A DNA stretch of 64,000 nt from Pelagomonas calceolata. Lineage: Eukaryota; Sar; Pelagophyceae; Pelagomonadales; Pelagomonadaceae. Below the pieces are notes generated by a model that worked only from the letters and a program-made list of their open reading frames with translations, ran no database searches and was not told the origin of the DNA. A program made the position numbers and the translations under genes. How positions within the stretch are numbered: position 1 is the stretch's first letter; every line of letters starts with the position of its first letter. Shown piece after piece: positions 1-64,000 of the stretch. Where the stretch lies: positions 2,356,001 through 2,420,000 of the forward strand of contig CAKKNE010000006.1 of assembly GCA_918797485.1 (NCBI GenBank), in the 5' to 3' direction.

Positions 1-2
1 TG

Positions 3-1124
3 GCGGCGCTCGATGCGGAGTTAGACGCTGTGGATCGGTTGCTGAAGAACGAAGCGGTGCCCGAGGATCGCAGTATGAAGCTCGAACGAGTCCTGAACGC
101 CTTCTTCACGGCGGCTCGAGGCGCCTTCTGCGGCTTGGCTGGCGGCGTTATTATCATCAATTTCGCCCTGGACAAGGATCGGCAGCTCCTGGACCACTAC
201 GGTCGAACGTCGAACTTATTCAGGCGGTGGGGCTATCTCCTCGCGACGACCGTCTTCGTCGGTGCACTCAATGCCTGGCACAACGCCCAAGCTAACGCAA
301 GAATAGAGAGAATCGATCCCATTTTGACGCTCGAAGTCCGTTCCATGGTCGTGATCTACTTCTTCGCTCTCGTGTTCACGTTGGCGATGGCCACGGCCGA
401 CGCTTCGTTAGCGAGGCACTGGACGGACTGGGACCCCGAGACTACTGATGCTACAGAACTACAGTTATATAATGATCGAGACGACGATTGGGAGCGCGTG
501 TTCTATGGGAAAGCTACTGAATTACAAACCTTCAAGACCTGGCGCTTCTGCTGCTGGGCGCGGTTCGTCTGTGCCGCTGTTGGCTGGTTGGTTTCGTTGA
601 ATCGCTTTGACCAGCTGTCGAAGCAACTGCACGCGAAACGTCGAGAGATTGATGCTTTACGGGGTGCTGTGCGTACCGCTAGTACGAAGATGATCGACCT
701 CTACAACGAACAGGAGAAGAATAAGGAGGTACCGACCGGGACCGAAGCCTTGCGGGATCTGCTCGGTCGACGAGGCTTACCCGTTCCTGCCGAGGCGCAG
801 GATCTGGTCCGGAACCCACTCATGGAGGCGGAGGCGCCTACCCTCGAGCGGAAGGACGAGAAGCCCTCGGCCCTCCAGAAGATGGCGGCCCTACAAAAGA
901 AAAAGGCGGAGCTCGGTAAAAAGTCGGCCGAGGAGCTCAGTAAAACGCGCGGAAACGAGGAGGAGAAGACGACGGAGAACCCCATCCGCGGCGTGCGCGT
1001 CGTCCAGTCCAAGCCGGCAGCTTCTCCAGCGAAATCGGACGCCAGCGGGAGCAGCGACGACTCGAGCACGGACGACGAGGGGCCGCGGGACCTGCTGACA
1101 GGGAGCCCGCGCCAGCGCCGCTGA
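3..1124 (+). CDS. Multipass membrane protein, 5' partial
   Basis: The reading frame is open to the left edge of the window, so the N-terminus is missing; the first in-window ATG in this frame is at position 75. Four hydrophobic segments are visible, around FCGLAGGVIIINFAL, LLATTVFVGALNAW, VVIYFFALVFTLAMA and FVCAAVGWLVSL. A cytosolic-looking tail follows, with a coiled-coil-like stretch rich in Lys/Glu (SALQKMAALQKKKAELGKK) and an acidic Ser-rich C-terminus. I do not recognise the family. The protein ends 130 bp from the 3' end of the convergent transporter gene. Confidence 0.7.
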   Translation, partial: AALDAELDAVDRLLKNEAVPEDRSMKLERVLNAFFTAARGAFCGLAGGVIIINFALDKDRQLLDHYGRTSNLFRRWGYLLATTVFVGALNAWHNAQANARIERIDPILTLEVRSMVVIYFFALVFTLAMATADASLARHWTDWDPETTDATELQLYNDRDDDWERVFYGKATELQTFKTWRFCCWARFVCAAVGWLVSLNRFDQLSKQLHAKRREIDALRGAVRTASTKMIDLYNEQEKNKEVPTGTEALRDLLGRRGLPVPAEAQDLVRNPLMEAEAPTLERKDEKPSALQKMAALQKKKAELGKKSAEELSKTRGNEEEKTTENPIRGVRVVQSKPAASPAKSDASGSSDDSSTDDEGPRDLLTGSPRQRR

Positions 1125-1253
1125 GTTGAGTAACAGACTACTTAGTATGAACAACACTAGCTAGTGGCGACGGGCCGCGGCGATGGCGTGAACACTGCAT
1201 CCCGCTCCACGGGCACGCCGCCGCCCCTCACGCCACCGACGCGAAGGACAACA

Positions 1254-2600
1254 CTACGACACCGCCGCGAAGGACAGCCCGACGAGCGCCAGGCCGAATG
1301 AGACCAGTACGAAGGAAGCACAACGCCGCCACCACAAACGCGGCTTCTCGCGCGCCGCCAGCACCACTGGCGAAGAGAAGATCAAACCCGGCAGGATGAA
1401 CCCGATCAGCGACCCGGCGACGGCCCCCGTCAAAGCCATGACTGCGCCCAGCGAATCTGTACTGAGAGCGACGCCGACGAGCGAAGCCCACAGCCCGAGC
1501 GACCACATACCGTGCGTCCTCGATGAGACGAGACGCACGTCCTCCACCGAGGCATCGCGGTATTTTGAGGACGCGGCCCGATGCAGCGCGTGGCCCGCCT
1601 GGCGGCAGACGAACACCGAGCTCGGAATGCCGAACACCATCGTAATGGCATAGAGTAACCGAGCAATCAGCGCTCGCACGTCGTGGATGGGGTAGTCGTT
1701 CAGGATGTTGCTCGAGGTTTGCGCACCGTAGGTGAGGTAGCCCGCTGCACTGAACAATACACAAAGTAAAGCTGAGGAGCCGAGGGCGAGGCCCGTCGAT
1801 TTCGCGAAGCGGGAAGGTGTCCTTCGTTTCAGGGACCGGTAGTACAAAAAGCACGAGTCCTGGCACACAAAGGCGAAGGCGAACAGGCCCAGGGCGGCCA
1901 CGACGCCGCGGCCCTCGTTCTCAGGTGCCGCTATCGTTAATGACCCTTCTTGGCCCCTCGTACATAACTCAGAAATAACAACACCGGTAGCCGCGAAGAC
2001 CGCTGCTACACTGAGTAGCGAGATGCCTTCCAATCCAGAAACGTCCCTCAACAAACAGGGTGGTAGAGCCGCCATTCCAGCTCCAGCGACACACGCCAGC
2101 CGCAAATGTTTACAAGGCTTCGCCACGAAGAACTCGACGGACGACACCGCCGTGTCGCCGAAGATAATTAAATATGTAAGTGCAGCCCCGACGTCGAAGA
2201 CGAATTGGCCGCCGCAGACCAAGACCTCCCCAATACTTCCCAGACATTTTTTCGCCAATCCCCCGTAGCACGCCGCCTTGAGCAGTTCGGCGTCCCGTAC
2301 TAACGCGACGACTACCACATGTACGGTGAAAGCCATCCCGACGAGTAAAATGCAGCCGAGGCCCAGGCCCGCGTCCTTGAGGGCTGCGGGCAGGCCGACG
2401 ATGCCGCTCCCGACGATGGCGTTCGCTAGATTTATTCCTACGCCCAGGATCGTCGAGCGGCCCTCGTCTGGCTCTTCGGGCGTTGTTTCCGGCGCGTCTG
2501 CAGCACTTTGTTCTTGTGCCTCATTTACGGGTGCCTCGGAGGCGTCCTCGAGCAGCGGCGCGGCGAGCGCTGTTGCCTGCTCTTCGTCCTCATCAGCCAT
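1254..2600 (-). CDS. Amino acid/auxin permease (AAAP, SLC38-like) transporter
   Basis: This uninterrupted 448-residue protein has about eleven transmembrane segments after an acidic Ala/Glu-rich N-terminal tail of about 45 residues. The first helix carries GVGINLANAIVGSGIVGLP, a typical first-helix signature of AAAP/SLC38 transporters, which move neutral amino acids with Na+ or H+. Family membership is established knowledge of that motif; the substrate is not predictable. The start at 2600 gives the whole family fold, and a CTAG-type promoter element lies 74 bp upstream. Confidence 0.85.
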   Translation of the reverse strand: MADEDEEQATALAAPLLEDASEAPVNEAQEQSAADAPETTPEEPDEGRSTILGVGINLANAIVGSGIVGLPAALKDAGLGLGCILLVGMAFTVHVVVVALVRDAELLKAACYGGLAKKCLGSIGEVLVCGGQFVFDVGAALTYLIIFGDTAVSSVEFFVAKPCKHLRLACVAGAGMAALPPCLLRDVSGLEGISLLSVAAVFAATGVVISELCTRGQEGSLTIAAPENEGRGVVAALGLFAFAFVCQDSCFLYYRSLKRRTPSRFAKSTGLALGSSALLCVLFSAAGYLTYGAQTSSNILNDYPIHDVRALIARLLYAITMVFGIPSSVFVCRQAGHALHRAASSKYRDASVEDVRLVSSRTHGMWSLGLWASLVGVALSTDSLGAVMALTGAVAGSLIGFILPGLIFSSPVVLAAREKPRLWWRRCASFVLVSFGLALVGLSFAAVS

Positions 2601-2673
2601 GATGCTTGCACGGGTAGGTGGCTTGTGTTAATGCACCGCTGCGCTGTGGACCTGCGCAAACAGCCGACTTTAG

Positions 2674-2698
2674 CTAGGGTTATGTGACATACTAGCAA
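2674..2698 (+). promoter_or_regulatory. CTAG-flanked upstream element, copy 1
   Basis: The sequence CTAGGG-TTATGTGACATA-CTAGCAA matches the recurring motif described in the findings. It sits 74 bp upstream of the transporter start codon at 2600. Confidence 0.5.
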
Positions 2699-2829
2699 AA
2701 AAAACGCGCCCGCAAAGTGCCGGGAGGCCCTGGCGACGTCGGTGCGGCCGCAGCACGGCTCTTTGGATGATGAATTTAATTAATTGTAGTATAACCGTGT
2801 ATTTAACAGAAAGATTACTCGAAACGCCG

Positions 2830-5558
2830 TCACGGCGTCCAGGCCCCGACCGGGCAGACCCCGCCGTTGCCGGTCGCCAGGTCTTCCGCGCAGTCGTACG
2901 ACTCGCGGGCAGGACACGTCAGCGGGCAGTGCGGGTCGCCGGCCCGGCAGCCGCACGTCGCGGGGCAGAAGTACGACAGGGGCCGGATCGGCCAGTTCGC
3001 GCCACCTTCGACGCACAGGTTCGTGGGACCCAATTCGAGCCACGGGAGGACCCAGCAGCCCCAGCGGAGCTGCAGCGATAGACTGACGGCGCTCGCCGCG
3101 AAGTCCTGAGGCCACGTCCACCCGACGCGTTCCCAATTATCCAGGTACGCGTTGTAGGCCGTGTCATTGTACTCCACGTCCTCGCATGGGGTGTCCTGGA
3201 GCCGTGCCATGTACCCTCCCGCGCGCATGCAGTTTCTCCCACAACCCTGGTTCGGGTTCGCCAGAACTAAGGAACTGCGCGGGTCGTCGCAGCCGCAGGT
3301 CCGGGGGCAGAAGAGTCGTGCCCTCAACCCGATGTCGTCGTTGTCGTGGCAGTACCGAGCCACATCACTACAACTCGGCGCGATGCAACTCTTCGTAGTC
3401 GCGTCGCAGAATGGTTTCGACGGCGGACAGCTCCCGCCGCAGGCGTCTCTAGATACCGCGTCGCCGACGGCCCCGCGAATCTGCAGGTCGAGCTCGAACT
3501 GCAGGTCGAGCGTGTCCTCGCACCCGGAATTCCACGTCACGACGGCGTCCTCCACGCTCCGCTGCTTCTGCTGCGCCTGCGCGGAATTTGGACGGAAGGT
3601 GACGTGCCGCGTCGATGGCGTCGCGAGGTGAAGGCCCGCGACGGACGCCGCACGCGGACCACGGACCAGCTGCCACCGGCGGCCACTGGCAGCCGCGTCT
3701 TCGTCGCGAGGCAGCAGGCGGGCGCCGCGGGGTTGCTTCCGAGAGTGGCCCCGGTGGCCTCGTCCCAGAGGTAGCAGGCGTCGCTGTGTGGATCGACCGG
3801 TGACGCCGATGCGCGAGACCCTTCATTCGACCGGTGACGCGCGACGACGCCCCCTCGACGCCGACGCGGCAAGATTCATCAAAAACGGACGCTGGTCGCG
3901 GACTAGCACGTCGCGTTCCCCGCCGCGTCGACACCGATGAAGTGGTCCCGGCCCAACTGCCGCAGCACGGTCTGCACCTGTGCGCAAATCAGTGCTTGCG
4001 TCGCGTCGATGGCGTGGATATGCGACGTTTGATTTATGCACTGCGCGCCAACGGTCCACTCGCGGAAGCTCCAGTCCATGTTGTCGTCCATCGTGAGGTC
4101 AGCGCCCGCGCCGCCGCCGTCCGGAAAGTTCCGCTCCTCGAGGCGGTCGACGCGCGCGCCGGGCGTGTGCGCCCACCTGTGTGGACAAAGTAGCGTCGAT
4201 GGCGTCGGGCGCGTGAGATTTGATTTCCACACAGGCGCCCACGCGACTATCCCAGCCGCGTCGCTCGCGTAGATGAAATCGAGCTCGCCAGCACACAACG
4301 CGTCTCTCGCCTTGACGAAGAGCTCGCGCTGCGGTTGAACGTGGGCGACGAGCAAAGCCGCGACGAACCTGCGTAGAATTATCACGTCAACCCCCACGCC
4401 ATCGACGCACGGGTTGATTTCCACACGGGACGGAACGCGAAGGCCCCGAGTACCGGCGGCGCGAGGACCGCGTACGACGGCACACATGCAGGGAGGGCCG
4501 TCGCGCCCACGAGCCGCTTGAGCCGCCAGGACCCGAGCGCCGCAAAAATTAATTCATCGATCTGCAGAACGATCTCCAGCGCGACGGCGTTCAGGATCAG
4601 GTCGCCGATGCCCGGCGTGATATAAAGCCCCGTACCACGCCAGCACGCAGCAGATGCAGAGTCGTACGACTTGTAAGATAACGCCCCAGGCCGTCCGCGC
4701 GGGGCCGACGTCCATGCGTAGGACGCTGTACAACGTCATGCCGGCCTTGAGCACCGACCCGACGATCGTGAAGGTCCAGACGAGCAGCGCGATGATGCAC
4801 AACAAGACGCCCTGGGGCCAGAGTCGGTCCTGCATGCCCGCGTAGGTCTTGAGCACCGCGAACTGGTCGACTTGCGACGCCGCGACCTCGTTGTACGCCA
4901 GCTCCGAGCAGACCTTGCGCGCCAGCGACACGCCGCGCGCCGCGTCGTAGTACTGCACGTCGTGCGCGATCTCGACGCGAAACTTGCGGAACTCCGAGAC
5001 CGTCTCCGCGGTGATGGCCTTGTCATACCCTAACTGCGCCGCAACATATAAAAAGATGAGCTGCGTGGCGACCATCAGCACGAGCAGGCCCACGGTCGTG
5101 GCGGCGTCGCCCAGTGACGTCTCCGGCGCGCCGACCAAGAGCGCCGCCTCCCAGAGCGACTCCTCCATGTCCCGTTCATCCTCGGTCGCCTCGGCCTCGC
5201 CCGCTTCGGGAGCCACCGCGATAATGGTCTCGTCCGCCTTCTCGCTCCGCGGCCGCGGGCTCGGCCACCAACTCGGCTGCTTCGCCGCTTTTTTACGCGG
5301 GGCGAGCTCCGCGATCGCGGCACTGAGGGCGTTCCGGTCCCTGAGACTTGGAATGCCCAGCTCCGTGCGAATGTCCGCCTTGGACATTTCGACGAGGAGC
5401 GCCCCATCGACTTCATTGGTTCGGAGCGCCTGCGCCGTCCGCGCCGACAGCTTGGTGGCAGCCCAGCCCGCCACTTGATTCACTGACCAGGTCTCGACGT
5501 CGCCGTCCGGCAGGACGTAGTCCTCCTCGGGGGTGACGCCGCAGAGGGCGTCGATCAT
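2830..5558 (-). CDS. SAM-domain multipass membrane protein with Cys-rich (ShK-like) C-terminus; six exons
   Basis: Exons are inferred at 5558-4437, 4368-4243, 4176-4053, 3977-3910, 3783-3654 and 3576-2830, giving about 771 residues. Residues ~20-90 look like a SAM domain (VETWSVNQVAGWAATKLS, then ELGIPSLRDRNALSAAIAEL). Transmembrane segments follow (LLVLMVATQLIFLYVAAQL, LLCIIALLVWTFTIVGSVL, LCICCVLAWYG, FAFVAALLVAHV). The last exon is rich in cysteine, with two ShK-like stretches such as RLFCPRTCGC and YFCPATCGC. The frame shifts by one base in a four-C run at 4628-4631 (GGGG in sense); reading three Gs continues smoothly into GLYITPGIGDLILNAV. Five introns separate the exons and at least three are introners. 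Function is unknown; a cell-surface receptor is a guess. The donor near 4052 is the least certain boundary. Confidence 0.65.
3577..3653. mobile_element. Degenerate introner, intron 5 of the SAM membrane gene
   Basis: In the sense (minus) strand the intron runs from GTGCGGCGTCC to CCGCGCAG and contains the GACGCCATCGACGCGG core. Both flanking exons are in phase 0. No clean target-site duplication remains. Confidence 0.5.
3784..3909. mobile_element. Degenerate introner, intron 4 of the SAM membrane gene
   Basis: The sense-strand 3' end GGTCGATCCACACAG matches the introner terminus. Removing the intron bypasses the TAG at the end of the preceding open frame and joins GNAT to DACYLWDEATG in phase. 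The 5' terminus is eroded. Confidence 0.5.
3978..4052 (+). mobile_element. Introner of the GCGCAAATC subtype, intron 3 of the SAM membrane gene
   Basis: The plus strand reads CTGTGCGCAAATCA, a GCGTCGATGGCGTG core, then TTTGATTTATGCAC. The sense acceptor is GATTTGCGCACAG|GTGCAG. The donor is unresolved: GTGCATAA would fit the duplication rule, whereas GTTGGC keeps the reading frame. Confidence 0.55.
4177..4242 (+). mobile_element. Introner with perfect 8-bp target duplication, intron 2 of the SAM membrane gene
   Basis: The element (4177-4234) has perfect ends CTGTGTGG / CCACACAG and the core GCGTCGATGGCGT. GCGCCCAC occurs at 4169-4176 and again at 4235-4242. In the sense strand the donor is the GT of GTGGGCGC and the acceptor is the element's CAG, so the spliced exon is exactly restored (AWAHTPGARV). 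Confidence 0.85.
4369..4436 (-). mobile_element. Introner, intron 1 of the SAM membrane gene
   Basis: The sense strand reads GTTCCGTC, CCGTGTGGAAATCAACC, the GCGTCGATGGCGTGG core, then TACGCAG|GTTCGTCG. The target duplication is eroded (GTTCCGTC versus GTTCGTCG) and the 3' terminus is lost or replaced. Removal joins LGAF to FVAALLVAHV within one membrane helix. Confidence 0.65.
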
Positions 5559-5858
5559 GCTGGCTTAATCAACCTCTTGGGTTGTGCTGCAGGCGCTGCA
5601 GCAAAGACGACACTCGTGCGCCCAGTGCGCGCCTCCGCGGACGGCGACGACGCGCAGCGGGGCAGCACTCTGGCTCCCAGGAGCAGCAGTCTGGGCAGCC
5701 TCTCTCTCTTCAAACTGAAACTGAATCACTTATGCAGGGGCGGCCCTCCCGGGATTCCTCCGGGGACGCTTCTCCCGAGAGCTGCCCCTCGGAAGACTTT
5801 GGTGACCCGCACGACCTTCAAAGTTCAGCTCACCAAGGTGCAAAGGCTGCCCATCGCC

Positions 5859-8595
5859 ATGAAGCTCCTCCTGGCCCTCGCGGCGGGGCGCGCGGCCGCC
5901 GTCACCGACGTCTTCCTCGCGTCGGACCGCCTCGCGGCCTCGGCGGCCGTGCTCAACTCGGTCTGCGACAACAGCAACCCTTCCCAGCTCCGCTTCCATC
6001 TGCTGGCGCCGACGCAAGAGGAGGCGGAAACGCTGGCGCGCGAGACGGAAACGGCCTGCGATGGCGCGGTTGTGCTGCCGTACGGCCTCGCGGAATTCGA
6101 GGCCCGCGTCCGGACGCTCGGCGAGGAGCCGATGTGGACGACGGCGCTCGCCACGGTCGAACGGTCGACGTCGGCGTACGCCGTACCCGTGGCGCGCTGG
6201 GACCGCGACAAAAAGCACACGTCCCCGTACAACCACGCCCGCTTCTACGCGCCCCAATTGATAGAAGGCGACACGCTCGTGATGCTCGACGACGACGTCA
6301 TCGTCCAGGGCGACGTCACGACGCTCAAGCCGCAGCAAAAGGCCGTGGCCGCGGGCTGCCAGCAGTGGTACGTGAACGGAGACGACTTCGAGGCCTCCAC
6401 AGATTTATCATATGCTGATGTTCCGTACTTCGGCTACGGCGTCTTGTCGGAGGACCGCGGCGACCCAACTTGCGCGCACGAGCACGCGACGGAGTGCGTT
6501 CCCGGCGACGCGCGGCAGTGGTTCGCCGAGGTGGCGCGCACCGACCAAGCCGTCGCGAGGCGCGCCGCCTGGCCGCGGCTCCTCCGGCGCCTCGCCGCGA
6601 TCAAGGACGACGCCTTCGCTTCCCCCTCGCCGGACGACGGCGACGCGTTCGTCGAGGAATTACGGAACGCTCGGGCCTGGAACTTCGGGCTGGTCGTGAT
6701 CGACCTCAACTCGTGGAAACGGCACGAGCTCACGGCGAAATATACTGGGTGGCTCGAGGCCAACTACCGTCGGGAATTCTGGCCAAGCGACTCCCTCGCG
6801 TTCGGGCTGGGCCTGCCGTTCCTCGCGCTGCGGGGCGAGGTCGAGTGCTTTGAGGATGCTGGCGCCGTAAGCTTCGAGCAGGGCCTGGGCGTGGCGCCCT
6901 GGGTCCACACGGACCGCGACACGAAAACTCTAGACGACGCCTTTGCCCTACATTGGAACGGTAATAGGAAGCCGTGGGATATGGATCGGTGCGACGAGGA
7001 GACGCGGCCCTACTTCTTGCGGTACCTCGCGCGGTCCCCGGGACTCTACGGCGGCCACGTCGCCGAATCTAACGGAGACTACTATGCCAAGTGCGCACCG
7101 CCGCCACCCAAGCCCTCGCACCACCGCTTCCTCGCGGACCGATCCACTGCCACGAAGGCGTCGGTCGCGGGCTCGGCATTCTCCACTTGGGACCAGGCCT
7201 ACGCGTGGTATGCGAACGTATATAAGTTCACGGAGCCCAAGGACATTGCGGAGGGCTATACCGAGGCGGACTGGCCGGGGATGGTCCGACTCGCTGCGTC
7301 TTCAGTTTCGCCGTCGACGCGACACTGTAAAGGTCGTTTCCACGCAGGCCATCACCATCGATGATTGTGAAGCCAAGTGCGCCGCCCACTTTCCGAGTGG
7401 CCGCGGAGTCCTCGCGTGCCCCAAGACGGAACTCGAGCGCAACATCCTGAAGTGGCTCTGGTGGCATCCCAGTGCATATGGCTTCGTAGGTAACTATCGC
7501 GGCACGGCGGCGAGCGACGCCTTCGACGGCTGCCCGCGCGGTGCCGGCACCGTGGGCGACGGCACGGCGGGCGTCGCCGGCGATGGCCCCGCGTCGCTGG
7601 GCTTCATGCCGGACAACGGCGGCACGTGCGACATCGAGGAGCGGTGTGCGGTGCTTGTGGGAAACGAGTGGGTGATCGAGAAGGAGACGTGGGGCAAGGG
7701 CGAGTCCTGGGAGGTGACGGACCGATGGCAGACCGGCGAGATCACGTGGAAGGACTGGATCGACGACAAGAGCTGCGGCACCGGGGACTACGCTTTGCCC
7801 GAGAAGGACGTGGAAGAGAACGACAGCGGTGAACTGAGTGGAAATCAACCAGTGCGTCGGGTGCACCCGACAATTCTTCACGAAGTCCTTTCTCGGCGAC
7901 TACGTGGCCGCGCTGGCTCCGTTGAGTAGTGATGAACCGGCACCGCCACGCCATCGAGCGAACGAGCCGTAAAATTTGATTTCCACACAGGCGGTGAAGG
8001 CACGAAGACGCGCTACGAGCACCGCCGGAGCGTTTGTTTGTGCGAGGACGCCGAGGCGGATTCTTCGTACGATACAGCCGATCTCCTCGCCACGTCGCCG
8101 GGGCTCCCCTCCGGCTCGACGGCGTTGCCCTGCGACGACATGCTCGTCTCGAGCGAGGACAAGTACGACAAGACCACGAGTGCCGAGGCGTTCGCGATCG
8201 TCTTCATCGTCCTCATCGTCGTCGGCAGCTGCATCGCGTGCAGCGTCTTCGCCTTCATGAGCCAGCGGCGCCAGAGGATGCTATACGAGGAGAACGAGAA
8301 AAAAAGACAAGCGCAACTGGCCAACGCGGCCCCCATCGTCCACGCGCCTCCCGTCGTCCAGCCCCAGGTCCAGCAAGGCTACGTCCAGCCTCAAGTCGTG
8401 CAGGGCGGCTATGGGGCGCCCCAGGGCACCGTGGTGCAGGGAGGCTACGCCCCCCAGCCGGGCTACGCGCCCCAGGGACAAGTCGTCGGCGCCTACCCGC
8501 CCGCGCCACCTGCGGGACAAGTCTATGCCCCCCAGGGCACCGTCGTTCAGGGCGGCTACGCGCCCGAGGGCGGCTACAAGCCCGAAGGGTACTGA
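5859..8595 (+). CDS. Membrane-anchored GT8-family glycosyltransferase; three exons
   Basis: Exons 5859-7283, 7348-7828 and 7991-8595 give 836 residues with consistent phase. The ATG at 5859 starts a signal peptide (MKLLLALAAGRAAA). Residues ~15-390 form a GT8 transferase. MLDDDVIVQGD contains the metal-binding DxD motif, and LHWNGNRKPW matches the HxxGxxKPW nucleotide-sugar motif of GAUT/LARGE-type enzymes. A Cys-containing region follows (TIDDCEAKCAAHFPSGRG), then one transmembrane helix (AIVFIVLIVVGSCIACSVFAF). The cytosolic tail has repeated GGYAPQ/GTVVQGGY units rich in Pro, Gly and Gln. Activity on secretory-pathway or cell-wall glycans is inferred. A catalytic domain ahead of a C-terminal anchor and PGQ tail is unusual, because Golgi GT8 enzymes are normally type II. 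Confidence 0.8.
7284..7347. mobile_element. Degenerate introner, intron 1 of the GT8 gene
   Basis: The intron begins GTCCGACTCG, contains CGCCGTCGACGCGACAC and ends GTCGTTTCCACGCAG, a worn form of the introner terminus. Both junctions are in phase 0 (DWPGM|AITIDDC). Confidence 0.6.
7829..7990 (+). mobile_element. Long introner with perfect target duplication, intron 2 of the GT8 gene
   Basis: The element spans 7834-7990 (CTGAGTGGAAATCAACC to AAATTTGATTTCCACACAG). GCGGTGAA flanks it at 7826-7833 and 7991-7998. The duplication does not start with GT, so the donor is the internal GT (7829-7830). Splicing therefore leaves three extra bases and one added Gly. The interior is related to the introner at 19890-20044. 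Confidence 0.8.
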
Positions 8596-8721
8596 GCACA
8601 CCCCAAATTCACCCAATGCCTCTCCAAGTCGCCTCCTGCTGCTCTATCGCGATCTCCCCTTACCCTATTGAAATAACTACTGCTCACGTCCACGACCGAA
8701 TAAACTTACGAGAAAACACTA

Positions 8722-10248
8722 CTAGTGGTGCGCCGCCTCGGCGCGCGCCCGTGACCCCAGAGGTCCGGTAACGAGGTGGTGGCGAAACGCGCCCGCGAAC
8801 CGAATCGCGTTGAAGACCGCGAAGGAACACCAGACGCCTGACAACGTACCCCCGAAGGTCCGCAACGACAGCACCAGCCCGCCCGCGGCCACGGCCGCGT
8901 TGCGAGCCAGGGGAAAGAAGGCCTGGTGACCCTGCATGATCCCCTCGGCCACGAAGGTCACGCCGTTCAACAACTGCAGGGCCGCGCCGATGGCCGCCGG
9001 CGCGCGCGCCGCTTCCCGGATCGAGGCGACCGGCGAGAACACGTTCAGGAGCGGTAGTGCCGCCAATTGCAATATAGCGAGCGCCACGCCGGCGCACAGG
9101 CCCCAGCCCAGCATGCGGTCCGCGACGCCCTTCGCGCGCGAGACGCCGCCGCCTTCTTCCTTTGGCGCGTTCATCGCCGCGGGTACAAGAACCGCCGCCA
9201 CCGACGACAACGCGAACAGCACGACGCCGCCGAGCTGCCATACTTGCATCGCTATCGTATGGGCGGCGGCCGCATTACCAGCAGGATCGATGGCCTGGGT
9301 CGCGCGCGTGACGCTCAGGAAGGCGATGTTCAGTGCCACCGACCGCGCCAAGACGCCCGCCCCGCCCGTCAGCAGCGGCAGCAAGCTTCCGAGCGGCGGC
9401 GGCTTCAGGGCCTTGAGGGGATTCGCCGCGAGTTGCAGCGTGCCCCGCTTCAACAGTAAAAGGGTATAAGTGAGCGCCGAGGTCACCTCCGCGGCTGCGG
9501 TCGCGAGAGCCGCACCACCGACCCCGAGACCCGCCCCAAAAATCAGGATGGGATCCAATACCACATTCATCATCTGGGAAAACAACGTGATCCGTAGGGG
9601 CGTTTGCACGTCCAATCGACCGCGGAACGCCGCGAAGCCGACGAACGCGACCATCGCAGGCACCAAAGCACCTGCCCTAATGGTAAGATACTTCGTTGCT
9701 TGACTCCACACCTCGGACGCCGCTGTTGCCGGTAGGGCCAACCCCAAAGCTCGCTTCGGATTGGCAAATAGTAGTAGTGAAGCGGTCGCGCCGATGCACG
9801 TCGAGATCCACAGCGCATCTCTCACACGCTTCCTTACTAAAGTCTCGTCGCCCGACGCGTGGGCCGCGGCGACCAGAGGCGTGACCACCGAAGGGACGAA
9901 GCTGACCACAAAAAATATCGAGCTAAACACCTGGTTCGCAGCACCTAATGCAGCGAGCGCCGTCGGGTCCCCCAGCTTGCCGACCCAGAGCGTATCTACG
10001 GTGCCCACGAGCGGTAATATCAGGAAATTGAGGACGGCAGGTACCGCGAGCTTTGTGATGGTGCCGTCGAGCGCGTCGCCCCGCGGCAGGACGAGGTTCT
10101 TCCCGGTCTCGCCGCCCACGACCTTGAGGCTCTCGAGCGACGCGCTGCTGTGTCTTTTAGTTAAGCGGCGCTGCGGCGTCGGCGGCAGCCGCGCTACCAC
10201 CAGGCTGTGCGCCTGGAGGAGGAGCGGCGCGAGGAGGTGGGTCCGCAT
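8722..10248 (-). CDS. MATE-family efflux transporter
   Basis: The ATG at 10248 gives 508 residues; the same frame stays open further upstream to 10461 but that part has no family-like sequence. A targeting-like N-terminus (MRTHLLAPLLLQAHSLVVA...) precedes twelve transmembrane segments. The first is typical of MATE/DinF proteins (LAVPAVLNFLILPLVGTVDTLWVGKLG). Plant and algal proteins of this EDS5/DinF-like subfamily are often plastid or vesicle proton- or sodium-coupled organic-compound exporters; the substrate here is unknown. Its stop lies about 130 bp from the end of the convergent GT8 gene. Confidence 0.85.
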   Translation of the reverse strand: MRTHLLAPLLLQAHSLVVARLPPTPQRRLTKRHSSASLESLKVVGGETGKNLVLPRGDALDGTITKLAVPAVLNFLILPLVGTVDTLWVGKLGDPTALAALGAANQVFSSIFFVVSFVPSVVTPLVAAAHASGDETLVRKRVRDALWISTCIGATASLLLFANPKRALGLALPATAASEVWSQATKYLTIRAGALVPAMVAFVGFAAFRGRLDVQTPLRITLFSQMMNVVLDPILIFGAGLGVGGAALATAAAEVTSALTYTLLLLKRGTLQLAANPLKALKPPPLGSLLPLLTGGAGVLARSVALNIAFLSVTRATQAIDPAGNAAAAHTIAMQVWQLGGVVLFALSSVAAVLVPAAMNAPKEEGGGVSRAKGVADRMLGWGLCAGVALAILQLAALPLLNVFSPVASIREAARAPAAIGAALQLLNGVTFVAEGIMQGHQAFFPLARNAAVAAGGLVLSLRTFGGTLSGVWCSFAVFNAIRFAGAFRHHLVTGPLGSRARAEAAHH

Positions 10249-10769
10249 CTTATCTTGCAGGCGCGACTGTAGTACGTAGTAGTGGTAGTGCGGTCGTCGC
10301 GACGTTCGGCTGCTGTGGTGGTCTTTGTTGAGCACTGCTGTTCGCGCTTCGTCTGCGTATCGCTTGCGTTGCGCGTGATCGATGCGGTTCTGACGAGCTG
10401 TTATCGTGCCACAGCGTTGTCCTACGGGCACGAATGGGCGTGACAGCAATGAGCAGATCAACTATGCTGTCATCTCCCAAACTTGCCAGCCAGCGTCCGC
10501 CGCACGCACGCTCGGAAAGGTGAGTCCGGCCTTCAAGAGGTATCGCTCCGGCGCACTTTACAAATACCGCGGCGCCGCGCCGCCCAAGCCACCCGGCACG
10601 CGGCCGCGACGAGACGGAGGACTGCCGCTCGTTTAGACCGCTCGTTGGATACATAGGCAGTAGTAAGAAGAAGAAAGCGCACTTACTACCCCAAGCAAGA
10701 AGAAGCAAGAAGAAGCAAGCACGAGCGCCCCCCACGCCGACGACGAGAGACGAGGGGACGCCTTTACCG
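10249..10769. other. Intergenic region upstream of the MATE gene
   Basis: About 520 bp between the MATE start and the PHF5A stop. An upstream in-frame extension of the MATE frame reaches 10461 but looks non-coding. A short AAGAAGAAGC-type repeat lies near 10667-10712. No introner or CTAG element was seen. Confidence 0.5.
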
Positions 10770-11102
10770 CTATCGCTTCTTGAAGCCGTACTTCTTCCGC
10801 TCATAAAATAAATCTGTTTTTGATGAACCTAAATTGACGATCTTCGGGCAGCCGTCCCGGTCCTTTTCCATCTGCGTGCATTCTCTGCAATAATACGCAT
10901 CACTAATACCAGGACCGCCACAAATCACGCACCGCCCCTCGTAGCTCCCGTAGTTGCACTCGTCGCAGATTCGAACGAGAGTACAGGGCCGCACGTACGA
11001 GTCGCAGACCACACATTTCCCGTCGCATTTTTCGCAGAGCCGTCCGATCGCGATGCCCGGCTGCTTGCGGCACATGATGAGGTCGGGATGGTGTTTCGCC
11101 AT
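10770..11102 (-). CDS. PHF5A: PHF5A / SF3b14b splicing factor
   Basis: This 110-residue protein has the full length and near-complete sequence expected for PHF5A (Rds3 in yeast), starting [20 protein letters not shown]. Repeated CxxC pairs ([31 protein letters not shown]) form the zinc-knot fold. PHF5A is a core SF3b subunit of U2 snRNP and helps recognise the branch point. A conserved splicing machinery is relevant here because the neighbouring genes carry so many transposon-derived introns. Confidence 0.97.
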
Positions 11103-11427
11103 GGTGGCGCGCTTCGGCTACGCTCGACAGCGGCGGCGCTTTCTTCGGCTACGCTACGGCGGCGGCGCTTACGATGCGCGGCGCGGCGCGACGACAGCGA
11201 TGTTCCTTTGTGTGGCAGCGCGGGCGCAGCCGTTCGGCGAACGCGTCGCGGTGCCTTGGCCCTTTGGAAAAAAACAAACGGCAGCGCTAAGGGCTCGGTT
11301 ATTGCCCTGCACGCGCGTCACAGCGATTTTATTAGCATGGCAGAGGCTGGAAATGCTAGTGTGTCAATGAACTAGATAATAATCCGGATCGAGAAGCGCC
11401 CGAAGAACGCCTGCCATCGGCACGAAG
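11103..11427. other. Divergent promoter region between PHF5A and the GST gene
   Basis: This 325-bp region separates two divergent start codons. It holds a duplicated CTTCGGCTACGCT segment near 11112-11155 and a CTAG-type element near the GST start. Confidence 0.5.
11354..11375 (-). promoter_or_regulatory. CTAG-flanked upstream element, copy 2
   Basis: TGCTAGTGTGTCAATGAACTAG is a diverged reverse-orientation copy of the motif, 53 bp upstream of the GST start codon. Confidence 0.4.
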
Positions 11428-12186
11428 ATGGGCTCCGGTGCCTCGCACGAGAGCGCCACGGCCGCCGTCGCGGCCGGCGTCTCCGAGGACGAAGTAGCTG
11501 CCCACCTCGCCTCCCTGGACAAGAAGCCATGCACAATCTACTACAGTCCCTTCAGCAACAACTCCATGGGGGCCGCGATGACGGCGACGGCGTGCGGCTG
11601 CGCCGAGCTCAAACTCGTGGACCTCGCCGGCGAGCAAAAATCGGACGCGTACCTCGCCATCAACCCCTACGGCCAGGTTCCCGGCCTCACCGACGACAGC
11701 AACGGCCTGAAACTCGGCGAGAGCCACGCGATCCTAAGGTACCTCGCCACGCAGTACAAGCCGTCTTTGTATCCTGGTAATCCAGCGAGCCGAGCTAGGA
11801 TTGACATGTGCATGGACAACTTCACCAATTATGTGTTCTTGAAATGCTACAACGGCTCGATCAATTGCGTGATCGGCGAGTTGCTTGGGCTCGACGCCTG
11901 GCCCTACCCGGCCGATCAAGCCGCGGCGAATGCCGAATTCGTCGCGGCGTTGGACAAGTGGGCGGGCCTCTACCTCGCGTCAGGCCCGTTTGTCTGCGGC
12001 GAGGAACTGACCATCGCCGACTATAGGGCTGTGGGCCTACTCTATACGATCATGCAACCCAAGATCAAGGAAAAGACGGGCTTCGTGCCGCCAGACAACG
12101 TCGCATCATACGTGAGCGCCGTCCTCGCGAAGGACCCCGCGGCCGCGGTCCTGCTCACGGAGAACACGGGGAAGTTCCTCGCGTGA
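11428..12186 (+). CDS. Glutathione S-transferase-like protein, probably N-myristoylated
   Basis: A 252-residue intronless protein. Residues ~38-115 match a thioredoxin-fold GST N-domain: CTIYYSPFSNNS at the start, INPYGQVPGLTDD with the cis-Pro, and LGESHAILRYLA with the conserved Glu-Ser glutathione-binding pair. An alpha-helical C-domain follows (FVCGEELTIADYRAVGLLY, the GST_C N-capping-box-like motif). The N-terminus MGSGASHES fits a myristoylation signal (Gly2, Ser6), which suggests membrane attachment. The 35-residue extension before the fold is unusual for a GST. Substrate is unknown. Confidence 0.85.
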   Translation: MGSGASHESATAAVAAGVSEDEVAAHLASLDKKPCTIYYSPFSNNSMGAAMTATACGCAELKLVDLAGEQKSDAYLAINPYGQVPGLTDDSNGLKLGESHAILRYLATQYKPSLYPGNPASRARIDMCMDNFTNYVFLKCYNGSINCVIGELLGLDAWPYPADQAAANAEFVAALDKWAGLYLASGPFVCGEELTIADYRAVGLLYTIMQPKIKEKTGFVPPDNVASYVSAVLAKDPAAAVLLTENTGKFLA

Positions 12187-12225
12187 CCGTGTTCTTACTA
12201 AAAGTCTTTGTTAGCTGCGACTTGA

Positions 12226-13182
12226 CTAGTAGCCGTGGAAGACGGCCTTCATCCCCTCGTTGTTCGACTGCGTGTGGTCCCCCAGCGCGCCGCCGGCCAG
12301 CGGGTACTTGAAGCCCTCGTTCAGCATGCCGCGGACGCCCATGCCGTCCACCGGCAGCGCGCCCGTGGCGTCGACGAAGTCGTACTCGGCGCCGAGCTCG
12401 CACGTCAGGAGGACCTTGCCGCTCTTCGCCGCGAGGTCCTCGGCGCCCGCCGCCGCGAGCGCGGCGACGGCGCGGCCCGTGAACGCGGGCGTCTCGCCGC
12501 CGGGGAAGGACGTCCGCTCCGTGACGGCGCCCCCGGGCCAGACCGTCACGCAGGTCACGCCCGTGCCCTTCAGTTCCGTGGCCACGTCCGCGCCCAGTTT
12601 GTCGAGCGCCGCGTGCATCACGCCGTAGGGCACGCCGCAGAAGTAGAAGATGCCGCCCGCGGAGCTGATGTTGACGATCAAGCCCGCCTTCGCCTCGACC
12701 ATTGATGGAGCCACGAGCTGCGACAGGGCGTAGGCCCAGCGCACCCCCGACATGTGGTCGTCGTACTCGCCGAGCGGTCTTTCATAAAACTTCTTGCCGA
12801 GATGCGCCTTCTGCGCGGCGAGGCCCTCGTAGGCGGAGTTGACCAGCACGTCGACCTTGCCCACCTTCTCCACGAATGCCTTCACGGCTTCGTCGTCTTT
12901 CAGGTCCAGCGTGCAGGGCACGACCTTGCCGGCGCCGTCGGCGCACTCGGCCTGCAGACTCTCGAGGTCCGCCGTCGTGCGGCCGGTCGCGTACACCGTG
13001 AAGCCGGCCTCCTTCGCGAGAACTGCGGCCACGCCCCGGCCGAGGCCGCGCGAGGCGCCCGTGACGATCGCCACCTTACCGCCGGGCTCGGTAGGTGCCG
13101 CGGCAGTGGCGTCGGTGCCCTCCACCACGGTGGTCACCTTGTGGCCGTCGGCTGTCGCCTCCTTCGTCGACTCGGCAGACAT
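12226..13182 (-). CDS. Short-chain dehydrogenase/reductase (DHRS1-like)
   Basis: The start at 13182 (MSAESTKEATADGHK) gives 318 residues; the longer open frame to 13332 looks like leader sequence. The Rossmann nucleotide site is KVAIVTGASRGLGRG (TGxxxGxG). The catalytic residues fit the SDR pattern: Ser in VNISSAGGIFYF, then YGVMHAALDKLG with the YxxxK-like Tyr and Lys spaced differently (Y-x7-K). The NSAYEG segment replaces the usual NNAG. Overall it resembles DHRS1-type NAD(P)H-dependent reductases. The substrate is not predictable and the altered Tyr-Lys spacing should be checked by alignment. Confidence 0.8.
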   Translation of the reverse strand: MSAESTKEATADGHKVTTVVEGTDATAAAPTEPGGKVAIVTGASRGLGRGVAAVLAKEAGFTVYATGRTTADLESLQAECADGAGKVVPCTLDLKDDEAVKAFVEKVGKVDVLVNSAYEGLAAQKAHLGKKFYERPLGEYDDHMSGVRWAYALSQLVAPSMVEAKAGLIVNISSAGGIFYFCGVPYGVMHAALDKLGADVATELKGTGVTCVTVWPGGAVTERTSFPGGETPAFTGRAVAALAAAGAEDLAAKSGKVLLTCELGAEYDFVDATGALPVDGMGVRGMLNEGFKYPLAGGALGDHTQSNNEGMKAVFHGY

Positions 13183-13499
13183 TTTAAGGTGTGCTCGTGG
13201 CTTGTGGGCGGTTGCCTCAAGTAATTGTGCAGCGTCGGCGGCGTAAAAGCTGCCCAGAGGTCGTGCACTGGCTGCAAAAATCTGCAGAGCCTGGCGCTGG
13301 ATGGGCGAGTGCGCTACCGGTCGGCGCCGCACGACACGTTACGGACTTGGCTTGGGTCCTGCGCGCCCCGCGGAGGCTGCCCTTTGACGCTCGGCTGCCT
13401 TTGACGCGTGGCCGACGCACCAACCCACTGCAGGTGACACTGTGCGGCTGCCCTGCCCGAGCTGTGCCTCCGCGTTGACGCACAGATCATAAATAGACG
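13183..13499. other. Divergent promoter region between the SDR and ankyrin genes
   Basis: About 317 bp between two divergent start codons. I see no CTAG element, introner or other recognisable signal here. Confidence 0.4.
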
Positions 13500-15568
13500 A
13501 TGGCCGCGTCCACGAAGCAGTTCACGCACGCCGGCGCCCACGTTGTGACGAAAGCGGACGACATCAACGCGACGGCGCCGCCTCCCGCGGAACCCGAGGG
13601 CTTCCCGCTGCACGCCATGCGCATGAAGGACTTCCTCGCGCTGGAGAAGCTGCGGCCGCACAACGCGCTCAAGCGGGAAGGCCTGGTCGTCGCCCTCGAC
13701 TTTAACGGAGCGCACAAGGACGCTAAATTAAATTTCGTGAGCCACCAGTGGCTTGCCTACGCGGAAGCGGACCCGAACGGCGACCACCTGAAGACGATGC
13801 AGGACGTGTTTCGTAGGGTCATGGCCGGCGAGTCCATCTTCCGGTCGGAAGACGACTGGTCGGCCTACACGAAGGGCTCGAACGAGGAGAACGCGCGCTG
13901 GAACCCCCACGCGTGGTCCATCTCGCCCGAGGAATTTACGAAGAGCATCAGCGAGGGCTGGGTCTGGATCCGTGTGGGAATCAACCAGTGAGTTAGGTTG
14001 CGTCGATGGCGTGTGGCGTCCGAAATTTGATTTCCACACAGGTCTGGATGGACTATATATCGATCCCGCAAGTCATCGGCTGTTCTAGGGATGAGGTCGC
14101 TTCCGTGCTCGCCGACCAGAAGGCCGCGATCCAGGCCATACCGTCGTACGTGCGGCACGCCCAGCACTTCTGGATCTGCGCGCCGTCGGGAGCGCAGCAC
14201 GTCGACACGTGCTGCGAATGTAATTACGACACGTGGCATAGTCGTGGCTGGTGCCGGATGGAGGAAGCGGCGTTAAACCTGGAGCGGCTCGGCGACGGGC
14301 GCGCCTTACTCGTGACGCAACCGCTTGGTGAAGAACCGGCCGTCTCGACGTTCGACAAAATAGATAGGGCCTGGTACCAGACAGTGCACAAATCAAAGCT
14401 CGCGGCGCTTATCACACCGTCGACGCGAGCCTGTTCGATGGCGCACCCGACGCACCGGTTGATTTGCGCACAGGAACAAGACGCAGCGCGCCAATTCGCC
14501 GCTCACCGGCGCGTATTCCTGCTGCCGCATGAATCACGTCGTAGTATCGAAGGACGGTGCTAAAACAAAAATAGGCTGCGACAAGGTCGCGCTCAAGGGC
14601 GTCCTCCATACGTTGTTCGACCGCAAGGTCGCCGAGATCCGCGAGGCGTGCAGGGAGGAGGGGAGCTATAAGCTTGACCTCGAGTGGAACGAGCGCATGA
14701 ATCACTCCAATTCAACCGGACAAGGTGCCTACCGCAACCTCTGGTTCCTCGTCGCCCTGAAGCCGATGCAGCTGGCCGACACCGTCGACGAGATCGATTA
14801 TGTCGAGCGGGGCTGGTCGAAGCCCTTCGAGGAACTAACGAGGGAGGACTACGAGACCTTTTGTAGGGAGGGAAACGGCCACCAGGGTGGTTTGGAATGC
14901 GACCCCGAGCGGGACCTGGATACGGTGGCCTGGAACAGTGCGAACATGGGCCACCTGCCGATGCTGCGGTACTGCGTCGAAAAGCTCGGGGCGGACCCGA
15001 ACTACAGTAACCACTACCACATGAGCATGTTGTTGATGACGGGCCGCTTCGGCCACGACGCGTGCCTGCGGTACCTCTGCTCGAAGTTGACGAAGGAGCA
15101 GATCGATCATACGAGCGGTGGTCAAAGGATGTGTGGAAATCAAAATTTTTACGTCGCGTTCTCCACGCCGTCGACGCGACGCCGTTGATCCACACAGGTC
15201 TTGGGCTATCGGCCATTGGGGACGCGGCGAAATGCGGCCACGCCAAGTGCATTCGCACACTGCTCAGCCTCGGCGCTAGTGTCGACCCGCGCCGGAAAAA
15301 CGGGAAGACTCCGCTCCACGAGGCCTGCGCCAACGGCCACGTCGAGTGCGTCCGGTGTCTCGTGGACGGCGGCGCGGAGGTGAACGCCGTCGACAACAAC
15401 GGCATGCAGCCCGTCGACCTGGCGATGGCGTCGGTGACGAACCGGGAGGCCGTGCTGGAGGTGCTGCGCGCCGCCGACGCGACGTTGAGAGCTGCCCACG
15501 CGACGCTGATGAGCGGTGCGGACGCGTGCGACGCGTGCGCCGACGACGGGTGCGAGTGCGCTACGTAA
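13500..15568 (+). CDS. Ankyrin-repeat protein with N-terminal FVSHQW domain; four exons
   Basis: Exons 13500-13961, 14042-14373, 14474-15120 and 15198-15568 join in phase to give 603 residues. The first two exons carry a conserved domain with FVSHQWLAYAEADP, VWMDYISIPQ and SRGWCRMEEAALN, a pattern I associate with protist proteins resembling TIR/HET-like modules (inference). The last exons contain ankyrin repeats (NGKTPLHEACANGHVECVRCLVDGGAEVNAVD). All three introns are introners with recognisable target duplications, which makes this gene the clearest illustration of the system. Function is unknown; ankyrin repeats suggest protein binding. Confidence 0.85.
13962..14041 (+). mobile_element. 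Introner with perfect target duplication, intron 1 of the ankyrin gene
   Basis: GTCTGGAT is present at 13962-13969 and 14042-14049, flanking CCGTGTGGGAATCAACC...TTTGATTTCCACACAG. The donor is the GT of the first duplication copy and the acceptor is the terminal CAG. Splicing restores SEGW|VWMDYISIPQ. The core is GCGTCGATGGCGT. Confidence 0.92.
14374..14473 (-). mobile_element. Introner (GCGCAAATC subtype), intron 2 of the ankyrin gene
   Basis: Ends are GTGCACAAATC and GATTTGCGCACAG. The flanks GTACCAGA and GAACAAGA agree at 6 of 8 bases. The donor is the GT of the first copy. Splicing joins KIDRAW to NKTQRANSP and links two otherwise out-of-phase frames. Confidence 0.85.
15121..15197 (-). 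mobile_element. Introner, intron 3 of the ankyrin gene
   Basis: Ends are ATGTGTGGAAATC and GTTGATCCACACAG, flanked by GTCAAAGG and GTCTTGGG (5 of 8 bases). The donor is the GT of the first copy. Splicing gives HTSG|GLGLSAIGDAAKCGH and opens the ankyrin repeats. Confidence 0.85.
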
Positions 15569-15600
15569 CAAGTGTAACTTAGGAGCCCGGGCCTTGTGCC

Positions 15601-16332
15601 CTACTCGATGTCCAGGTTCTTCGGCAGCCCGACGGACTTGAAGAGCTCGTCGATCTGGTACGACGCGACGCCCTTCTTCTGGACCAGGTAGTCCTTGACC
15701 GAGAAGAGGTTCTCGGTCCAGCGGATCGCGTGCTGCTTCATGTCCTCCGACAGCTTCTCGATGCGCGCGAGTTCCTCGGGGTCGTTCGCCTTGTAGGCTT
15801 CCAACCGTTGCTCGAGCTGGCCGCGCCGCGTCTTCAGATCAGCAAGCTTCTTGAGCTTCGCGGCTCGAGATCCGTCGGTGTCCTCCCTTCCACTCTTGGC
15901 CTCCTGCTCCGCTACTTTGGCCTTCGCCAGCCGGTCCTGGGCCCGCTTCAGGTTCGCCTTGGCCTGTGTGGTTCACGAGACTCGCGGCGACTGTTCGCTT
16001 CGATGGCGTGATGGGACCCCTCGACGCCGTCGACGCGACGCCAGCAACGCGAGAATGACGCCATCGACGCGGCAACGGACCTCGTCGAGCTGCTTCTTCG
16101 CTTGAGCACCTTGCGACCCGGGGAAGGCCCAGAAGTAGTTGCCCGTGCCGATCTTGTCGCTCGACACGTAGTTGTCGTCCATGAGCTGCGTGTTCACGTC
16201 CTGGACGAGCTTCTCCGCGAGGCCGGCGGCCTTGGCCAGCTTCGTCAGCTCCTTGAGGTTGAAGGGCTCCTTCTTCGTGTGGTAGATCTTGAGCAGCATC
16301 TTCTTCTTGTCGGCGGCGGTCGTGCGGCCCAT
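15601..16332 (-). CDS. MND1: Meiotic nuclear division protein 1
   Basis: Exons 16332-16081 and 15963-15601 give 204 residues, the usual MND1 length. The N-terminal winged-helix region is clear (KKMLLKIYHTKKEPFNLKEL, SDKIGTGNYFWAFPGSQGA). A coiled coil follows (AKANLKRAQDRLAKAKVAEQ), and the C-terminal helices end RWTENLFSVKDYLVQKKG and GLPKNLDIE. MND1 pairs with HOP2 to stimulate DMC1/RAD51 strand exchange in meiosis. One degenerate introner interrupts the gene at KKQLDE|AKANLK in phase 0. Confidence 0.93.
15964..16080. mobile_element. Degenerate, possibly composite introner in MND1
   Basis: In sense the intron starts GTCCGTTGCC and ends GTGAACCACACAG. It contains three core-like motifs (GCGTCGATGGCGTC, CGTCGACGGCGTC, ACGCCATCGAAGC) in opposing orientations. 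No clear target duplication remains. Confidence 0.7.
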
Positions 16333-16868
16333 CTTTGATTTTGTGTGCGGCGCGGCGGCGCGCTCGGCTTGGCGGTAACGACGGCGGCGGCGGCGCGCCT
16401 GCGGGGTAGGCGCGGCTCGGCGCGGTGCGACGCGCGGTCGCTCTGAAGCGCTTGTAATAGGCGGAAACGCGCGGGCCGCTGTGATAGCGGCGTGAACCGC
16501 GGGAGCGCTCTGGCGTCCAGCGCGGGGCCGCGGGTCGCCGCACGGCGCTGCTTTTCGACGCCGCAGCGCACAACTGTGTCCTCTAGCCTCTGGCAGCGCT
16601 TCCTGGCGAGTGACAACTTATGCGCCCAAAAAGCGAAAGCGCGTAGGTTCCCGCTCGAGATCCCTAGCGTTCAGTAACACACTAGCAAGCAGCAGGCGTC
16701 GCTGTTCGGGTGGGGGGAGGTGGTTCTGCTTAGCAGGAGGTATGCTGTTATGAAAAGACGCGGCGGCGGGCGATAAATCGGCGACGCACGGTGTCTCCCA
16801 GGGGCGCCACCGACTAGTCCTAGCAGGCTAGCACCGTAACAACCACGCCCAGGGACAAAGTGGAAACG
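16333..16868. other. Intergenic region upstream of MND1
   Basis: About 535 bp between the MND1 start and the 3' end of the channel gene. It contains one CTAG-type element and otherwise no recognisable feature. Confidence 0.45.
16664..16688 (+). promoter_or_regulatory. CTAG-flanked upstream element, copy 3
   Basis: CTAGCG-TTCAGTAACAC-ACTAGCAA matches the motif. It is 332 bp upstream of the MND1 start, the farthest clear example. Confidence 0.45.
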
Positions 16869-19800
16869 TCACTTACTCACCGCGCGGCGGCGAGCAGCCG
16901 GCGAAGAAGCACCGGACGACACCGACCGCTGCGGCGAGAGGCCCCTGAGCTGCGGCGACATCGTGGAGGAGGTCCTCATTGGTTCGGGCGCCCCCACCAT
17001 GTCATGCATGTCGAAGGTACTAAACGCGGCGATGGCATCCCTCACATGATCCATCTTTTTGGATTTTTTGTGCGTCTCGAAGTGTCGTAATTGTTGCCTC
17101 CAGGTCGGCGTCGGGGTCACGACGCTCTCTTCCGAAACGCTCTCCTCGGACGGGCTCCGCTTCGCGGCCGCCTTTATTAAAAAGTTTTCCTGATGAGCGG
17201 CTTCTTCAAACCAGTGCCTCACTTCATCATTTTCACATAACGTCATGACGTCCGCCTTGGTTATCGAAGCGATCTCGGCCCAGTCCTTGCTGCGGTTGCA
17301 GATCGTGACTTTTGAGGTACATTCCTGGGAGAAGAGCCCGGCGCCGCCCGCGCTCATGCCCGGTATCAGCAGTTGCAACTGCTGCAAATTCGCGTCGAGG
17401 TAATTTTTCTGGTGGCCTTGCCCCATCCGCTCGATGGGAATGACGACTGATAATCGACCGAGTAAGACATAGCAGAGCGCCCGGGCCGGCTCGCCCCGCC
17501 GGAACACGACCTGCCCCGCCGGCACGGTCTGCATCGACAAGGCTCGCAGGAACTGGATCACGGTCGCGCCCTCGTGCGCGCTCACGAAGGGAATGGCTCT
17601 ACATTTTTCAAATAGAGCGGCCAGATCGAGTTCCAATCTCAGAGCCTTCGGGAGCTTCGCGGCGACATCCTCTAAAGGTAAACAACCTTTTCTCGAGCGC
17701 CATGCAAATTTGTAGTACTTGAGGACTCGCTCGGAAACCTTGGCGTCGACGCGGTGGTAGTGGAGGCATCTTCTTACCGCAAAGATCTCGTCCCGCTCGT
17801 CCGCGTCCGCGTCGGAATTCAACACGGCGTGCATGACGTTGCCGACCTCGGCAATCAACACGGCGTTCAGCAGTAACGTGTAGAAGAAACATAGTACCCC
17901 AATGAAGCGCGAGAGAGACGACTGGGGCACGCCCGCCGGCGAGATCCAGCTTATGTTGCCCGTGAGTACACCGGCGACGCGCCAGATGCAGTCAAAGTAC
18001 GCGTCGCCTATATTCGTGAACAATGGGTGCAATGGCGGGTATTCTCCGGTGCCGCCCACATTCCAGATGTCATCATTATTATCCATGTAGTTGGACCAGT
18101 CCAGATCCGACCCCTTCCATCCTTGTAATCGGCCACGGTACATGTCGTACGCTATCAGACAGCCCATGAAGTGCATCGAGAGTACTGTTAATACGAGGAG
18201 ATACACTAATCGCGCCGAATGGCCGGAGATGTATTCTCTATTGGAAGCTTGAAACCTCACTAACCGTAGGAACACTAACCCGCCGATGACGCGGTAGCCT
18301 TCGGAACCCCAGCGGTCGCACTTGATCACTTCACTCCTATTACGTTGTCTTTGGAGCGAGGCCGTGCAGCCGCAGAACCGCACTATATCAGGTATGAGCG
18401 CTAAAGCTTCGGCGATGAACGGGCTCTCGCGCGCGTTCGACGAGCGGTCCCGCCGCCAGACGTAGTTCTTCGCGATTCTCTTGCGATTAAACACCTCCTC
18501 GTGGAACTGGTCGACGAAGGACCTGTGTGTTTTTGTGTCCTTGTCTGTCTGTCCCTCTCTCGCGTCTTGTCTCCGTGTCTGTCCAACGCCATCGACGCGT
18601 AGCTTCTCTGGACGCTCGTAGACCGCGCTTCTCCGCGCCTCGGCTCTCTCTCCAACACCGTCGGTCTCTCGACGCCATCGACGCCACGGAGGACTTTATA
18701 TGTCCACCTCCACGCCATCGACGCGCAGCGTGGTGTGACGTAAGGCGCCCGACGCCATCGACGCGATGCACTGGTTGATTCCCACACGGCAAACAAAGGA
18801 CGTGTTAAACGACAGCACGATGTCGAACACGAAGACCGCGAATAACGTGGCCGTGATCGAAGCAGGCGGCCGCCAGCCGAACCCCATCCCAATTGCTTCT
18901 AAGGCCGCCGAACACGCATATAACTCGGCAACAATAATCCTCCACGTCTGCACGACGAAGCCCTCGCCACTCAAAATCAACCCCTGATGCTCTTGCGCAC
19001 TTCTAGCGCGGTCCCAGATCTCCCGTCGTCTTTCGCGGCCCGCGTCGATCGACAAGGGTCGCATCAATTTCCGCCGACTCTTCGGCTGGCTAACACCACT
19101 GTCGTCTCTCGCAAATCTACGATCGGCGTCGATCTTTGTTAAGTGAGGGCACTTCTGGAGCGCCACCGACAGGTGTCGCGTCCCGCCCCTGCCGAACGGA
19201 TTCGCATCTAATTCTAAATGCTCCAAGACCGACTCTGAGTTCGCGACGAGGGCCTTGGCGATGGCCTGCACGCCGCTATCTCCGACACCATTGGTATCTA
19301 ATCGTAAATGTTTTATCTTCGTATCTGTTTTCAGTAGTGCCGCGACGTGTATTGCCGCGTCGTCGTCGACGCAGTTGTTGTCCAAGAACAGCGCATGCAA
19401 GGCACCGTTGGCGCACGCGTCACATATTGACTTGACTCCTATGGACGAGATGTCGTTCGTTCCTAGCCTCAATTCAAGTGTATGTTCCGTGCTCAGCGTT
19501 TCGAGGAGCTGGGCAATTTCAGAAGCACCGGCGTCTCCTAATTGGTTCATGGCCAAGTCTAACACTCGCAGATTCGAGGCCGTGCCGAGGGCCATTCGTA
19601 GCGAGATCGCGCCCGGCTCGCCGATCTGATTCCCGGCCAAGAACAAGCCTTCCAACCCAATAGGCTTCGTTCTTTTAATCCAGGACGCCAGCTTGCGCGT
19701 CTTGGCGTCGCCTAGCTCCTTGAAGGATAGGTCCACTTTACCAGGTACTTCCTCAAGAGCCTCGTACTCGCCGACCGACGCCGGCTGCGGCTTCACGGCG

Positions 19801-20617
19801 AGCACGCCCGACGCTTCCTTCCGGACGATGCGCGTGTTGTCGTTCTTCAGGTTGACCTGGATCATGCCTTCTGCTGGAGGCGTGGCGACCTGTGTGGAAC
19901 TCAACCAGTGCGTCGGGTGCATTTCTCGGCGATGCGCCGAGCGGTGAGGAACCGGCATCGTCACGCCATCGAGCAGATATCATGAAGATGGCGTGAAGGT
20001 CGACACGAACGCGCCGTAAATTTGATTTCCACACAGGTGGCCACTCTACTAGAAGTAGCCCGCGCGCCCCATCTTACTTCAAACGGAATGCCCTCTAGTT
20101 GAATAGCACCGTCCGGCCCTTGGTCCTTCATCGCCTTTGAGATCTCCTCGCAGCGCGCCGCGTCGTAATTTTCCCAGGAGCCGTCCGGCCCTTGGTGCGA
20201 GAAGACCTCCACTGTTTGTTCTCGTCGGACGATGCGCGTGTTGTCATTCCTAATATTGACTTGGATCATGCCCTCGTCCGGTGGCGTCGCTACGCGCGAG
20301 GAAGTAGCTTTCGAGCCCCAACGGACCTCGAACGGGATGCCCTCCAATTGAACAGCCCCATCAGGACCCTGCGCCTCCATGGCCGTCGCAATCTCAAGAC
20401 ATCTAGCCGCGTCGTAGGGCTCCCACGCTCCGTCCGGGCCCTGGTGGCTGAAGACCGCCGGCCCGCTCTCGTCGCGTGTCTGCGTCTTGGCAAAAGCTAG
20501 AGCGCTCTTCCAGCGCTGCTTTATTTGCGGGCTCGCGCTGGCTTCTGCGGGTGGCTCCTCGGAGGCGCCGCGCTCGGAGGCGCCGCGGAGCATGGAGGCC
20601 AGGCGATGAGGGACCAT
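16869..20617 (-). CDS. WWE-WWE-LRR-cyclic-nucleotide-gated-type ion channel fusion; three exons
   Basis: Exons 20617-20045, 19889-18802 and 18522-16869 join in phase to give 1104 residues. Residues ~40-210 hold two WWE-type domains (GAWEPYDAARC... and GSWENYDAARC..., each ending in EGMIQVN and NDNTRIVRR). Residues ~250-430 are leucine-rich repeats of the ribonuclease-inhibitor type (LRVLDLAMNQLGDAGASEIA, HLRLDTNGVGDSGVQAIA). The rest is a six-helix channel (ATLFAVFVFDIVLSFNTSFV, LVYLLVLTVLSMHFMGCLIA) and a cyclic-nucleotide-binding-like domain (VPAGQVVFRRGEPARALCYV). The pore region (YFDCIWRVAGVLTGNISW) lacks the GYG/GFG selectivity motif, so potassium selectivity is doubtful. Each junction between modules is spanned by sound exon joins, so the fusion is not an artefact of merging genes. 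Confidence 0.8.
18523..18801 (-). mobile_element. Composite introner in the channel gene
   Basis: The outer ends read CCGTGTGGGAATCAACC (sense 5') and CACACAG (3'). The target duplication is GTCCTTTG / GTCCTTCG (7 of 8). Splicing restores LSFNTSFVDQFHEE across a membrane helix. The interior holds four GACGCCATCGACGC-like cores plus a CT/GT-rich tract, as if elements had inserted into or expanded within an older one. Confidence 0.85.
19890..20044 (+). mobile_element. Long introner between the WWE and LRR regions of the channel gene
   Basis: The element runs CTGTGTGGAACTCAACCAG to AAATTTGATTTCCACACAG, flanked by GTGGCGAC and GTGGCCAC (7 of 8). It is antisense to the host gene. Donor GT comes from the duplication; splicing gives ATSSR|VATPPAEGMIQVN. 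Confidence 0.88.
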
Positions 20618-20763
20618 GAGGGAGGCTGCCCCGAGTCACGCCTTGGCTGCTGCTAGTCTGCTGCCGGTCCGCGCGGTGGCGGGGGAGCGGCTGCTTCTTC
20701 GGCTTGGGTCGCGGGCTCGTCGTTTCGCTGCCAACGCCCCCGCTCCTTGCGATCTTAGGATAG

Positions 20764-20787
20764 CTAGCGGCTGTAAGACACTAGCAA
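20764..20787 (+). promoter_or_regulatory. CTAG-flanked upstream element, copy 4
   Basis: CTAGCG-GCTGTAAGACA-CTAGCAA is a consensus-like copy. It lies 147 bp from the channel start and 131 bp from the divergent ankyrin start. Confidence 0.6.
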
Positions 20788-20840
20788 GTCAAGCTGCTCG
20801 GGTCTTGCTGGGCCGCTCCAGCGCTCTGCCCGCATTGATC

Positions 20841-20866
20841 GATTTGCGCGGTCTGGCGCGCAAATC
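20841..20866. repeat. Perfect inverted repeat GATTTGCGCG-6 nt-CGCGCAAATC
   Basis: Ten-base arms flank GTCTGG. The arms match the GATTTGCGC / GCGCAAATC terminus of the introner subtype found at 3978 and 14374, but inverted so the termini face inward. It could be an excision or hairpin relic, or an unrelated operator. Confidence 0.5.
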
Positions 20867-20917
20867 ACGGTCGCGACACTCCGCCACAGCGCATACGCGC
20901 CCTACACGGCAGCGCAG

Positions 20918-21922
20918 ATGGCATACGAAGGCTATTGGGATGAGATAGGAAACATCGAGTCTGAGAATATACCCGAATCGGTCGTGCTCGCCACGTGGGA
21001 GACCGGCGACGTCGACGTGGTACGGGCGTGGCTCGACAACGGCGGCGCGGCGCAGCTCGAGGACCGCATCTTCATTACTGCTAAACACGGAGATCGGAAT
21101 ATAGCCTTTGGGACGCTTCTCACGATCGCGTGTGAATCCGATCACCCTTCGCCGATCGCCGAGATGCTGCTTGACGCGGGCGCCGACTACGACATCCACC
21201 ACCTTTCTCATGCTATTAACAGCGGCAACATATATGCCATCCGGGCACTCGTGCCGCGCGTGGACGTGGTTCAACACTACGGCTTTGGAGACACGTGGAC
21301 TCCGCTTCACAATGCTTGCACTGGTTATTACATGGAAGATCACAGCCAGATCGCTCTGCCCAATCAAGTGGAAATTGTCCACACTCTACTCGAAGCTGGT
21401 GCGCTGGTCAACGGCCGAACGAGGCGCCATCCGATCCTGCGGGACCGCCCGATCGGCCAAACCCCGCTGATGTTGGCCGCCAAGCAAGGGTTTACCAGAC
21501 TTGGCGTCGTCAAGTGGCTGTTGCATTACGGCGCGGACATTTCAGCAGTAGATTCACTTGGGCGCACGGCACTCTTCCAAGCAAATGAATTGTTGCAACA
21601 CTCGCAAATCTGGACTGACCCGAATAGACGAGCCGTTGCTTGGGAAGACTCGCAGGAGGGGCGTCAATACATACCATGCCGCGCGCCTGGGGTAGTCGAG
21701 GACATGATCGCGCTCCTCCAGGGCGTCGAGGCCGCCGGATCGTGGAAACGCTACCTCCGCGAGCCGCGGCGAGATTTGCTCACGTTTCGTAGGCTCGTCG
21801 AGCGCGGCCGCGCGGCGCCGCCGGACGGGGTCCTCGCGCGGCTCTTCCCGAAATCTGGCGGACTCCCCGACGTCCTCTTCTGGAAGGTCCTCGCCTTCTG
21901 GCGCTCGTCCCGCGACGCCTGA
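20918..21922 (+). CDS. Ankyrin-repeat protein
   Basis: A 334-residue intronless protein starting MAYEGYWDEIGNIE. Ankyrin-type repeats cover residues ~20-230: LTIACESDHPSPIAEMLLDA, TWTPLHNACTGYYMEDHS, GQTPLMLAAKQGFTRLGVVK, LGRTALFQANELL. The C-terminus (WKRYLREPRRDLLTFRRLVE, then LPDVLFWKVLAFWRS) resembles a tail I associate with expanded algal ankyrin families (inference). Function is unknown. Confidence 0.85.
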   Translation: MAYEGYWDEIGNIESENIPESVVLATWETGDVDVVRAWLDNGGAAQLEDRIFITAKHGDRNIAFGTLLTIACESDHPSPIAEMLLDAGADYDIHHLSHAINSGNIYAIRALVPRVDVVQHYGFGDTWTPLHNACTGYYMEDHSQIALPNQVEIVHTLLEAGALVNGRTRRHPILRDRPIGQTPLMLAAKQGFTRLGVVKWLLHYGADISAVDSLGRTALFQANELLQHSQIWTDPNRRAVAWEDSQEGRQYIPCRAPGVVEDMIALLQGVEAAGSWKRYLREPRRDLLTFRRLVERGRAAPPDGVLARLFPKSGGLPDVLFWKVLAFWRSSRDA

Positions 21923-21954
21923 ACGCGGACATAATGTATGTTAAGAAAACTAGA

Positions 21955-22987
21955 CTAGAACTTGAAGCACATCGCCTCGGTGTAGCCCAGCGCCTTCAGG
22001 ACGCCGTCGATGGGGCCTTGTTTGGGCGGCTTCCCCTTCTCGAACTTCTTGGGGCCGCAGATGGCCTTGTACATCGGCGGCGGCCCGCAGACCATGACGA
22101 TGTTTCCTTCCGAAGGCGGCGGCAGGTGCGCCTTTACCATGTCCGCGTCGACGTAGCCCGTCAGGCCGCCCGTCCACGACCAGAACATGCCGAGCGGCTT
22201 GTCCACGCAGTACTTCACGGTGAAGCGGTCGTGCTTCGCCGCCAGGGCATCCAAGTGGTCCTTCAGGAAGATGTCGCCCTCGTTTTTATTGCAAAAAATA
22301 AGATCGATCTTCGTTTTATCGTCAGGTAGGCTCAACAGCTCCTCGGCGACCTGGAGGCACGGCGTGAGCCCCGAGCCGCCGGCGACCATGCCGACGCGCT
22401 TCCATTTATTGGCTTCGACTTTAATTTTCGTAAAGCAGCCCTTGACGCGCAGCGTGTCGCCCACCTTCCGGGAACACACGTGGCTCGACACGTTGCCCAC
22501 GCCCGGGTAGTCTTTTACAACTAATTCCATGCGCCCGACCTGTGCGGAAATCAAACGTTCGGGTGAGTAAGCCTAAGACGCCTCGTGCGAGGACGCCAAG
22601 CACTCTCGCGCTGCGTCGAGGCGGCCAGAATGGTAAATAATACCTCCAGGCCGGCCTGACGCACTGGTTGATTTCCGCACTGCGCCCGACCGTGTCGTCT
22701 CTGGTAACAGGCGTGTAGGGTCTCGCGATGGTGCCGCTGCCGTCGCGCTTCTCGCCCTCGACCATGAGCATGCCCGCGCACGTCATGCCCAGCGTGTCGC
22801 TCGGGTCGGGGAACGCTAGCGTGACTTTGTGGACGTTGGCTCCAATCTTGTCATTCCTTGCTACGACCAGGGGCGTGAAGTCCTTCTTGTTGATGGCCGC
22901 GTCGCAGAAGGTCGCGGTGGCGACACTGGTGGCGGCGACGCCGGCTATTTTGCCGCAGCGGCTGAGTGCACGGGCGAAATGCGCCAT
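21955..22987 (-). CDS. NADH-cytochrome b5 reductase-like protein; two exons
   Basis: Exons 22987-22691 and 22539-21955 give 293 residues. A hydrophobic N-terminal region (GKIAGVAATSVATATF) could anchor or target it. The FAD-binding motif is RPYTPV. The pyridine-nucleotide site is GGSGLTPCLQV, and VCGPPPMYKAICGP carries the conserved CGPPPM. The family transfers electrons from NADH via FAD to cytochrome b5 for lipid desaturation and related reactions. The start at 22987 is preferred; an upstream ATG at 23059 falls inside the CTAG element. Confidence 0.9.
22540..22690 (-). mobile_element. Introner with perfect target duplication in the b5 reductase gene
   Basis: The subtype ends are CTGTGCGGAAATCA and TGATTTCCGCACTG. 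CGCCCGAC flanks it exactly at 22532-22539 and 22683-22690. In sense the donor is the GT of GTCGGGCG. Splicing restores TRDDT|VGRMELVVKD. Confidence 0.92.
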
Positions 22988-23040
22988 TACAGCTTTAATA
23001 GAGCTGCTGCTCAGCCTCTCCCGGCTCGGAAAACCGCGAG

Positions 23041-23065
23041 CTAGCGTTCTGTAAGACATTAGCAA
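23041..23065 (+). promoter_or_regulatory. CTAG-flanked upstream element, copy 5
   Basis: CTAGCG-TTCTGTAAGACA-TTAGCAA is close to consensus. It is 54 bp upstream of the b5 reductase start and 128 bp upstream of the divergent P450-like start. Confidence 0.55.
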
Positions 23066-23192
23066 AGGTCGATTCTGGGGGGCAGCCCCGGCTGAGCGCA
23101 AAATGCAGGCCGCTTGGGCTTAAACGTCGTTTCATGCATGGCTTCTAATCGCACGAGCCCATAGGAGAGTGATGAGCGCAGCCCGAGCATAG

Positions 23193-24395
23193 ATGGGCGC
23201 CTGCCACAGCCAGGAGCGCGAACCCTGGGAGACCGCCCACAAAACAGAGCCATCATGCCAGGCCTGGCGCCTCGTCGACCGCGTCGCCGCCGCGCGGACG
23301 GCGCGCCGAGCGAACCGATCGACTATCCCGCTGCCGCTCGCGCCCGGGAGTCAGGTTTCGGCGCACATGGTGGTCTGCCCCCACGCGGCACGCGAAACCT
23401 TCGCCGAGGACTGCGACGCGTTGTCCAAGTCGCGGGGCCGTTGTGCCGCTCTGACGGCGGTGAACGGCGACGCCTGGCGCGCCCAGCGCCCGCTCGTCGC
23501 GAAGGCGTTGGGCGGCGCGCCGTCGCGCACGTCGCGCGCCGCCGCTGTGGCCGTCGCGGCGGATATGATGGCACAGCTGCGGGGCCCTGTCGACGCGCGC
23601 GAGGTAGGTTTACGCGTGGGGACAGCATGCGTCGTCGCCGCGATGGTCGGCTGTCGGGACGCGGCCCTCGAAGGCGCCGTCGCGGCGATTTTTGCGCCGT
23701 CGCTCGCGAGGGCGCACTACCGAGCGACGCCCGCCGAGGGCGCGCGCGTCGATGCCGCGTTGCGGGCGGCGGGCGACGGCGGCCTGCTCGCGGCGCTGCG
23801 GCAGGAGTGCGCGGCCGCTGGGTTTGAGGAAGGCGTCGCGCTCGACAATGCTCACCGCGCGCTCTTAGCAGGCGCGCAGACGATCGCCGCGACCCTTTGC
23901 TCGGCGCTCGCGTTTATTGCCGCCCATCCGCCTCAGAAGAGCCTCGACGCGCGCGCCGCGGTCCGTGAAACACTCCGGATTCTACCGCCCGTTGCCACGC
24001 TGCCGCGGCGCGTCGAGACCCGCGTCGACCTTGGGGGCGGTGGGGTCGCGCGCGGCGCTTGGGTTGTCGGCGACCTCGTGGCCTGCGCCCACGGCGGCGA
24101 CGCCGCGTCGCTTCGCTACGACCCTGCGCGGTCCGCCGACGGGGACGCGGCGCCGTGGGGAGTAGGCCCGCGCAGCTGCCCAGCGGGCCAACTCTCGACG
24201 GCCTGCGTCGCCGCAGCCCTCGAGGCGCTCGACGCGCGCGCGACGTGGCGCCTGGCCCGAAAGCGCGACGGCGTCGGCCCCGACGGCAGCTGTCGGTTCC
24301 TGGAGCCGCTCGTCTACGCGCGGACGCTGGCGTTTCCCCGGCCGGTGCCGCTCGTCGTCGACGAGAGGCGGCTCCCACGACCCCCGGATATGTAA
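23193..24395 (+). CDS. Divergent cytochrome P450-like protein
   Basis: A 400-residue intronless protein. Two P450 hallmarks are visible: AVRETLRILPP contains the ExxR K-helix motif, and APWGVGPRSCPAGQ fits the heme loop (xxGxGxRxCxxG) with its axial Cys. It is about 100 residues shorter than typical eukaryotic P450s and has no evident membrane anchor. The I-helix oxygen-binding motif is not obvious (GAQTIAATLC is a candidate). The protein is very Ala/Arg-rich. Oxygenase activity is an inference; it could be a degenerate homologue. Confidence 0.65.
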   Translation: MGACHSQEREPWETAHKTEPSCQAWRLVDRVAAARTARRANRSTIPLPLAPGSQVSAHMVVCPHAARETFAEDCDALSKSRGRCAALTAVNGDAWRAQRPLVAKALGGAPSRTSRAAAVAVAADMMAQLRGPVDAREVGLRVGTACVVAAMVGCRDAALEGAVAAIFAPSLARAHYRATPAEGARVDAALRAAGDGGLLAALRQECAAAGFEEGVALDNAHRALLAGAQTIAATLCSALAFIAAHPPQKSLDARAAVRETLRILPPVATLPRRVETRVDLGGGGVARGAWVVGDLVACAHGGDAASLRYDPARSADGDAAPWGVGPRSCPAGQLSTACVAAALEALDARATWRLARKRDGVGPDGSCRFLEPLVYARTLAFPRPVPLVVDERRLPRPPDM

Positions 24396-24466
24396 CCTGT
24401 GAATTACTCTACAATGGATGAGGATATGAACTTGTGGGGGAGGGGGTACTTTGTGATGATGATGAT

Positions 24467-26769
24467 TCAAGAGTCCTCCGCCGCCATTGGTGCGCCTCCG
24501 CCGCATCCGCCGCCGCATCCGCCGCCGCCGCCGCAACCGCCGCCGCCGCCGCATCCGCCGCCGCCGCCGCATCCGCCGCCGCCGCCGCAGCCACCACCTC
24601 CGCAACTGGCCGCCGCGCCGGCCCCGCAACTACTGCCCGCGCCGCCGCCTCCGCACGCCGCCGCCCCGCAGGCCGCGCAGGCGCCGCCGCCACACCCTCC
24701 GCCGTCGTAGTTTGAGCTCTTGGCCCGCCGCGCCTTCTGGGCCGAGTAGTAGTCCCCGGACGCGATCAGCGCTTCAAGCTCCGCGATCTCTCTGGCGTAG
24801 CATCCAAAACAGAAGAAGCAGGCCGCGCAATCCTTCCTTTCCTTGAGCATCTTTTCCAAGCGGACCCGCATGATCTCGTCGCCGTGGGCCGTGCCGAAGC
24901 GGTAGTAGCCGTCGCCGAATTCGCCGGCACCAAATGCGTAGCCTGTGTGGAAATCAAAATTTTACGGCGCGTTCGTGCTGAATCGTCGCTTCGTCCTCCA
25001 CGCCGACACACTGGTTGATTTCCACACAGCGCGTAGCCCTCCCGCTGCGGGTTCGCGTTCGCCGTGGTCGTCGACTTGGGTGCCCCTGCAATAAAGTCGG
25101 GCGCCTTGCTGAACGGCACGGAGCCCCCGGCCGCGCGCCGCACGACGCGCGTGTTCTGGTTCGCCGTGTTGACCTGGATCATGCCCTCGGGCGGTCGCGC
25201 CGGCATCTTGGCCGACGTCGCCTGCGCGCCCCAGCGCACCTCGAAAGGGATACCTGGCAAGTTGACCGCACCGCCCGCCGGACTCTTTCCCATAGCAGCG
25301 GCGATGGCCGCCGTGCAGGCAGTGTCGTAGGGAGTCCAGCCACCCCCGGGGTCCCGGTGTTCGAATCCCGTGGTTCGCGTCAGCGAGAACGACTGGAGGT
25401 CGGCGACCGACCCGTCCGGGAGCGTCGCGGTGCCCTCGCCGCGCGCGTAGGCCTCGTTGACGGCCGCGTTCGCCGCGGCGTCGAGGCGGACGTTGGCTCC
25501 GTAGATCCACCAGGGCATCGAGGACACGTGGACACGGCGCACGACGCCCGTTTCCCTGCGCGTCTGCGTCATAGCCGAAAGATCGACGTCGTACAGGCCC
25601 AGCGACACCCTGCCTTTCGACGCGTACGCCGCCTCGAGCGTCGCCACGTCGTGCGGCTGGTACGCTATCCACTTGTGCAGCGCTATCCACTTGTGCACGC
25701 CTTTCGAGCTCGCCAGCGCGTCGCCTTCGACGCTCCAGACGCGCGGGACGACGTACGACGTGCCGACGACGACGCCCTCGGCCACCGGCGGCGCCCCGCC
25801 CGGCTGCCACGTGACTCCGGCGGCCTCGCGCAGCAGCCGCCACCGAATCTCGACCGTCTCCTTCTCCCAGGTCGGTTCGAAGTAGGCCTCGGGCGGCTCG
25901 CCGCGGTACATGCCGCCCGGGACCGCGTATCGTTCGCCGCCGTACGCCTCGGCCCAGAGCTTCTGCGTGACCGCGTACTGGCGGTTCAGCTTGGAACCCT
26001 CGGCGCGGTCGTTGACGGAGTCGTCGTGGGGCAGCTCGAAGCCGCACAGCCGCCGCGTGTCGGCCGCGTATGTGCTGGCGCTCGCCAAGATGTGCGTGTG
26101 CCAGAAGAGGTCGATCTGGTAGGTGGGCACGAGGAATTCGCCGCTGCGCATGAGCCGGAGAAAGTTCTCGTAGCGTTTTACGCCATCGTGCAGGAAATAG
26201 CCCTCGTCGAACCGCGGGCCGGACACCTGCCAGAGGAACGTGCGCTGGCGTTCGCACGCCGCCGCCACGTCGAAGCCGTCGAGGACGAGGGTGCCGGCGT
26301 CGTCTCCGCTATCGCCTTCGAGGAAGAACGGCTCGTCCGGGTAGGCGGCGGCCCAGGCCTTCTGTGTCGCGTTCTGTGTCGCGCCCTCCGCTTGGATGAG
26401 GAACGGCTTCGTCTCCGGCAGGCCGAGGCGCCGCGCCGTCCTAGCGTAGCTCCGGGGCGCGAGCCGGTGGCAGTGCCAGGCCCAGGCGACGTCCGGCGGC
26501 GGCGCGAGCGCCGCGCCCGGCTTTGCGGCGGCGAGGAGCGGCAGCCACTTGGATGCGTAGCGCTCGAGCGTCTTGGCCGACGGGGCGCTCAGGGACACGC
26601 CGGCCCGGTGCGCCGCCCGGAGGAACGCGAGGTGCTGCGGGACCGCGGCGAGCAGGGCCTTTGCGTCGAGGCCTTCAGCCGACGACCCGGCCTCGAGGCT
26701 GAGCCGTGCCTGGGCCTTGGCCAGACCTGCCTCGACGGGGTCGATGGGCGGTGGCGGGAGGGCTTGCAT
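24467..26769 (-). CDS. GRDP/DUF1399-type protein with WWE domain and Cys/Gly-rich tail; two exons
   Basis: Exons 26769-25038 and 24942-24467 give 735 residues. The DUF1399 region has the family's His-rich motifs (DVAWAWHCHRLAP near residue 95 and YQIDLFWHTHILA near 225). A WWE-type domain follows at ~515-590 (GGGWTPYDTACTAAI, EGMIQVNTANQNTRVVRR), like those in the channel gene. The C-terminus runs from CAACFFCFGCYAREI into long CGGGGG repeats encoded by CCGCCG arrays. A tandem 18-bp duplication near 25658-25695 gives HKWIALHKWIAY. The single intron appears to use a GC donor. The molecular role is unknown; plant GRDPs are linked to stress and development. Confidence 0.75.
24490..24700. repeat. 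CCG-rich low-complexity array encoding Cys/Gly repeats
   Basis: CCGCCG-type triplets alternating with GCATCC or GCAACC units encode the CGGGGG repeats of the GRDP-like protein on the minus strand. It is coding low complexity, not a CRISPR array. Confidence 0.8.
24943..25037 (-). mobile_element. Introner with apparent GC-AG splice sites in the GRDP-like gene
   Basis: The ends CTGTGTGGAAATCA / TGATTTCCACACAG are perfect. The flanks are TGCGTAGC and CGCGTAGC (7 of 8). In sense the duplication starts GC (GCTACGCG), and only a GC donor restores the frame (EGYAFGAGEFGDGYYRF). Using the element's own GT would shift the frame and lose the Cys/Gly tail. Confidence 0.8.
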
Positions 26770-26944
26770 CGCCTTGTAGCTGCAGTCTCAGTGCAGATGG
26801 ATGCTGCACTGTGATGCCGCCCGTTGTGTAGGGGCAGCCTTGCCGAGTCCGGACTTCGCCCGCACTCCTTTCTTTGCACTCCTCCGGTCGGTTTACGCCT
26901 CGCAGGCGTACGCGTGCAGAATTTTTCTTTTCGGTGCTGTGGAG

Positions 26945-26969
26945 CTAGCGGCTTGTAAGACACTAGCAA
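26945..26969 (+). promoter_or_regulatory. CTAG-flanked upstream element, copy 6
   Basis: CTAGCG-GCTTGTAAGACA-CTAGCAA is the best consensus copy, 176 bp upstream of the GRDP-like start. Confidence 0.6.
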
Positions 26970-27081
26970 GCAAGCACTACTTGGGAGAGCTCCTAGCGCC
27001 GTACCAATATACCCAAGGAGGGCCCTGGGCGCCCAAGCCGAAGCATGAAAGTCCGGGACGCAAAGTAATATATAACCAACC

Positions 27082-29586
<2,505 letters not shown>

Positions 29587-30819
29587 ATGGCCGAATGCAC
29601 CATGTCACGCGAGCAGCGCGACGCGCTAGACACAAGGGTCAGGCACATGCTCGACCTATGCGTGCGCCTGAAAGAGTTGATCGGCACGTATGAAACGGAC
29701 GACGAGGGCTACTTCCTCCTCGACGAGCGCGGTGATGTGAAACGCGCGGACGCCGCGGATGATTCGACCGTGACGACTTCGGCGGCGGCCGGAGTCCGCG
29801 GCGCGGGGTCCAGCGTCGCCGTCGAGGCGCTGCGACTGGTGCTTCAGCACGTCTGTCATGCTGACCACGTGGCGCTCTCGGCTCGGCCCGACGCGCCGGC
29901 CACGTGTTTTGCGGTGCGCTACTGGGAACGGTCGATGGAGGTCGCTGACGGCCACGGTGACTGCGGTCCCGCGCTCACATCCGAGGCCGCGGCGCTGAAG
30001 CTCTGTCGTAGGGAAGCGCACAGAATGGACCGAATGTGCGGCGTCGGATACGGCGCTACACAGCTAGGAGCAGCGGACAGCTGGTTGTGGCGCGTCCAGG
30101 CTGAGCTCGGTACGATCGTCTTTAAAGTTGTCGAGCTAGAGGTGCACGGCGGCACCATCGAGGACGTCGTGTCATACATGGACTTGCGGACGCTCGCCGC
30201 GCTGCGCGTCGTCGTCGGCCCGGACGAATCGATCGGCAAGCTATTTAATGCGGTCGTGACGCTGCGCGAGACGAAGACGCCCCGCGTGCTGCACGCTGTC
30301 GTCCACAGTACTGATATAGGGTTCAATATCGCACGTGTCTTCAAGGGCGCGACCGACGCCGCGCGCTCTATTTCCCTTGACTGTCGCACCGAACGGCCTT
30401 ACCCGATGGACGTGCTCCGCCTTGCTGCTGCGGCCAAAAGCGCATATAATGAAGTGGAGGCACAACTGTTCAAAGGATGCGTTGTTGGACCCGCGCGCCG
30501 CTCAAGCAAAGATTATCAGCATCGCCTGCAGATGAAAAAGGACATCCGCCGCAGCTTGCCCTTCTCCTTCGACGTCCCGCTTTTCAAGCTTTTGGACAGC
30601 GTGCCCTTCGACGCCACGTGCTTCCTGAAACGCCCCGACGGCGCGTACGACGAGGACGACGAGGACTACGTCGACGAAGACGCCTTCGTCGCCGTCCGCC
30701 CGCTAGATCTCGTTGCCGAAGTGAGGGCTACCTCCAACTGGGGCAGCTCGCTCGCGGACGGTGTTGGTACGCTGGAATATCCCAAAACACGAGTGGTGTG
30801 CAGTCGTGCCGCGCGGTGA
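29587..30819 (+). CDS. Unknown acidic protein
   Basis: A 410-residue intronless protein starting MAECTMSREQRDALDTRVRH after an ACC-ATGG context. I do not recognise a domain. Visible features are an N-terminal helix-rich region, a central segment with VVELEVHGGTIEDVVSYM, a basic patch (GPARRSSKDYQHRLQMKKD), and an acidic loop (DEDDEDYVDEDAF) near the C-terminus. No signal peptide or membrane helix is seen, so it is probably cytosolic or nuclear. It converges with the RAD51D-like gene, ending 25 bp from its stop. Confidence 0.75.
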   Translation: MAECTMSREQRDALDTRVRHMLDLCVRLKELIGTYETDDEGYFLLDERGDVKRADAADDSTVTTSAAAGVRGAGSSVAVEALRLVLQHVCHADHVALSARPDAPATCFAVRYWERSMEVADGHGDCGPALTSEAAALKLCRREAHRMDRMCGVGYGATQLGAADSWLWRVQAELGTIVFKVVELEVHGGTIEDVVSYMDLRTLAALRVVVGPDESIGKLFNAVVTLRETKTPRVLHAVVHSTDIGFNIARVFKGATDAARSISLDCRTERPYPMDVLRLAAAAKSAYNEVEAQLFKGCVVGPARRSSKDYQHRLQMKKDIRRSLPFSFDVPLFKLLDSVPFDATCFLKRPDGAYDEDDEDYVDEDAFVAVRPLDLVAEVRATSNWGSSLADGVGTLEYPKTRVVCSRAAR

Positions 30820-30843
30820 ACTTGTGCTAAGTATACTACTGTC

Positions 30844-31770
30844 TTACACATCACAGGGCTCTACGTCCGCCACCCCCTCCGCACAAACGCGAAACGCCGC
30901 CTCGCCCCTAGAACCATCGGGAGCCTTCGCCAGGGCACACCGACACACACCATCACGAGGCGCCGCCAGCGCCAATCTCAAGGAAGCACACGTCGACCAC
31001 ACGGGCCCGAGCGCGGCCTTCCAGCTCTCGTCGAAGAACGCGCCTTCGTCGTCCATGCCGTCGGACAAGCCTCGCGCCGTGGAGTTCGCCACGAGGACGC
31101 AAACGCCCTGCCGCGCTAGAGTTTGTAAAGCGCGCGTCGCCAGCGCTAAGAGTTGGTGCCCCTGCGGGTTCCGGTCCCCGCCGAGATTCGGCGTCAGCAC
31201 CCGCGACGGCGCGTCGACGACGCAAACGTCTCCTGGTTTTAAAAACCGCCCGGCGTCGTCCAAAGATCGTAACATGGCCCACGCGTCTTCGGCAAAACAG
31301 ACCCGTATCAAATCTAACCTACCTTTCATGGACCGCGCTCTCGCTGGTGAGAAGGAGCTTGAACCAGCGTCGACCCAGGCCACGTTTCTACCTCTTTCAG
31401 AGGCTCGGCACGCCGTCGCGAGTAGCAATTGCGTCTTTCCCGAGCAAGTGGGACCGACGACTTCGGCCACGTCGCCTCCCCTAAACCCGCCCCCCAACAA
31501 GGCATCAATCGCGGCGCAGCCCGTTGGCGTGAGTACCTCTTCATCTTGTAGAGTTGAGGCGTTCCGTAGGGGCGCGTAGTGGTGTGCGACGGCTTTTCTG
31601 AATGCAGCGAGGGCGCCGCGCGGCAAATCGATTTGAGCTTCGAGCGCCTCGAGGTCCCTCTCCAAAAGCGCTTCGACACTTAATACTGGAGGCGCTATGT
31701 GTTGGAGCGCGGCGACGGCGGCCTCCGCGGCGGCGGCGTCGGGCAGTACTAAACTGCTGAGGAGCGGCAT
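30844..31770 (-). CDS. RAD51D: RecA/RAD51-family recombinase, RAD51D-like
   Basis: The ATG at 31770 gives 308 residues. The Walker A motif is GPTCSGKTQ, preceded by the RAD51-family leader TPTGCAAIDALLGGGFRGGD. A Walker B-like strand is GDVCVVDAPS. The N-terminal helix-hairpin region (LEALEAQIDLPRGALAAFRK) and the order of motifs resemble RAD51D, a paralog that assists RAD51 in homologous recombination. XRCC2 or another paralog is possible, since sequence memory alone cannot separate them firmly. The middle Ser of the Walker A is preceded by Cys instead of the common Gly. Confidence 0.7.
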   Translation of the reverse strand: MPLLSSLVLPDAAAAEAAVAALQHIAPPVLSVEALLERDLEALEAQIDLPRGALAAFRKAVAHHYAPLRNASTLQDEEVLTPTGCAAIDALLGGGFRGGDVAEVVGPTCSGKTQLLLATACRASERGRNVAWVDAGSSSFSPARARSMKGRLDLIRVCFAEDAWAMLRSLDDAGRFLKPGDVCVVDAPSRVLTPNLGGDRNPQGHQLLALATRALQTLARQGVCVLVANSTARGLSDGMDDEGAFFDESWKAALGPVWSTCASLRLALAAPRDGVCRCALAKAPDGSRGEAAFRVCAEGVADVEPCDV

Positions 31771-32223
31771 TCTTGTATTCGCGCGGCGGCTGGCATGCGC
31801 GCGGCGTCTCGCGTCGTCTTGTCGCGCTGTGATGCGCGCGCAAATGAGCTGTGCAGAGGTGAGCAGGCTCGGCGGCTTGGCGCGGCCCCACCGCCTAAAA
31901 TAGATGGATTGGCTGTTGTCAGACGTCTTTTCTGAGTACGTCAAACAGAAATTGCGCTGTCTAGCCCACGTATAACGCCGGCGCGGCTTGCGCGCGCTCG
32001 ACGCTTTGCGTGCTAGTGCCTTACAAGACGCTAGTTAACTCGGCCGAGGCGCGCGCGAGCACACCATCGCGGCACCCTCCGCGCGTGATACGCAGCGGCA
32101 CATTCCTTTAGACCCATCGCTGCGTGTTGGCCTCGCGGAAATCGCGCGCCGCCGCCGTCGCCGCCGTGCTTGGTCCAAGCCCCTCAGCTGCAGCGAGTCG
32201 CCGGGAGCGCGCACGCGACAACC
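31771..32223. other. Divergent promoter region between the RAD51D-like and TAF2 genes
   Basis: About 450 bp between two divergent start codons. It includes one CTAG element at 32012-32036. Nothing else is recognised. Confidence 0.45.
32012..32036 (-). promoter_or_regulatory. CTAG-flanked upstream element, copy 8
   Basis: The reverse-orientation copy reads GCTAGTG-CCTTACAAGACG-CTAGTT. It is 188 bp upstream of the TAF2 start and 242 bp from the RAD51D-like start. Confidence 0.55.
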
Positions 32224-35200
32224 ATGGCGCAACCGACGGCCTGGGACGCCGACTGCGTCGCTATTAGATGCGCTCTTACTATAGACGTCGCCGAGCGCAC
32301 GTTCAAGGGACGCGCGTCAGTATGGGTGCGAGCGCCGAGAGCATCCTCATTAAAGCTGCACTGTCGAGGTGTCACCATAACAAATGTCGAAGTGAACGGT
32401 ATTAAGACAAGATGGCGCTTAAGAGACCCGGTGGCCGAAGTGTCACAAACAAAAATCCAAGGCGCCGGCGCCCTCGAAGCGGCGGCATGGTTAAGTGCAG
32501 CAGAAGAGGCGTGCAAGAGTGGGGAACTCGAAATAGAAGTGCCGGCCAAGGTCCACCTTGAGACACTGCCGGAACATGATGGCTGTGACGATGATTTCGC
32601 GCGCAAAGCGCGCCGGAGCTGTGCGACGAGACTACCGAGCATGTCCAACATCGAACGAGACGATCGGTTGGTTGTTGTGGAGTACGAAGGCAGTGATGGC
32701 CTGGACTTCACATCCAACAGTTGCATGACGCGTTGTCGGCGGGGCGCGGCGCCGGACATTAACGGTACAAGGTGCTGGTGCCCCTGTGTGGACCGATGCG
32801 ACGTGGCGCATGCGTGGCGGTTGGAAATCACAACTGATTTGGGAGTGGCCTGTTCCGGCATCAGAAGGCCCGACGTCGATGGCGCGCACTGCTACGAAGT
32901 CAAGGGAAGGGCTCGTTCAATAGGCTTTGTGGTCGGCAAATTCGCCGCGAAAGAAAGAGCCGTAAGAGTCGCGTCCGTGAAAGCGGCGCTGGAAACGGGC
33001 CGGCCCAAACTTACCAGGGTGGACACGGACACGCCTAGTCATTACCGGTCCCTGGGCGGCGACGCGATCATGCGACACGATTCTGTCGAGATCATGCGCG
33101 ACGACCCCATTACCCAAACGCCTTCACTAGAGCGGCCGTCCATCGAGCGGGTGAACACGTCGGAACAAACGCCGGATTGGATCCCGCCGACGCCTGGGAG
33201 AGCTGTGAGTCAGGCCGTAGGCGAGTCGTCGTTGTTTGTGTATGACGAGAGGAACGACGTCCTAGACTCACGAAGGGAGAAGGCGCGAGCTAGAGCCGTG
33301 TCTTCTGCGTTAGAAGCGTGCGGCGACGCGGCGCAGTTCTATCGGGCCTTCCTCAAGTGCAGCGGCAAGGGCCACTCCGTGGTACTGTTGGACGACATTC
33401 CTTCTGGTACTTGTGCCTCTTTTGCCAATTTGACAGTACTGAAACGGTCTTTAGCTTGTGGCTTAGATAGGGTTGATATCGGTGGTGTTGGCGATGCGGT
33501 CCTCTTGGCGTTATTTGAATCTTTATCGTTACAATTATCATGTGACGACGACTGCACCTTGGCTAACGCAATACCGTGGTACATTCTACTAAAATACGTC
33601 GAGCGGTCGCGGGGCCGCGACGCGTGCTCGGCGCTGACGAAGTTCATGCGCGACGATTTGAATGCTTCCAAAGACCCTATCAATGCGGGCTGCGTCGGGT
33701 GTCTAGCTCTGAGAGAATTAGATGCGTCCCAAGGCCGGGGTGTCGTGCGCGACTCATTGAGACGCATCGCCTCGTCGGAGTCCTGGTCTCGTGACGTTCT
33801 CCAAGCTTCGTTTACCGGAGATGTCGATGCGTCCTTCCGATCGCTGGTGCAGAACGACCTCAGTAAAGCGGTACAACTGGGCTACACGTATGATCCCCAA
33901 AAACATTTAGTGGTCTGTGAGCTGGTCGGAGATAAACACTTCCGCGGGCCGTTATCTGTTAGAGTGGTGGAGGCCGAGAGCGGCTGGGACTACGAGAAGG
34001 CCGTCGAGGCGTCGAAGCATCGATGGGAGTTCGGCTGCCGGAGTAGCGGAGGCGCCTACGCCTCACTCAGACAAAAACACGGCCGCCACCACCACATCGC
34101 GGCCAAGGCGTTGACGGACGACGACCGGAAGCGCGTCCAGGCCTACGACGAGTCGACGAAGTTCCAGCGGCCGAAGATTCCCGAAGGGGCCCGGCGACGG
34201 CCCTGGAGGGCTAAGAGAGATGAACCGGAACGAGCTACGGACGCCGCCGAGTTCGCCCAGCGCGCCGTCGACCGCGAGGAGAAACGAAAGAGGAAAAGAG
34301 GAGATAAGGAGGACTCGTCGTCGTCGTCTTCTTCGTCCTCTGAGGATGAGAGCGACGACGACCGGCCGCGGCGCAACGCCGTCGAGCAGGAGGATGTCTT
34401 GCGAGGTGCTCGGGCGGCGAAGACGGACCCGATCTTGTATGTGAGTGCCGACCCTGAAAAAGCTCGCTTCCGCTCGATCACGGTAGCTCAAAGTGCAAAG
34501 GCCTGGGTGGAACGATTACTGGGTTCCGACGACGCCGCGTCGCAGTTGGAGAGTGTCGATGCTTTGATTTCCACGGTGCACGGCGAAGTCGAGGATCGAT
34601 TGTTAGCTGCTCGAGCATTGGCCTGTGCGGCCCGCGGGTCCTCAAAAAGGCGCGACGCTTCCATAGAAACGCGCACGGCGGCCATCGCCGCGTTGGCCGC
34701 GTGGCAGCGCCTCGAGATTCTCCGAGCGTCCCAGGAGAAGACTCCACCTTCGGCGTTTGGCGACGCCCAGCTGCGGGTGGCTTTCGATGAAAGGTATCGG
34801 AAGAACGGCAAGGCCTTCCCCCACGGCGGGCTACGGGCGCCGTCGTTCCTCCGGAGCGACGCGAAGGCCGGCGACGCGCTGGCTTTGAAAACGGCCCTCG
34901 TCGCGGCGTTGGGGGATGCGCGGCCTCATAGGGCCAAACGTAGAGCGAGAGGCGCTGATGATGCCCTACTCCGAGTCGTGGAGCTCTTAAGGCACCAGCA
35001 CGACTTGGTCGATGACGACGCAGCATTACCGTCCGACGTCTTCGTGGCGCACGCGTTAAGTGCCTTGGCGTCGTGCTGCCGGACCTCTGGCAGTGCGAAA
35101 GACTTAGAAAAAGCTAAACAACAGTGCGAGCGGTATTTGAGGTGGGATCTGCGGCATAAGACGTCGGTCAACGCTTGCGTGGCGTCGGCGGCGTTGCACG

Positions 35201-36000
35201 CGCTCTGTCACGTCTCGAAGGCGTTGTGTCGGAGAGCAATGGTCGTCCCAGAAGTCCAAGGCGAGCGCGATTCGAGTGACGAGGGGGAACAGGAAGAACC
35301 GGCGAAGGCGCAGGCTCGGTTGCGGGCGGCGGCTCAGAAAGAGGCCGTGTTGTTGCCTCGACAATATGCTTCTGCGGAGTATCCTCGAGCTGTCCGCGCG
35401 ACGGCTATTCGCCTGGCGTTAGATCTGGCCTCGGAGGTCCGCGGGCAGCTGCCGGCCGCTTTGCAGTGGGCTCTGACGACACTGGAGACCGAGGAGACTT
35501 ATGTGAGAAGGATAGGCGCGCAGGCTTTGGTAGCTGTGCTAAGGGGCGAGGACGCGGTTTACTTGCGAGCAAGACCTGGTACTGCTTTAGGCGTGCCCTG
35601 CGGCCTGGACTTGGACGAACCTTTACTGGGAAGACCTCGGGTAAGGGCGGACCCTCATGCCGTCAAGGGCGAGCCTTCATCGATGCCGAAGCTGCTCCAG
35701 GCCGTCGACGACGCGTTGGCTCAAAGACCGGCTTTATTTGATAGCGTGTGGCGCCGCTCTCTCTTAGATGTGCGGTTTGCTCTCGGAGCGCCGCAGGACG
35801 CTTTAACTGCGAAGGAGAAGTTGCCCGCGGAGCTGGCGGTGCACGTCGACGCGGTTGCGGCGTTGGACAAGCGGCGCTTCGCGCGGGAGGCTCCCGTATG
35901 TTTGGTGACGAAGTCGACGGCTCCCAAGTTCAAGTTCACGGTCAAGCGGCGGTCGCAGCCGTCGCTGTCGCCCGGGGGGGTGTCGGTGCCGGGGGCGTAA
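32224..36000 (+). CDS. TAF2: TFIID subunit TAF2 (M1-aminopeptidase-like fold)
   Basis: The ATG at 32224 (ACC-ATGG) gives 1258 residues with no intron. The N-terminal beta-domain resembles TAF2/M1 peptidases (CALTIDVAERTFKGRASVWV, then NGTRCWCPCVDRCDVAHAWR, the TAF2 counterpart of the WfPcvDd motif). The middle lacks a HExxH zinc site, as expected for the inactive TAF2. A basic-acidic Ser tract (KRKRGDKEDSSSS... then EDESDDD) interrupts residues ~690-720. A long ARM/HEAT-like helical C-terminus follows. TAF2 contacts Initiator DNA in TFIID. Confidence 0.85.
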   Translation: MAQPTAWDADCVAIRCALTIDVAERTFKGRASVWVRAPRASSLKLHCRGVTITNVEVNGIKTRWRLRDPVAEVSQTKIQGAGALEAAAWLSAAEEACKSGELEIEVPAKVHLETLPEHDGCDDDFARKARRSCATRLPSMSNIERDDRLVVVEYEGSDGLDFTSNSCMTRCRRGAAPDINGTRCWCPCVDRCDVAHAWRLEITTDLGVACSGIRRPDVDGAHCYEVKGRARSIGFVVGKFAAKERAVRVASVKAALETGRPKLTRVDTDTPSHYRSLGGDAIMRHDSVEIMRDDPITQTPSLERPSIERVNTSEQTPDWIPPTPGRAVSQAVGESSLFVYDERNDVLDSRREKARARAVSSALEACGDAAQFYRAFLKCSGKGHSVVLLDDIPSGTCASFANLTVLKRSLACGLDRVDIGGVGDAVLLALFESLSLQLSCDDDCTLANAIPWYILLKYVERSRGRDACSALTKFMRDDLNASKDPINAGCVGCLALRELDASQGRGVVRDSLRRIASSESWSRDVLQASFTGDVDASFRSLVQNDLSKAVQLGYTYDPQKHLVVCELVGDKHFRGPLSVRVVEAESGWDYEKAVEASKHRWEFGCRSSGGAYASLRQKHGRHHHIAAKALTDDDRKRVQAYDESTKFQRPKIPEGARRRPWRAKRDEPERATDAAEFAQRAVDREEKRKRKRGDKEDSSSSSSSSSEDESDDDRPRRNAVEQEDVLRGARAAKTDPILYVSADPEKARFRSITVAQSAKAWVERLLGSDDAASQLESVDALISTVHGEVEDRLLAARALACAARGSSKRRDASIETRTAAIAALAAWQRLEILRASQEKTPPSAFGDAQLRVAFDERYRKNGKAFPHGGLRAPSFLRSDAKAGDALALKTALVAALGDARPHRAKRRARGADDALLRVVELLRHQHDLVDDDAALPSDVFVAHALSALASCCRTSGSAKDLEKAKQQCERYLRWDLRHKTSVNACVASAALHALCHVSKALCRRAMVVPEVQGERDSSDEGEQEEPAKAQARLRAAAQKEAVLLPRQYASAEYPRAVRATAIRLALDLASEVRGQLPAALQWALTTLETEETYVRRIGAQALVAVLRGEDAVYLRARPGTALGVPCGLDLDEPLLGRPRVRADPHAVKGEPSSMPKLLQAVDDALAQRPALFDSVWRRSLLDVRFALGAPQDALTAKEKLPAELAVHVDAVAALDKRRFAREAPVCLVTKSTAPKFKFTVKRRSQPSLSPGGVSVPGA

Positions 36001-36162
36001 GTTGGGTAGGATGTGCTAGTCACGTGCGCCATGCGACCGGACCTCACTACTCCGAGTGGAGCGCAGATGATATGAGAGATAGAGTTGATATGTTCAAGTA
36101 AGCGGGCGCGCCGCGATGGGGACGGGAAATGGGGATGGGGAGAGCGCGCGTCCTAGAGACGC

Positions 36163-37472
36163 CTAGAACGCGGCTGCGACGGCCGCCGCCGCCGCCGTAA
36201 GCGTGGTCGTGAGGCCGAGCGCGCCGTCCGAGTCGTTGCCGGTCGGGGGCCGCGTCGGCGATCCCGGCTCCGTGGGAGGCATCGTCGACGGGCGCGACGG
36301 CGTGCCGATCACGGCGTCGCAGTCGATCGGGCAGTCGAGCCCGCCCCGCGCGAACGTCGTGGTGAAGATGCAGCCGACCCACGCCTTGTACTCGTCGTCG
36401 CAAACACCCAGGGTCCACGAGCCGCATTGCTCCGCGAGATTAGGTTCTTGCTGAAACTCCGCGCAGGTGTCCGCCGACCAGCCGTCGTCCTCGAAGCCGC
36501 TGATGGCATCAAAGGCGGCGTCCACCTCGTCGCCCGTCACCTCGCCCGAGAGCAAGGCCGCCCCGATGCAATCGAGGAACCCGGTGTCGTCCGTGCAGAA
36601 GTCGACGATGCCGTACGAGTAGGAGTAGGAGCCGTCGCCGCCTTCGCCGGGTAGGAAGTCGTTCGTACCTACATGTACACGAGTGAAAATGAACACAAGC
36701 TCGCGGGAGGACGCGGCGCGGCGCCGTCGGTCGGGAGGCTCTCGATGGCCGCGCGCTCTTCGTCGTCGTAGCAGTCGAGGTAGGCCGTGCACGTCGACGT
36801 CGCGAGGTCGCCGAAGCCGAGGCTCTTGAAATAGTCGACCGACGCCCCTGACGCGACGCAAAAGCCCGTGCAGTCGTCGTGGACGGGGACTATCTCGTAG
36901 CCCTCCTCGCACGTCAGACAGTCGATCATATCAGTAACGTGGGAGGCATTGTCGCTGATGCCGCAGGACGCGCAGGGTCCCGGCAGCGTGAACGGGGGGT
37001 CGCCGGGAAAGCAGCACGCCAGACAGTCGATAACGTCGGGAGCGCCCTCGATCTCGGGCACGCCTCCGAGGCAGCCCGAGGCCTCATCGGGGCACAAGGC
37101 GCACTCGCCCGCCTCCGTGGTAAACTGGTCCGCGCCGCACGTGGCACTACAGGTGCCCTGGTCGCCACCGTAGCAGGAGTCCGTGAACTTGTGGGCCGAG
37201 CAATCCTCGGTGCCCACCGGGACCACACCGCCGAGGCGGGACTTGCGGAGGGGCGCGCGCGCCTCGGCCGGCGCCCGGCCGCGTGTCGCGACGTTCGTCT
37301 TGGCGACCTTGCCGCGGAGGGCTTCTTCGGCGGCGGCGATGCGCTGCTTCAAATCAGCCGCGGGATTCGCGGCCGTCGACGACGCGGGATTCGCGGCCGT
37401 CGACGACGCGGGATTCGCGGCCGTCGACGACGCGAAGACGAGGAGGGCCGTGATAAAACTGTTGAGGGCCAT
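36163..37472 (-). CDS. Secreted or GPI-like Cys-rich protein; two exons
   Basis: Exons 37472-36713 and 36668-36163 give 421 residues. A signal peptide (MALNSFITALLVFASSTA) runs into three tandem copies of a 9-residue unit (ASSTAANP..), encoded by a 27-bp repeat. The mature part is rich in cysteine pairs (CSATCGADQF, CALCPDEASGC, CLACCFPGDPP, CEEGYEIV). The C-terminus ends in a Ser/Thr/Pro stretch and a hydrophobic tail (LTTTLTAAAAAVAAAF) that would suit a GPI signal. The intron (36669-36712) is only 44 bp and has no introner signature. Function is unknown. Confidence 0.7.
37366..37441. repeat. 27-bp tandem repeat, about three copies
   Basis: Three near-identical units containing GGATTCGCGGCCGTCGACGA encode the ASSTAANP repeats just after the signal peptide of the secreted protein. 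Confidence 0.85.
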
Positions 37473-37492
37473 ACTGTAGTTTTTTTATTTTA

Positions 37493-37525
37493 CCATACGC
37501 CATCGACGCGACTCGGCACGCGCAG
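37493..37525. mobile_element. Introner-like 3' remnant ahead of the Dispatched-like exon
   Basis: ACGCCATCGACGCGACTC is followed by CACGCGCAG and an open coding frame. This resembles the 3' part of an introner intron whose donor is not found. Confidence 0.45.
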
Positions 37526-39627
37526 GCGGCGCTCAACAGCGACTTCTCGTTCGTGATCTTCTCGTTCCTGTTCGTGTGGTTCTGGATGTGGGTCCACGTC
37601 GGTTCCTTCGCCGTCGCGTCCTTCTCCATGCTCCAGATTTTGATCTCGTTACCGTTATCGATGTTCATATACTCCGTGGTTTTTCAGATCGGCTACTTCG
37701 GCGCGATGCAGATTCTGGTGGTGTTCATCATCCTCGGTATTGGTGCGGATGATGTATTTGTGTACAGCGACGCGTGGCTCCAATCTGCGGAAGACGTAGA
37801 GAGGGAGTTTGGTGAGGCCCGCGGCTCTTACCTGGAGCGGCGGGTCGCCTACGCATATGCGCGGGCGTTGGAGGCGATCTTCAACACGTCGTTTACGACG
37901 GCCGTCGCGTTCTTCGCGACGGCGACCTCGAAGATCATGCCGATCAGTACCTTTGGTATTTTTGCGGCGATCTGCGTGCTGATGAACTACGGCCTCGTCA
38001 TGATCGCCACGCCGGCGGTTTGGGTGCTGTGCACGAAGCGCGATCCGCCTACAAATGACGACGAGGACGTGCTGCCCGAGTCGCGGACGGTCGGCTCGTC
38101 GCTCGAGGCCGGCGCCGAGCCCGAGGAGAAGAAGCGGTGCTGCAAGGCGCCGGCGTGCTGCGGCCGGCTCGTCGACGCGCGCCGCGGCCTCTTCGGCGGT
38201 TATTTGAAGGTCGTCGGGAAGCGGCCCGTCGCGCTGGCGCTGGTCCTTGCCACGGCGGCGGTGGGCGCGACGCTCGCCTACTTCGCGTCGCGGCTCGTCC
38301 TGCCCTGTGTGGAAATCAGGCTGAACGCCATCGAGCAGACGCCATCACGGGGACAACGTCGCGTCGATGGCGTGAAGCGTCCGATTTGATTTTCACACAG
38401 GTCCCACCGTCGGAGCCCGAGGAGTGGTTCCCGCCGCAACACATGTATACCAGAGTGCAAGTCCTCGAGACGAACAAGTTCGGCGCGAGCCTCGCGAACA
38501 CGTTTCCCGACGCGTCGCTGTACTGGGGGCTCGACCACCTGCGCCGGCCCAACTTCGACCGCTATGAGCCGCACAAACATAGGGGTAGAGTGTCGTTCTC
38601 GGCGCCGATAGACCTCTACACGGACGACGCGCAGAATCAAATTCTGTTCGCGTGCGACGCGCTGCGCAAGGCGCGGGGCGGCAAGCTCGCGCGGCCGGGG
38701 TCGGTTGTGTGCTTCATGGAAGATTTCCAAGTCTGGCATGCCGAGAGCTTCGACGGTGCATCTACGTACGGCCTAGATAAAGCTACGTTCGACGACCGCC
38801 TCAGTATCTTTCGCACGACCACGGTGCCCCAGAACGACGTCAACCCGATCGCGTCGTGGGAGCGCATTATTGGCTTTTCAGAAGGTGAGTTACGCTTCGT
38901 GCGCGTCGCGAGCCGCTTGAACGCTAGACACGACGACTCGCTCGACAAAAAGAAGAAGCTCCTCAAGGCGTTCAAAAATTTGATCAAGGACGTCAACGAC
39001 GAGCCGGGCACCAAAGACCTCGGCGACGACTTGATCGACTACAGCCTGACCTTCTCGTGGTACGCGACGCAGGTGGCGCTCGTCGACGGCCTGACGTTCG
39101 GGTTAGCCCTCGCGTTTCCCGTGGCCTTTGTCGTCCTCTGCTTCGCGACGTCGAATCTGGTGCTGGCCTTCTACGCGATGGTGACCATCGGGTTGATCGT
39201 GGCGTCGGTGCTCGGCACGGTCTACCTCATCGGCTGGAACCTGGGCATCAAGGAGTCGGTCGCGGGCGTCGTCGTCATCGGCTTCAGCGTCGACTACACG
39301 ATCCATCTAGGCCACATGTTCGACGTCGCCAGGAGCCAAGGCTTAACGACGCGCCAGGAGAAGTTCGCCTACTCCATCAAAAAGATGGGCGAGACCGTGC
39401 TGGCAGGAGCCATCACGACGGCCGGCTCGACGGTGTTCCTCCTCGCCTGTCAGTTGACGTTCTTCACGGCGATGGGTACCTTGATCATCCTCACGGTTGC
39501 TTACTCGCTGGGCTACTCGCTATTATTCTTTATGCCGTTGCTCCGCGTCGCGGGCCCGGAGGGCCGCGTCGGCGACATCTGCCACTTCCTGAGGGGCCTC
39601 AAGTGCGCGTGCTGCCGGCGCGCGTAG
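37526..39627 (+). CDS. Dispatched/Patched-like RND membrane protein, 5'-truncated; two visible exons
   Basis: Exons 37526-38296 and 38401-39627 encode about 666 residues. The first exon starts after a CGCGCAG acceptor and has no ATG until about 37628. A sterol-sensing-like helix bundle is clear (ILVVFIILGIGADDVFVYSD contains the GADD proton-relay motif; FNTSFTTAVAFFATATSK). A second extracellular loop and the C-terminal RND bundle follow (GVVVIGFSVDYTIHLGHMF). The first helix and first ectodomain expected for the family are absent. The region upstream is occupied by the opposite-strand secreted gene, and the gap to TAF2 is too small to hold them. It is either a truncated gene or one whose 5' exons lie beyond a nested gene. 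Confidence 0.7.
38297..38400 (+). mobile_element. Introner in the Dispatched-like gene
   Basis: Ends are CTGTGTGGAAATCA and TTTGATTTTCACACAG. Flanks are GTCCTGCC and GTCCCACC (6 of 8). It carries the GCGTCGATGGCGTG core. The donor is the duplication GT; splicing gives ASRL|VPPSEPEEW in phase 0. Confidence 0.88.
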
Positions 39628-39800
39628 ACTCGCAGTTTTGCGACGAGCCGTATCCGGCTCGCAAGCTATCCTTCCCTCCCCCATAGTTGTCTATATATCA
39701 CGTTTACGAAGTATGTTAGTGCTGCGTATCTAGAGCGCGTCACTGAACAGGTAGGAATGAGGAGTTCTCTGTGAATTGGAGGAAAGAGGGTATTGCTTGA

Positions 39801-41368
39801 TCAGCATTCCGGTTCAAGTTCCGCTTCCGGCGGACTTGCTGCGGGGGCAACCGGCGGGCCCGCATGGTCGAGGAATGCGTTCGTGACCGTGACGAAGCCC
39901 GACCACGCCTCCAGCGCACGCGGCGTCGTCGGATATGCGCCCCACGCGGCTCGGAGCGCCGCAGTCTCCGGCGCGTCGTTGTACCAAACCTGCATGCGAT
40001 GATACATCGTGGCCGCATCGGCACTTGCGGGCTCCTCGGCCACCGCCTCGGCCGCCCTGCCCTCCGCGACGGGGGGCTCCTCTGCGACGAGTGCCGACGA
40101 CGGCGCCTCCTCGGCCATCATCTCGAGGGCCTTAATCGGCGCCGTCGGCTCGTGCGCCGGCGTCGCGGCCGCGGACGGAGGCTTCGCCGACTTGCGCCGC
40201 TTCATTATCGCAAATACGACGATACCCACGACGACGACGACCGCTGCGACGACGCCCAGGATCACCGCGAGGGAGTTGTCGTCCGAGTCGCCATCGTCAT
40301 TGCCGCCGCCATCGTCATTGCCGCCGCCGTCGGCATCGCCCTGTCCGGCGCAGTTCTCCGTTAGCTCAGCGTCGGCGTTAAAGTCCTCCAGGAAACAGAC
40401 ATAATCTTCAGTCATCCAGGACCAGTCCATGTCTTCGATCGCCGTCGATGTCCCGGCGGGTCTCTTACAAGATATCTGGCCGTTGTAGTCATCCTTGGCT
40501 TTTTTGCCTGTGCGCAAATCGAATTTTGGTCTCCCCTCTCGCGAGCCTTGGCACTCGGGCGATTACACATGCACTGGTGGCCTGAGGAGCTGTAACCAGT
40601 GAACTCCAACTGAAGACCCATATAATAGATAGGAACCCCGTTCATTGTGTTCGTGCCGGTATTGTCCACGCACCAATCATAGCATTCTTGGGGCGATCCT
40701 AACTCTATGACGTTTACTGGCCAACTGCCCATAGTACCACCGGTGTTTATATACGACGCTTCGGACTGAGGGTAGCAGCGGCCCGCCTGAAAGGTGAACA
40801 ATCCCGTAGGCGTGGCAGGCGTGGAAGAGTCGCTACCACCACCGCATTGGGAGGATTGGGAGGACGTTCCGGTCGAGATAGCAAAGGTCTGGGTTGGTTG
40901 GATCAAGTTGTTCCGGTCGCCGCACGTTGGTCCGTTGCCGCCGCCCCAGTTTTCGTTGTCTATGCACGGCCGCATAACGATCTCCGAAGAACTAACAAAA
41001 CAATCTCCATCGCAGATCTTTGTGCCCCCACCGGCGCGGATCTCCAATGATGGATTATTGCCCCCGCATTGTCCAAAAGCCCACGAGACGCCGTCGCAAG
41101 ACAGGACTTGATCGAGACCGTTTTCTCCGGACTGCGTCCAATCGCGTATGTAGGTGGTGATGGCGGCCGCCTCCGTCGGGTCGGTGCACGCGACCGTGAC
41201 GCCGTTGGTGGTCAGTGTGATGGACGACTCGGTGCCGGTAAGGCAGGCGCGCCATTCGTTGTAGGAAGTGCACTCTAGGCCGGATGAACTGATATGCCCT
41301 GGCGTCATCTCCTGCTCCCAATTGGAAGCTGCCGCCGGGCGCCACAACAGCACCAACCAAAGCATCAT
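39801..41368 (-). CDS. Type I membrane protein with Cys-rich ectodomain; two exons
   Basis: Exons 41368-40555 and 40507-39801 give 506 residues. A signal peptide (MMLWLVLLWRPAAAS) precedes a Cys/Gly-rich ectodomain (CDGVSWAFGQCGGNNPSLEI, CGGGSDSSTPATP, SGHQCMCNRPS). An acidic Gly/Asp linker with two GGGNDD repeats leads into one transmembrane helix (LAVILGVVAAVVVVVGIVVFAI), a basic stop-transfer (MKRRKS) and an Ala/Glu/Pro cytosolic tail. The family is not recognised; a surface receptor or adhesion role is inference. Confidence 0.75.
40508..40554. mobile_element. Short introner remnant in the type I membrane protein gene
   Basis: The 47-bp intron keeps only the 3' terminus (AATTCGATTTGCGCACAG in sense). 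The donor is GTGCCAAG. Splicing joins CNRP to SKKAKDDYNG and links two frames. Confidence 0.65.
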
Positions 41369-41657
41369 GCCGGACTGCTACCGGCCGTACCGACGGCCAA
41401 CATGTGTGCGCGGCTGCGCCGCAAATCCTGGTCCCTAGGGCAGCCCTACGCGCGCTGCGCACCGCGCCCAGAGTGCATCTCAGAGTTGTTTTTAATTCGG
41501 GGATCCTGCCAGCCGAACGCGCGCAGGGCTCGAGGACATCTACCACAATCCTGGAGCCGGTTCGAAGAGATGTTTGGTCACAAATGTGTCGCGAGTTCGG
41601 GTTCGAGTCGTTGGATTGCAGCGCGACGAACAGCGCATATAACAACGTGCCGCATCG

Positions 41658-42704
41658 ATGGCAGAATCACACGCCGCCGTCGTCACTCCCGACGACGAAA
41701 CAAAGACGCATTTCTCGCCCGCGGGCAGCCCAACCACCAAGGGCAGTCCCACAAAAAGAGCCGCAGCGCCGGCCATCGACGTCCTCGACGACGACGTCCT
41801 CGACAATTGCCTTGGGTTCCTGGACGCCGAGGACGAGTTATTGAGAGGCCCCATCCGGGCCGTGGCGTCGGGCTGGCGTGCGACCGCGGCGCGCTGCGCG
41901 AAACGGAGCGTCCCCACGGTCTGCGCTCGCCTGGCGCGCCTGCCCGGGGCCAGACGCGAGCGCCACGCGAAGGATGCGGCGAAACGCTTGGCAAGCTTAG
42001 CGGGCCTCCCGGCGACGCACCCGCAGCTCAACGTGGCCGTGGCGCTCTGGTTCGTCGATAACCAGGACGGCACCGGACCGCTCGTCGACGACACTAAAGT
42101 AGCGCGCCAGCTCTGGGCGTTTGTCGATGAGGTCGGCGACGGTGCCGCCGTCCTCAACGACGCCATCGACGTCTGGCCCCACCGCGTGCGGGCCTTCGCG
42201 ACTGAAGTCGGCATCAAGCGGCGCGAACGCTCGGCGTTCGTCGGGACGTGTCGCGGCGGCGCGGCGGCGGCGAAGCTGCGCGGTGCCAAACGATGCGACG
42301 ACGCTTGTTCCACGCGTCGTGCGATCGACGCGGTCTTCGCCGACGTCCTCCGCGTGGCACGCGAGCCGTGGACGCTCGGGCCGCCGCCGGACGCCGTCTC
42401 GCGCCTGACGGGGCCCGTGGGGAAGATGCGCCGCTTCTTCCGCGCGTTCGCGGCGTTGCACGGCGTCGTCGGCGGCCACGCGGAGATATATTATGAGCGC
42501 CGGGCGTCCGAGCCCTACGACGTCACGCTGTTGCTTCCGCGGGCCCAGCTGGCCGTCGTCGCCCACTGGGACGCGGAGGACGTCGCCGGTGCGGTGGCGG
42601 GGTTGCGCGAGGTGGATGTGTCGTCTGCCCTGGCCCGGTGGCAGCTGCTGGTGGACGAGAACTCAACGGGCGGATTCGAAGTTGTTAGGGATTTGGATTT
42701 CTAA
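41658..42704 (+). CDS. Unknown protein with F-box-like segment
   Basis: A 348-residue intronless protein. After a low-complexity N-terminus, DVLDDDVLDNCLGFLDAEDE and IRAVASGWRATAARC resemble the helices of an F-box, which would recruit it to an SCF ubiquitin ligase; this is tentative. The remainder is Ala/Arg-rich and helical with no motif I recognise, ending GGFEVVRDLDF. It converges with the nucleoside phosphorylase gene 48 bp away. Confidence 0.65.
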   Translation: MAESHAAVVTPDDETKTHFSPAGSPTTKGSPTKRAAAPAIDVLDDDVLDNCLGFLDAEDELLRGPIRAVASGWRATAARCAKRSVPTVCARLARLPGARRERHAKDAAKRLASLAGLPATHPQLNVAVALWFVDNQDGTGPLVDDTKVARQLWAFVDEVGDGAAVLNDAIDVWPHRVRAFATEVGIKRRERSAFVGTCRGGAAAAKLRGAKRCDDACSTRRAIDAVFADVLRVAREPWTLGPPPDAVSRLTGPVGKMRRFFRAFAALHGVVGGHAEIYYERRASEPYDVTLLLPRAQLAVVAHWDAEDVAGAVAGLREVDVSSALARWQLLVDENSTGGFEVVRDLDF

Positions 42705-42752
42705 GACAGTACTAGTAGTATGTGTTTCACAACTAGTACATGGCCGAGTCGC

Positions 42753-43751
42753 CTAGCGCCCGTAGGGCCGGTCGAGATCCTCATCCTCGAAGCGCTTGCG
42801 GTCCGCTTCGGTCGCACCCTCGGGCCTCATGCCAAGTCTAATTTGCATGGCGCGCAGAGCCGAGCCGAGCTCCGCGCCCGTCTCACGAGGCGCCGGCGGT
42901 GGCGGTGGCACGTCCGCGGGCAGCGCCGCGACGGTCCGCAGGACGGCGCGCCCCGCCCGGGCCTCGACGGCCTCGAAGGCATCCTTCTCGACGACGGCGC
43001 CCGTGCCCCGGTTCGCCGCCACGATCGCGCACGTCGCCGCGCGGATACGCGTGCCGTGCGCCGCGAGGTGCAACAAATAACACGACTCCATCTCCACCGA
43101 CGCGACGCCCCGCGCGCGCAGTCGCTCGAGGACGTTGCCGTTACAATCTCTAAAATTGGCATCGACGCGGCCCTGGGCGTCGTAGAACGAGTCCGCAGAC
43201 GCGTTCAGGCCATAGACGACGTCGCAGTCCCTGGCCAGCTCGGCGGCCAAGCGCTGCGCGAGCGCCACGTCCGGCGCCGCTCTCCGTTGGGAAATGACGT
43301 AGTTGGCGTCGCTCTCGTCCTCGAAGGTGGCGTCGAAATTCCGCGCGATCCGCACGCTCCCGGGCGTGTTCGCCACGACGGCGCCCGGCACGGCCTCGGG
43401 ACTCAGCCCGCCGCAGCTCCCGAGCCGCACCATTACTAGATCTCCGTCGACGACGTGGCGCAGCTCGCGGACCGCGAAGTCCATCATGGGACCGCCCATG
43501 CCCGTCGTTATAATAGATACGGGCGTGCCTTGGAAGGTGCCCGTATACGTTTCGAAGCCGCGGTGGCTCTTTATCGAGAATTGCGGTGCGCCGTCTAGTA
43601 ATGAACACAACGTCACGGCGCGTGACGAGGACCCGACTAATACAATACGGTTCGCGACCTCGCCTTTGGCTACGCCGACGTGGTGCGTGCGGCCGTCTTC
43701 GAGGGGCACGCCGTTCGTGTCATGATAGTATTGGGAGCTCCTGCGCTGCAT
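42753..43751 (-). CDS. Uridine/purine nucleoside phosphorylase family
   Basis: A 332-residue protein of the PNP_UDP_1 fold. NRIVLVGSSSRAVTLCSLLD covers the N-terminal phosphate-binding strand (usually GDPxR; here GSSSR). YTGTFQGTPVSIITTGMGGP and MVRLGSCGGLSP are characteristic of uridine phosphorylases, and GVASVEMESCYLLHLA holds the EMES motif that contacts the ribose. The enzyme cleaves nucleosides with phosphate to base and ribose-1-phosphate for salvage. Uridine is the likelier substrate but is not proven. Confidence 0.88.
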   Translation of the reverse strand: MQRRSSQYYHDTNGVPLEDGRTHHVGVAKGEVANRIVLVGSSSRAVTLCSLLDGAPQFSIKSHRGFETYTGTFQGTPVSIITTGMGGPMMDFAVRELRHVVDGDLVMVRLGSCGGLSPEAVPGAVVANTPGSVRIARNFDATFEDESDANYVISQRRAAPDVALAQRLAAELARDCDVVYGLNASADSFYDAQGRVDANFRDCNGNVLERLRARGVASVEMESCYLLHLAAHGTRIRAATCAIVAANRGTGAVVEKDAFEAVEARAGRAVLRTVAALPADVPPPPPAPRETGAELGSALRAMQIRLGMRPEGATEADRKRFEDEDLDRPYGR

Positions 43752-43917
43752 GTCGAGATGGTGCTCAGCTGTGATTCACCAATATTTATGCGTTGCTGGT
43801 ATGTGTGCCGCTCGCTGTCTGCAGCAGCACTGTGATTAAAGTGTACTAACCGCCTTACAGCCTCCCAATCGCATTTATTTCGGTTTTAGGAGCCGCTTTT
43901 TTGCGCGCTTGTTGGCT

Positions 43918-43941
43918 TGCTAGTGTCTTACAGACGCTAGC
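43918..43941 (-). promoter_or_regulatory. CTAG-flanked upstream element, copy 9
   Basis: TTGCTAGTGTCTTACAGACGCTAG (reverse orientation) is close to consensus and lies 167 bp upstream of the nucleoside phosphorylase start. Confidence 0.6.
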
Positions 43942-43988
43942 AAAAGCCGCAGGCGTCGTTGCGATCCCATGCACAGGGAAGTTTCTTA

Positions 43989-45575
43989 TTAGTCACTGTC
44001 TTCTAGGTTGTCCCACTTCGAGTAGTCGATGCCCGCGCGCTTCGGGGCCGGCGCCGGCGCCGGCTTTGGTTTCGGGGCCGCCGCCGGCTTCGGTTTCGCG
44101 GCATCATGCCCAGTTACAACATCTCTAATCATCTTCGTCATCTTGGGGCGATTCGTGCCGAACTTCGCCGTCGCCTCCGCGACCGTATATATATGCTTCC
44201 GCAATTCCGGCGCGAGTACGCCCTTTTCATTTATCGCGTCAAGCGAAGCTACTATCGTTCGGTTTTCACCACTCGGGCTTGGCGCGACCACCACCAATCG
44301 TTTCTGCAGTTCCGCCTCGCGCTCCCGCTCGCGTGCCGCCGCCTCGGCCTTGGCGACGTCCACGCCGTTCTCCGCAGCAGCCGCCGTGAACATCTCCTCG
44401 ATCTCCGCGTCGCTGCGCTGCTTGTCGCCGGCCTTGGCCATACCGTCGTGGTAGATCTTCCGTTTGAGTTGTTCGGCCTTGATGTTTTGGATGAAGGGGT
44501 CTCCCTCGCCTAACACCCTCCGCGCGCGCCGATCGATGTCCGCCAGGTCTTTGTCGGACTCACACACCTCTTCGAAGGAACCATCCCAGACGACGCCCCG
44601 GGATCGACAGAGCGAGAACCGCAGCTTCAGCGTCAGGCGGTGGTCCGGGCCGTACGTTGCACAGCACGAGTCCACATACTCGGGCAGGAGTGCCTTCGCC
44701 TCCTCGTATTTCTTCGTCTCGAAGAGACTATTTCCCAGGTTGAGCGCATCGATGAACGTATCTCTGGACGTCGCGCCGTGGTACGCCTTCGTCCGCCCGA
44801 GGAGGCCGCGCCTTATCTCCAGCGACTCGTCGTGCCGGCCGAGTTCTTCCAAGACCTTTGCGACGTTCGTCTCGGCGACGAGTATCATGGCCCTGTAATT
44901 CGCATCATGAAGCGCCGCGATCTTCGTAGCAGCCAAGAGGGTCTGGTAGATGGTCAGCGCCTCCTCGTGGGGCAAGCTGTCCCCGAGTGCGTTAAACGCC
45001 TGGAACGTATTCAACTCGGCCTTGAACGTACCGCTCGCCCGGTCCAGGTAGGACCCGTCCGCGTAGGCCTTCCAGCACGCCCAGCCGATCGCGCACTTCA
45101 CCTTGCCCCGGATCGGCTGGTGGCACAGGCGGCACGTGTTCCACCGCGACCACTTCTCCCACTGCTCCTCCCGCGACATATCGTCCGCGACCGCGAGCTT
45201 CGCTTGCTCCACCAGGCAGCTAATGTGCACGAAGCCCGCCGTCCCGCGGCACGCGCAATAGCCGGTCACGAGGCCCTCGTTCGCCGTGTGGCGGCGCTCG
45301 GCGCCCTCCGTGCAGATGAAGCAGGTCTGGCCCTTCGTGGCTTCTTTGCAGTCCTCGACGGCGTCCGTCACGGCCGCCTTGTACTTGGCGTCGGCGTTGG
45401 CCTTCTCGGCGCCGCCGCGCTTCTTAATTTTCTTGCAGAGGTCCTTGTGACCGCCCGCGTTCCAGTGCTGGGCCTGGCACGCGGCGCCGCAGTAGCGCGT
45501 GCGGCAGCGAGAGCACCGCGGCGCGTTGTGCGGGATGGGCTCCGCGCACCTCGCACAGGTCGATAGGGCAAACAT
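43989..45575 (-). CDS. MYND-RINGv-TPR protein A
   Basis: A 528-residue intronless protein. Residues ~8-50 are a MYND zinc finger (CARCAEPIPHNAPRCSRC, YCGAACQAQHWNAGGH). Residues ~85-160 form a RING-CH-type module (CFICTEG, YCACRGTAGFVHISCLVEQA, TCRLCHQPIRG). TPR-like helices follow (NVAKVLEELGRHDESLEIRR, NLGNSLFETKKYEEAKALLP). An Ala/Pro/Lys repeat (KPKPAAAPKPKPAPAPAPK) precedes the C-terminus. RINGv domains are commonly ubiquitin ligases and MYND fingers bind proline-rich peptides; a role in protein turnover is inference. It is divergent to paralog B. Confidence 0.85.
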   Translation of the reverse strand: MFALSTCARCAEPIPHNAPRCSRCRTRYCGAACQAQHWNAGGHKDLCKKIKKRGGAEKANADAKYKAAVTDAVEDCKEATKGQTCFICTEGAERRHTANEGLVTGYCACRGTAGFVHISCLVEQAKLAVADDMSREEQWEKWSRWNTCRLCHQPIRGKVKCAIGWACWKAYADGSYLDRASGTFKAELNTFQAFNALGDSLPHEEALTIYQTLLAATKIAALHDANYRAMILVAETNVAKVLEELGRHDESLEIRRGLLGRTKAYHGATSRDTFIDALNLGNSLFETKKYEEAKALLPEYVDSCCATYGPDHRLTLKLRFSLCRSRGVVWDGSFEEVCESDKDLADIDRRARRVLGEGDPFIQNIKAEQLKRKIYHDGMAKAGDKQRSDAEIEEMFTAAAAENGVDVAKAEAAAREREREAELQKRLVVVAPSPSGENRTIVASLDAINEKGVLAPELRKHIYTVAEATAKFGTNRPKMTKMIRDVVTGHDAAKPKPAAAPKPKPAPAPAPKRAGIDYSKWDNLEDSD

Positions 45576-45787
45576 TGGTCGTGTTACAGCGTCCGCGCAG
45601 CTGGCGCCGGACGTCCAGTGGCAGAGAGCAGTCTTGTGTTACAAGCGTCCGGCGGTCGAACCGCTGGTTGTTCTTCCGCTACAACGTCAGCGCAGTGGAA
45701 ACGCGACCCTTACGCGTGCAGCGCCAACGAAACGGCCAAGTATAGGCCGCAGTCTACAAGGTGCAAGGCCCTTGCAAAATAATTGGC

Positions 45788-45811
45788 CTAGCGTGTCGAC
45801 ACACACTAGCC
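45788..45811 (+). promoter_or_regulatory. CTAG-flanked upstream element, copy 10
   Basis: CTAGCG-TGTCGACACACA-CTAGCC is a diverged copy. It lies in the divergent promoter of the two MYND genes, 70 bp from one start and 213 bp from the other. Confidence 0.45.
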
Positions 45812-45880
45812 TTAGCTCGAGACTTTTTGCAGGCATTTTGCATCGTAGGGCTGCCCCCGAGCGATTTGACCACATACAAG

Positions 45881-47017
45881 ATGATCCTCACGCAGTGCGC
45901 CGTCTGCGCCACCGAGCTTGGCTTATCCTTGGGCAAGAAATGCGGCCGCTGCAGCACACGCTACTGCGGGGCAGCCTGCCAGGAGCAGCACTGGAAAGAG
46001 GGCGGCCACGACACGCTCTGCAAGAAGATTAAAAAGGCTGGTGGCGCAGAGCAATACAACGCGAATAAGAAGTACGCGGAGGCCGTATCGGTCGCAACGG
46101 AGGCGTGCGCAGAGGACACGAAGGGCCAGACGTGCTACATCTGCACCCAAGCCCTCCATTGGAAGACGAAGGAGGGCCTCGTGCGCGGGTGCTCGTGCCG
46201 TGGGACCGCTGGTTTCGCGCACGTGTCGTGTCTGGCAGAGCAGGCGAAGATTTTGATGGCCGAGGCCGAGGAGAACAATTTGGGCGCGAAGGCGTTGAAT
46301 GCGAGGTTCGGGCGGTGGTACGCGTGCAGCCTCTGCGAGCAAGATTACCACGGCGTCGTGGCGTGCGCGCTCAGCTGGGCGTGCTGGAAGACGTACTTGG
46401 GGCGACCGAAGGCGGACCACATTAGGCGGGTGGCGTTGACGCAGCTCGGGAACGGTTTATCCGACGCACGACACCACTTGGACGCATTATCTGTCAGAAA
46501 GACCGATTTGTTAATGCTGCGGTGCCTTGGCGCACCAGAAGAAAACGTGCTCGCCGCGCAGGGCAATCTTGCGAGCACGTATCAATCGCTTGGACGATTT
46601 GAAGAGGCCCTGTCCATGCGACGAGACGTATACTCCGGACGTCTGAAACTCAATGGTGAGGAACATGAATATACTCTCGTAGCAGCCAACGGCTACGCGT
46701 TGAGTCTGAAGCAGCTAAATCGCTTCAAAGAAGTCAAGTCGGTGCTGCGCAAGACAATGCCCGTGGCGCGGCGCGTTCTCGGGGAGAATCATGATCGCAC
46801 GCTCAAGATGAGGACGACTTACGCGAGGGCACTCTACGAGGACCCCGGCGCCACGCTCGACGATCTCCGCGAAGCCGTGACGACGCTTGAAGAGCCGGAA
46901 CAGACCGCGCGGCGCGTGTTTGGCGGCGCGCACCCGCTCACAGCGGGGATTGAGGGAACTTTGCGAAAAGCGCGAGCCGCGCTCCGCGCCCGCGAGACGC
47001 CGTCGGGGAGCGCCTAA
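45881..47017 (+). CDS. MYND-RINGv-TPR protein B
   Basis: The ATG at 45881 (MILTQCAVCATELGLSLGKK) gives 378 residues. It has the same order as protein A: MYND finger (RCSTRYCGAACQEQHWKEGG), RINGv-like module (CYICTQALHWKTKEGLVRGC, CRGTAGFAHVSCLAEQAK), and TPR repeats of the kinesin-light-chain type (NLASTYQSLGRFEEALSMRR, NGYALSLKQLNRFKEVKSVL). It is much closer to protein C at 59651-60840 than to its divergent neighbour A, so the local pairing is not a simple recent tandem duplication. Confidence 0.87.
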   Translation: MILTQCAVCATELGLSLGKKCGRCSTRYCGAACQEQHWKEGGHDTLCKKIKKAGGAEQYNANKKYAEAVSVATEACAEDTKGQTCYICTQALHWKTKEGLVRGCSCRGTAGFAHVSCLAEQAKILMAEAEENNLGAKALNARFGRWYACSLCEQDYHGVVACALSWACWKTYLGRPKADHIRRVALTQLGNGLSDARHHLDALSVRKTDLLMLRCLGAPEENVLAAQGNLASTYQSLGRFEEALSMRRDVYSGRLKLNGEEHEYTLVAANGYALSLKQLNRFKEVKSVLRKTMPVARRVLGENHDRTLKMRTTYARALYEDPGATLDDLREAVTTLEEPEQTARRVFGGAHPLTAGIEGTLRKARAALRARETPSGSA

Positions 47018-47050
47018 GCACTACCTAGAAACAAAATACAAGAACCATCC

Positions 47051-50000
47051 TTACTGCGGCAGCGGCGGCGGGTGCAACAGCCCCGCCTCGCCCATGAGCT
47101 CCTCGAGCATCTGGGCCCGCTCCCCGAGCCCCGCGACGATCTCCGCCAATCTAGGATCTGAAGATTGCTCCTCAGCTTTCACAGCCAAGTCCTCCCGCCG
47201 CTGTAAATCTTCCGCATGGACCGCCTTCAACTTCGCCATCGTCTCCGTCAAAAGTTTACCTTCACTGGCCATTCTTTTTTTGTCGGTCTTGTACATCTTC
47301 TCGTCCTTCAGGACCTTCCTCTTTAATTGTGCGACGTTCCTCTCCAGGTGTTCCCTCTGTCTCGCATACTCGGCCTGCAGATCGAAGCCCGCAGTAGACT
47401 CTTCTGAGTCTTTCCTCTTATCCTCGTCCAGCACATATCTTTGATATAACTCTTTCACGCCCGCTTTCAAGTCGTTCTGGTCGTCCACACCCGCAGCACA
47501 CATGGCGAGGTCCCTCCTAAATTTTCTGGTGTAAGCCTCACCAGCCTTAATCAGAGCTTTTTGCTGAGATAACTCCTTGGACATGCCATCCAACTTCAAT
47601 CTGAGTTCACCAATCATCAGATCTAACGCAGCGTTCGACTTATGATACTGCTCGAGCTCCAGATCCATCTCTTCCACTTGTCTCCGCAAATCCGCAATCT
47701 CGCTTTCTCGCGGCTCGATCTGGCGCTTCAGCTCCTTGATCTTGTAGTCCAGGACAAACTTGAACTTCTCGAGCTCCTGGTTCTTCTTCTTCAGGTCAAA
47801 GATGCGCTTCTCCTTGTCGGCGATGGTCTCGTCGCGCTCCCTGCGTGGAGATATGTTATATGTCGCGTCGACGGCGTGGGGCGGCGTAGGAGACTCCAGT
47901 CGCCGCGCCGAGGCGCGTCGATGGCGTACTGGTGTTGTACTGATGTTGTACTGATGCGGTGGAGTGTACGCCATCGACGCGCATCAGTACCGCACCAGTA
48001 CGCCATCGCCGCACGTCAGCACGACGCGACCGTGTCTCACACTCTCCGACAGCGGCGCGAACACGTTGAAATATATATGTATATGATATGTATATATATA
48101 TGAATATATATATAAGGACGCCGCCACGCGCCGGATCTCTTTTTTATGGCCCTGTACATCTTTCTCCAGATTCTTGATCGACTCCCGCAAGTCAAACTCG
48201 CGGTCCCGCAGCGACGCCATCTCCTCCTTCTGGTCCTCCACATCCTTGGTAAGCTGCGCAAATTTTTTCTTCGAGAGACCGTTCTCGTCCCTGAGTTTCT
48301 GCGTGAGTCGTTTCTCCGTGATGAGTTTCGACTCGTAGGAAGCCTTTTCGTCGTCGACTTCGTTGTCCGCGTCCTCTTCAACTAAAACTTTCTCCTCCCG
48401 GAACTGCTGCCTTAATTCAGCCGTCTCTACTCGCACCGCCTCCTGGAGCCGTTTTTCTTCCTCAACCTTGACATCGAAGGCCTCCTGGAGCTCCTTCTTC
48501 TCCGCCGTATGAGAATCAGTAAGCTCCAAGTTCGCCTGGTCCCAAGATCTGTTCTCGGCATCGCGAGCCGCGACCAGGCCCTGGTACCTTGCGACTTCGG
48601 AATTGATCTTGCTATCGTACTGTAATTCTAAATCGCGAAATTCGGCGCGATGCTGGTCCTCCAACTCTTTAATTTGTTGTTCATACGCGTCCTCCATCTT
48701 CTTCTTTTTGTCATTAAGTGCGTCGTACTTTTGCCCGTCGAGCTCGAGCTCCGCGCTGTACTTCTCCTGGTGTTTCAGTAACTCCTCCTTGAACTGCATG
48801 TCCTTGAGTCGCAGTTGGTACTCGTTATTTAAGACGAGTTCGTCGACCTTGTTCGCTAGGTCTGCTTTCTCTTTGACACCGGACGTGAGCTCGTCTCTTC
48901 GTACAAGTATCTCCTCCGTGTAGTCGTCGTCGCGCGTCTTTGATCTTACGTATGTTCTGCCTTTCTGGTCCACATCTGAACAATCGTAGACGTAGATCGA
49001 ACCATCAGAACCGCCGCTGAAGAGCTGCGAGCGGTCGTAGGATAACTTGATACAGGTTATGTTTGTAGAATGTCCGGGGAATTTCAGAGGTTCCCTCGTA
49101 GCCCAGTCGTCTCCGGTCAACTTGTGGGCATACACAAAGCCCGGTTTTTCTTCCGATAGCGATCCAGTAAATAGGACGCGCTCGTCCAATACAAGTGAAC
49201 CAACTGATTCAGACGTCTTTATAGACAATAAAGGCGCAAACTCGGTGACCGCAGTCTGGCCGACGGCCTTCTGGCCGAACTCCCTGATAGTGTTATCCTC
49301 ACAAGCACAGAAGACCCGCTTCAGGTCGACGGAGGCGGCGCCATCATAGAACGGTGCCTTGGGCGCGCCCTCCGCCTCTTCTGCTCTAGACTCGGTAGCG
49401 AGGTCCCAGGTATGGCACGACCCGTCCCGTCCGACGGTCGCGAGTCTTCTGTCACCTTTCTGCCAACAAACAGTAGCGACGCGGGACGCCGCTCTTAACA
49501 TATAGCGCTTCTCGCAGGAGAACGTGTCGTAGACTGTCACTACCGAGTTGTTCACCAAACAGAAGTAATGACCACCTCTAGCGAAGGACACATGAGACGT
49601 ACCCAATGCTTCCACTTCAGCAACGTCCGAAGCTTCATTTTCAAGTAGAGCTAACAGTTTGGCCTGACTGGGGAAGACGACCAAGACATACAGCCCCGAC
49701 GGGTGCAATGCTACTGATGTGGGAGGTTCGCGAAATTTCCGAGAGACCTCGCAGACCTTCCGTCGGTAGTCCCACACCTTGAGGAGATGGTCGGAACCCA
49801 CCGTAGCGATCAACGGTTTGCGAGCGCACGTATCCAACGCCAGGACACCGGCGGCATGGTACGACGTCGCTAGACTTTCAAAACACTTCGAATCGTCGGC
49901 ATTGGCCACGTCGCAATTCGCGAGGTTAAACGTGGTCAGTGCTAAGTCCGACGACGCAATTAACAACGTTTCTTCGGAAGGCGACACGGTCAGGTCCATC

Positions 50001-50878
50001 AATGTTGCGTCATTCACATGAAATACTCGTTGGCACTCGTAGTGGGCCCGCGGGTCGTCCGACTTCTCAAACACTCTGAGAGAACCCTCAATACCTCCGG
50101 CGACGAAGCCCTTGCTGAAGGCTACCAATGATGAGGTCGCTTCCGTCTTGGAGCCGGGCGGTCCTGTTAGTAGTGCTCTGAACTCGAAGTTCTCGAAGTA
50201 CAGTAAGTCGCCGTTCTCTCCCGCTAGTACGAGAGCGTCTCTGTTGCCCACAAACGAATGACAGAGATAGTCCTGCGGGTCCCGCTTCAAGTTAAATGGT
50301 ATCGCTCGGAACTGGTGCTCTTGCACTCTCAGGAATCGTAAAATACCGTTGTCTCCGGATGCCGCAATGATCCCATGGTCCCGCGGCGAGAAGGAGGCCA
50401 TCCGCACTCGACTACGACTACCGTCACTTGTGCGCGTCGACCCGACGGGTTTGACCGTTTTTTTGTCAAAGGCCCACAATACTAATGTCCATTCCGGACC
50501 ACTCCCTTGCGTCAGTAGGTACTTGCCGTCATGACTGAAGGCCATGTGGACGATTGTGTCTGTCTGTATGTCTTGGTATTGCACGACGCGCTTCTTCTTT
50601 CGGTGGACGACGTCGTAGACGCCGATTTGCGCCGTCTCCAAACCTCGCTCGGCCACACAAAGCCACTTGCGCGACGGCGCCAATGCGAGCGCCGTGATGC
50701 CCTTCGTCTGTGGTAGTCCTGGGATGAGTTCTTGATCTTTAGCTTCCGAGTTGTAGAGGACGACGCTATGGCCGCACGGGTAGATCGTCGTCGCCTCGTC
50801 GCCGTAGTGTATCGGGGATGATACATCACCCTTGAGGCCGAAGGCGTGGCGCGCGCAGAGGACGGGGGGGTCGGCCAT
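47051..50878 (-). CDS. CFAP57: Cilia- and flagella-associated protein 57 (WDR65); two exons
   Basis: Exons 50878-48132 and 47840-47051 give 1178 residues. The N-terminal half has WD40 repeats (HATFGL-type start, LVLWAFDKKTVKPVG, LLKVWDYRRKVCEVSRKFRE, LFSGGSDGSIYVYDCSDVDQ). The C-terminal half is a long coiled coil (KADLANKVDELVLNNEYQLR) and includes the highly conserved RERDETIADKEKRIFDLKKK and NQELEKFKFVLDYKIKELKR. CFAP57 is part of the axonemal inner-dynein-arm apparatus, so the organism makes or once made a flagellum. The intron is unusual (see its entry). Confidence 0.95.
47841..48131. mobile_element. Composite introner-like intron with hairpin and AT microsatellite in CFAP57
   Basis: The 3' end in sense is ATATCTCCACGCAG. 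Inside are five core-like motifs (GCGTCGATGGCGT and its relatives), inverted copies of GTACTGGTG / CACCAGTAC flanking CATCAGTAC repeats, and an AT-rich run at 48069-48113. The conserved protein joint KEIR|ERDETIADK requires a GC donor at 48131; a GT at 48127 with a later acceptor would give EIRRRDETI instead. Confidence 0.7.
48069..48113. repeat. TA-rich microsatellite within the CFAP57 intron
   Basis: About 45 bp of ATATAT with occasional G stands out from the surrounding GC-rich sequence. Confidence 0.85.
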
Positions 50879-51483
50879 TGTAGGCGACCTCGTACTGGAA
50901 CCCGTGGCCCCAGCGGTGGCTCCCGTCGCCCCGTCTATTGACGGTGGATGGGGCTGTCTCTGGGCAGCTCCCGTGACCGCCTCCGGGCGCGCTGCTCGAG
51001 ACAGCTATCCAAGGGGTGCGTCGACGGCGGTGCTCGGGCAGCGTCGACGGCGTTTCTGGGCAGCCCTCGGGCCTTTTACGCCAGCGCCGGGCAGCGCTTT
51101 GCCGCCCCACTAGCTTGTACTAGCCTGAAACCGCCGCCCCGCACGCTGGAAGCCTCCGAGGGCGGTCGACGAGGCCTCGTTCGTCGAACCGCACTGGTGC
51201 CTCCTGTTGGAGCTGGGGGTCTTGTTGCCTTAGACTCCCGGATCCCGCGGCCGCTGCGCGGCCCGCGCCGGAGGTCGCCTCTCGACGCATTCCTCGGGTG
51301 GTCGTGAAGCGAGGGGCCTCGGTCCTGCGTCCGCGTAAGTGCCGCGCGACTATGGGGCACTAAGGTAGATCTAAGGTACGCAGACCCGCGGGTCGGTCGT
51401 GGCCTAGCTCTAAGCAAAGCAAAGGTACATATAAGGTAGACTCAAATTACGCCGCTACCACCAACAAACGCCGCCGCCGCTAT
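50879..51483. other. Intergenic region between CFAP57 start and the light-harvesting gene stop
   Basis: About 605 bp. It holds two copies of a GCGTCGACGGCG...GGGCAGC segment near 51018-51064, a weak short CTAG pair at 51109-51124, and repeated AAGGTA motifs near 51361-51440. No gene is seen. Confidence 0.45.
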
Positions 51484-52245
51484 CTAGTAGTTCCCGAAGA
51501 CGAACGGCACGGAGCCGTCGATCATGTAGTGCGCCGAGAAGCCCATGGCGCCGATCATCGCGAGGCGCCCATTCGCGAGCTCCATGTTGCGCTTCTTCGC
51601 CCGGACCTCGTCGCTCAACGTGTCCGTGATGGGCTCGCCTCTGATTAATTGCCCAACCGGGTCCCAGATGAGCGTGTTGCGCCCGATCGCGCCGCCCCGC
51701 AGGTAGTGGGGCTTCTGGAACTCGCCGTAGGTCTCGATCATGCCGGCGACGAAGGCGAACTGCCACAACCCGAGCGTGGGAATCAACTTGAACTGCTCCA
51801 CCGGGTTGCCCGCGGCGGCGAGGTCGCCGAACGTCACGTCGACCGTCGACAGCTTCGGGTACAATGAAGCTTTGGCCAGCGGGACCGAGGCCATGTTCGT
51901 CAGCGGGTAGGACTGCGCAATGAAGCCCATGCACGCGACCATGGCCACGCGGCCGTGCTTGAGCTCGGCGGCGCGGTACCACGTCAGGGCCTCGGGGCTC
52001 GTCTTCGCGAACCCGAACGGGTCCCAGAATCCGAAGGGCGCCTGGGCGCCCTCCATCTGCGACGCCTCGAAGGCCGCGAGCTGCGTGGCCGGCCGGGCCG
52101 GCGCGACGGGCGCGACGAGCGCGCGCGCGCCCGCGGCGAGCAGCGCGAGCCTGCGTTTTTGGCGCGTTAGGTGGGCGTCAGGGGGGCGTCGCTCTCGGTC
52201 CGGCTTGTGTGTTCCTTTTGCGATCGCGAGGCCTCGGTTCGGCAC
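51484..52245 (-). CDS. Fucoxanthin-chlorophyll a/c-type light-harvesting protein
   Basis: The open frame is 253 residues. Mature LHC sequence starts near MEGAQAPFGFWDPFGFAK. Helix 1 has WYRAAELKHGRVAMVACMGF and helix 3 has NMELANGRLAMIGAMGFSAH, the two chlorophyll-binding Glu/Arg motifs. Helix 2 is FAFVAGMIETYGEF. These proteins bind chlorophyll a, chlorophyll c and fucoxanthin in thylakoids. A leader LALLAAGARALVAPVAPARP resembles a bipartite plastid presequence. The residues before it (MPNRGLAIAKGTHKPD...) look non-coding, so the true start may be in a separate upstream exon joined at an AAACGCAG acceptor near 52159. Confidence 0.88.
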   Translation of the reverse strand: MPNRGLAIAKGTHKPDRERRPPDAHLTRQKRRLALLAAGARALVAPVAPARPATQLAAFEASQMEGAQAPFGFWDPFGFAKTSPEALTWYRAAELKHGRVAMVACMGFIAQSYPLTNMASVPLAKASLYPKLSTVDVTFGDLAAAGNPVEQFKLIPTLGLWQFAFVAGMIETYGEFQKPHYLRGGAIGRNTLIWDPVGQLIRGEPITDTLSDEVRAKKRNMELANGRLAMIGAMGFSAHYMIDGSVPFVFGNY

Positions 52246-52856
52246 GCGGCGGCCGGCGCCGGCGACGAGACCGACGCGGCGCGCAGCTCCTCGGCCCAGG
52301 GGCGCAGCGCGGCCGCCGCCGGCGTCGACGGCGCCGCGCCAAGCGACCTTTTGCCACCGCGGTGCAGTGGGTGAATGCTGGATGCCTCAGGTGGCCTTTT
52401 GGCGGTCGTCCGAAGCCGTTCGACCGGCGCGCGGCGCCGCTTTCGAGCCAGAGGCCCGGCAGCTGGCCATTGCTCTATCTCCGCGTGAGCGCAAAACGAC
52501 GGCCAAAGCGCTTGGAGCCGCTCACTATGCGTCAAAAACTGTCCTCTGCTTCGTCCAGACACGGCGGTGCACTTTGCTACGGCCATTTTGGAGCGTCCTT
52601 ACGGCAAAGCCTGCCGAGCCAACTTTACCCCCCCCTCTAAAAATGGAAGACGAAACAGCCAGCGCATGCGTCGTCAGGCCCTGTGGGCCCTGCGGGAGTC
52701 GTCTGGGCCCAAAATACCCGCATTTGAGCCGGGGGGCTTGCGCGTCGCACAGGCGCAACTTCCTCTATCCCCCTCTAGCGAACCCCTCGACGCCCGCCGC
52801 CGCGCGCCGCCGCCGCCGCGAAGCCAAATAAAGAAACATACGTTTACGAGACAAGA
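52246..52856. other. Intergenic region upstream of the light-harvesting gene
   Basis: About 611 bp between the light-harvesting frame and the TOM22 stop. It may contain the missing first exon of the light-harvesting gene. No introner or CTAG element was seen. Confidence 0.4.
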
Positions 52857-53162
52857 TCACTGCTGCAAATGCAACGGCTTGGACGCCGGCGCCGCCAACC
52901 CCACCGCCGGCTCGACGGAGGCCGAGAGGCCCATCTGCGAGATCTGGTTGTCCGTGTAGCCCTGGGCCCTAAAGTCCTTGATGCGCAGCTTGTCCGTCTC
53001 TATCACACTGCCTTCCCGCTCGATCTCCATCACTAATGGTAGAAACATCACTATCGAGGTAGCGGCCACGACCCAGGCGACGCGTCCTCCCCTCTTCCAG
53101 GCGACGCCGGCCCACTTTTTGGCGGTGTCCGCGAAGGTCTCTAGCTTGCCGCGGAGGGACAT
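52857..53162 (-). CDS. TOM22: TOM22/TOM9-like mitochondrial import receptor subunit
   Basis: The ATG at 53162 gives 101 residues. A short N-terminal amphipathic segment (MSLRGKLETFADTAKKWAG) leads into one transmembrane helix (GRVAWVVAATSIVMFLPLVM) with the conserved Pro, then EIEREGSVIETDKLRIKDFR and a C-terminal intermembrane-space tail. Size and layout fit the short TOM22/TOM9 of plants and stramenopiles, which organises the TOM complex. The acidic cytosolic receptor domain of animal and fungal TOM22 is missing, as in plants. Confidence 0.75.
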   Translation of the reverse strand: MSLRGKLETFADTAKKWAGVAWKRGGRVAWVVAATSIVMFLPLVMEIEREGSVIETDKLRIKDFRAQGYTDNQISQMGLSASVEPAVGLAAPASKPLHLQQ

Positions 53163-53569
53163 GGTGTCCTCCTGTGCTGCAGAGAGCGATTGGCTGGAAC
53201 GCGGCGCGGCGGCGTCGCTCGCGAACAATTCGCTTCCGCTGAGAGCGCTGCGGCTAGAAACGCTTCCTCGCTGAGCTGGCACCCGTGAGTGGTGTGCCGT
53301 GTTTTTTGCGCGAGGACTTGCTAGCGCATGTAAGACACTAGGAGGCATAGACGTGTGAACCCGTTTGTGATTAAAAACATGCTATGCTAGGGGTGAAACA
53401 CCGTACTTAGATCCGTCTTGATCCGAGCTTCGGAGGCGTGGTCCAAACCCGACAGATCCACGCCGTCGACGACGCGAGAGAACCGCAGTAGTACCGGGGA
53501 CAACAACTCTTAAAGGGATCGGGGAGAGGGAAAACGGCACGTCGGCGAGTGCCAGCGGTCGGACGAGGG
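53163..53569. other. Intergenic region upstream of TOM22
   Basis: About 407 bp. It holds one CTAG element (53321-53341) and an introner-core-like CACGCCGTCGACGACGCG at 53460-53477 without terminal repeats. Confidence 0.45.
53321..53341 (+). promoter_or_regulatory. CTAG-flanked upstream element, copy 11
   Basis: CTAGCG-CATGTAAGACA-CTAG is consensus-like but ends GGAGG rather than CAA. It is 159 bp upstream of the TOM22 start. Confidence 0.55.
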
Positions 53570-54544
53570 CTATACCGGCACGCGCAATCCGGCGGGCGGC
53601 GAGCGCGTCGCTTGTGAAGGAGACAGCGTCTCTGAAAACGACCGCATGCGCGCCTCGGGCGACTGCGCGGGCACGGGCGGCGCGAGCGACCAGTCGAGCG
53701 CGGGCTCGGAGGCGTGCACGGACATGTAGTAGCGTGCTGCCGTGCTGTCTCGACTCGTGAGCGGCACGAGGATGAAGTCATTCTGAAATTTCGAGCCGTC
53801 CGCGTGGTAGTTGATCAGCGACGTCGCGCACTGGCCGTCGCGGCCCATGGCCTCGCCCATGGCCGCGACGGCGCGCGCGCACGTTTCCGGTCCTTGTAAA
53901 TGGCGGCAGCCCCGGCCGATGACCTCGGCCTCGCCGTAGCCGCAGCGCTCCAGCCACGCGCCGGAACACGCGACGATGGCGCAGTCGGCGTCGTGCGCGT
54001 CTCCCACCAGATACTGGCTCTCGGGCGTCGTCCGCTGCAGGTAGTCGACGAAGACGCGGTTCACTCCTTCTTGCGAGATGGTCGCGAGGATGTCGGCGAT
54101 GGGCAGGCCGACGTGGTCCTTCGTCTGCGCGAGGCTCCGGCCCGTCGTCGCCGGGCTTCCGGGCATGGGCAGGTTGGTTGGCGGCGTGGTTTCGTACGCG
54201 CCGCGCGGGTGGTAACCTGTGCGGACGGGAGATGGCGGCTGTGGTGAACAACGTCGCATCGATGGCGTAAAGCAACTTGCAGCCTTCGAACACGCCGAGT
54301 CGCACGGTTTTTCTCGCCGCAGAGGGTGTCAGCAAGGGCTGTGCAAATCCTAAATTTGCGCACGCGCTGCCGCACAGATGCCGATGCACTCGCTTGTGCA
54401 GCCTAATACAGATACAGAAAACTTGTCAGACGGCTTTTTAAGTTGCGCGACGCGCGGATGGCGGCACCGAGGGTCGTTCAAGTTGGTGACTGGACTGCTG
54501 AACGAACAAAATTTTTTGCACGGCGATTCATCCGTCAATACCAC
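53570..54544 (-). CDS. LOV/PAS photosensor-like protein; at least two exons, start uncertain
   Basis: The main exon is 54216-53570. It encodes a LOV-type PAS domain: DADCAIVACSGAWLERCGYG, then VIGRGCRHLQGPET around the flavin-reactive Cys, then INYHADGSKFQNDFILVPL. The consensus is GxNCRFLQG, so Asn is replaced by Gly and Phe by His beside the reactive Cys. An upstream exon (to 54544) joins in phase across an introner but shows no ATG, so translation may begin at MPGSPATTGRS or in a further exon. Blue-light sensing is inferred. No bZIP or kinase is attached. Confidence 0.65.
54217..54375. mobile_element. Introner (GTGCGG subtype) at the 5' end of the LOV gene
   Basis: CTGTGCGG at 54217 pairs with CCGCACAG ending at 54377, and the interior has GCATCGATGGCGTAA. 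The acceptor is TCCGCACAG|GTTACC in sense. The target flanks do not match. The donor appears to be the element's own GTGCGG, unlike most copies here. Confidence 0.6.
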
Positions 54545-54699
54545 CCAGCATCTCTACGATACGATATGGACACGGCTCGTGCGCGTCCCGCGCTTTAGCA
54601 AACCCGACAGAGCAATTTTGAAGCCCAAACAACAACGACTCGGACGCGGCTGCCCCCGGGCCCGCTCCGCTTTAGGAAGGACGGGCAACGACAGCCGCC

Positions 54700-55980
54700 A
54701 TGGCAGCCGCCACGGCCCGCGACCTCCTGGCCAAGGAAGGCGCAGCTTTAAGAAGAGACGAGGCGTCCTGCCTGGACTTGTTAAGGGCCAACGAGGACAG
54801 CGACCAGAAGACGACCCAGCGCCTCCAGCGCGCGTTGCGCAACGTGCGCAAGCAGCTCGACGAGGTCGACCTCGCCCACGCTATTGCGGAGGGCCAGGCT
54901 TCGGCCGAGGCGCGCGAGGACGCCCATACCAGAGTGGACGAGCTGGAATCCGACTTGGCTGCGGTCCGAGCCGAACTGTTGGCGGAGAAGAAACGAAGAC
55001 AAGACGCCGAAACTCTCATCAAGAAAGAACTCGAGCCGCGGTTGAAGGCGTTCAGAGAGGTAAGTGGAGAACAGTGCGTCACGCTGTCGGGCGGCCAGGC
55101 CCCGCAGACGACGTCGACGTGGGCCGTCCCGATTAAAGTAAGGACGATCTACGTGCCGACGCGGCCGGCTCCTAATGATGCTGACGACGTCGACCACTTG
55201 CGCGTGGAACGGGACCAGTTGCGAGATTCTGTTGATAGATTAACGGCGAGCGGCGCGGCGGCGCGGGCGGCTTCCAGGGCCAAGAGCGCTCGACTAGAAG
55301 CGCAGCTGCAGGCCCTGCGTTCGTCAGACTTGAACGCGGTGCGCCAAACTCAAGTCCTTGAAGCCAAGAGGGCCGCGGCCGAGGCGGAAGCTTTACGGTT
55401 AGATGCGGCGCGATCGGGCGCCCAGGAGGAATTGGTGAAATTGAAATGCGTCAACGAGAAGCTCACGCAGGAGGCGGAGCGGGTCGATCGCGTGCGTCTT
55501 GACGAGGAACGGAGAAGCGCCGCGCGGCGCGCTTCCGAGTCGAAGCGCCAGCAGGACGCGAAGAAGGCGTTGACTGAGCGCTCGAAACTTATGAAGGAGT
55601 TGGAAACGGCTCGGAGGGACGCTGCTTCTGCGCGGGCGCTTGTGGCCCGCGAGCGAAAAAGGCGGACGGCTTCCGTGAATGGCTTCGGGCGGGACCTCCA
55701 GGAGCTGAGAAAGGCGCTAGCGCGCGTCGCGGCGTCCGTGGACGCGTCCTCGATGCACCAGGGCCGCGCCTCCGCGCGCGCGGCGCGCTGCTGCGTTCCG
55801 GGGGACGACGCCTTGGACCTGTTGTCGCCTTCGTCAGAAATCGACCTGGGGACCGTGCTCGAGCGACTCGCGGCCATGGAGAAGCAGCTCGCGCCGTCGC
55901 TCAAGGCGCGCGCTTTAGATGTGGCGGCGCTGTCTCCCCGGAAGGTCACGCCGACGAAGAAGGGGCTCGTCTCGCCCTAG
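54700..55980 (+). CDS. Coiled-coil protein
   Basis: A 426-residue protein from MAAATARDLLAKEGAALRRD. Almost the whole length is heptad-like coiled coil (LQRALRNVRKQLDEVDLAHA, ELLAEKKRRQDAETLIKKEL, ERSKLMKELETARRDAASAR). The C-terminus is less ordered, with SPRKVTPTKKGLVSP. A 48-bp segment at 55060-55107 starts AG|GTAAGT, ends CGCAG, and is a multiple of three, so it may be a conventional intron or a retained cassette. Partner and function are unknown; cytoskeletal or flagellar roles are possible. Confidence 0.75.
   Translation: MAAATARDLLAKEGAALRRDEASCLDLLRANEDSDQKTTQRLQRALRNVRKQLDEVDLAHAIAEGQASAEAREDAHTRVDELESDLAAVRAELLAEKKRRQDAETLIKKELEPRLKAFREVSGEQCVTLSGGQAPQTTSTWAVPIKVRTIYVPTRPAPNDADDVDHLRVERDQLRDSVDRLTASGAAARAASRAKSARLEAQLQALRSSDLNAVRQTQVLEAKRAAAEAEALRLDAARSGAQEELVKLKCVNEKLTQEAERVDRVRLDEERRSAARRASESKRQQDAKKALTERSKLMKELETARRDAASARALVARERKRRTASVNGFGRDLQELRKALARVAASVDASSMHQGRASARAARCCVPGDDALDLLSPSSEIDLGTVLERLAAMEKQLAPSLKARALDVAALSPRKVTPTKKGLVSP
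55060..55107 (+). other. Possible optional intron in the coiled-coil gene
   Basis: The segment begins with a textbook GTAAGT donor after GAGAG and ends CCCCGCAG. Its removal (16 codons) keeps the frame and deletes a non-helical interruption. It has no introner ends. Confidence 0.4.
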
Positions 55981-56068
55981 CTAGGGGCTCGTAATGGACA
56001 GAAGACTCGTCATAGAGCCCCTCGGAGGCACGTCGCGTCGATGGCGTCGCGCGCGTATTTTCATCGCG

Positions 56069-56090
56069 CCTAGTAACTTACAACACTAGG
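56069..56090. promoter_or_regulatory. CTAG-flanked upstream element, copy 12
   Basis: CCTAGTAACTTACAACACTAGG is a symmetrical variant with perfect CCTAGT/ACTAGG ends. It lies 258 bp upstream of the VOC gene start. A solo introner-core GCGTCGATGGCGTCG lies just before it near 56035. Confidence 0.45.
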
Positions 56091-56347
56091 TGCGAAATAT
56101 AAAAACGTCATCCGCTCGGCGTGATTCGCTGGCACTGGACAGCTTACGGTCGTTGGATTACATTTGTAAGCCTAATTCTTGCCTGGCATTCGCTCCGTAG
56201 CTTATTCAGGCGCGGGACAAGCGCTAGACATCACTGCACCCTCTGGTGCCTCATCACGCTGCCAGCTCCCGACGCCGCCAGCGCGAGCGACGTCAATCTC
56301 CAACGCCGCCCGCGCGACGAGCGCGACCCTTTCAAAGAAACAAGGGC

Positions 56348-57361
56348 ATGCCGCGCCGCATCATCACTGTTCTCGGCACCGCCGCGGCCCTCACGGCGAC
56401 GATGCGACCACCTGTAACACTAAACGCGGCGTCGCAACGCAACGCGGAGTTAGCGAGACAAGCCGCGACCAAGCAAGCGAACGACAAAGGTTTATTATGG
56501 CTCGAGCACATTAATATCGTCGTGGGCGACCGACAGGAGGCGGAACGGTTTTACTTTGAAGAGGGCCTAGGCTGTTATCGCGACCCGGCCAAACCGGGCG
56601 GCCCCGGGACGAGTGGCACGATGTGGGCCAACCTTGGGAATCAACAGTTCCACCTCGCGCAGGAGGAGGACGACGACCCGAGGCAAGTCGTCCGAGGTAG
56701 TATCGGATTGTGCCTGCCCGATGCCGACAAAGCGGCTACAAGGCTAGAGAAGTTCTGCGACGTCCAACGACATGATGACACGAGGTTCACGGTGACCTGC
56801 CCCGTTGGGAATACATTTCACTGCTATCAAGTGGCGAAGGACCCCCCTACCGAGGGGATAGGTAAAAGGCCGAAGATGGTGAACCTTCATAAAGGAGACG
56901 GCTACAATGGCGACGCCTTTTCTGTAAGAAACGGCCCGGGCATTCGATACGTGCAGTTCCTGGTGGAGGACGCCCAGAGGGCCGCGCAGTCGTACGTCGA
57001 CGAGTTCGGCGGTTCCGTGACGGAAGATGACGGTCTCACGTGCGTCTCGGCCGGTCTCGGGCCGGTCCACCTCATCTTTGAAAGTGCGGAGCCCGATGCT
57101 ATTGCAGATGAGAAGCAGGACGGCGTCCATTTATGTGTATATGTGGACGCCTTCGCCGAAAGGTATGACCGGCTTCGGAAGGCCGCCCGCATGTTCACGA
57201 ACCCGCGGTTCAAGCACCTGGACACGTGCGACTCGCTCGAGGAGGCGCTCGCGTCGCGCACCTTCCGCTTCGCGTTTCCGGCGGTGCCTTTTGTGGAGCA
57301 CGAGACGCGCGCGCTGACTCATCAGCAGTTCCTCAAGCGGATTAAGTACGAACCACTGTAG
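56348..57361 (+). CDS. Glyoxalase/VOC-superfamily protein
   Basis: The ATG at 56348 gives 337 residues, with a hydrophobic N-terminus (MPRRIITVLGTAAALTATM) that could target it to an organelle. Two VOC modules are visible. The first begins LLWLEHINIVVGDRQEAERF with the metal-ligand His and shows GTMWANLGNQQFHLAQEE. The second begins GIRYVQFLVEDAQRAAQSYV and contains LGPVHLIFES. The fold includes glyoxalase I and dioxygenases; the reaction is not predictable. Spacing of His and Glu ligands is only partly conserved. Confidence 0.8.
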   Translation: MPRRIITVLGTAAALTATMRPPVTLNAASQRNAELARQAATKQANDKGLLWLEHINIVVGDRQEAERFYFEEGLGCYRDPAKPGGPGTSGTMWANLGNQQFHLAQEEDDDPRQVVRGSIGLCLPDADKAATRLEKFCDVQRHDDTRFTVTCPVGNTFHCYQVAKDPPTEGIGKRPKMVNLHKGDGYNGDAFSVRNGPGIRYVQFLVEDAQRAAQSYVDEFGGSVTEDDGLTCVSAGLGPVHLIFESAEPDAIADEKQDGVHLCVYVDAFAERYDRLRKAARMFTNPRFKHLDTCDSLEEALASRTFRFAFPAVPFVEHETRALTHQQFLKRIKYEPL

Positions 57362-57413
57362 TTTTGTTGTCCCCGCGTCGATGGCGTCATTCGCGTGAGT
57401 TTCGTCGCTTGCC

Positions 57414-57438
57414 CTAGCGGCATGTGAGGCACTAGCAA
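57414..57438 (+). promoter_or_regulatory. CTAG-flanked upstream element, copy 13
   Basis: CTAGCG-GCATGTGAGGCA-CTAGCAA lies 214 bp upstream of the SLC26 start. A solo introner core GCGTCGATGGCGTCA is at 57375-57389. Confidence 0.55.
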
Positions 57439-57651
57439 GCCCCTGGGCAGGCTGGACACTGGCTCTCTGAGTCTGAGCGCTGCGCAGGCACGACGGCACT
57501 GCGGGCTCTGGCAAACCGGCCAGCGACCACGCCGCAGCGGCTGCATCAATTCCCAAAGCGAGAAGAGCATCCGTAAGGGCACAGGAGCCATTGGCAGGGT
57601 CAGCCACTAAGGCGGCATCGGGCATCACTGCACGGCTCCGCAGCACAAGCA

Positions 57652-59580
57652 ATGCACCGCTCCACGAATCACAACGGCGGCTACGGGTCGCTCACGGCGT
57701 CGCCGAGCGTCTTCGAGGAGAACGAGAGCTGTGGAGACGCGTGCGCGCGGCAACTGCCTTCATTAGAATGGATCAAGGCCTACGACCTGTCGTGGCTCTG
57801 GAACGACGTCGCCGGCGGGGTCACGCTCGGGCTCGTGCTCCTCGCGCAGTCGTTGGCCCACGCGCACCTCTGCGGCGTCGCGCCGATCCGGGGCCCCTAC
57901 GCTTGTTTGTTGGCGCCCCTGGCCTACGTGCTGCTCGGGACGTGCCACGAGGCGTCCATCGGGACGGGCGGCCTCGTGTCGCTCGTGGTCTCGGAGCAGC
58001 TCGCGCGCGAGTACGCGACGCCGGAGGAGCGGTCGGCCCGCGCGGCGACGTGCGCTTTGTTGGTTGGGCTGGTCCTGTGCGTCATGGGGCTGCTCCGGCT
58101 GGCGTTTTTGGTAAGATTCCTGTCGCGGCCGGCGCTCTCGGGCTTCATCAGCGGCTCGGCGCTGCTGATCATCAAGAGCATGTCGGGACCGATGGTCGGC
58201 GGCCACCTGCCTCGCCCCAACGACAAGCACGGCATGCACGCGCACCGGTCGACGGCGCTCGTGTCGTTTGCCTGCCTCGCATGGCTTTTCGCCGCGAAGC
58301 CGCTCGCTAACCTGGCGCGAGGTACAGTGCTCGAGCGCGTCGCGGAAGGGGCAGCGCGGTTCAAGGCGCTCGTGGCGCTGTTCGCGAGCGCCGTTCTCGC
58401 GACAACCATAGCACCGGGCGTGTCGGTAGTAGGAGAAGTCCCGCAGGGCCTCCCGCCGATCAAGCTCGACGTCCTGTCGACCGAGGAGCGCGTCGAGAAC
58501 ATGCTGCCGGGCGCCGCGTTGGTGGCCATCGTCGTCTTCGTGTCGTCTTTCGCATCAGCGAAGAAGTGCGCGCTGCACGGCGGCTACCACATCGATTCGG
58601 CGAAGGAGATGTGGGCGCTCGGCGCGGCGAACGTCGCCGCGGCGGCGTGTGGCGGCGTCCCGGTACAGGTCGGGCTGTCTCGCTCGGCGCTGGCGATTTC
58701 ATTAGGAGTGCGCTCGCAAGTCGCGAGTTTGTTTGCCGCTGCGTTGATCGCCGTCGTCCTCTGGGGCGCCGCGTCTTTAGTCGAAACAGTGCCGTTGTGC
58801 GCCCTGTCGGCGGTCATCGCGCACGCCGCCGTCAGGCTGTTGGAGTGGGAGACGTTGGGGCGCCTCTGGAGCCGCAGGCATCTGGGGTCCGGGCGGGACT
58901 TTTGCGTGTGGGTAGTTGCCTTCGTGGGAACGCTGGTGCTGGGCGCCTTGTGGGGCTGCGCGGTGGCAGTTGCCACGTCACTGTTACTCGTTTTACGGAC
59001 CGTGGCGGCGCCGAATTTGACGGTGCTGCGCGTCGAGCGGGCGGGCGGCCGCGCGGGCGAGTGGCGGTCGTCGCCGGCCCTCGTTTCGTTGGATGAGGAG
59101 GCGCGGTCGTCGCTGGTCGTGCGCGTCGAGGGGCCGCTGTGGTACGCGAATGCGGAGCGCTTCCACGAGCAGGTCGAGGAGCTCGAGTTGTTCTACTCGC
59201 GGCGCGGCGAAGCCCCTTTGGCAGTGGTTCTGTGCGCGTCGTCCATCTCCTTCATCGATGCGACCGCGCTCTCGGTGCTAGAGGAAATGACGCAGTCATG
59301 GAAGCGCCGGGCCGTCCACTTCTACGTCGCGTCGGCATATGGGCAACCCAAGGCCCTCCTCGAGGCGGCCCTCAGTGACGTCGGCGACTGCTCGCGCACG
59401 ATCGACGCGTGCCTCGCCGCCGAAAACGCGTCGCGCACGGTGACGACGCGCCGCCGCCGCGCCACGAGCCACGACCTGCCCCGGGCCTTGGGCGACGACG
59501 ACGCGTTCAAGGTCGGCTTCCACCGGTCGCTGCCGTCGTTCCAGACGCTGCCTACGTCCCCGGCAAGCGGCGCGGCGTGA
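57652..59580 (+). CDS. SLC26/SulP-family anion transporter with STAS domain
   Basis: A 642-residue intronless protein. The N-terminal transport domain opens with LSWLWNDVAGGVTLGLVLLA and the Q-S-L-A-H-A segment typical of SulP helix 1, followed by GPYACLLAPLAYVLLGTCHE. More than ten hydrophobic helices are present (SGFISGSALLIIKSMSGPMV, VVLWGAASLVETVPLCALSA). A C-terminal STAS domain (~490-600) has VVRVEGPLWYANAERFHEQV and VVLCASSISFIDATALSVLE. Substrates in the family include sulfate, bicarbonate and other anions. Confidence 0.92.
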   Translation: MHRSTNHNGGYGSLTASPSVFEENESCGDACARQLPSLEWIKAYDLSWLWNDVAGGVTLGLVLLAQSLAHAHLCGVAPIRGPYACLLAPLAYVLLGTCHEASIGTGGLVSLVVSEQLAREYATPEERSARAATCALLVGLVLCVMGLLRLAFLVRFLSRPALSGFISGSALLIIKSMSGPMVGGHLPRPNDKHGMHAHRSTALVSFACLAWLFAAKPLANLARGTVLERVAEGAARFKALVALFASAVLATTIAPGVSVVGEVPQGLPPIKLDVLSTEERVENMLPGAALVAIVVFVSSFASAKKCALHGGYHIDSAKEMWALGAANVAAAACGGVPVQVGLSRSALAISLGVRSQVASLFAAALIAVVLWGAASLVETVPLCALSAVIAHAAVRLLEWETLGRLWSRRHLGSGRDFCVWVVAFVGTLVLGALWGCAVAVATSLLLVLRTVAAPNLTVLRVERAGGRAGEWRSSPALVSLDEEARSSLVVRVEGPLWYANAERFHEQVEELELFYSRRGEAPLAVVLCASSISFIDATALSVLEEMTQSWKRRAVHFYVASAYGQPKALLEAALSDVGDCSRTIDACLAAENASRTVTTRRRRATSHDLPRALGDDDAFKVGFHRSLPSFQTLPTSPASGAA

Positions 59581-59650
59581 GTGTAAGTGTGATTGTACTC
59601 AACCCCTGCCTTGACGAGACGCCCCCCGTAAAAGAAAGTAAGCAAGCTAG

Positions 59651-60840
59651 TTACTCCTCCCCCGACGGACGCGCCCGAGCCCGAGCGGCGCGAGTCCTCG
59701 TGGCCACCCCCGACGGCGTCTCGCGGGCGCCGAGCGCGGCTCGCGCGTTTTGCAGTGCGCCCTCGATCCCCGTTGTGAGCGGGTACGCGCCGCCGAGCAC
59801 GCGCCGCGCGATCCGTTCCGAGTCCTCGAGCGTCGCCACGGCCTCGCGGAGATCGTCGAGCGTGGCATCGTCGTCCTTGTAGAGCGCCCTCGCGTAGTTT
59901 AACCTCATTACGAGCGTGAGATCCTCATTCTCCCCGAGAACACGTCGCGCCACGGGCATCGTTTCGCGCGATAGTGCCTTGGCTTCTTCGAAGCGCTGTA
60001 GAGCAAAAAGGGAATACGCGTAGTTGTTGGCTGCCAAGAGAGTCTTTTCATGTTCCTCGCCGTGGAACTCCAGACGTCCGGAGTATACGTCTCGTCGCAG
60101 GGACAGTGCCTCGTCTTGCCTACCTAGCATTTCATACGTGCTCGCAAGATTGCTCTGCACGGAGAGTAAGTTGTGTTCTGATACGCCGATTCGCCGCCGC
60201 GTAGCGAAATCGGCCTCCTTCACGGACAACGCGTCCTCGTGGTGTCCTGCGTCGTGTAAACCGACCCCAAGCAGGTTCATCGCATGACACCGAACCGTGT
60301 CCGCCTCCGGCCGCCCCAAGTACGTCTTCCAGCACGCCCACCCGAGCGCGCACGACACGACGCTGTGGTAGCTTTGGTTGCACAGGCCGCACGTGTGCCA
60401 CCGCCTCCACCCCGCATCAAATGTCTCATCGTCCAAATAATCGTTGTCGAGAATACCATCCGCGACCAAAGTCTTCGCCTGCCGCGCCAAGCACGACACA
60501 TGCGCAAAGCCCGCTCCCCCGCGGCACGCGCACCCGCGCACGAGGCCTCTCCCGTGTGCGGATGCACGGCCTCGAGACAGATGTAGCACGTCTGACCCGC
60601 CGTGTCCTCCGCGCACTCCTCGACCGCGTCCGCGACGGCCTCCTTGTATTTTTTGTCGGCGTGGTATTGTTCGGCGCCGCCACCGCTGGCTATTTCGTCA
60701 CAAATTTCGTCGTGCCCGCCTCTGTGAGAGTGGTAGCGTAGGCATCGCTCACTGCAATAGCGAGTCCGACACCCCACGCATCTCGCGGGGGCGTCGTGGG
60801 CCAGTGGGGCGGCACAGGCGGCGCAATTTGTGAGGATCAT
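59651..60840 (-). CDS. MYND-RINGv-TPR protein C, with a one-base frameshift
   Basis: The ATG at 60840 (MILTNCAACAAPLAHDAPAR) opens a MYND finger (CVGCRTRYCSERCLRYH) and the first part of the RINGv module (TCYICLEAVHPHTGE). The frame then changes near 60545-60549. The second frame continues GLVRGCACRGGAGFAHVSCL and the TPR region (NLASTYEMLGRQDEALSLRR, NNYAYSLFALQRFEEAKALS). Paralog B reads KEGLVRGC at the same place, which shows a single G is missing here. The rest is intact for about 300 codons, so a sequencing error or a recent lesion is more likely than an old pseudogene. Confidence 0.75.
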
Positions 60841-62515
60841 CTTATTTTGGCGGGGTCCAGTGAGGGTCGCGCCGGCGTACTGGCTAGGCCTCTTGTGAGA
60901 GTTAGCTAGCGTAAGCGACTTACTAGCAAATTCAAAGATACGCTTCGATAGCGTCAAAAGAATGACCCAAATTCAGAATACATCCTAGTCGTTCGCCGAG
61001 ACCAAAGATTTCAGAGTAGCGGCCCGGGAACATACCCTCGCGCCTCCCGGAAGTCGCCGCCCGCGACATTCACGGGTAAGTCTTACGGCTCGCCAAAATA
61101 CACCAGCGATTGACAGCGCCTTCTACCGTCCAGATAGTACATTATATCAACTCCAGGCCAGTTTTCATACACAATCGACGGAACCGGAGCCGACGGCCCG
61201 CGCCCGGAGGGCGGGAGAAGAATTCTACGAGACAACTTCCGAGTTTATGTTCGTTTCCTTCCGTTTGTTGGTGGTAGAGGCCATCTAGGCCGAATCAGTG
61301 GCTACTGAGCTATTTTAGATATTCCGTTGGAGCCGCGCGAAACGGGGACTCGGCAGCCCCACGTTTTTCCAAAGGGGGGCTCGAAGCCTGCACCCGCGAC
61401 TATCAGCAACGACATCATCCAGATGGACCATAACGCCGTTGTTCTATTCACAATCGACCGACTTGCCCGTTCTCCGCGGACGACGGTACGTACGCGGGGC
61501 ACCGGAAAGGCCCCAGACCGGTGAGTTATAAAATAAATTTGCGTTTCAGGCGCTTTAGTCCTAGGACGGGCCATCTAACCGGCTTGATTGTGTACTACAT
61601 TGCTCCGAGACCCAAAGATGCTCGGCGCGGGTCGTCGGTCTCGCGAGCCCACGATCTGGCTTAGATTGGCGAATTACTTGGACCTGCGACCATCAGCCCG
61701 TGTACCATCACCATGGACCATGACGCGATCATTTGTTTCGTGATCGACTGACTTACGCGAGGTCCAGATCAAGATGTTCACGTCCCGAGCGTGGGCAGCC
61801 AAAAGTACCCTTCTCGGCGTGTAGAACTCATATATTTGTAATTGACTATCGGTGGGGTAGTATAGGGTCCAACGAGATCGCTACGGCGACTACTGGGGGC
61901 CCTCGGGTAATTGACGTATGTGACTGGAACGGGGCGCCATCGGGTCCGAATTGCACACTTTTTTCGGGGGCAGATCGGCTCCTGGAGGCCTCTCGGGGCG
62001 GGTCTGGTTGTAGGTGGTCGCCCGTACCGCATACGCCGTCGATGCGGCAGCCTGGTGCTCTCCGAGAGCCCTGGAAGCCATTGCCAAGTAATTCATGCTA
62101 TTCCTCCGTGGCTTGCTGAGCGAAATCGACCAAAAAAGCTTGAAGCGCCGGCGCATGCGGTGTAGGCGCTTGCGCGTGTATAGTACCGACCCTAGGCGAC
62201 CCCAGGGACACCTCTTGGACAGGGATTGACAGGATTCCACCGGCGCGGCTGTCATGGCCCTTCGGAGCTCGTCCGGCGCGAATTAAAAAATTTCCTTTTT
62301 CGCCCCCCAGTAAGTGTCCCATTGATCTCTTTGGACCAGTAGCGACCCGAACGGTACTCAAACGACTGCATGACGCATCTTGTTTAAAGCCTAGTGTGTC
62401 TCTCGCCTAGCCTCGTTTACAAGCTCGACTTTGTACGGCTGCAAAAACTGGTCGCATTGCTCAGTGCTGCAGACGTGAGCCGTGCGCATTGACGCCATCG
62501 ACGCGCTGCACAAAC
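60841..62515. other. Gene-poor stretch with diverged internal repeats
   Basis: About 1.7 kb without a supportable gene and with lower GC than its surroundings. Two segments of about 68 bp, near 61389-61456 and 61686-61753, agree at roughly two thirds of positions (both include ATGGACCAT and ATCGAC.GACTT). No protein domain, tRNA or terminal repeat is recognisable. Confidence 0.5.
60906..60929 (+). promoter_or_regulatory. CTAG-flanked upstream element, copy 14
   Basis: CTAGCG-TAAGCGACTTA-CTAGCAA lies 66 bp upstream of the start of MYND protein C. Confidence 0.5.
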
Positions 62516-63277
62516 ATGGCTGCCACAAAAGCGCTGCGCGTCGTCTCCTACAACGTGCAGCGCTGGGGCCGGCTCGACACTATTATAGATACGCTGGCGC
62601 GGCTCCGGCCGGACGTGTTGTGTCTCCAGGAGTGCTGCCAGAAGCGCGGCGCGGGGGCTTTGCAGAAGGTCGCGGACGCCTGCGGGCTCAAGCAGGTTCA
62701 TTTTTTTGGCCACACGATGGACGAATCCTACGGGAACGCGATCCTCACGCGGGCGCCGAGCTCGCTGGTCATGGAGATCTTCCTCGCGGGCGGTTCTATT
62801 ATTGGGGACCACCACATCCAGCGCGGCGCTTTATTCGTAGAAATGGGCGCGATCCGAGTGTGTTGCACGCACTTGGACCACATCTCGGAGAACGAGCGCG
62901 CGATCCAGGCCGGCGGGCTGGTCCGGCAGCTCCACGACCTGCGAGGCGATTCGAAAGCGATGCTGGTCGTGGGCGACCTCAACGCACTGAACGACGAGGC
63001 GAAGTGGGATAGGTTAGATCAGATCCACGAGGAGAACGGCTGGGCGCCGCCCGAGGACTCGTCGGTGCCCGGCGGCGCGCTGCACACGTTTTTGGAGAAC
63101 GGCTGGGTCGACGTGAGTCGGGGCGCCGGGCTGAGCTCGCCGGCGAAAGACCCCGTCCGGCGCGTCGACTACGTCCTGGCGCACGGGCCTGTCGTTGTCA
63201 AGCGGGCGCGGACGGACGCGTCGGCGGACGGGTCGGACCACCTGCCGGTCGTTGTCGAGGTCGAGGTGCCGGCTTAA
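62516..63277 (+). CDS. Endonuclease/exonuclease/phosphatase (EEP) family protein
   Basis: The ATG at 62516 (MAATKALRVVSYNVQRWG) gives 253 residues; the frame also opens 27 bp earlier inside an introner core. All EEP motifs are present: SYNVQRW, CLQECC with the metal-binding Glu, SYGNAILTR, CTHLDH, VGDLNALND, RRVDYVLAHG and GSDHLPVVVEVE with the catalytic Asp-His. The family hydrolyses phosphodiester or phosphomonoester bonds in nucleic acids, nucleotides or phospholipids. This member is short and single-domain; the substrate is unknown. Confidence 0.88.
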   Translation: MAATKALRVVSYNVQRWGRLDTIIDTLARLRPDVLCLQECCQKRGAGALQKVADACGLKQVHFFGHTMDESYGNAILTRAPSSLVMEIFLAGGSIIGDHHIQRGALFVEMGAIRVCCTHLDHISENERAIQAGGLVRQLHDLRGDSKAMLVVGDLNALNDEAKWDRLDQIHEENGWAPPEDSSVPGGALHTFLENGWVDVSRGAGLSSPAKDPVRRVDYVLAHGPVVVKRARTDASADGSDHLPVVVEVEVPA

Positions 63278-64000
63278 TTTAGTTTTACTTGTGCTAGCTT
63301 CCCGCGCGCCGCCCCGAGCGAACGCGCGTCCGGGCCACCGTAGACAGGGGTATCTTGCGTCGTTCTCTCGCTCTTTCGCTTTGTGGTCGCCTCGTGCGGT
63401 GTGGGCTGGGGGAAGGACCGCGTGCGCGGCGCCGCCGCGGCGACGCGTCCGCGGAACGAATGTGTGGTTCGGGTGCGAATCCTCTCGTGGTCTGGCGTGC
63501 GTGTTCGTACGTTCCAGCTGCGGTTGTGGGCGGCTATGGGCGTCCTCCGCCGTCGAAACAATGGCGGCGCGGTGCTGGGCAGCTTGTTTTTGGCTAAGAT
63601 ATTGCCGTGCGCTTCGTATCAACGACCGTGGGCAGCCCGTAGCGGCAGCCGTTTGCGCTTGGCAGGTCCAACAAGGCATCAGGGCAGCATTTGGGCGCCC
63701 GTCATAATACGATTTCCTCGGCGGCGGCGGCCAATGAGATGCTGCTGGTAAATGTCTACCTTGAGTTTCGGGGGACCAGACTAGTATGTCAAACGCTAGT
63801 TGGGGGGCCCCGGCGCTGCTTCCAGGGCTCCCGCGCGAGGACTGGGTGGTCCTGTCGACGGCTAAGGAGGGCTCCTCTTGACCTCGCCCGGAGTAATGCT
63901 GACGGCAGGCCGGCTCGTATGATAATACGCGAGGTTGCTGCTTCTAGGATCGCAGAACAAATTCAGGCGCGCGTCCGCCTGCCCACTTGTTTGCCCCAGA
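63278..64000. other. Terminal intergenic region
   Basis: About 720 bp after the EEP gene. It contains one reverse-orientation CTAG element but no supportable gene; the next gene probably begins beyond the window. Confidence 0.4.
63780..63801 (-). promoter_or_regulatory. CTAG-flanked element, copy 15
   Basis: ACTAGTATGTCAAACGCTAGTT is the reverse complement of a variant close to copy 1. Its downstream gene is outside the window. Confidence 0.4.

Follow-up and report, generated by a model that had tools for sequence, protein, structure and literature searches.

Genes of Pelagomonas calceolata contain a family of short repeated elements that are very probably non-autonomous, cut-and-paste, MITE-like introners, spliced from a GT or GC in the target site duplication (TSD) to the AG of the terminal inverted repeat (TIR). 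We characterized this family in a 64,000-nucleotide stretch of DNA (the window) and across the source genome, which comprises 32.4 Mb in 8 contigs. The initial annotation had read nearly all introns of the window, about 21 of 22, as copies of one introner family, a share that is not established; an assignment to introners of the DNA-transposon kind is supported by TIRs, 8-bp TSDs, a genome-wide total of about 2,000 exact ends, insertion in both orientations, restoration of reading frames, and uninterrupted orthologous sites in relatives.

Element structure and copy number

CTGTGTGGAAATC, allowing at most 2 mismatches, is found at 19 places in the window where 0.96 would be expected, and 0 of 100 shuffles gave as many. 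A family profile built from 76 copies (7 from the window and 8 from comparison stretches) yielded 12 separate matches within the window; twenty unselected 10-kb stretches yielded 16. The 76 copies are distinct and located in coding contexts; with the 1,933 exact ends given below, they fit the introner hallmark of many near-identical copies at unrelated gene positions. At 3577, 3784, 15964, 28087, 40508, 47841, and 54217, further 3' ends look by eye like decayed copies and have no profile match. The window yielded no Rfam match at gathering scores and no tRNA.

The elements resemble MITEs in being short (58 to 204 bp in a set of 61, with a full length of 203 bp), in having TIRs (13 bp) and TSDs of fixed length (8 bp), and in lacking coding capacity. 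Among the first 42 introners, the two TSD copies are identical in 27, differ by one mismatch in 10, and differ by more in 5. Fifty of the 76 copies lie in sense orientation and 23 in antisense, with 3 unclear.

There are two subfamilies, a major one with CTGTG ends and a minor one with GTGCRYAAATC ends. Genome-wide, the major subfamily has 1,933 exact GTGTGGAAATC ends (6 for the reversed control) versus 20 CAGTGTGGAAATC ends (control, 1), while the minor subfamily has 241 ends of the variant TGTGC(A/G)(C/T)AAATC (control, 9) versus 130 CAGTGC ends (control, 2); A-ends number 1,076, against 0 in the control. Absence of the termini from the rest of the genome, one of two outcomes named beforehand as fatal to the introner reading, thus did not occur. 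The proposed GCGTCGATGGCGT core fared worse as a family mark: it has 3,001 exact copies genome-wide (1 in the control), but 14 of 32 copies in an unselected 264 kb lie outside profile matches, and we rejected it as a diagnostic core because it is not introner specific.

Terminal CAGTG, which offers no AG on the opposite strand, is found on the donor side only (8 of 8). We paired minor-subfamily ends in the stretch common to both lists, which covers 99 of the 100 TGTGC places listed (241 in all) and 58 of the 100 CAGTGC places listed (130 in all); the resulting 37 pairs comprise 27 with CAGTG and TGTGC, 10 with TGTGC at both ends, and 0 with CAGTG at both, versus 4.9 of the last expected if ends were independent. 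As a plain ancestral end, CAGTG is favored by the minor subfamily alone (130 ends) and was rejected for the major subfamily, where it may be a simple mutation given that only 20 exact CAGTGTGGAAATC ends exist.

The copies in the window are as follows.

3978..4052, minus strand: minor-subfamily introner intron with GTGCRYAAATC ends, identified by ends, sequence, and junction continuity; its donor GT is shifted from the expected register by one base
4177..4242, minus strand: introner of 58 bp at 4177-4234, with the donor-side TSD copy at 4235-4242; TSD GTGGGCGC (coding strand), copies identical
4369..4436, minus strand: decayed introner; donor GTTCCGTC, acceptor CGCAG
7826..7990, plus strand: introner at 7834-7990; TSD GCGGTGAA with a GC donor, included on the donor side, copies identical
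13962..14041, plus strand: introner 13970-14041 plus donor-side TSD copy; GTCTGGAT, copies identical
14374..14473, plus strand: introner at 14382-14473 whose donor-side end is the CAGTGC variant; TSD GTACCAGA at the donor and GAACAAGA in the exon
15121..15197, plus strand: introner at 15129-15197; TSD GTCAAAGG at the donor and GTCTTGGG in the exon
18702..18789, minus strand: introner-derived stretch, the one copy outside the 11 with exact splice boundaries; A-end at 18789, followed by GCGTCGATGGCGT repeats
19890..20044, minus strand: introner at 19890-20036; TSD GTGGCCAC at the donor and GTCGCCAC in the exon
22540..22690, minus strand: introner 22540-22682 plus donor-side TSD copy; GTCGGGCG, copies identical; cytochrome b5 reductase gene
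24943..25037, minus strand: introner at 24943-25029; TSD GCTACGCG at the donor, which is GC, and GCTACGCA in the exon
38297..38400, plus strand: introner at 38305-38400; TSD GTCCTGCC at the donor and GTCCCACC in the exon; sterol-sensing/Patched-like gene

The element at 3978..4052 is the weakest of the set. Pairing of 3978 with 4234 was discarded as an artefact, the true element being 4177-4234, as were the pairings 38027-38400 and, in L048, 636-1013.

Splice sites and reading frames

The signature ends described in the initial annotation are real and genome-wide, but the TSDs had been missed, so the 5' boundary was placed 8 bp off and the logic of the splice sites was overlooked; the true intron start probably lies 8 bp upstream of CTGTGTGG, in the TSD copy. 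The 5' splice site would then consist of the dinucleotide that opens the upstream TSD copy, with the element supplying the 3' AG alone. On the coding strand, which was assigned by a codon model independently of the TSD, the upstream copy starts with GT in 54 and GC in 22 of the 76 scored copies (76/76), a set from which 9 of 86 scored rows had been dropped for a poor TSD match (6 of these without an in-register GT/GC: by eye, five with GT one to six bases off and one mis-pairing) and later a tenth, over 300 bp, as a spurious spanning pair. GT or GC occurs on the antisense side of the TSD in 26 of 76 copies and makes up 73 of 462 background dinucleotides (about 16%). The same rule held for 42 of the first 42 copies and for 18 of 19 in a subsequent set, most of both sets being included in the final 76. 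The 3' end is AG in all 76.

We propose that insertion duplicates 8 bp of the target and that splicing would run from the GT or GC opening the upstream TSD copy to the AG closing the terminal repeat of the element, so that the element and exactly one TSD copy leave and the protein is unchanged. Since an AG closes the inverted repeat whichever strand is read, most copies would be usable in either orientation. Under the selection that we infer, insertions would persist in genes only where the target, read along the coding strand, opens with either GT or GC, and later mutations may improve the donor copy. A GC donor, an unusual type, is needed by 22 of the 76 copies; in these, an alternative donor inside the TIR (CTGT^GTGG) would keep the frame while adding four codons, and it is homologs alone that argue against its use. 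Where TSD pairs with at most 3 mismatches differ at position 2, the stronger donor is in the intronic copy in 6 of 6 cases (two-sided sign test, n = 6, p = 0.03), and the poorly matched pairs of L051 and L064 agree. These few cases are suggestive of upgrading after insertion, from GC or GA to GT.

Removal of the element together with one TSD copy leaves the coding sequence in frame in 70 of the 71 decidable copies among the 76, with one exception. In the window, exact boundaries were obtained for 11 of 12 copies, and their removal gives a continuous peptide across each junction (150 nt on each side), bearing out the earlier claim that excision restores the frame. Ten of the 11 junctions are free of stops; at 3978-4052, stops appear in the downstream exon. 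The introns at 3978, 4177, and 7826 have lengths divisible by three, so the frame alone does not demand their removal. Of the gene identities first proposed, cytochrome b5 reductase was confirmed, and an AMPK-type kinase was recognized by eye only. A Pfam scan of gene model g13k, in which two introns were mis-set (by 9 bases and by 1), returned one ankyrin match, below the cut-off.

Several of these sites are uninterrupted in relatives at the protein level. At the second introner of L035 the frame runs through in P0243, P0245, and P0248, and both L035 sites are uninterrupted in P0241 and P0242; the uninterrupted ORFs include ones on contigs of 71.9 and 57.1 kb. P0121, P0122, and P0123 have no extra residues at the 22540 junction. 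Because P0121 and P0123 are on contigs of 1.3 and 1.0 kb and P0241 is on one of 4.6 kb, these could be cDNAs instead of empty sites. An introner junction is ungapped against solved LHC chains (two alignments), and the b5 reductase junction is ungapped against its best match, 2eix; a second alignment, to 7rom, has one residue inserted near the junction. At the protein level, the insertions thus appear to be gains relative to intronless relatives, and the uninterrupted frames indicate that some are recent. Together, frames and homologs point to splicing of the introners.

Splicing might instead begin within the element, which would then carry both sites: CTGTGTGG holds two GTs, and use of one would leave a frameshift of +10 or a four-codon scar of +12, the latter of a type described for a family in Aureococcus sp. 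(PMC9860276). We regard this as improbable, since it leaves GT or GC at the coding-strand TSD start of 76 out of 76 copies unexplained, the +10 version breaks the frame whereas 70 of 71 copies fit removal of the element plus 8, and homologs have no extra residues at L035, 22540, 24943, and L064.

For fungal introners it has been proposed that excised introns reverse-splice into transcripts and are then copied back into DNA. Such RNA-based spread would suit copies that lie within coding sequence and keep splice signals, but TIRs and 8-bp TSDs are transposon signatures, 23 of 73 oriented copies are opposite to the majority, and TSD position 7 is biased toward A although it is no splice position (29 of 76 versus a background of 0.20; p = 2.5e-4), which together make this route exceedingly unlikely. 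Equally negligible is the prospect that the copies are ordinary MITEs that lie unspliced in broken genes or UTRs: the coding character of some flanks is weak (e.g., L069 and L055) and some copies, such as 4177-4242, would leave the frame intact if retained, but coding is in frame on both sides of the copies, the proteins are continuous in relatives, and the donor rule holds.

Possible hAT ancestry

For these MITE-like introners, the 8-bp TSD, the CAGTG ends, and the target bias give a hint of a hAT origin. The TIRs of hAT elements typically begin with CAGNG, and the introners share the 8-bp TSD of that superfamily. Position 7 of the TSD is A or G in 59 of 76 copies (p = 1.5e-5), and C at position 8 (32 of 76) is not significant (p = 0.06); any match of position 2 to the hAT target nTnnnnAn is confounded by splicing. 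In searches of the genome for an autonomous partner, PF12762 and PF10551 gave no match, and PF18758 and PF21787 gave none in the genome and none in control genomes either, so that these two negatives do not demonstrate absence. PF05699 recovered one hAT gene with an intact-looking 721-aa frame, 20-bp TIRs (CAGGGCAGCAGAAGGGCAAG), and the TSD TTGCTCGC; this gene is the sole match to itself in the genome. It was rejected on present evidence as the mobilizer because CAGGGCAGCAGAAGGGCAAG differs from the introner ends; with a single hAT transposase that lacks matching TIRs, we have not filed the introners as hAT.

We nevertheless put forward, with somewhat less than even confidence, descent from a hAT-type MITE whose ends changed stepwise. 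A transposase favoring GTNNNNAC-like targets would, in many insertions, bring along a 5' splice site that is ready for use, and one T-to-A change at the end (CACTG to CACAG) would have given the 3' splice site. CACAG may have arisen first at a single end, giving the CAGTG...CACAG layout of the minor subfamily, which could be spliced in one direction only. Its appearance at the other end as well would have given the CTGTG...CACAG layout of the major subfamily, and splicing in either direction would account for the greater success of the latter. In the intronic TSD copy, GA and GC donors would then be upgraded to GT, whereas the exon copy would preserve a record of the original bases. A hAT link, if borne out, would explain how a transposon can come pre-adapted to a role as an intron.

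Comparison with known introners and transposons

The introners of Aureococcus anophagefferens, as treated by Huff et al. in 2016, are reportedly MITE-like with TIRs, inserted in both orientations, and said to carry one splice site while the other is co-opted from the duplicated target. The Pelagomonas elements are like them, as described in PMC10228655, in pelagophyte host, TIRs, one splice site that would be co-opted, and both orientations; for the grading of GT, GC, and GA donors and for a possible hAT affinity, our statements concern the Pelagomonas genome only. In the account of Gozashti et al. 2022 (PMC9860276), family 4 of Aureococcus sp. has an 8-bp TSD, brings both of its splice sites, and leaves 12 extra nucleotides; the +12 scar described there consists of 4 bp of introner and 8 bp of TSD. 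The Pelagomonas family shares with family 4 the 8-bp TSD and the making of introns by introners, but differs from that account in that one site would come from the TSD and no scar is predicted.

In the descriptions available for hAT MITEs and Hermes, the TSD is 8 bp, the target is nTnnnnAn, the TIRs are short, and several listed Hermes targets start with GT (PMC2803484, PMC3942097). The introners resemble these in TSD length and short TIRs and differ from hAT in that the main subfamily ends in CTGTG, not CAGNG, and a cognate transposase was not found.

The origin of new introns is a long-standing question. P. calceolata offers a chromosome-scale genome with many insertions, some of them recent, in which the TSD preserves the pre-insertion sequence beside what would be a working splice donor, so that each intron can be scored for the quality of its donor, its orientation, and its survival. 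The assembly of Guerin et al. 2022 is described as 6 nuclear contigs totaling 32.4 Mb plus two organelles, at 63% GC, with an intron-length peak near 210 bp that was likened to introner elements (PMC9481584); to that description our analysis adds the ends, the TSD, the splice-site logic, and the subfamilies. Since the intron-making mechanism has already been published for Aureococcus and others, the gain is one of resolution, here base by base.

Predicted introner introns in the window and their abundance in the genome

The initial annotation had proposed that removing introner elements restores recognisable proteins. At 11 predicted introns of the window whose boundaries could be set exactly, removal gave a continuous peptide over each junction.

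Copies of the introner family in the window
3978-4052, exact-boundary introner intron; continuous at junction, stops downstream; length divisible by three
4177-4242, exact-boundary introner intron; length divisible by three; retention would add no stops
4369-4436, exact-boundary introner intron; continuous peptide over junction
7826-7990, exact-boundary introner intron; length divisible by three; retention would add stops
13962-14041, exact-boundary introner intron; continuous peptide over junction
14374-14473, exact-boundary introner intron; continuous peptide over junction
15121-15197, exact-boundary introner intron; continuous peptide over junction
18702-18789, twelfth profile copy; splice boundaries could not be set
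19890-20044, exact-boundary introner intron; continuous peptide over junction
22540-22690, exact-boundary introner intron in the b5 reductase gene; continuous peptide over junction
24943-25037, exact-boundary introner intron; continuous peptide over junction
38297-38400, exact-boundary introner intron; continuous peptide over junction

The best frame was free of stops over 150 nt on each side at 10 of these 11 introns, the exception being 3978-4052; since retention of 4177-4242 would add no stops, the case for an intron there comes from its ends and target-site duplication (TSD). The joined genes for b5 reductase, LRR proteins and sterol-sensing/Patched proteins have Pfam support. For the first of these, no gap falls at the junction when the joined peptide RDDT^VGRMELVV is aligned with 2eix, the best of the solved b5 reductases; one extra residue falls near that junction in the comparison with a second, 7rom. 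Outside the window, the major-subfamily introner of a light-harvesting gene (L064; G000:C2:2140740-2141450) is shortened at its right end, and the peptide joined across it has no gap at the junction against the two solved LHC chains shown; just downstream lies the apparent start of a minor-subfamily introner.

The termini singled out in the initial annotation proved abundant elsewhere, GTGTGGAAATC being counted 967 + 966 times genome-wide and its reversed form 6 + 0 times. Within the window, CTGTGTGGAAATC (≤2 mismatches) occurs 19 times against 0.96 expected, a count reached in 0 of 100 dinucleotide shuffles. Genome-wide, the 25-base A-end, the terminus used to orient introners, was found 1,076 times at ≤3 mismatches (control, 0) and the minor-subfamily ends TGTGC(A/G)(C/T)AAATC 241 times (control, 9). 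With a family profile based on 76 copies (7 of them taken from the window and 8 from comparison stretches), 12 copies were recovered in the window, whereas twenty 10-kb stretches chosen without selection gave 16 in all; the window is thus denser than this sample. One of the stretches examined, L018 (G000:C3:1500001-1510000), holds a local cluster of 5 introners in 10 kb, 4 of them near full length.

The genome carrying the window comprises 32,445,274 bases in 8 contigs, the window has a GC of 62.5%, and Aureococcus anophagefferens and Pelagophyceae sp. CCMP2097 are among the named relatives of the genome's proteins. Guerin et al. 2022 (PMC9481584) gives P. calceolata a nuclear genome of 32.4 Mb on six contigs, with plastid and mitochondrion in addition, a nuclear GC of 63%, 0.45 introns per gene, and intron lengths peaking at ~210 bp, which those authors tie to introner elements; it also describes two large regions of duplication, which means that part of the introner copies counted across the genome are duplicates. 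One introner with one TSD (GTCGCGGC) occurs at two places on a single contig (L080, G000:C3:187219-187730; L081, C3:605154-605660), probably as a duplicated gene stretch and not two insertions.

Element structure and splice sites

In the first 42 distinct copies, 41 of which were selected solely on their ends and one, 4177-4234, on its TSD as well, the 8 bp immediately outside CTGTGTGG recur at the other side, identically in 27, with one mismatch in 10 and with more in 5. The full-length introner is 203 bp, and lengths span 58 to 204 bp among 61 copies; median pairwise identity among 26 near-full-length copies is 0.915, and identity to the consensus is 0.75 to 0.98. The A-end lies in gene sense in 50 copies, antisense in 23 and unclear in 3 (n = 76; p = 0.002).

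On the coding strand, called from the flanks with a codon model whose training set was long open frames (74/82 kept), the upstream TSD copy begins with GT or GC in 42/42 first copies and in 18/19 fetched later, the exception having GT one base off register. The final set, which overlaps both and is biased to well-kept copies because most copies outside the window were chosen by exact ends and not by TSD, has such a start in 76/76 (54 GT, 22 GC); the antisense side has one in 26/76, and the upstream-exon background is 73/462 dinucleotides. This set was limited to TSDs with ≤3 mismatches and lengths <300: among 86 scored rows, 9 exceeded the TSD limit (GT in 2, GC in 1, another start in 6), and a spurious pair spanning >300 bp was later removed. 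The light-harvesting copy had no scored pair, its right end missing bases, and two repeats were merged: L081 duplicates L080 in both element and TSD, and L089 duplicates a copy in L018.

AG stands at the element end in coding sense in 76/76, and removing the element with one TSD copy keeps the frame in 70/71 decidable copies, with intron phases 0, 1 and 2 numbering 30, 19 and 22. A CAGTG end, which lacks AG on the opposite strand, is on the donor side in 8/8 copies having one. GT or GC at the coding-strand TSD start, together with the frame kept after removal, places the predicted 5' splice site (donor) at the TSD start and the predicted acceptor at the AG of CCACACAG. Six TSD pairs with ≤3 mismatches carry different bases at position 2, and the stronger donor lies in the intronic copy in 6/6 (GT vs GC three times, GC vs GA twice, GT vs GA once), a pattern that, in only six cases, would fit donor improvement after insertion.

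Age and decay of insertions

Comparison with relatives, at the protein level, indicates that older and recent intron gains are mixed, since some relatives read through at sites of L035, a stretch outside the window, and the insertion at 24943 is shared. At the second L035 introner the frame is uninterrupted in P0241, P0243, P0245 and P0248 (74 to 96% identical) and in P0242 (73%). Proteins P0245 and P0248 come from contigs of 71.9 and 57.1 kb and start at an internal codon, which suggests that their ORFs were called directly from DNA without splicing and hence that both probably have an empty site. At the first L035 introner the frame is uninterrupted in P0241 and P0242. At 24943, P0001 runs into the introner (HALCGNQPV) like the window's own unspliced frame, and the insertion is thus common to both. 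P0121 and P0123, on 1.3- and 1.0-kb contigs, are identical to the window's b5 reductase peptide across the junction; they could represent cDNA or alleles that lack the intron.

A 165-bp intron at 28087-28251, in a gene recognised by eye as an AMPK-type kinase, joins MKR^ to the next exon (15 protein letters not shown); its introner ends are gone, its internal repeats are similar, and it is perhaps a decayed copy. The repeat GCGTCGATGGCGT occurs 3,001 times genome-wide (control, 1).

Copies of GCGTCGATGGCGT in the window
3609, 16058, 18586, 18672, 28132, 37497, 47915, 47968, 56035, 57375, 62492

In the unselected 264 kb, 14/32 copies fall outside introner profile hits, and most window copies outside such hits lie in stretches non-coding by the codon model; GCGTCGATGGCGT could be a trace of decayed introners or a short repeat in its own right. 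Positions 47901-48026 form a long imperfect hairpin of repeated GTACTGATG and GCGTCGATGGCGT units within a coding interruption.

Comparison with hAT elements and known introners

The introners resemble hAT elements in their 8-bp TSD, and may do so in the CAGTG ends of the minor subfamily (130 vs 2 controls genome-wide) and in A at TSD position 7 (29/76; p = 2.5e-4); a C bias at position 8 was not significant in the 76 copies (p = 0.06). Accessible passages describe hAT elements as having 8-bp TSDs and 10- to 25-bp terminal inverted repeats (TIRs; PMC3942097), and Hermes as targeting nTnnnnAn, with a GT start frequent in the cases given (PMC2803484). CAGTG at both ends was found in 0/37 of the end pairs listed against 4.9 expected, and CAGTG ends are rare in the major subfamily (20 genome-wide).

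An intact-looking hAT transposon with a 721-aa open frame lies at L029:4049-7699 (G000:C4:4499549-4503199), with a perfect 20-bp TIR CAGGGCAGCAGAAGGGCAAG and an identical 8-bp TSD TTGCTCGC; its protein matches only itself in the genome. As the only hAT transposase found, it was considered as the introners' partner and rejected, its ends differing from theirs. Because of these non-matching ends and the rarity of CAGTG in the major subfamily, the family is not filed as hAT.

In the literature searched, introners are linked by name to Pelagomonas calceolata or to pelagophytes only in Guerin et al. 2022 (PMC9481584). Introners and hAT appear together in none of the matches listed, where subscription literature is thinly covered, so the link may be published. 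Huff et al. in 2016 reportedly showed the introners of Aureococcus and Micromonas to be DNA transposons co-opting a splice site. Splice-site co-option by introners acting as DNA transposons is described for those two genera in an excerpt of PMC10228655, and PMC9860276 treats it as known across eukaryotes.
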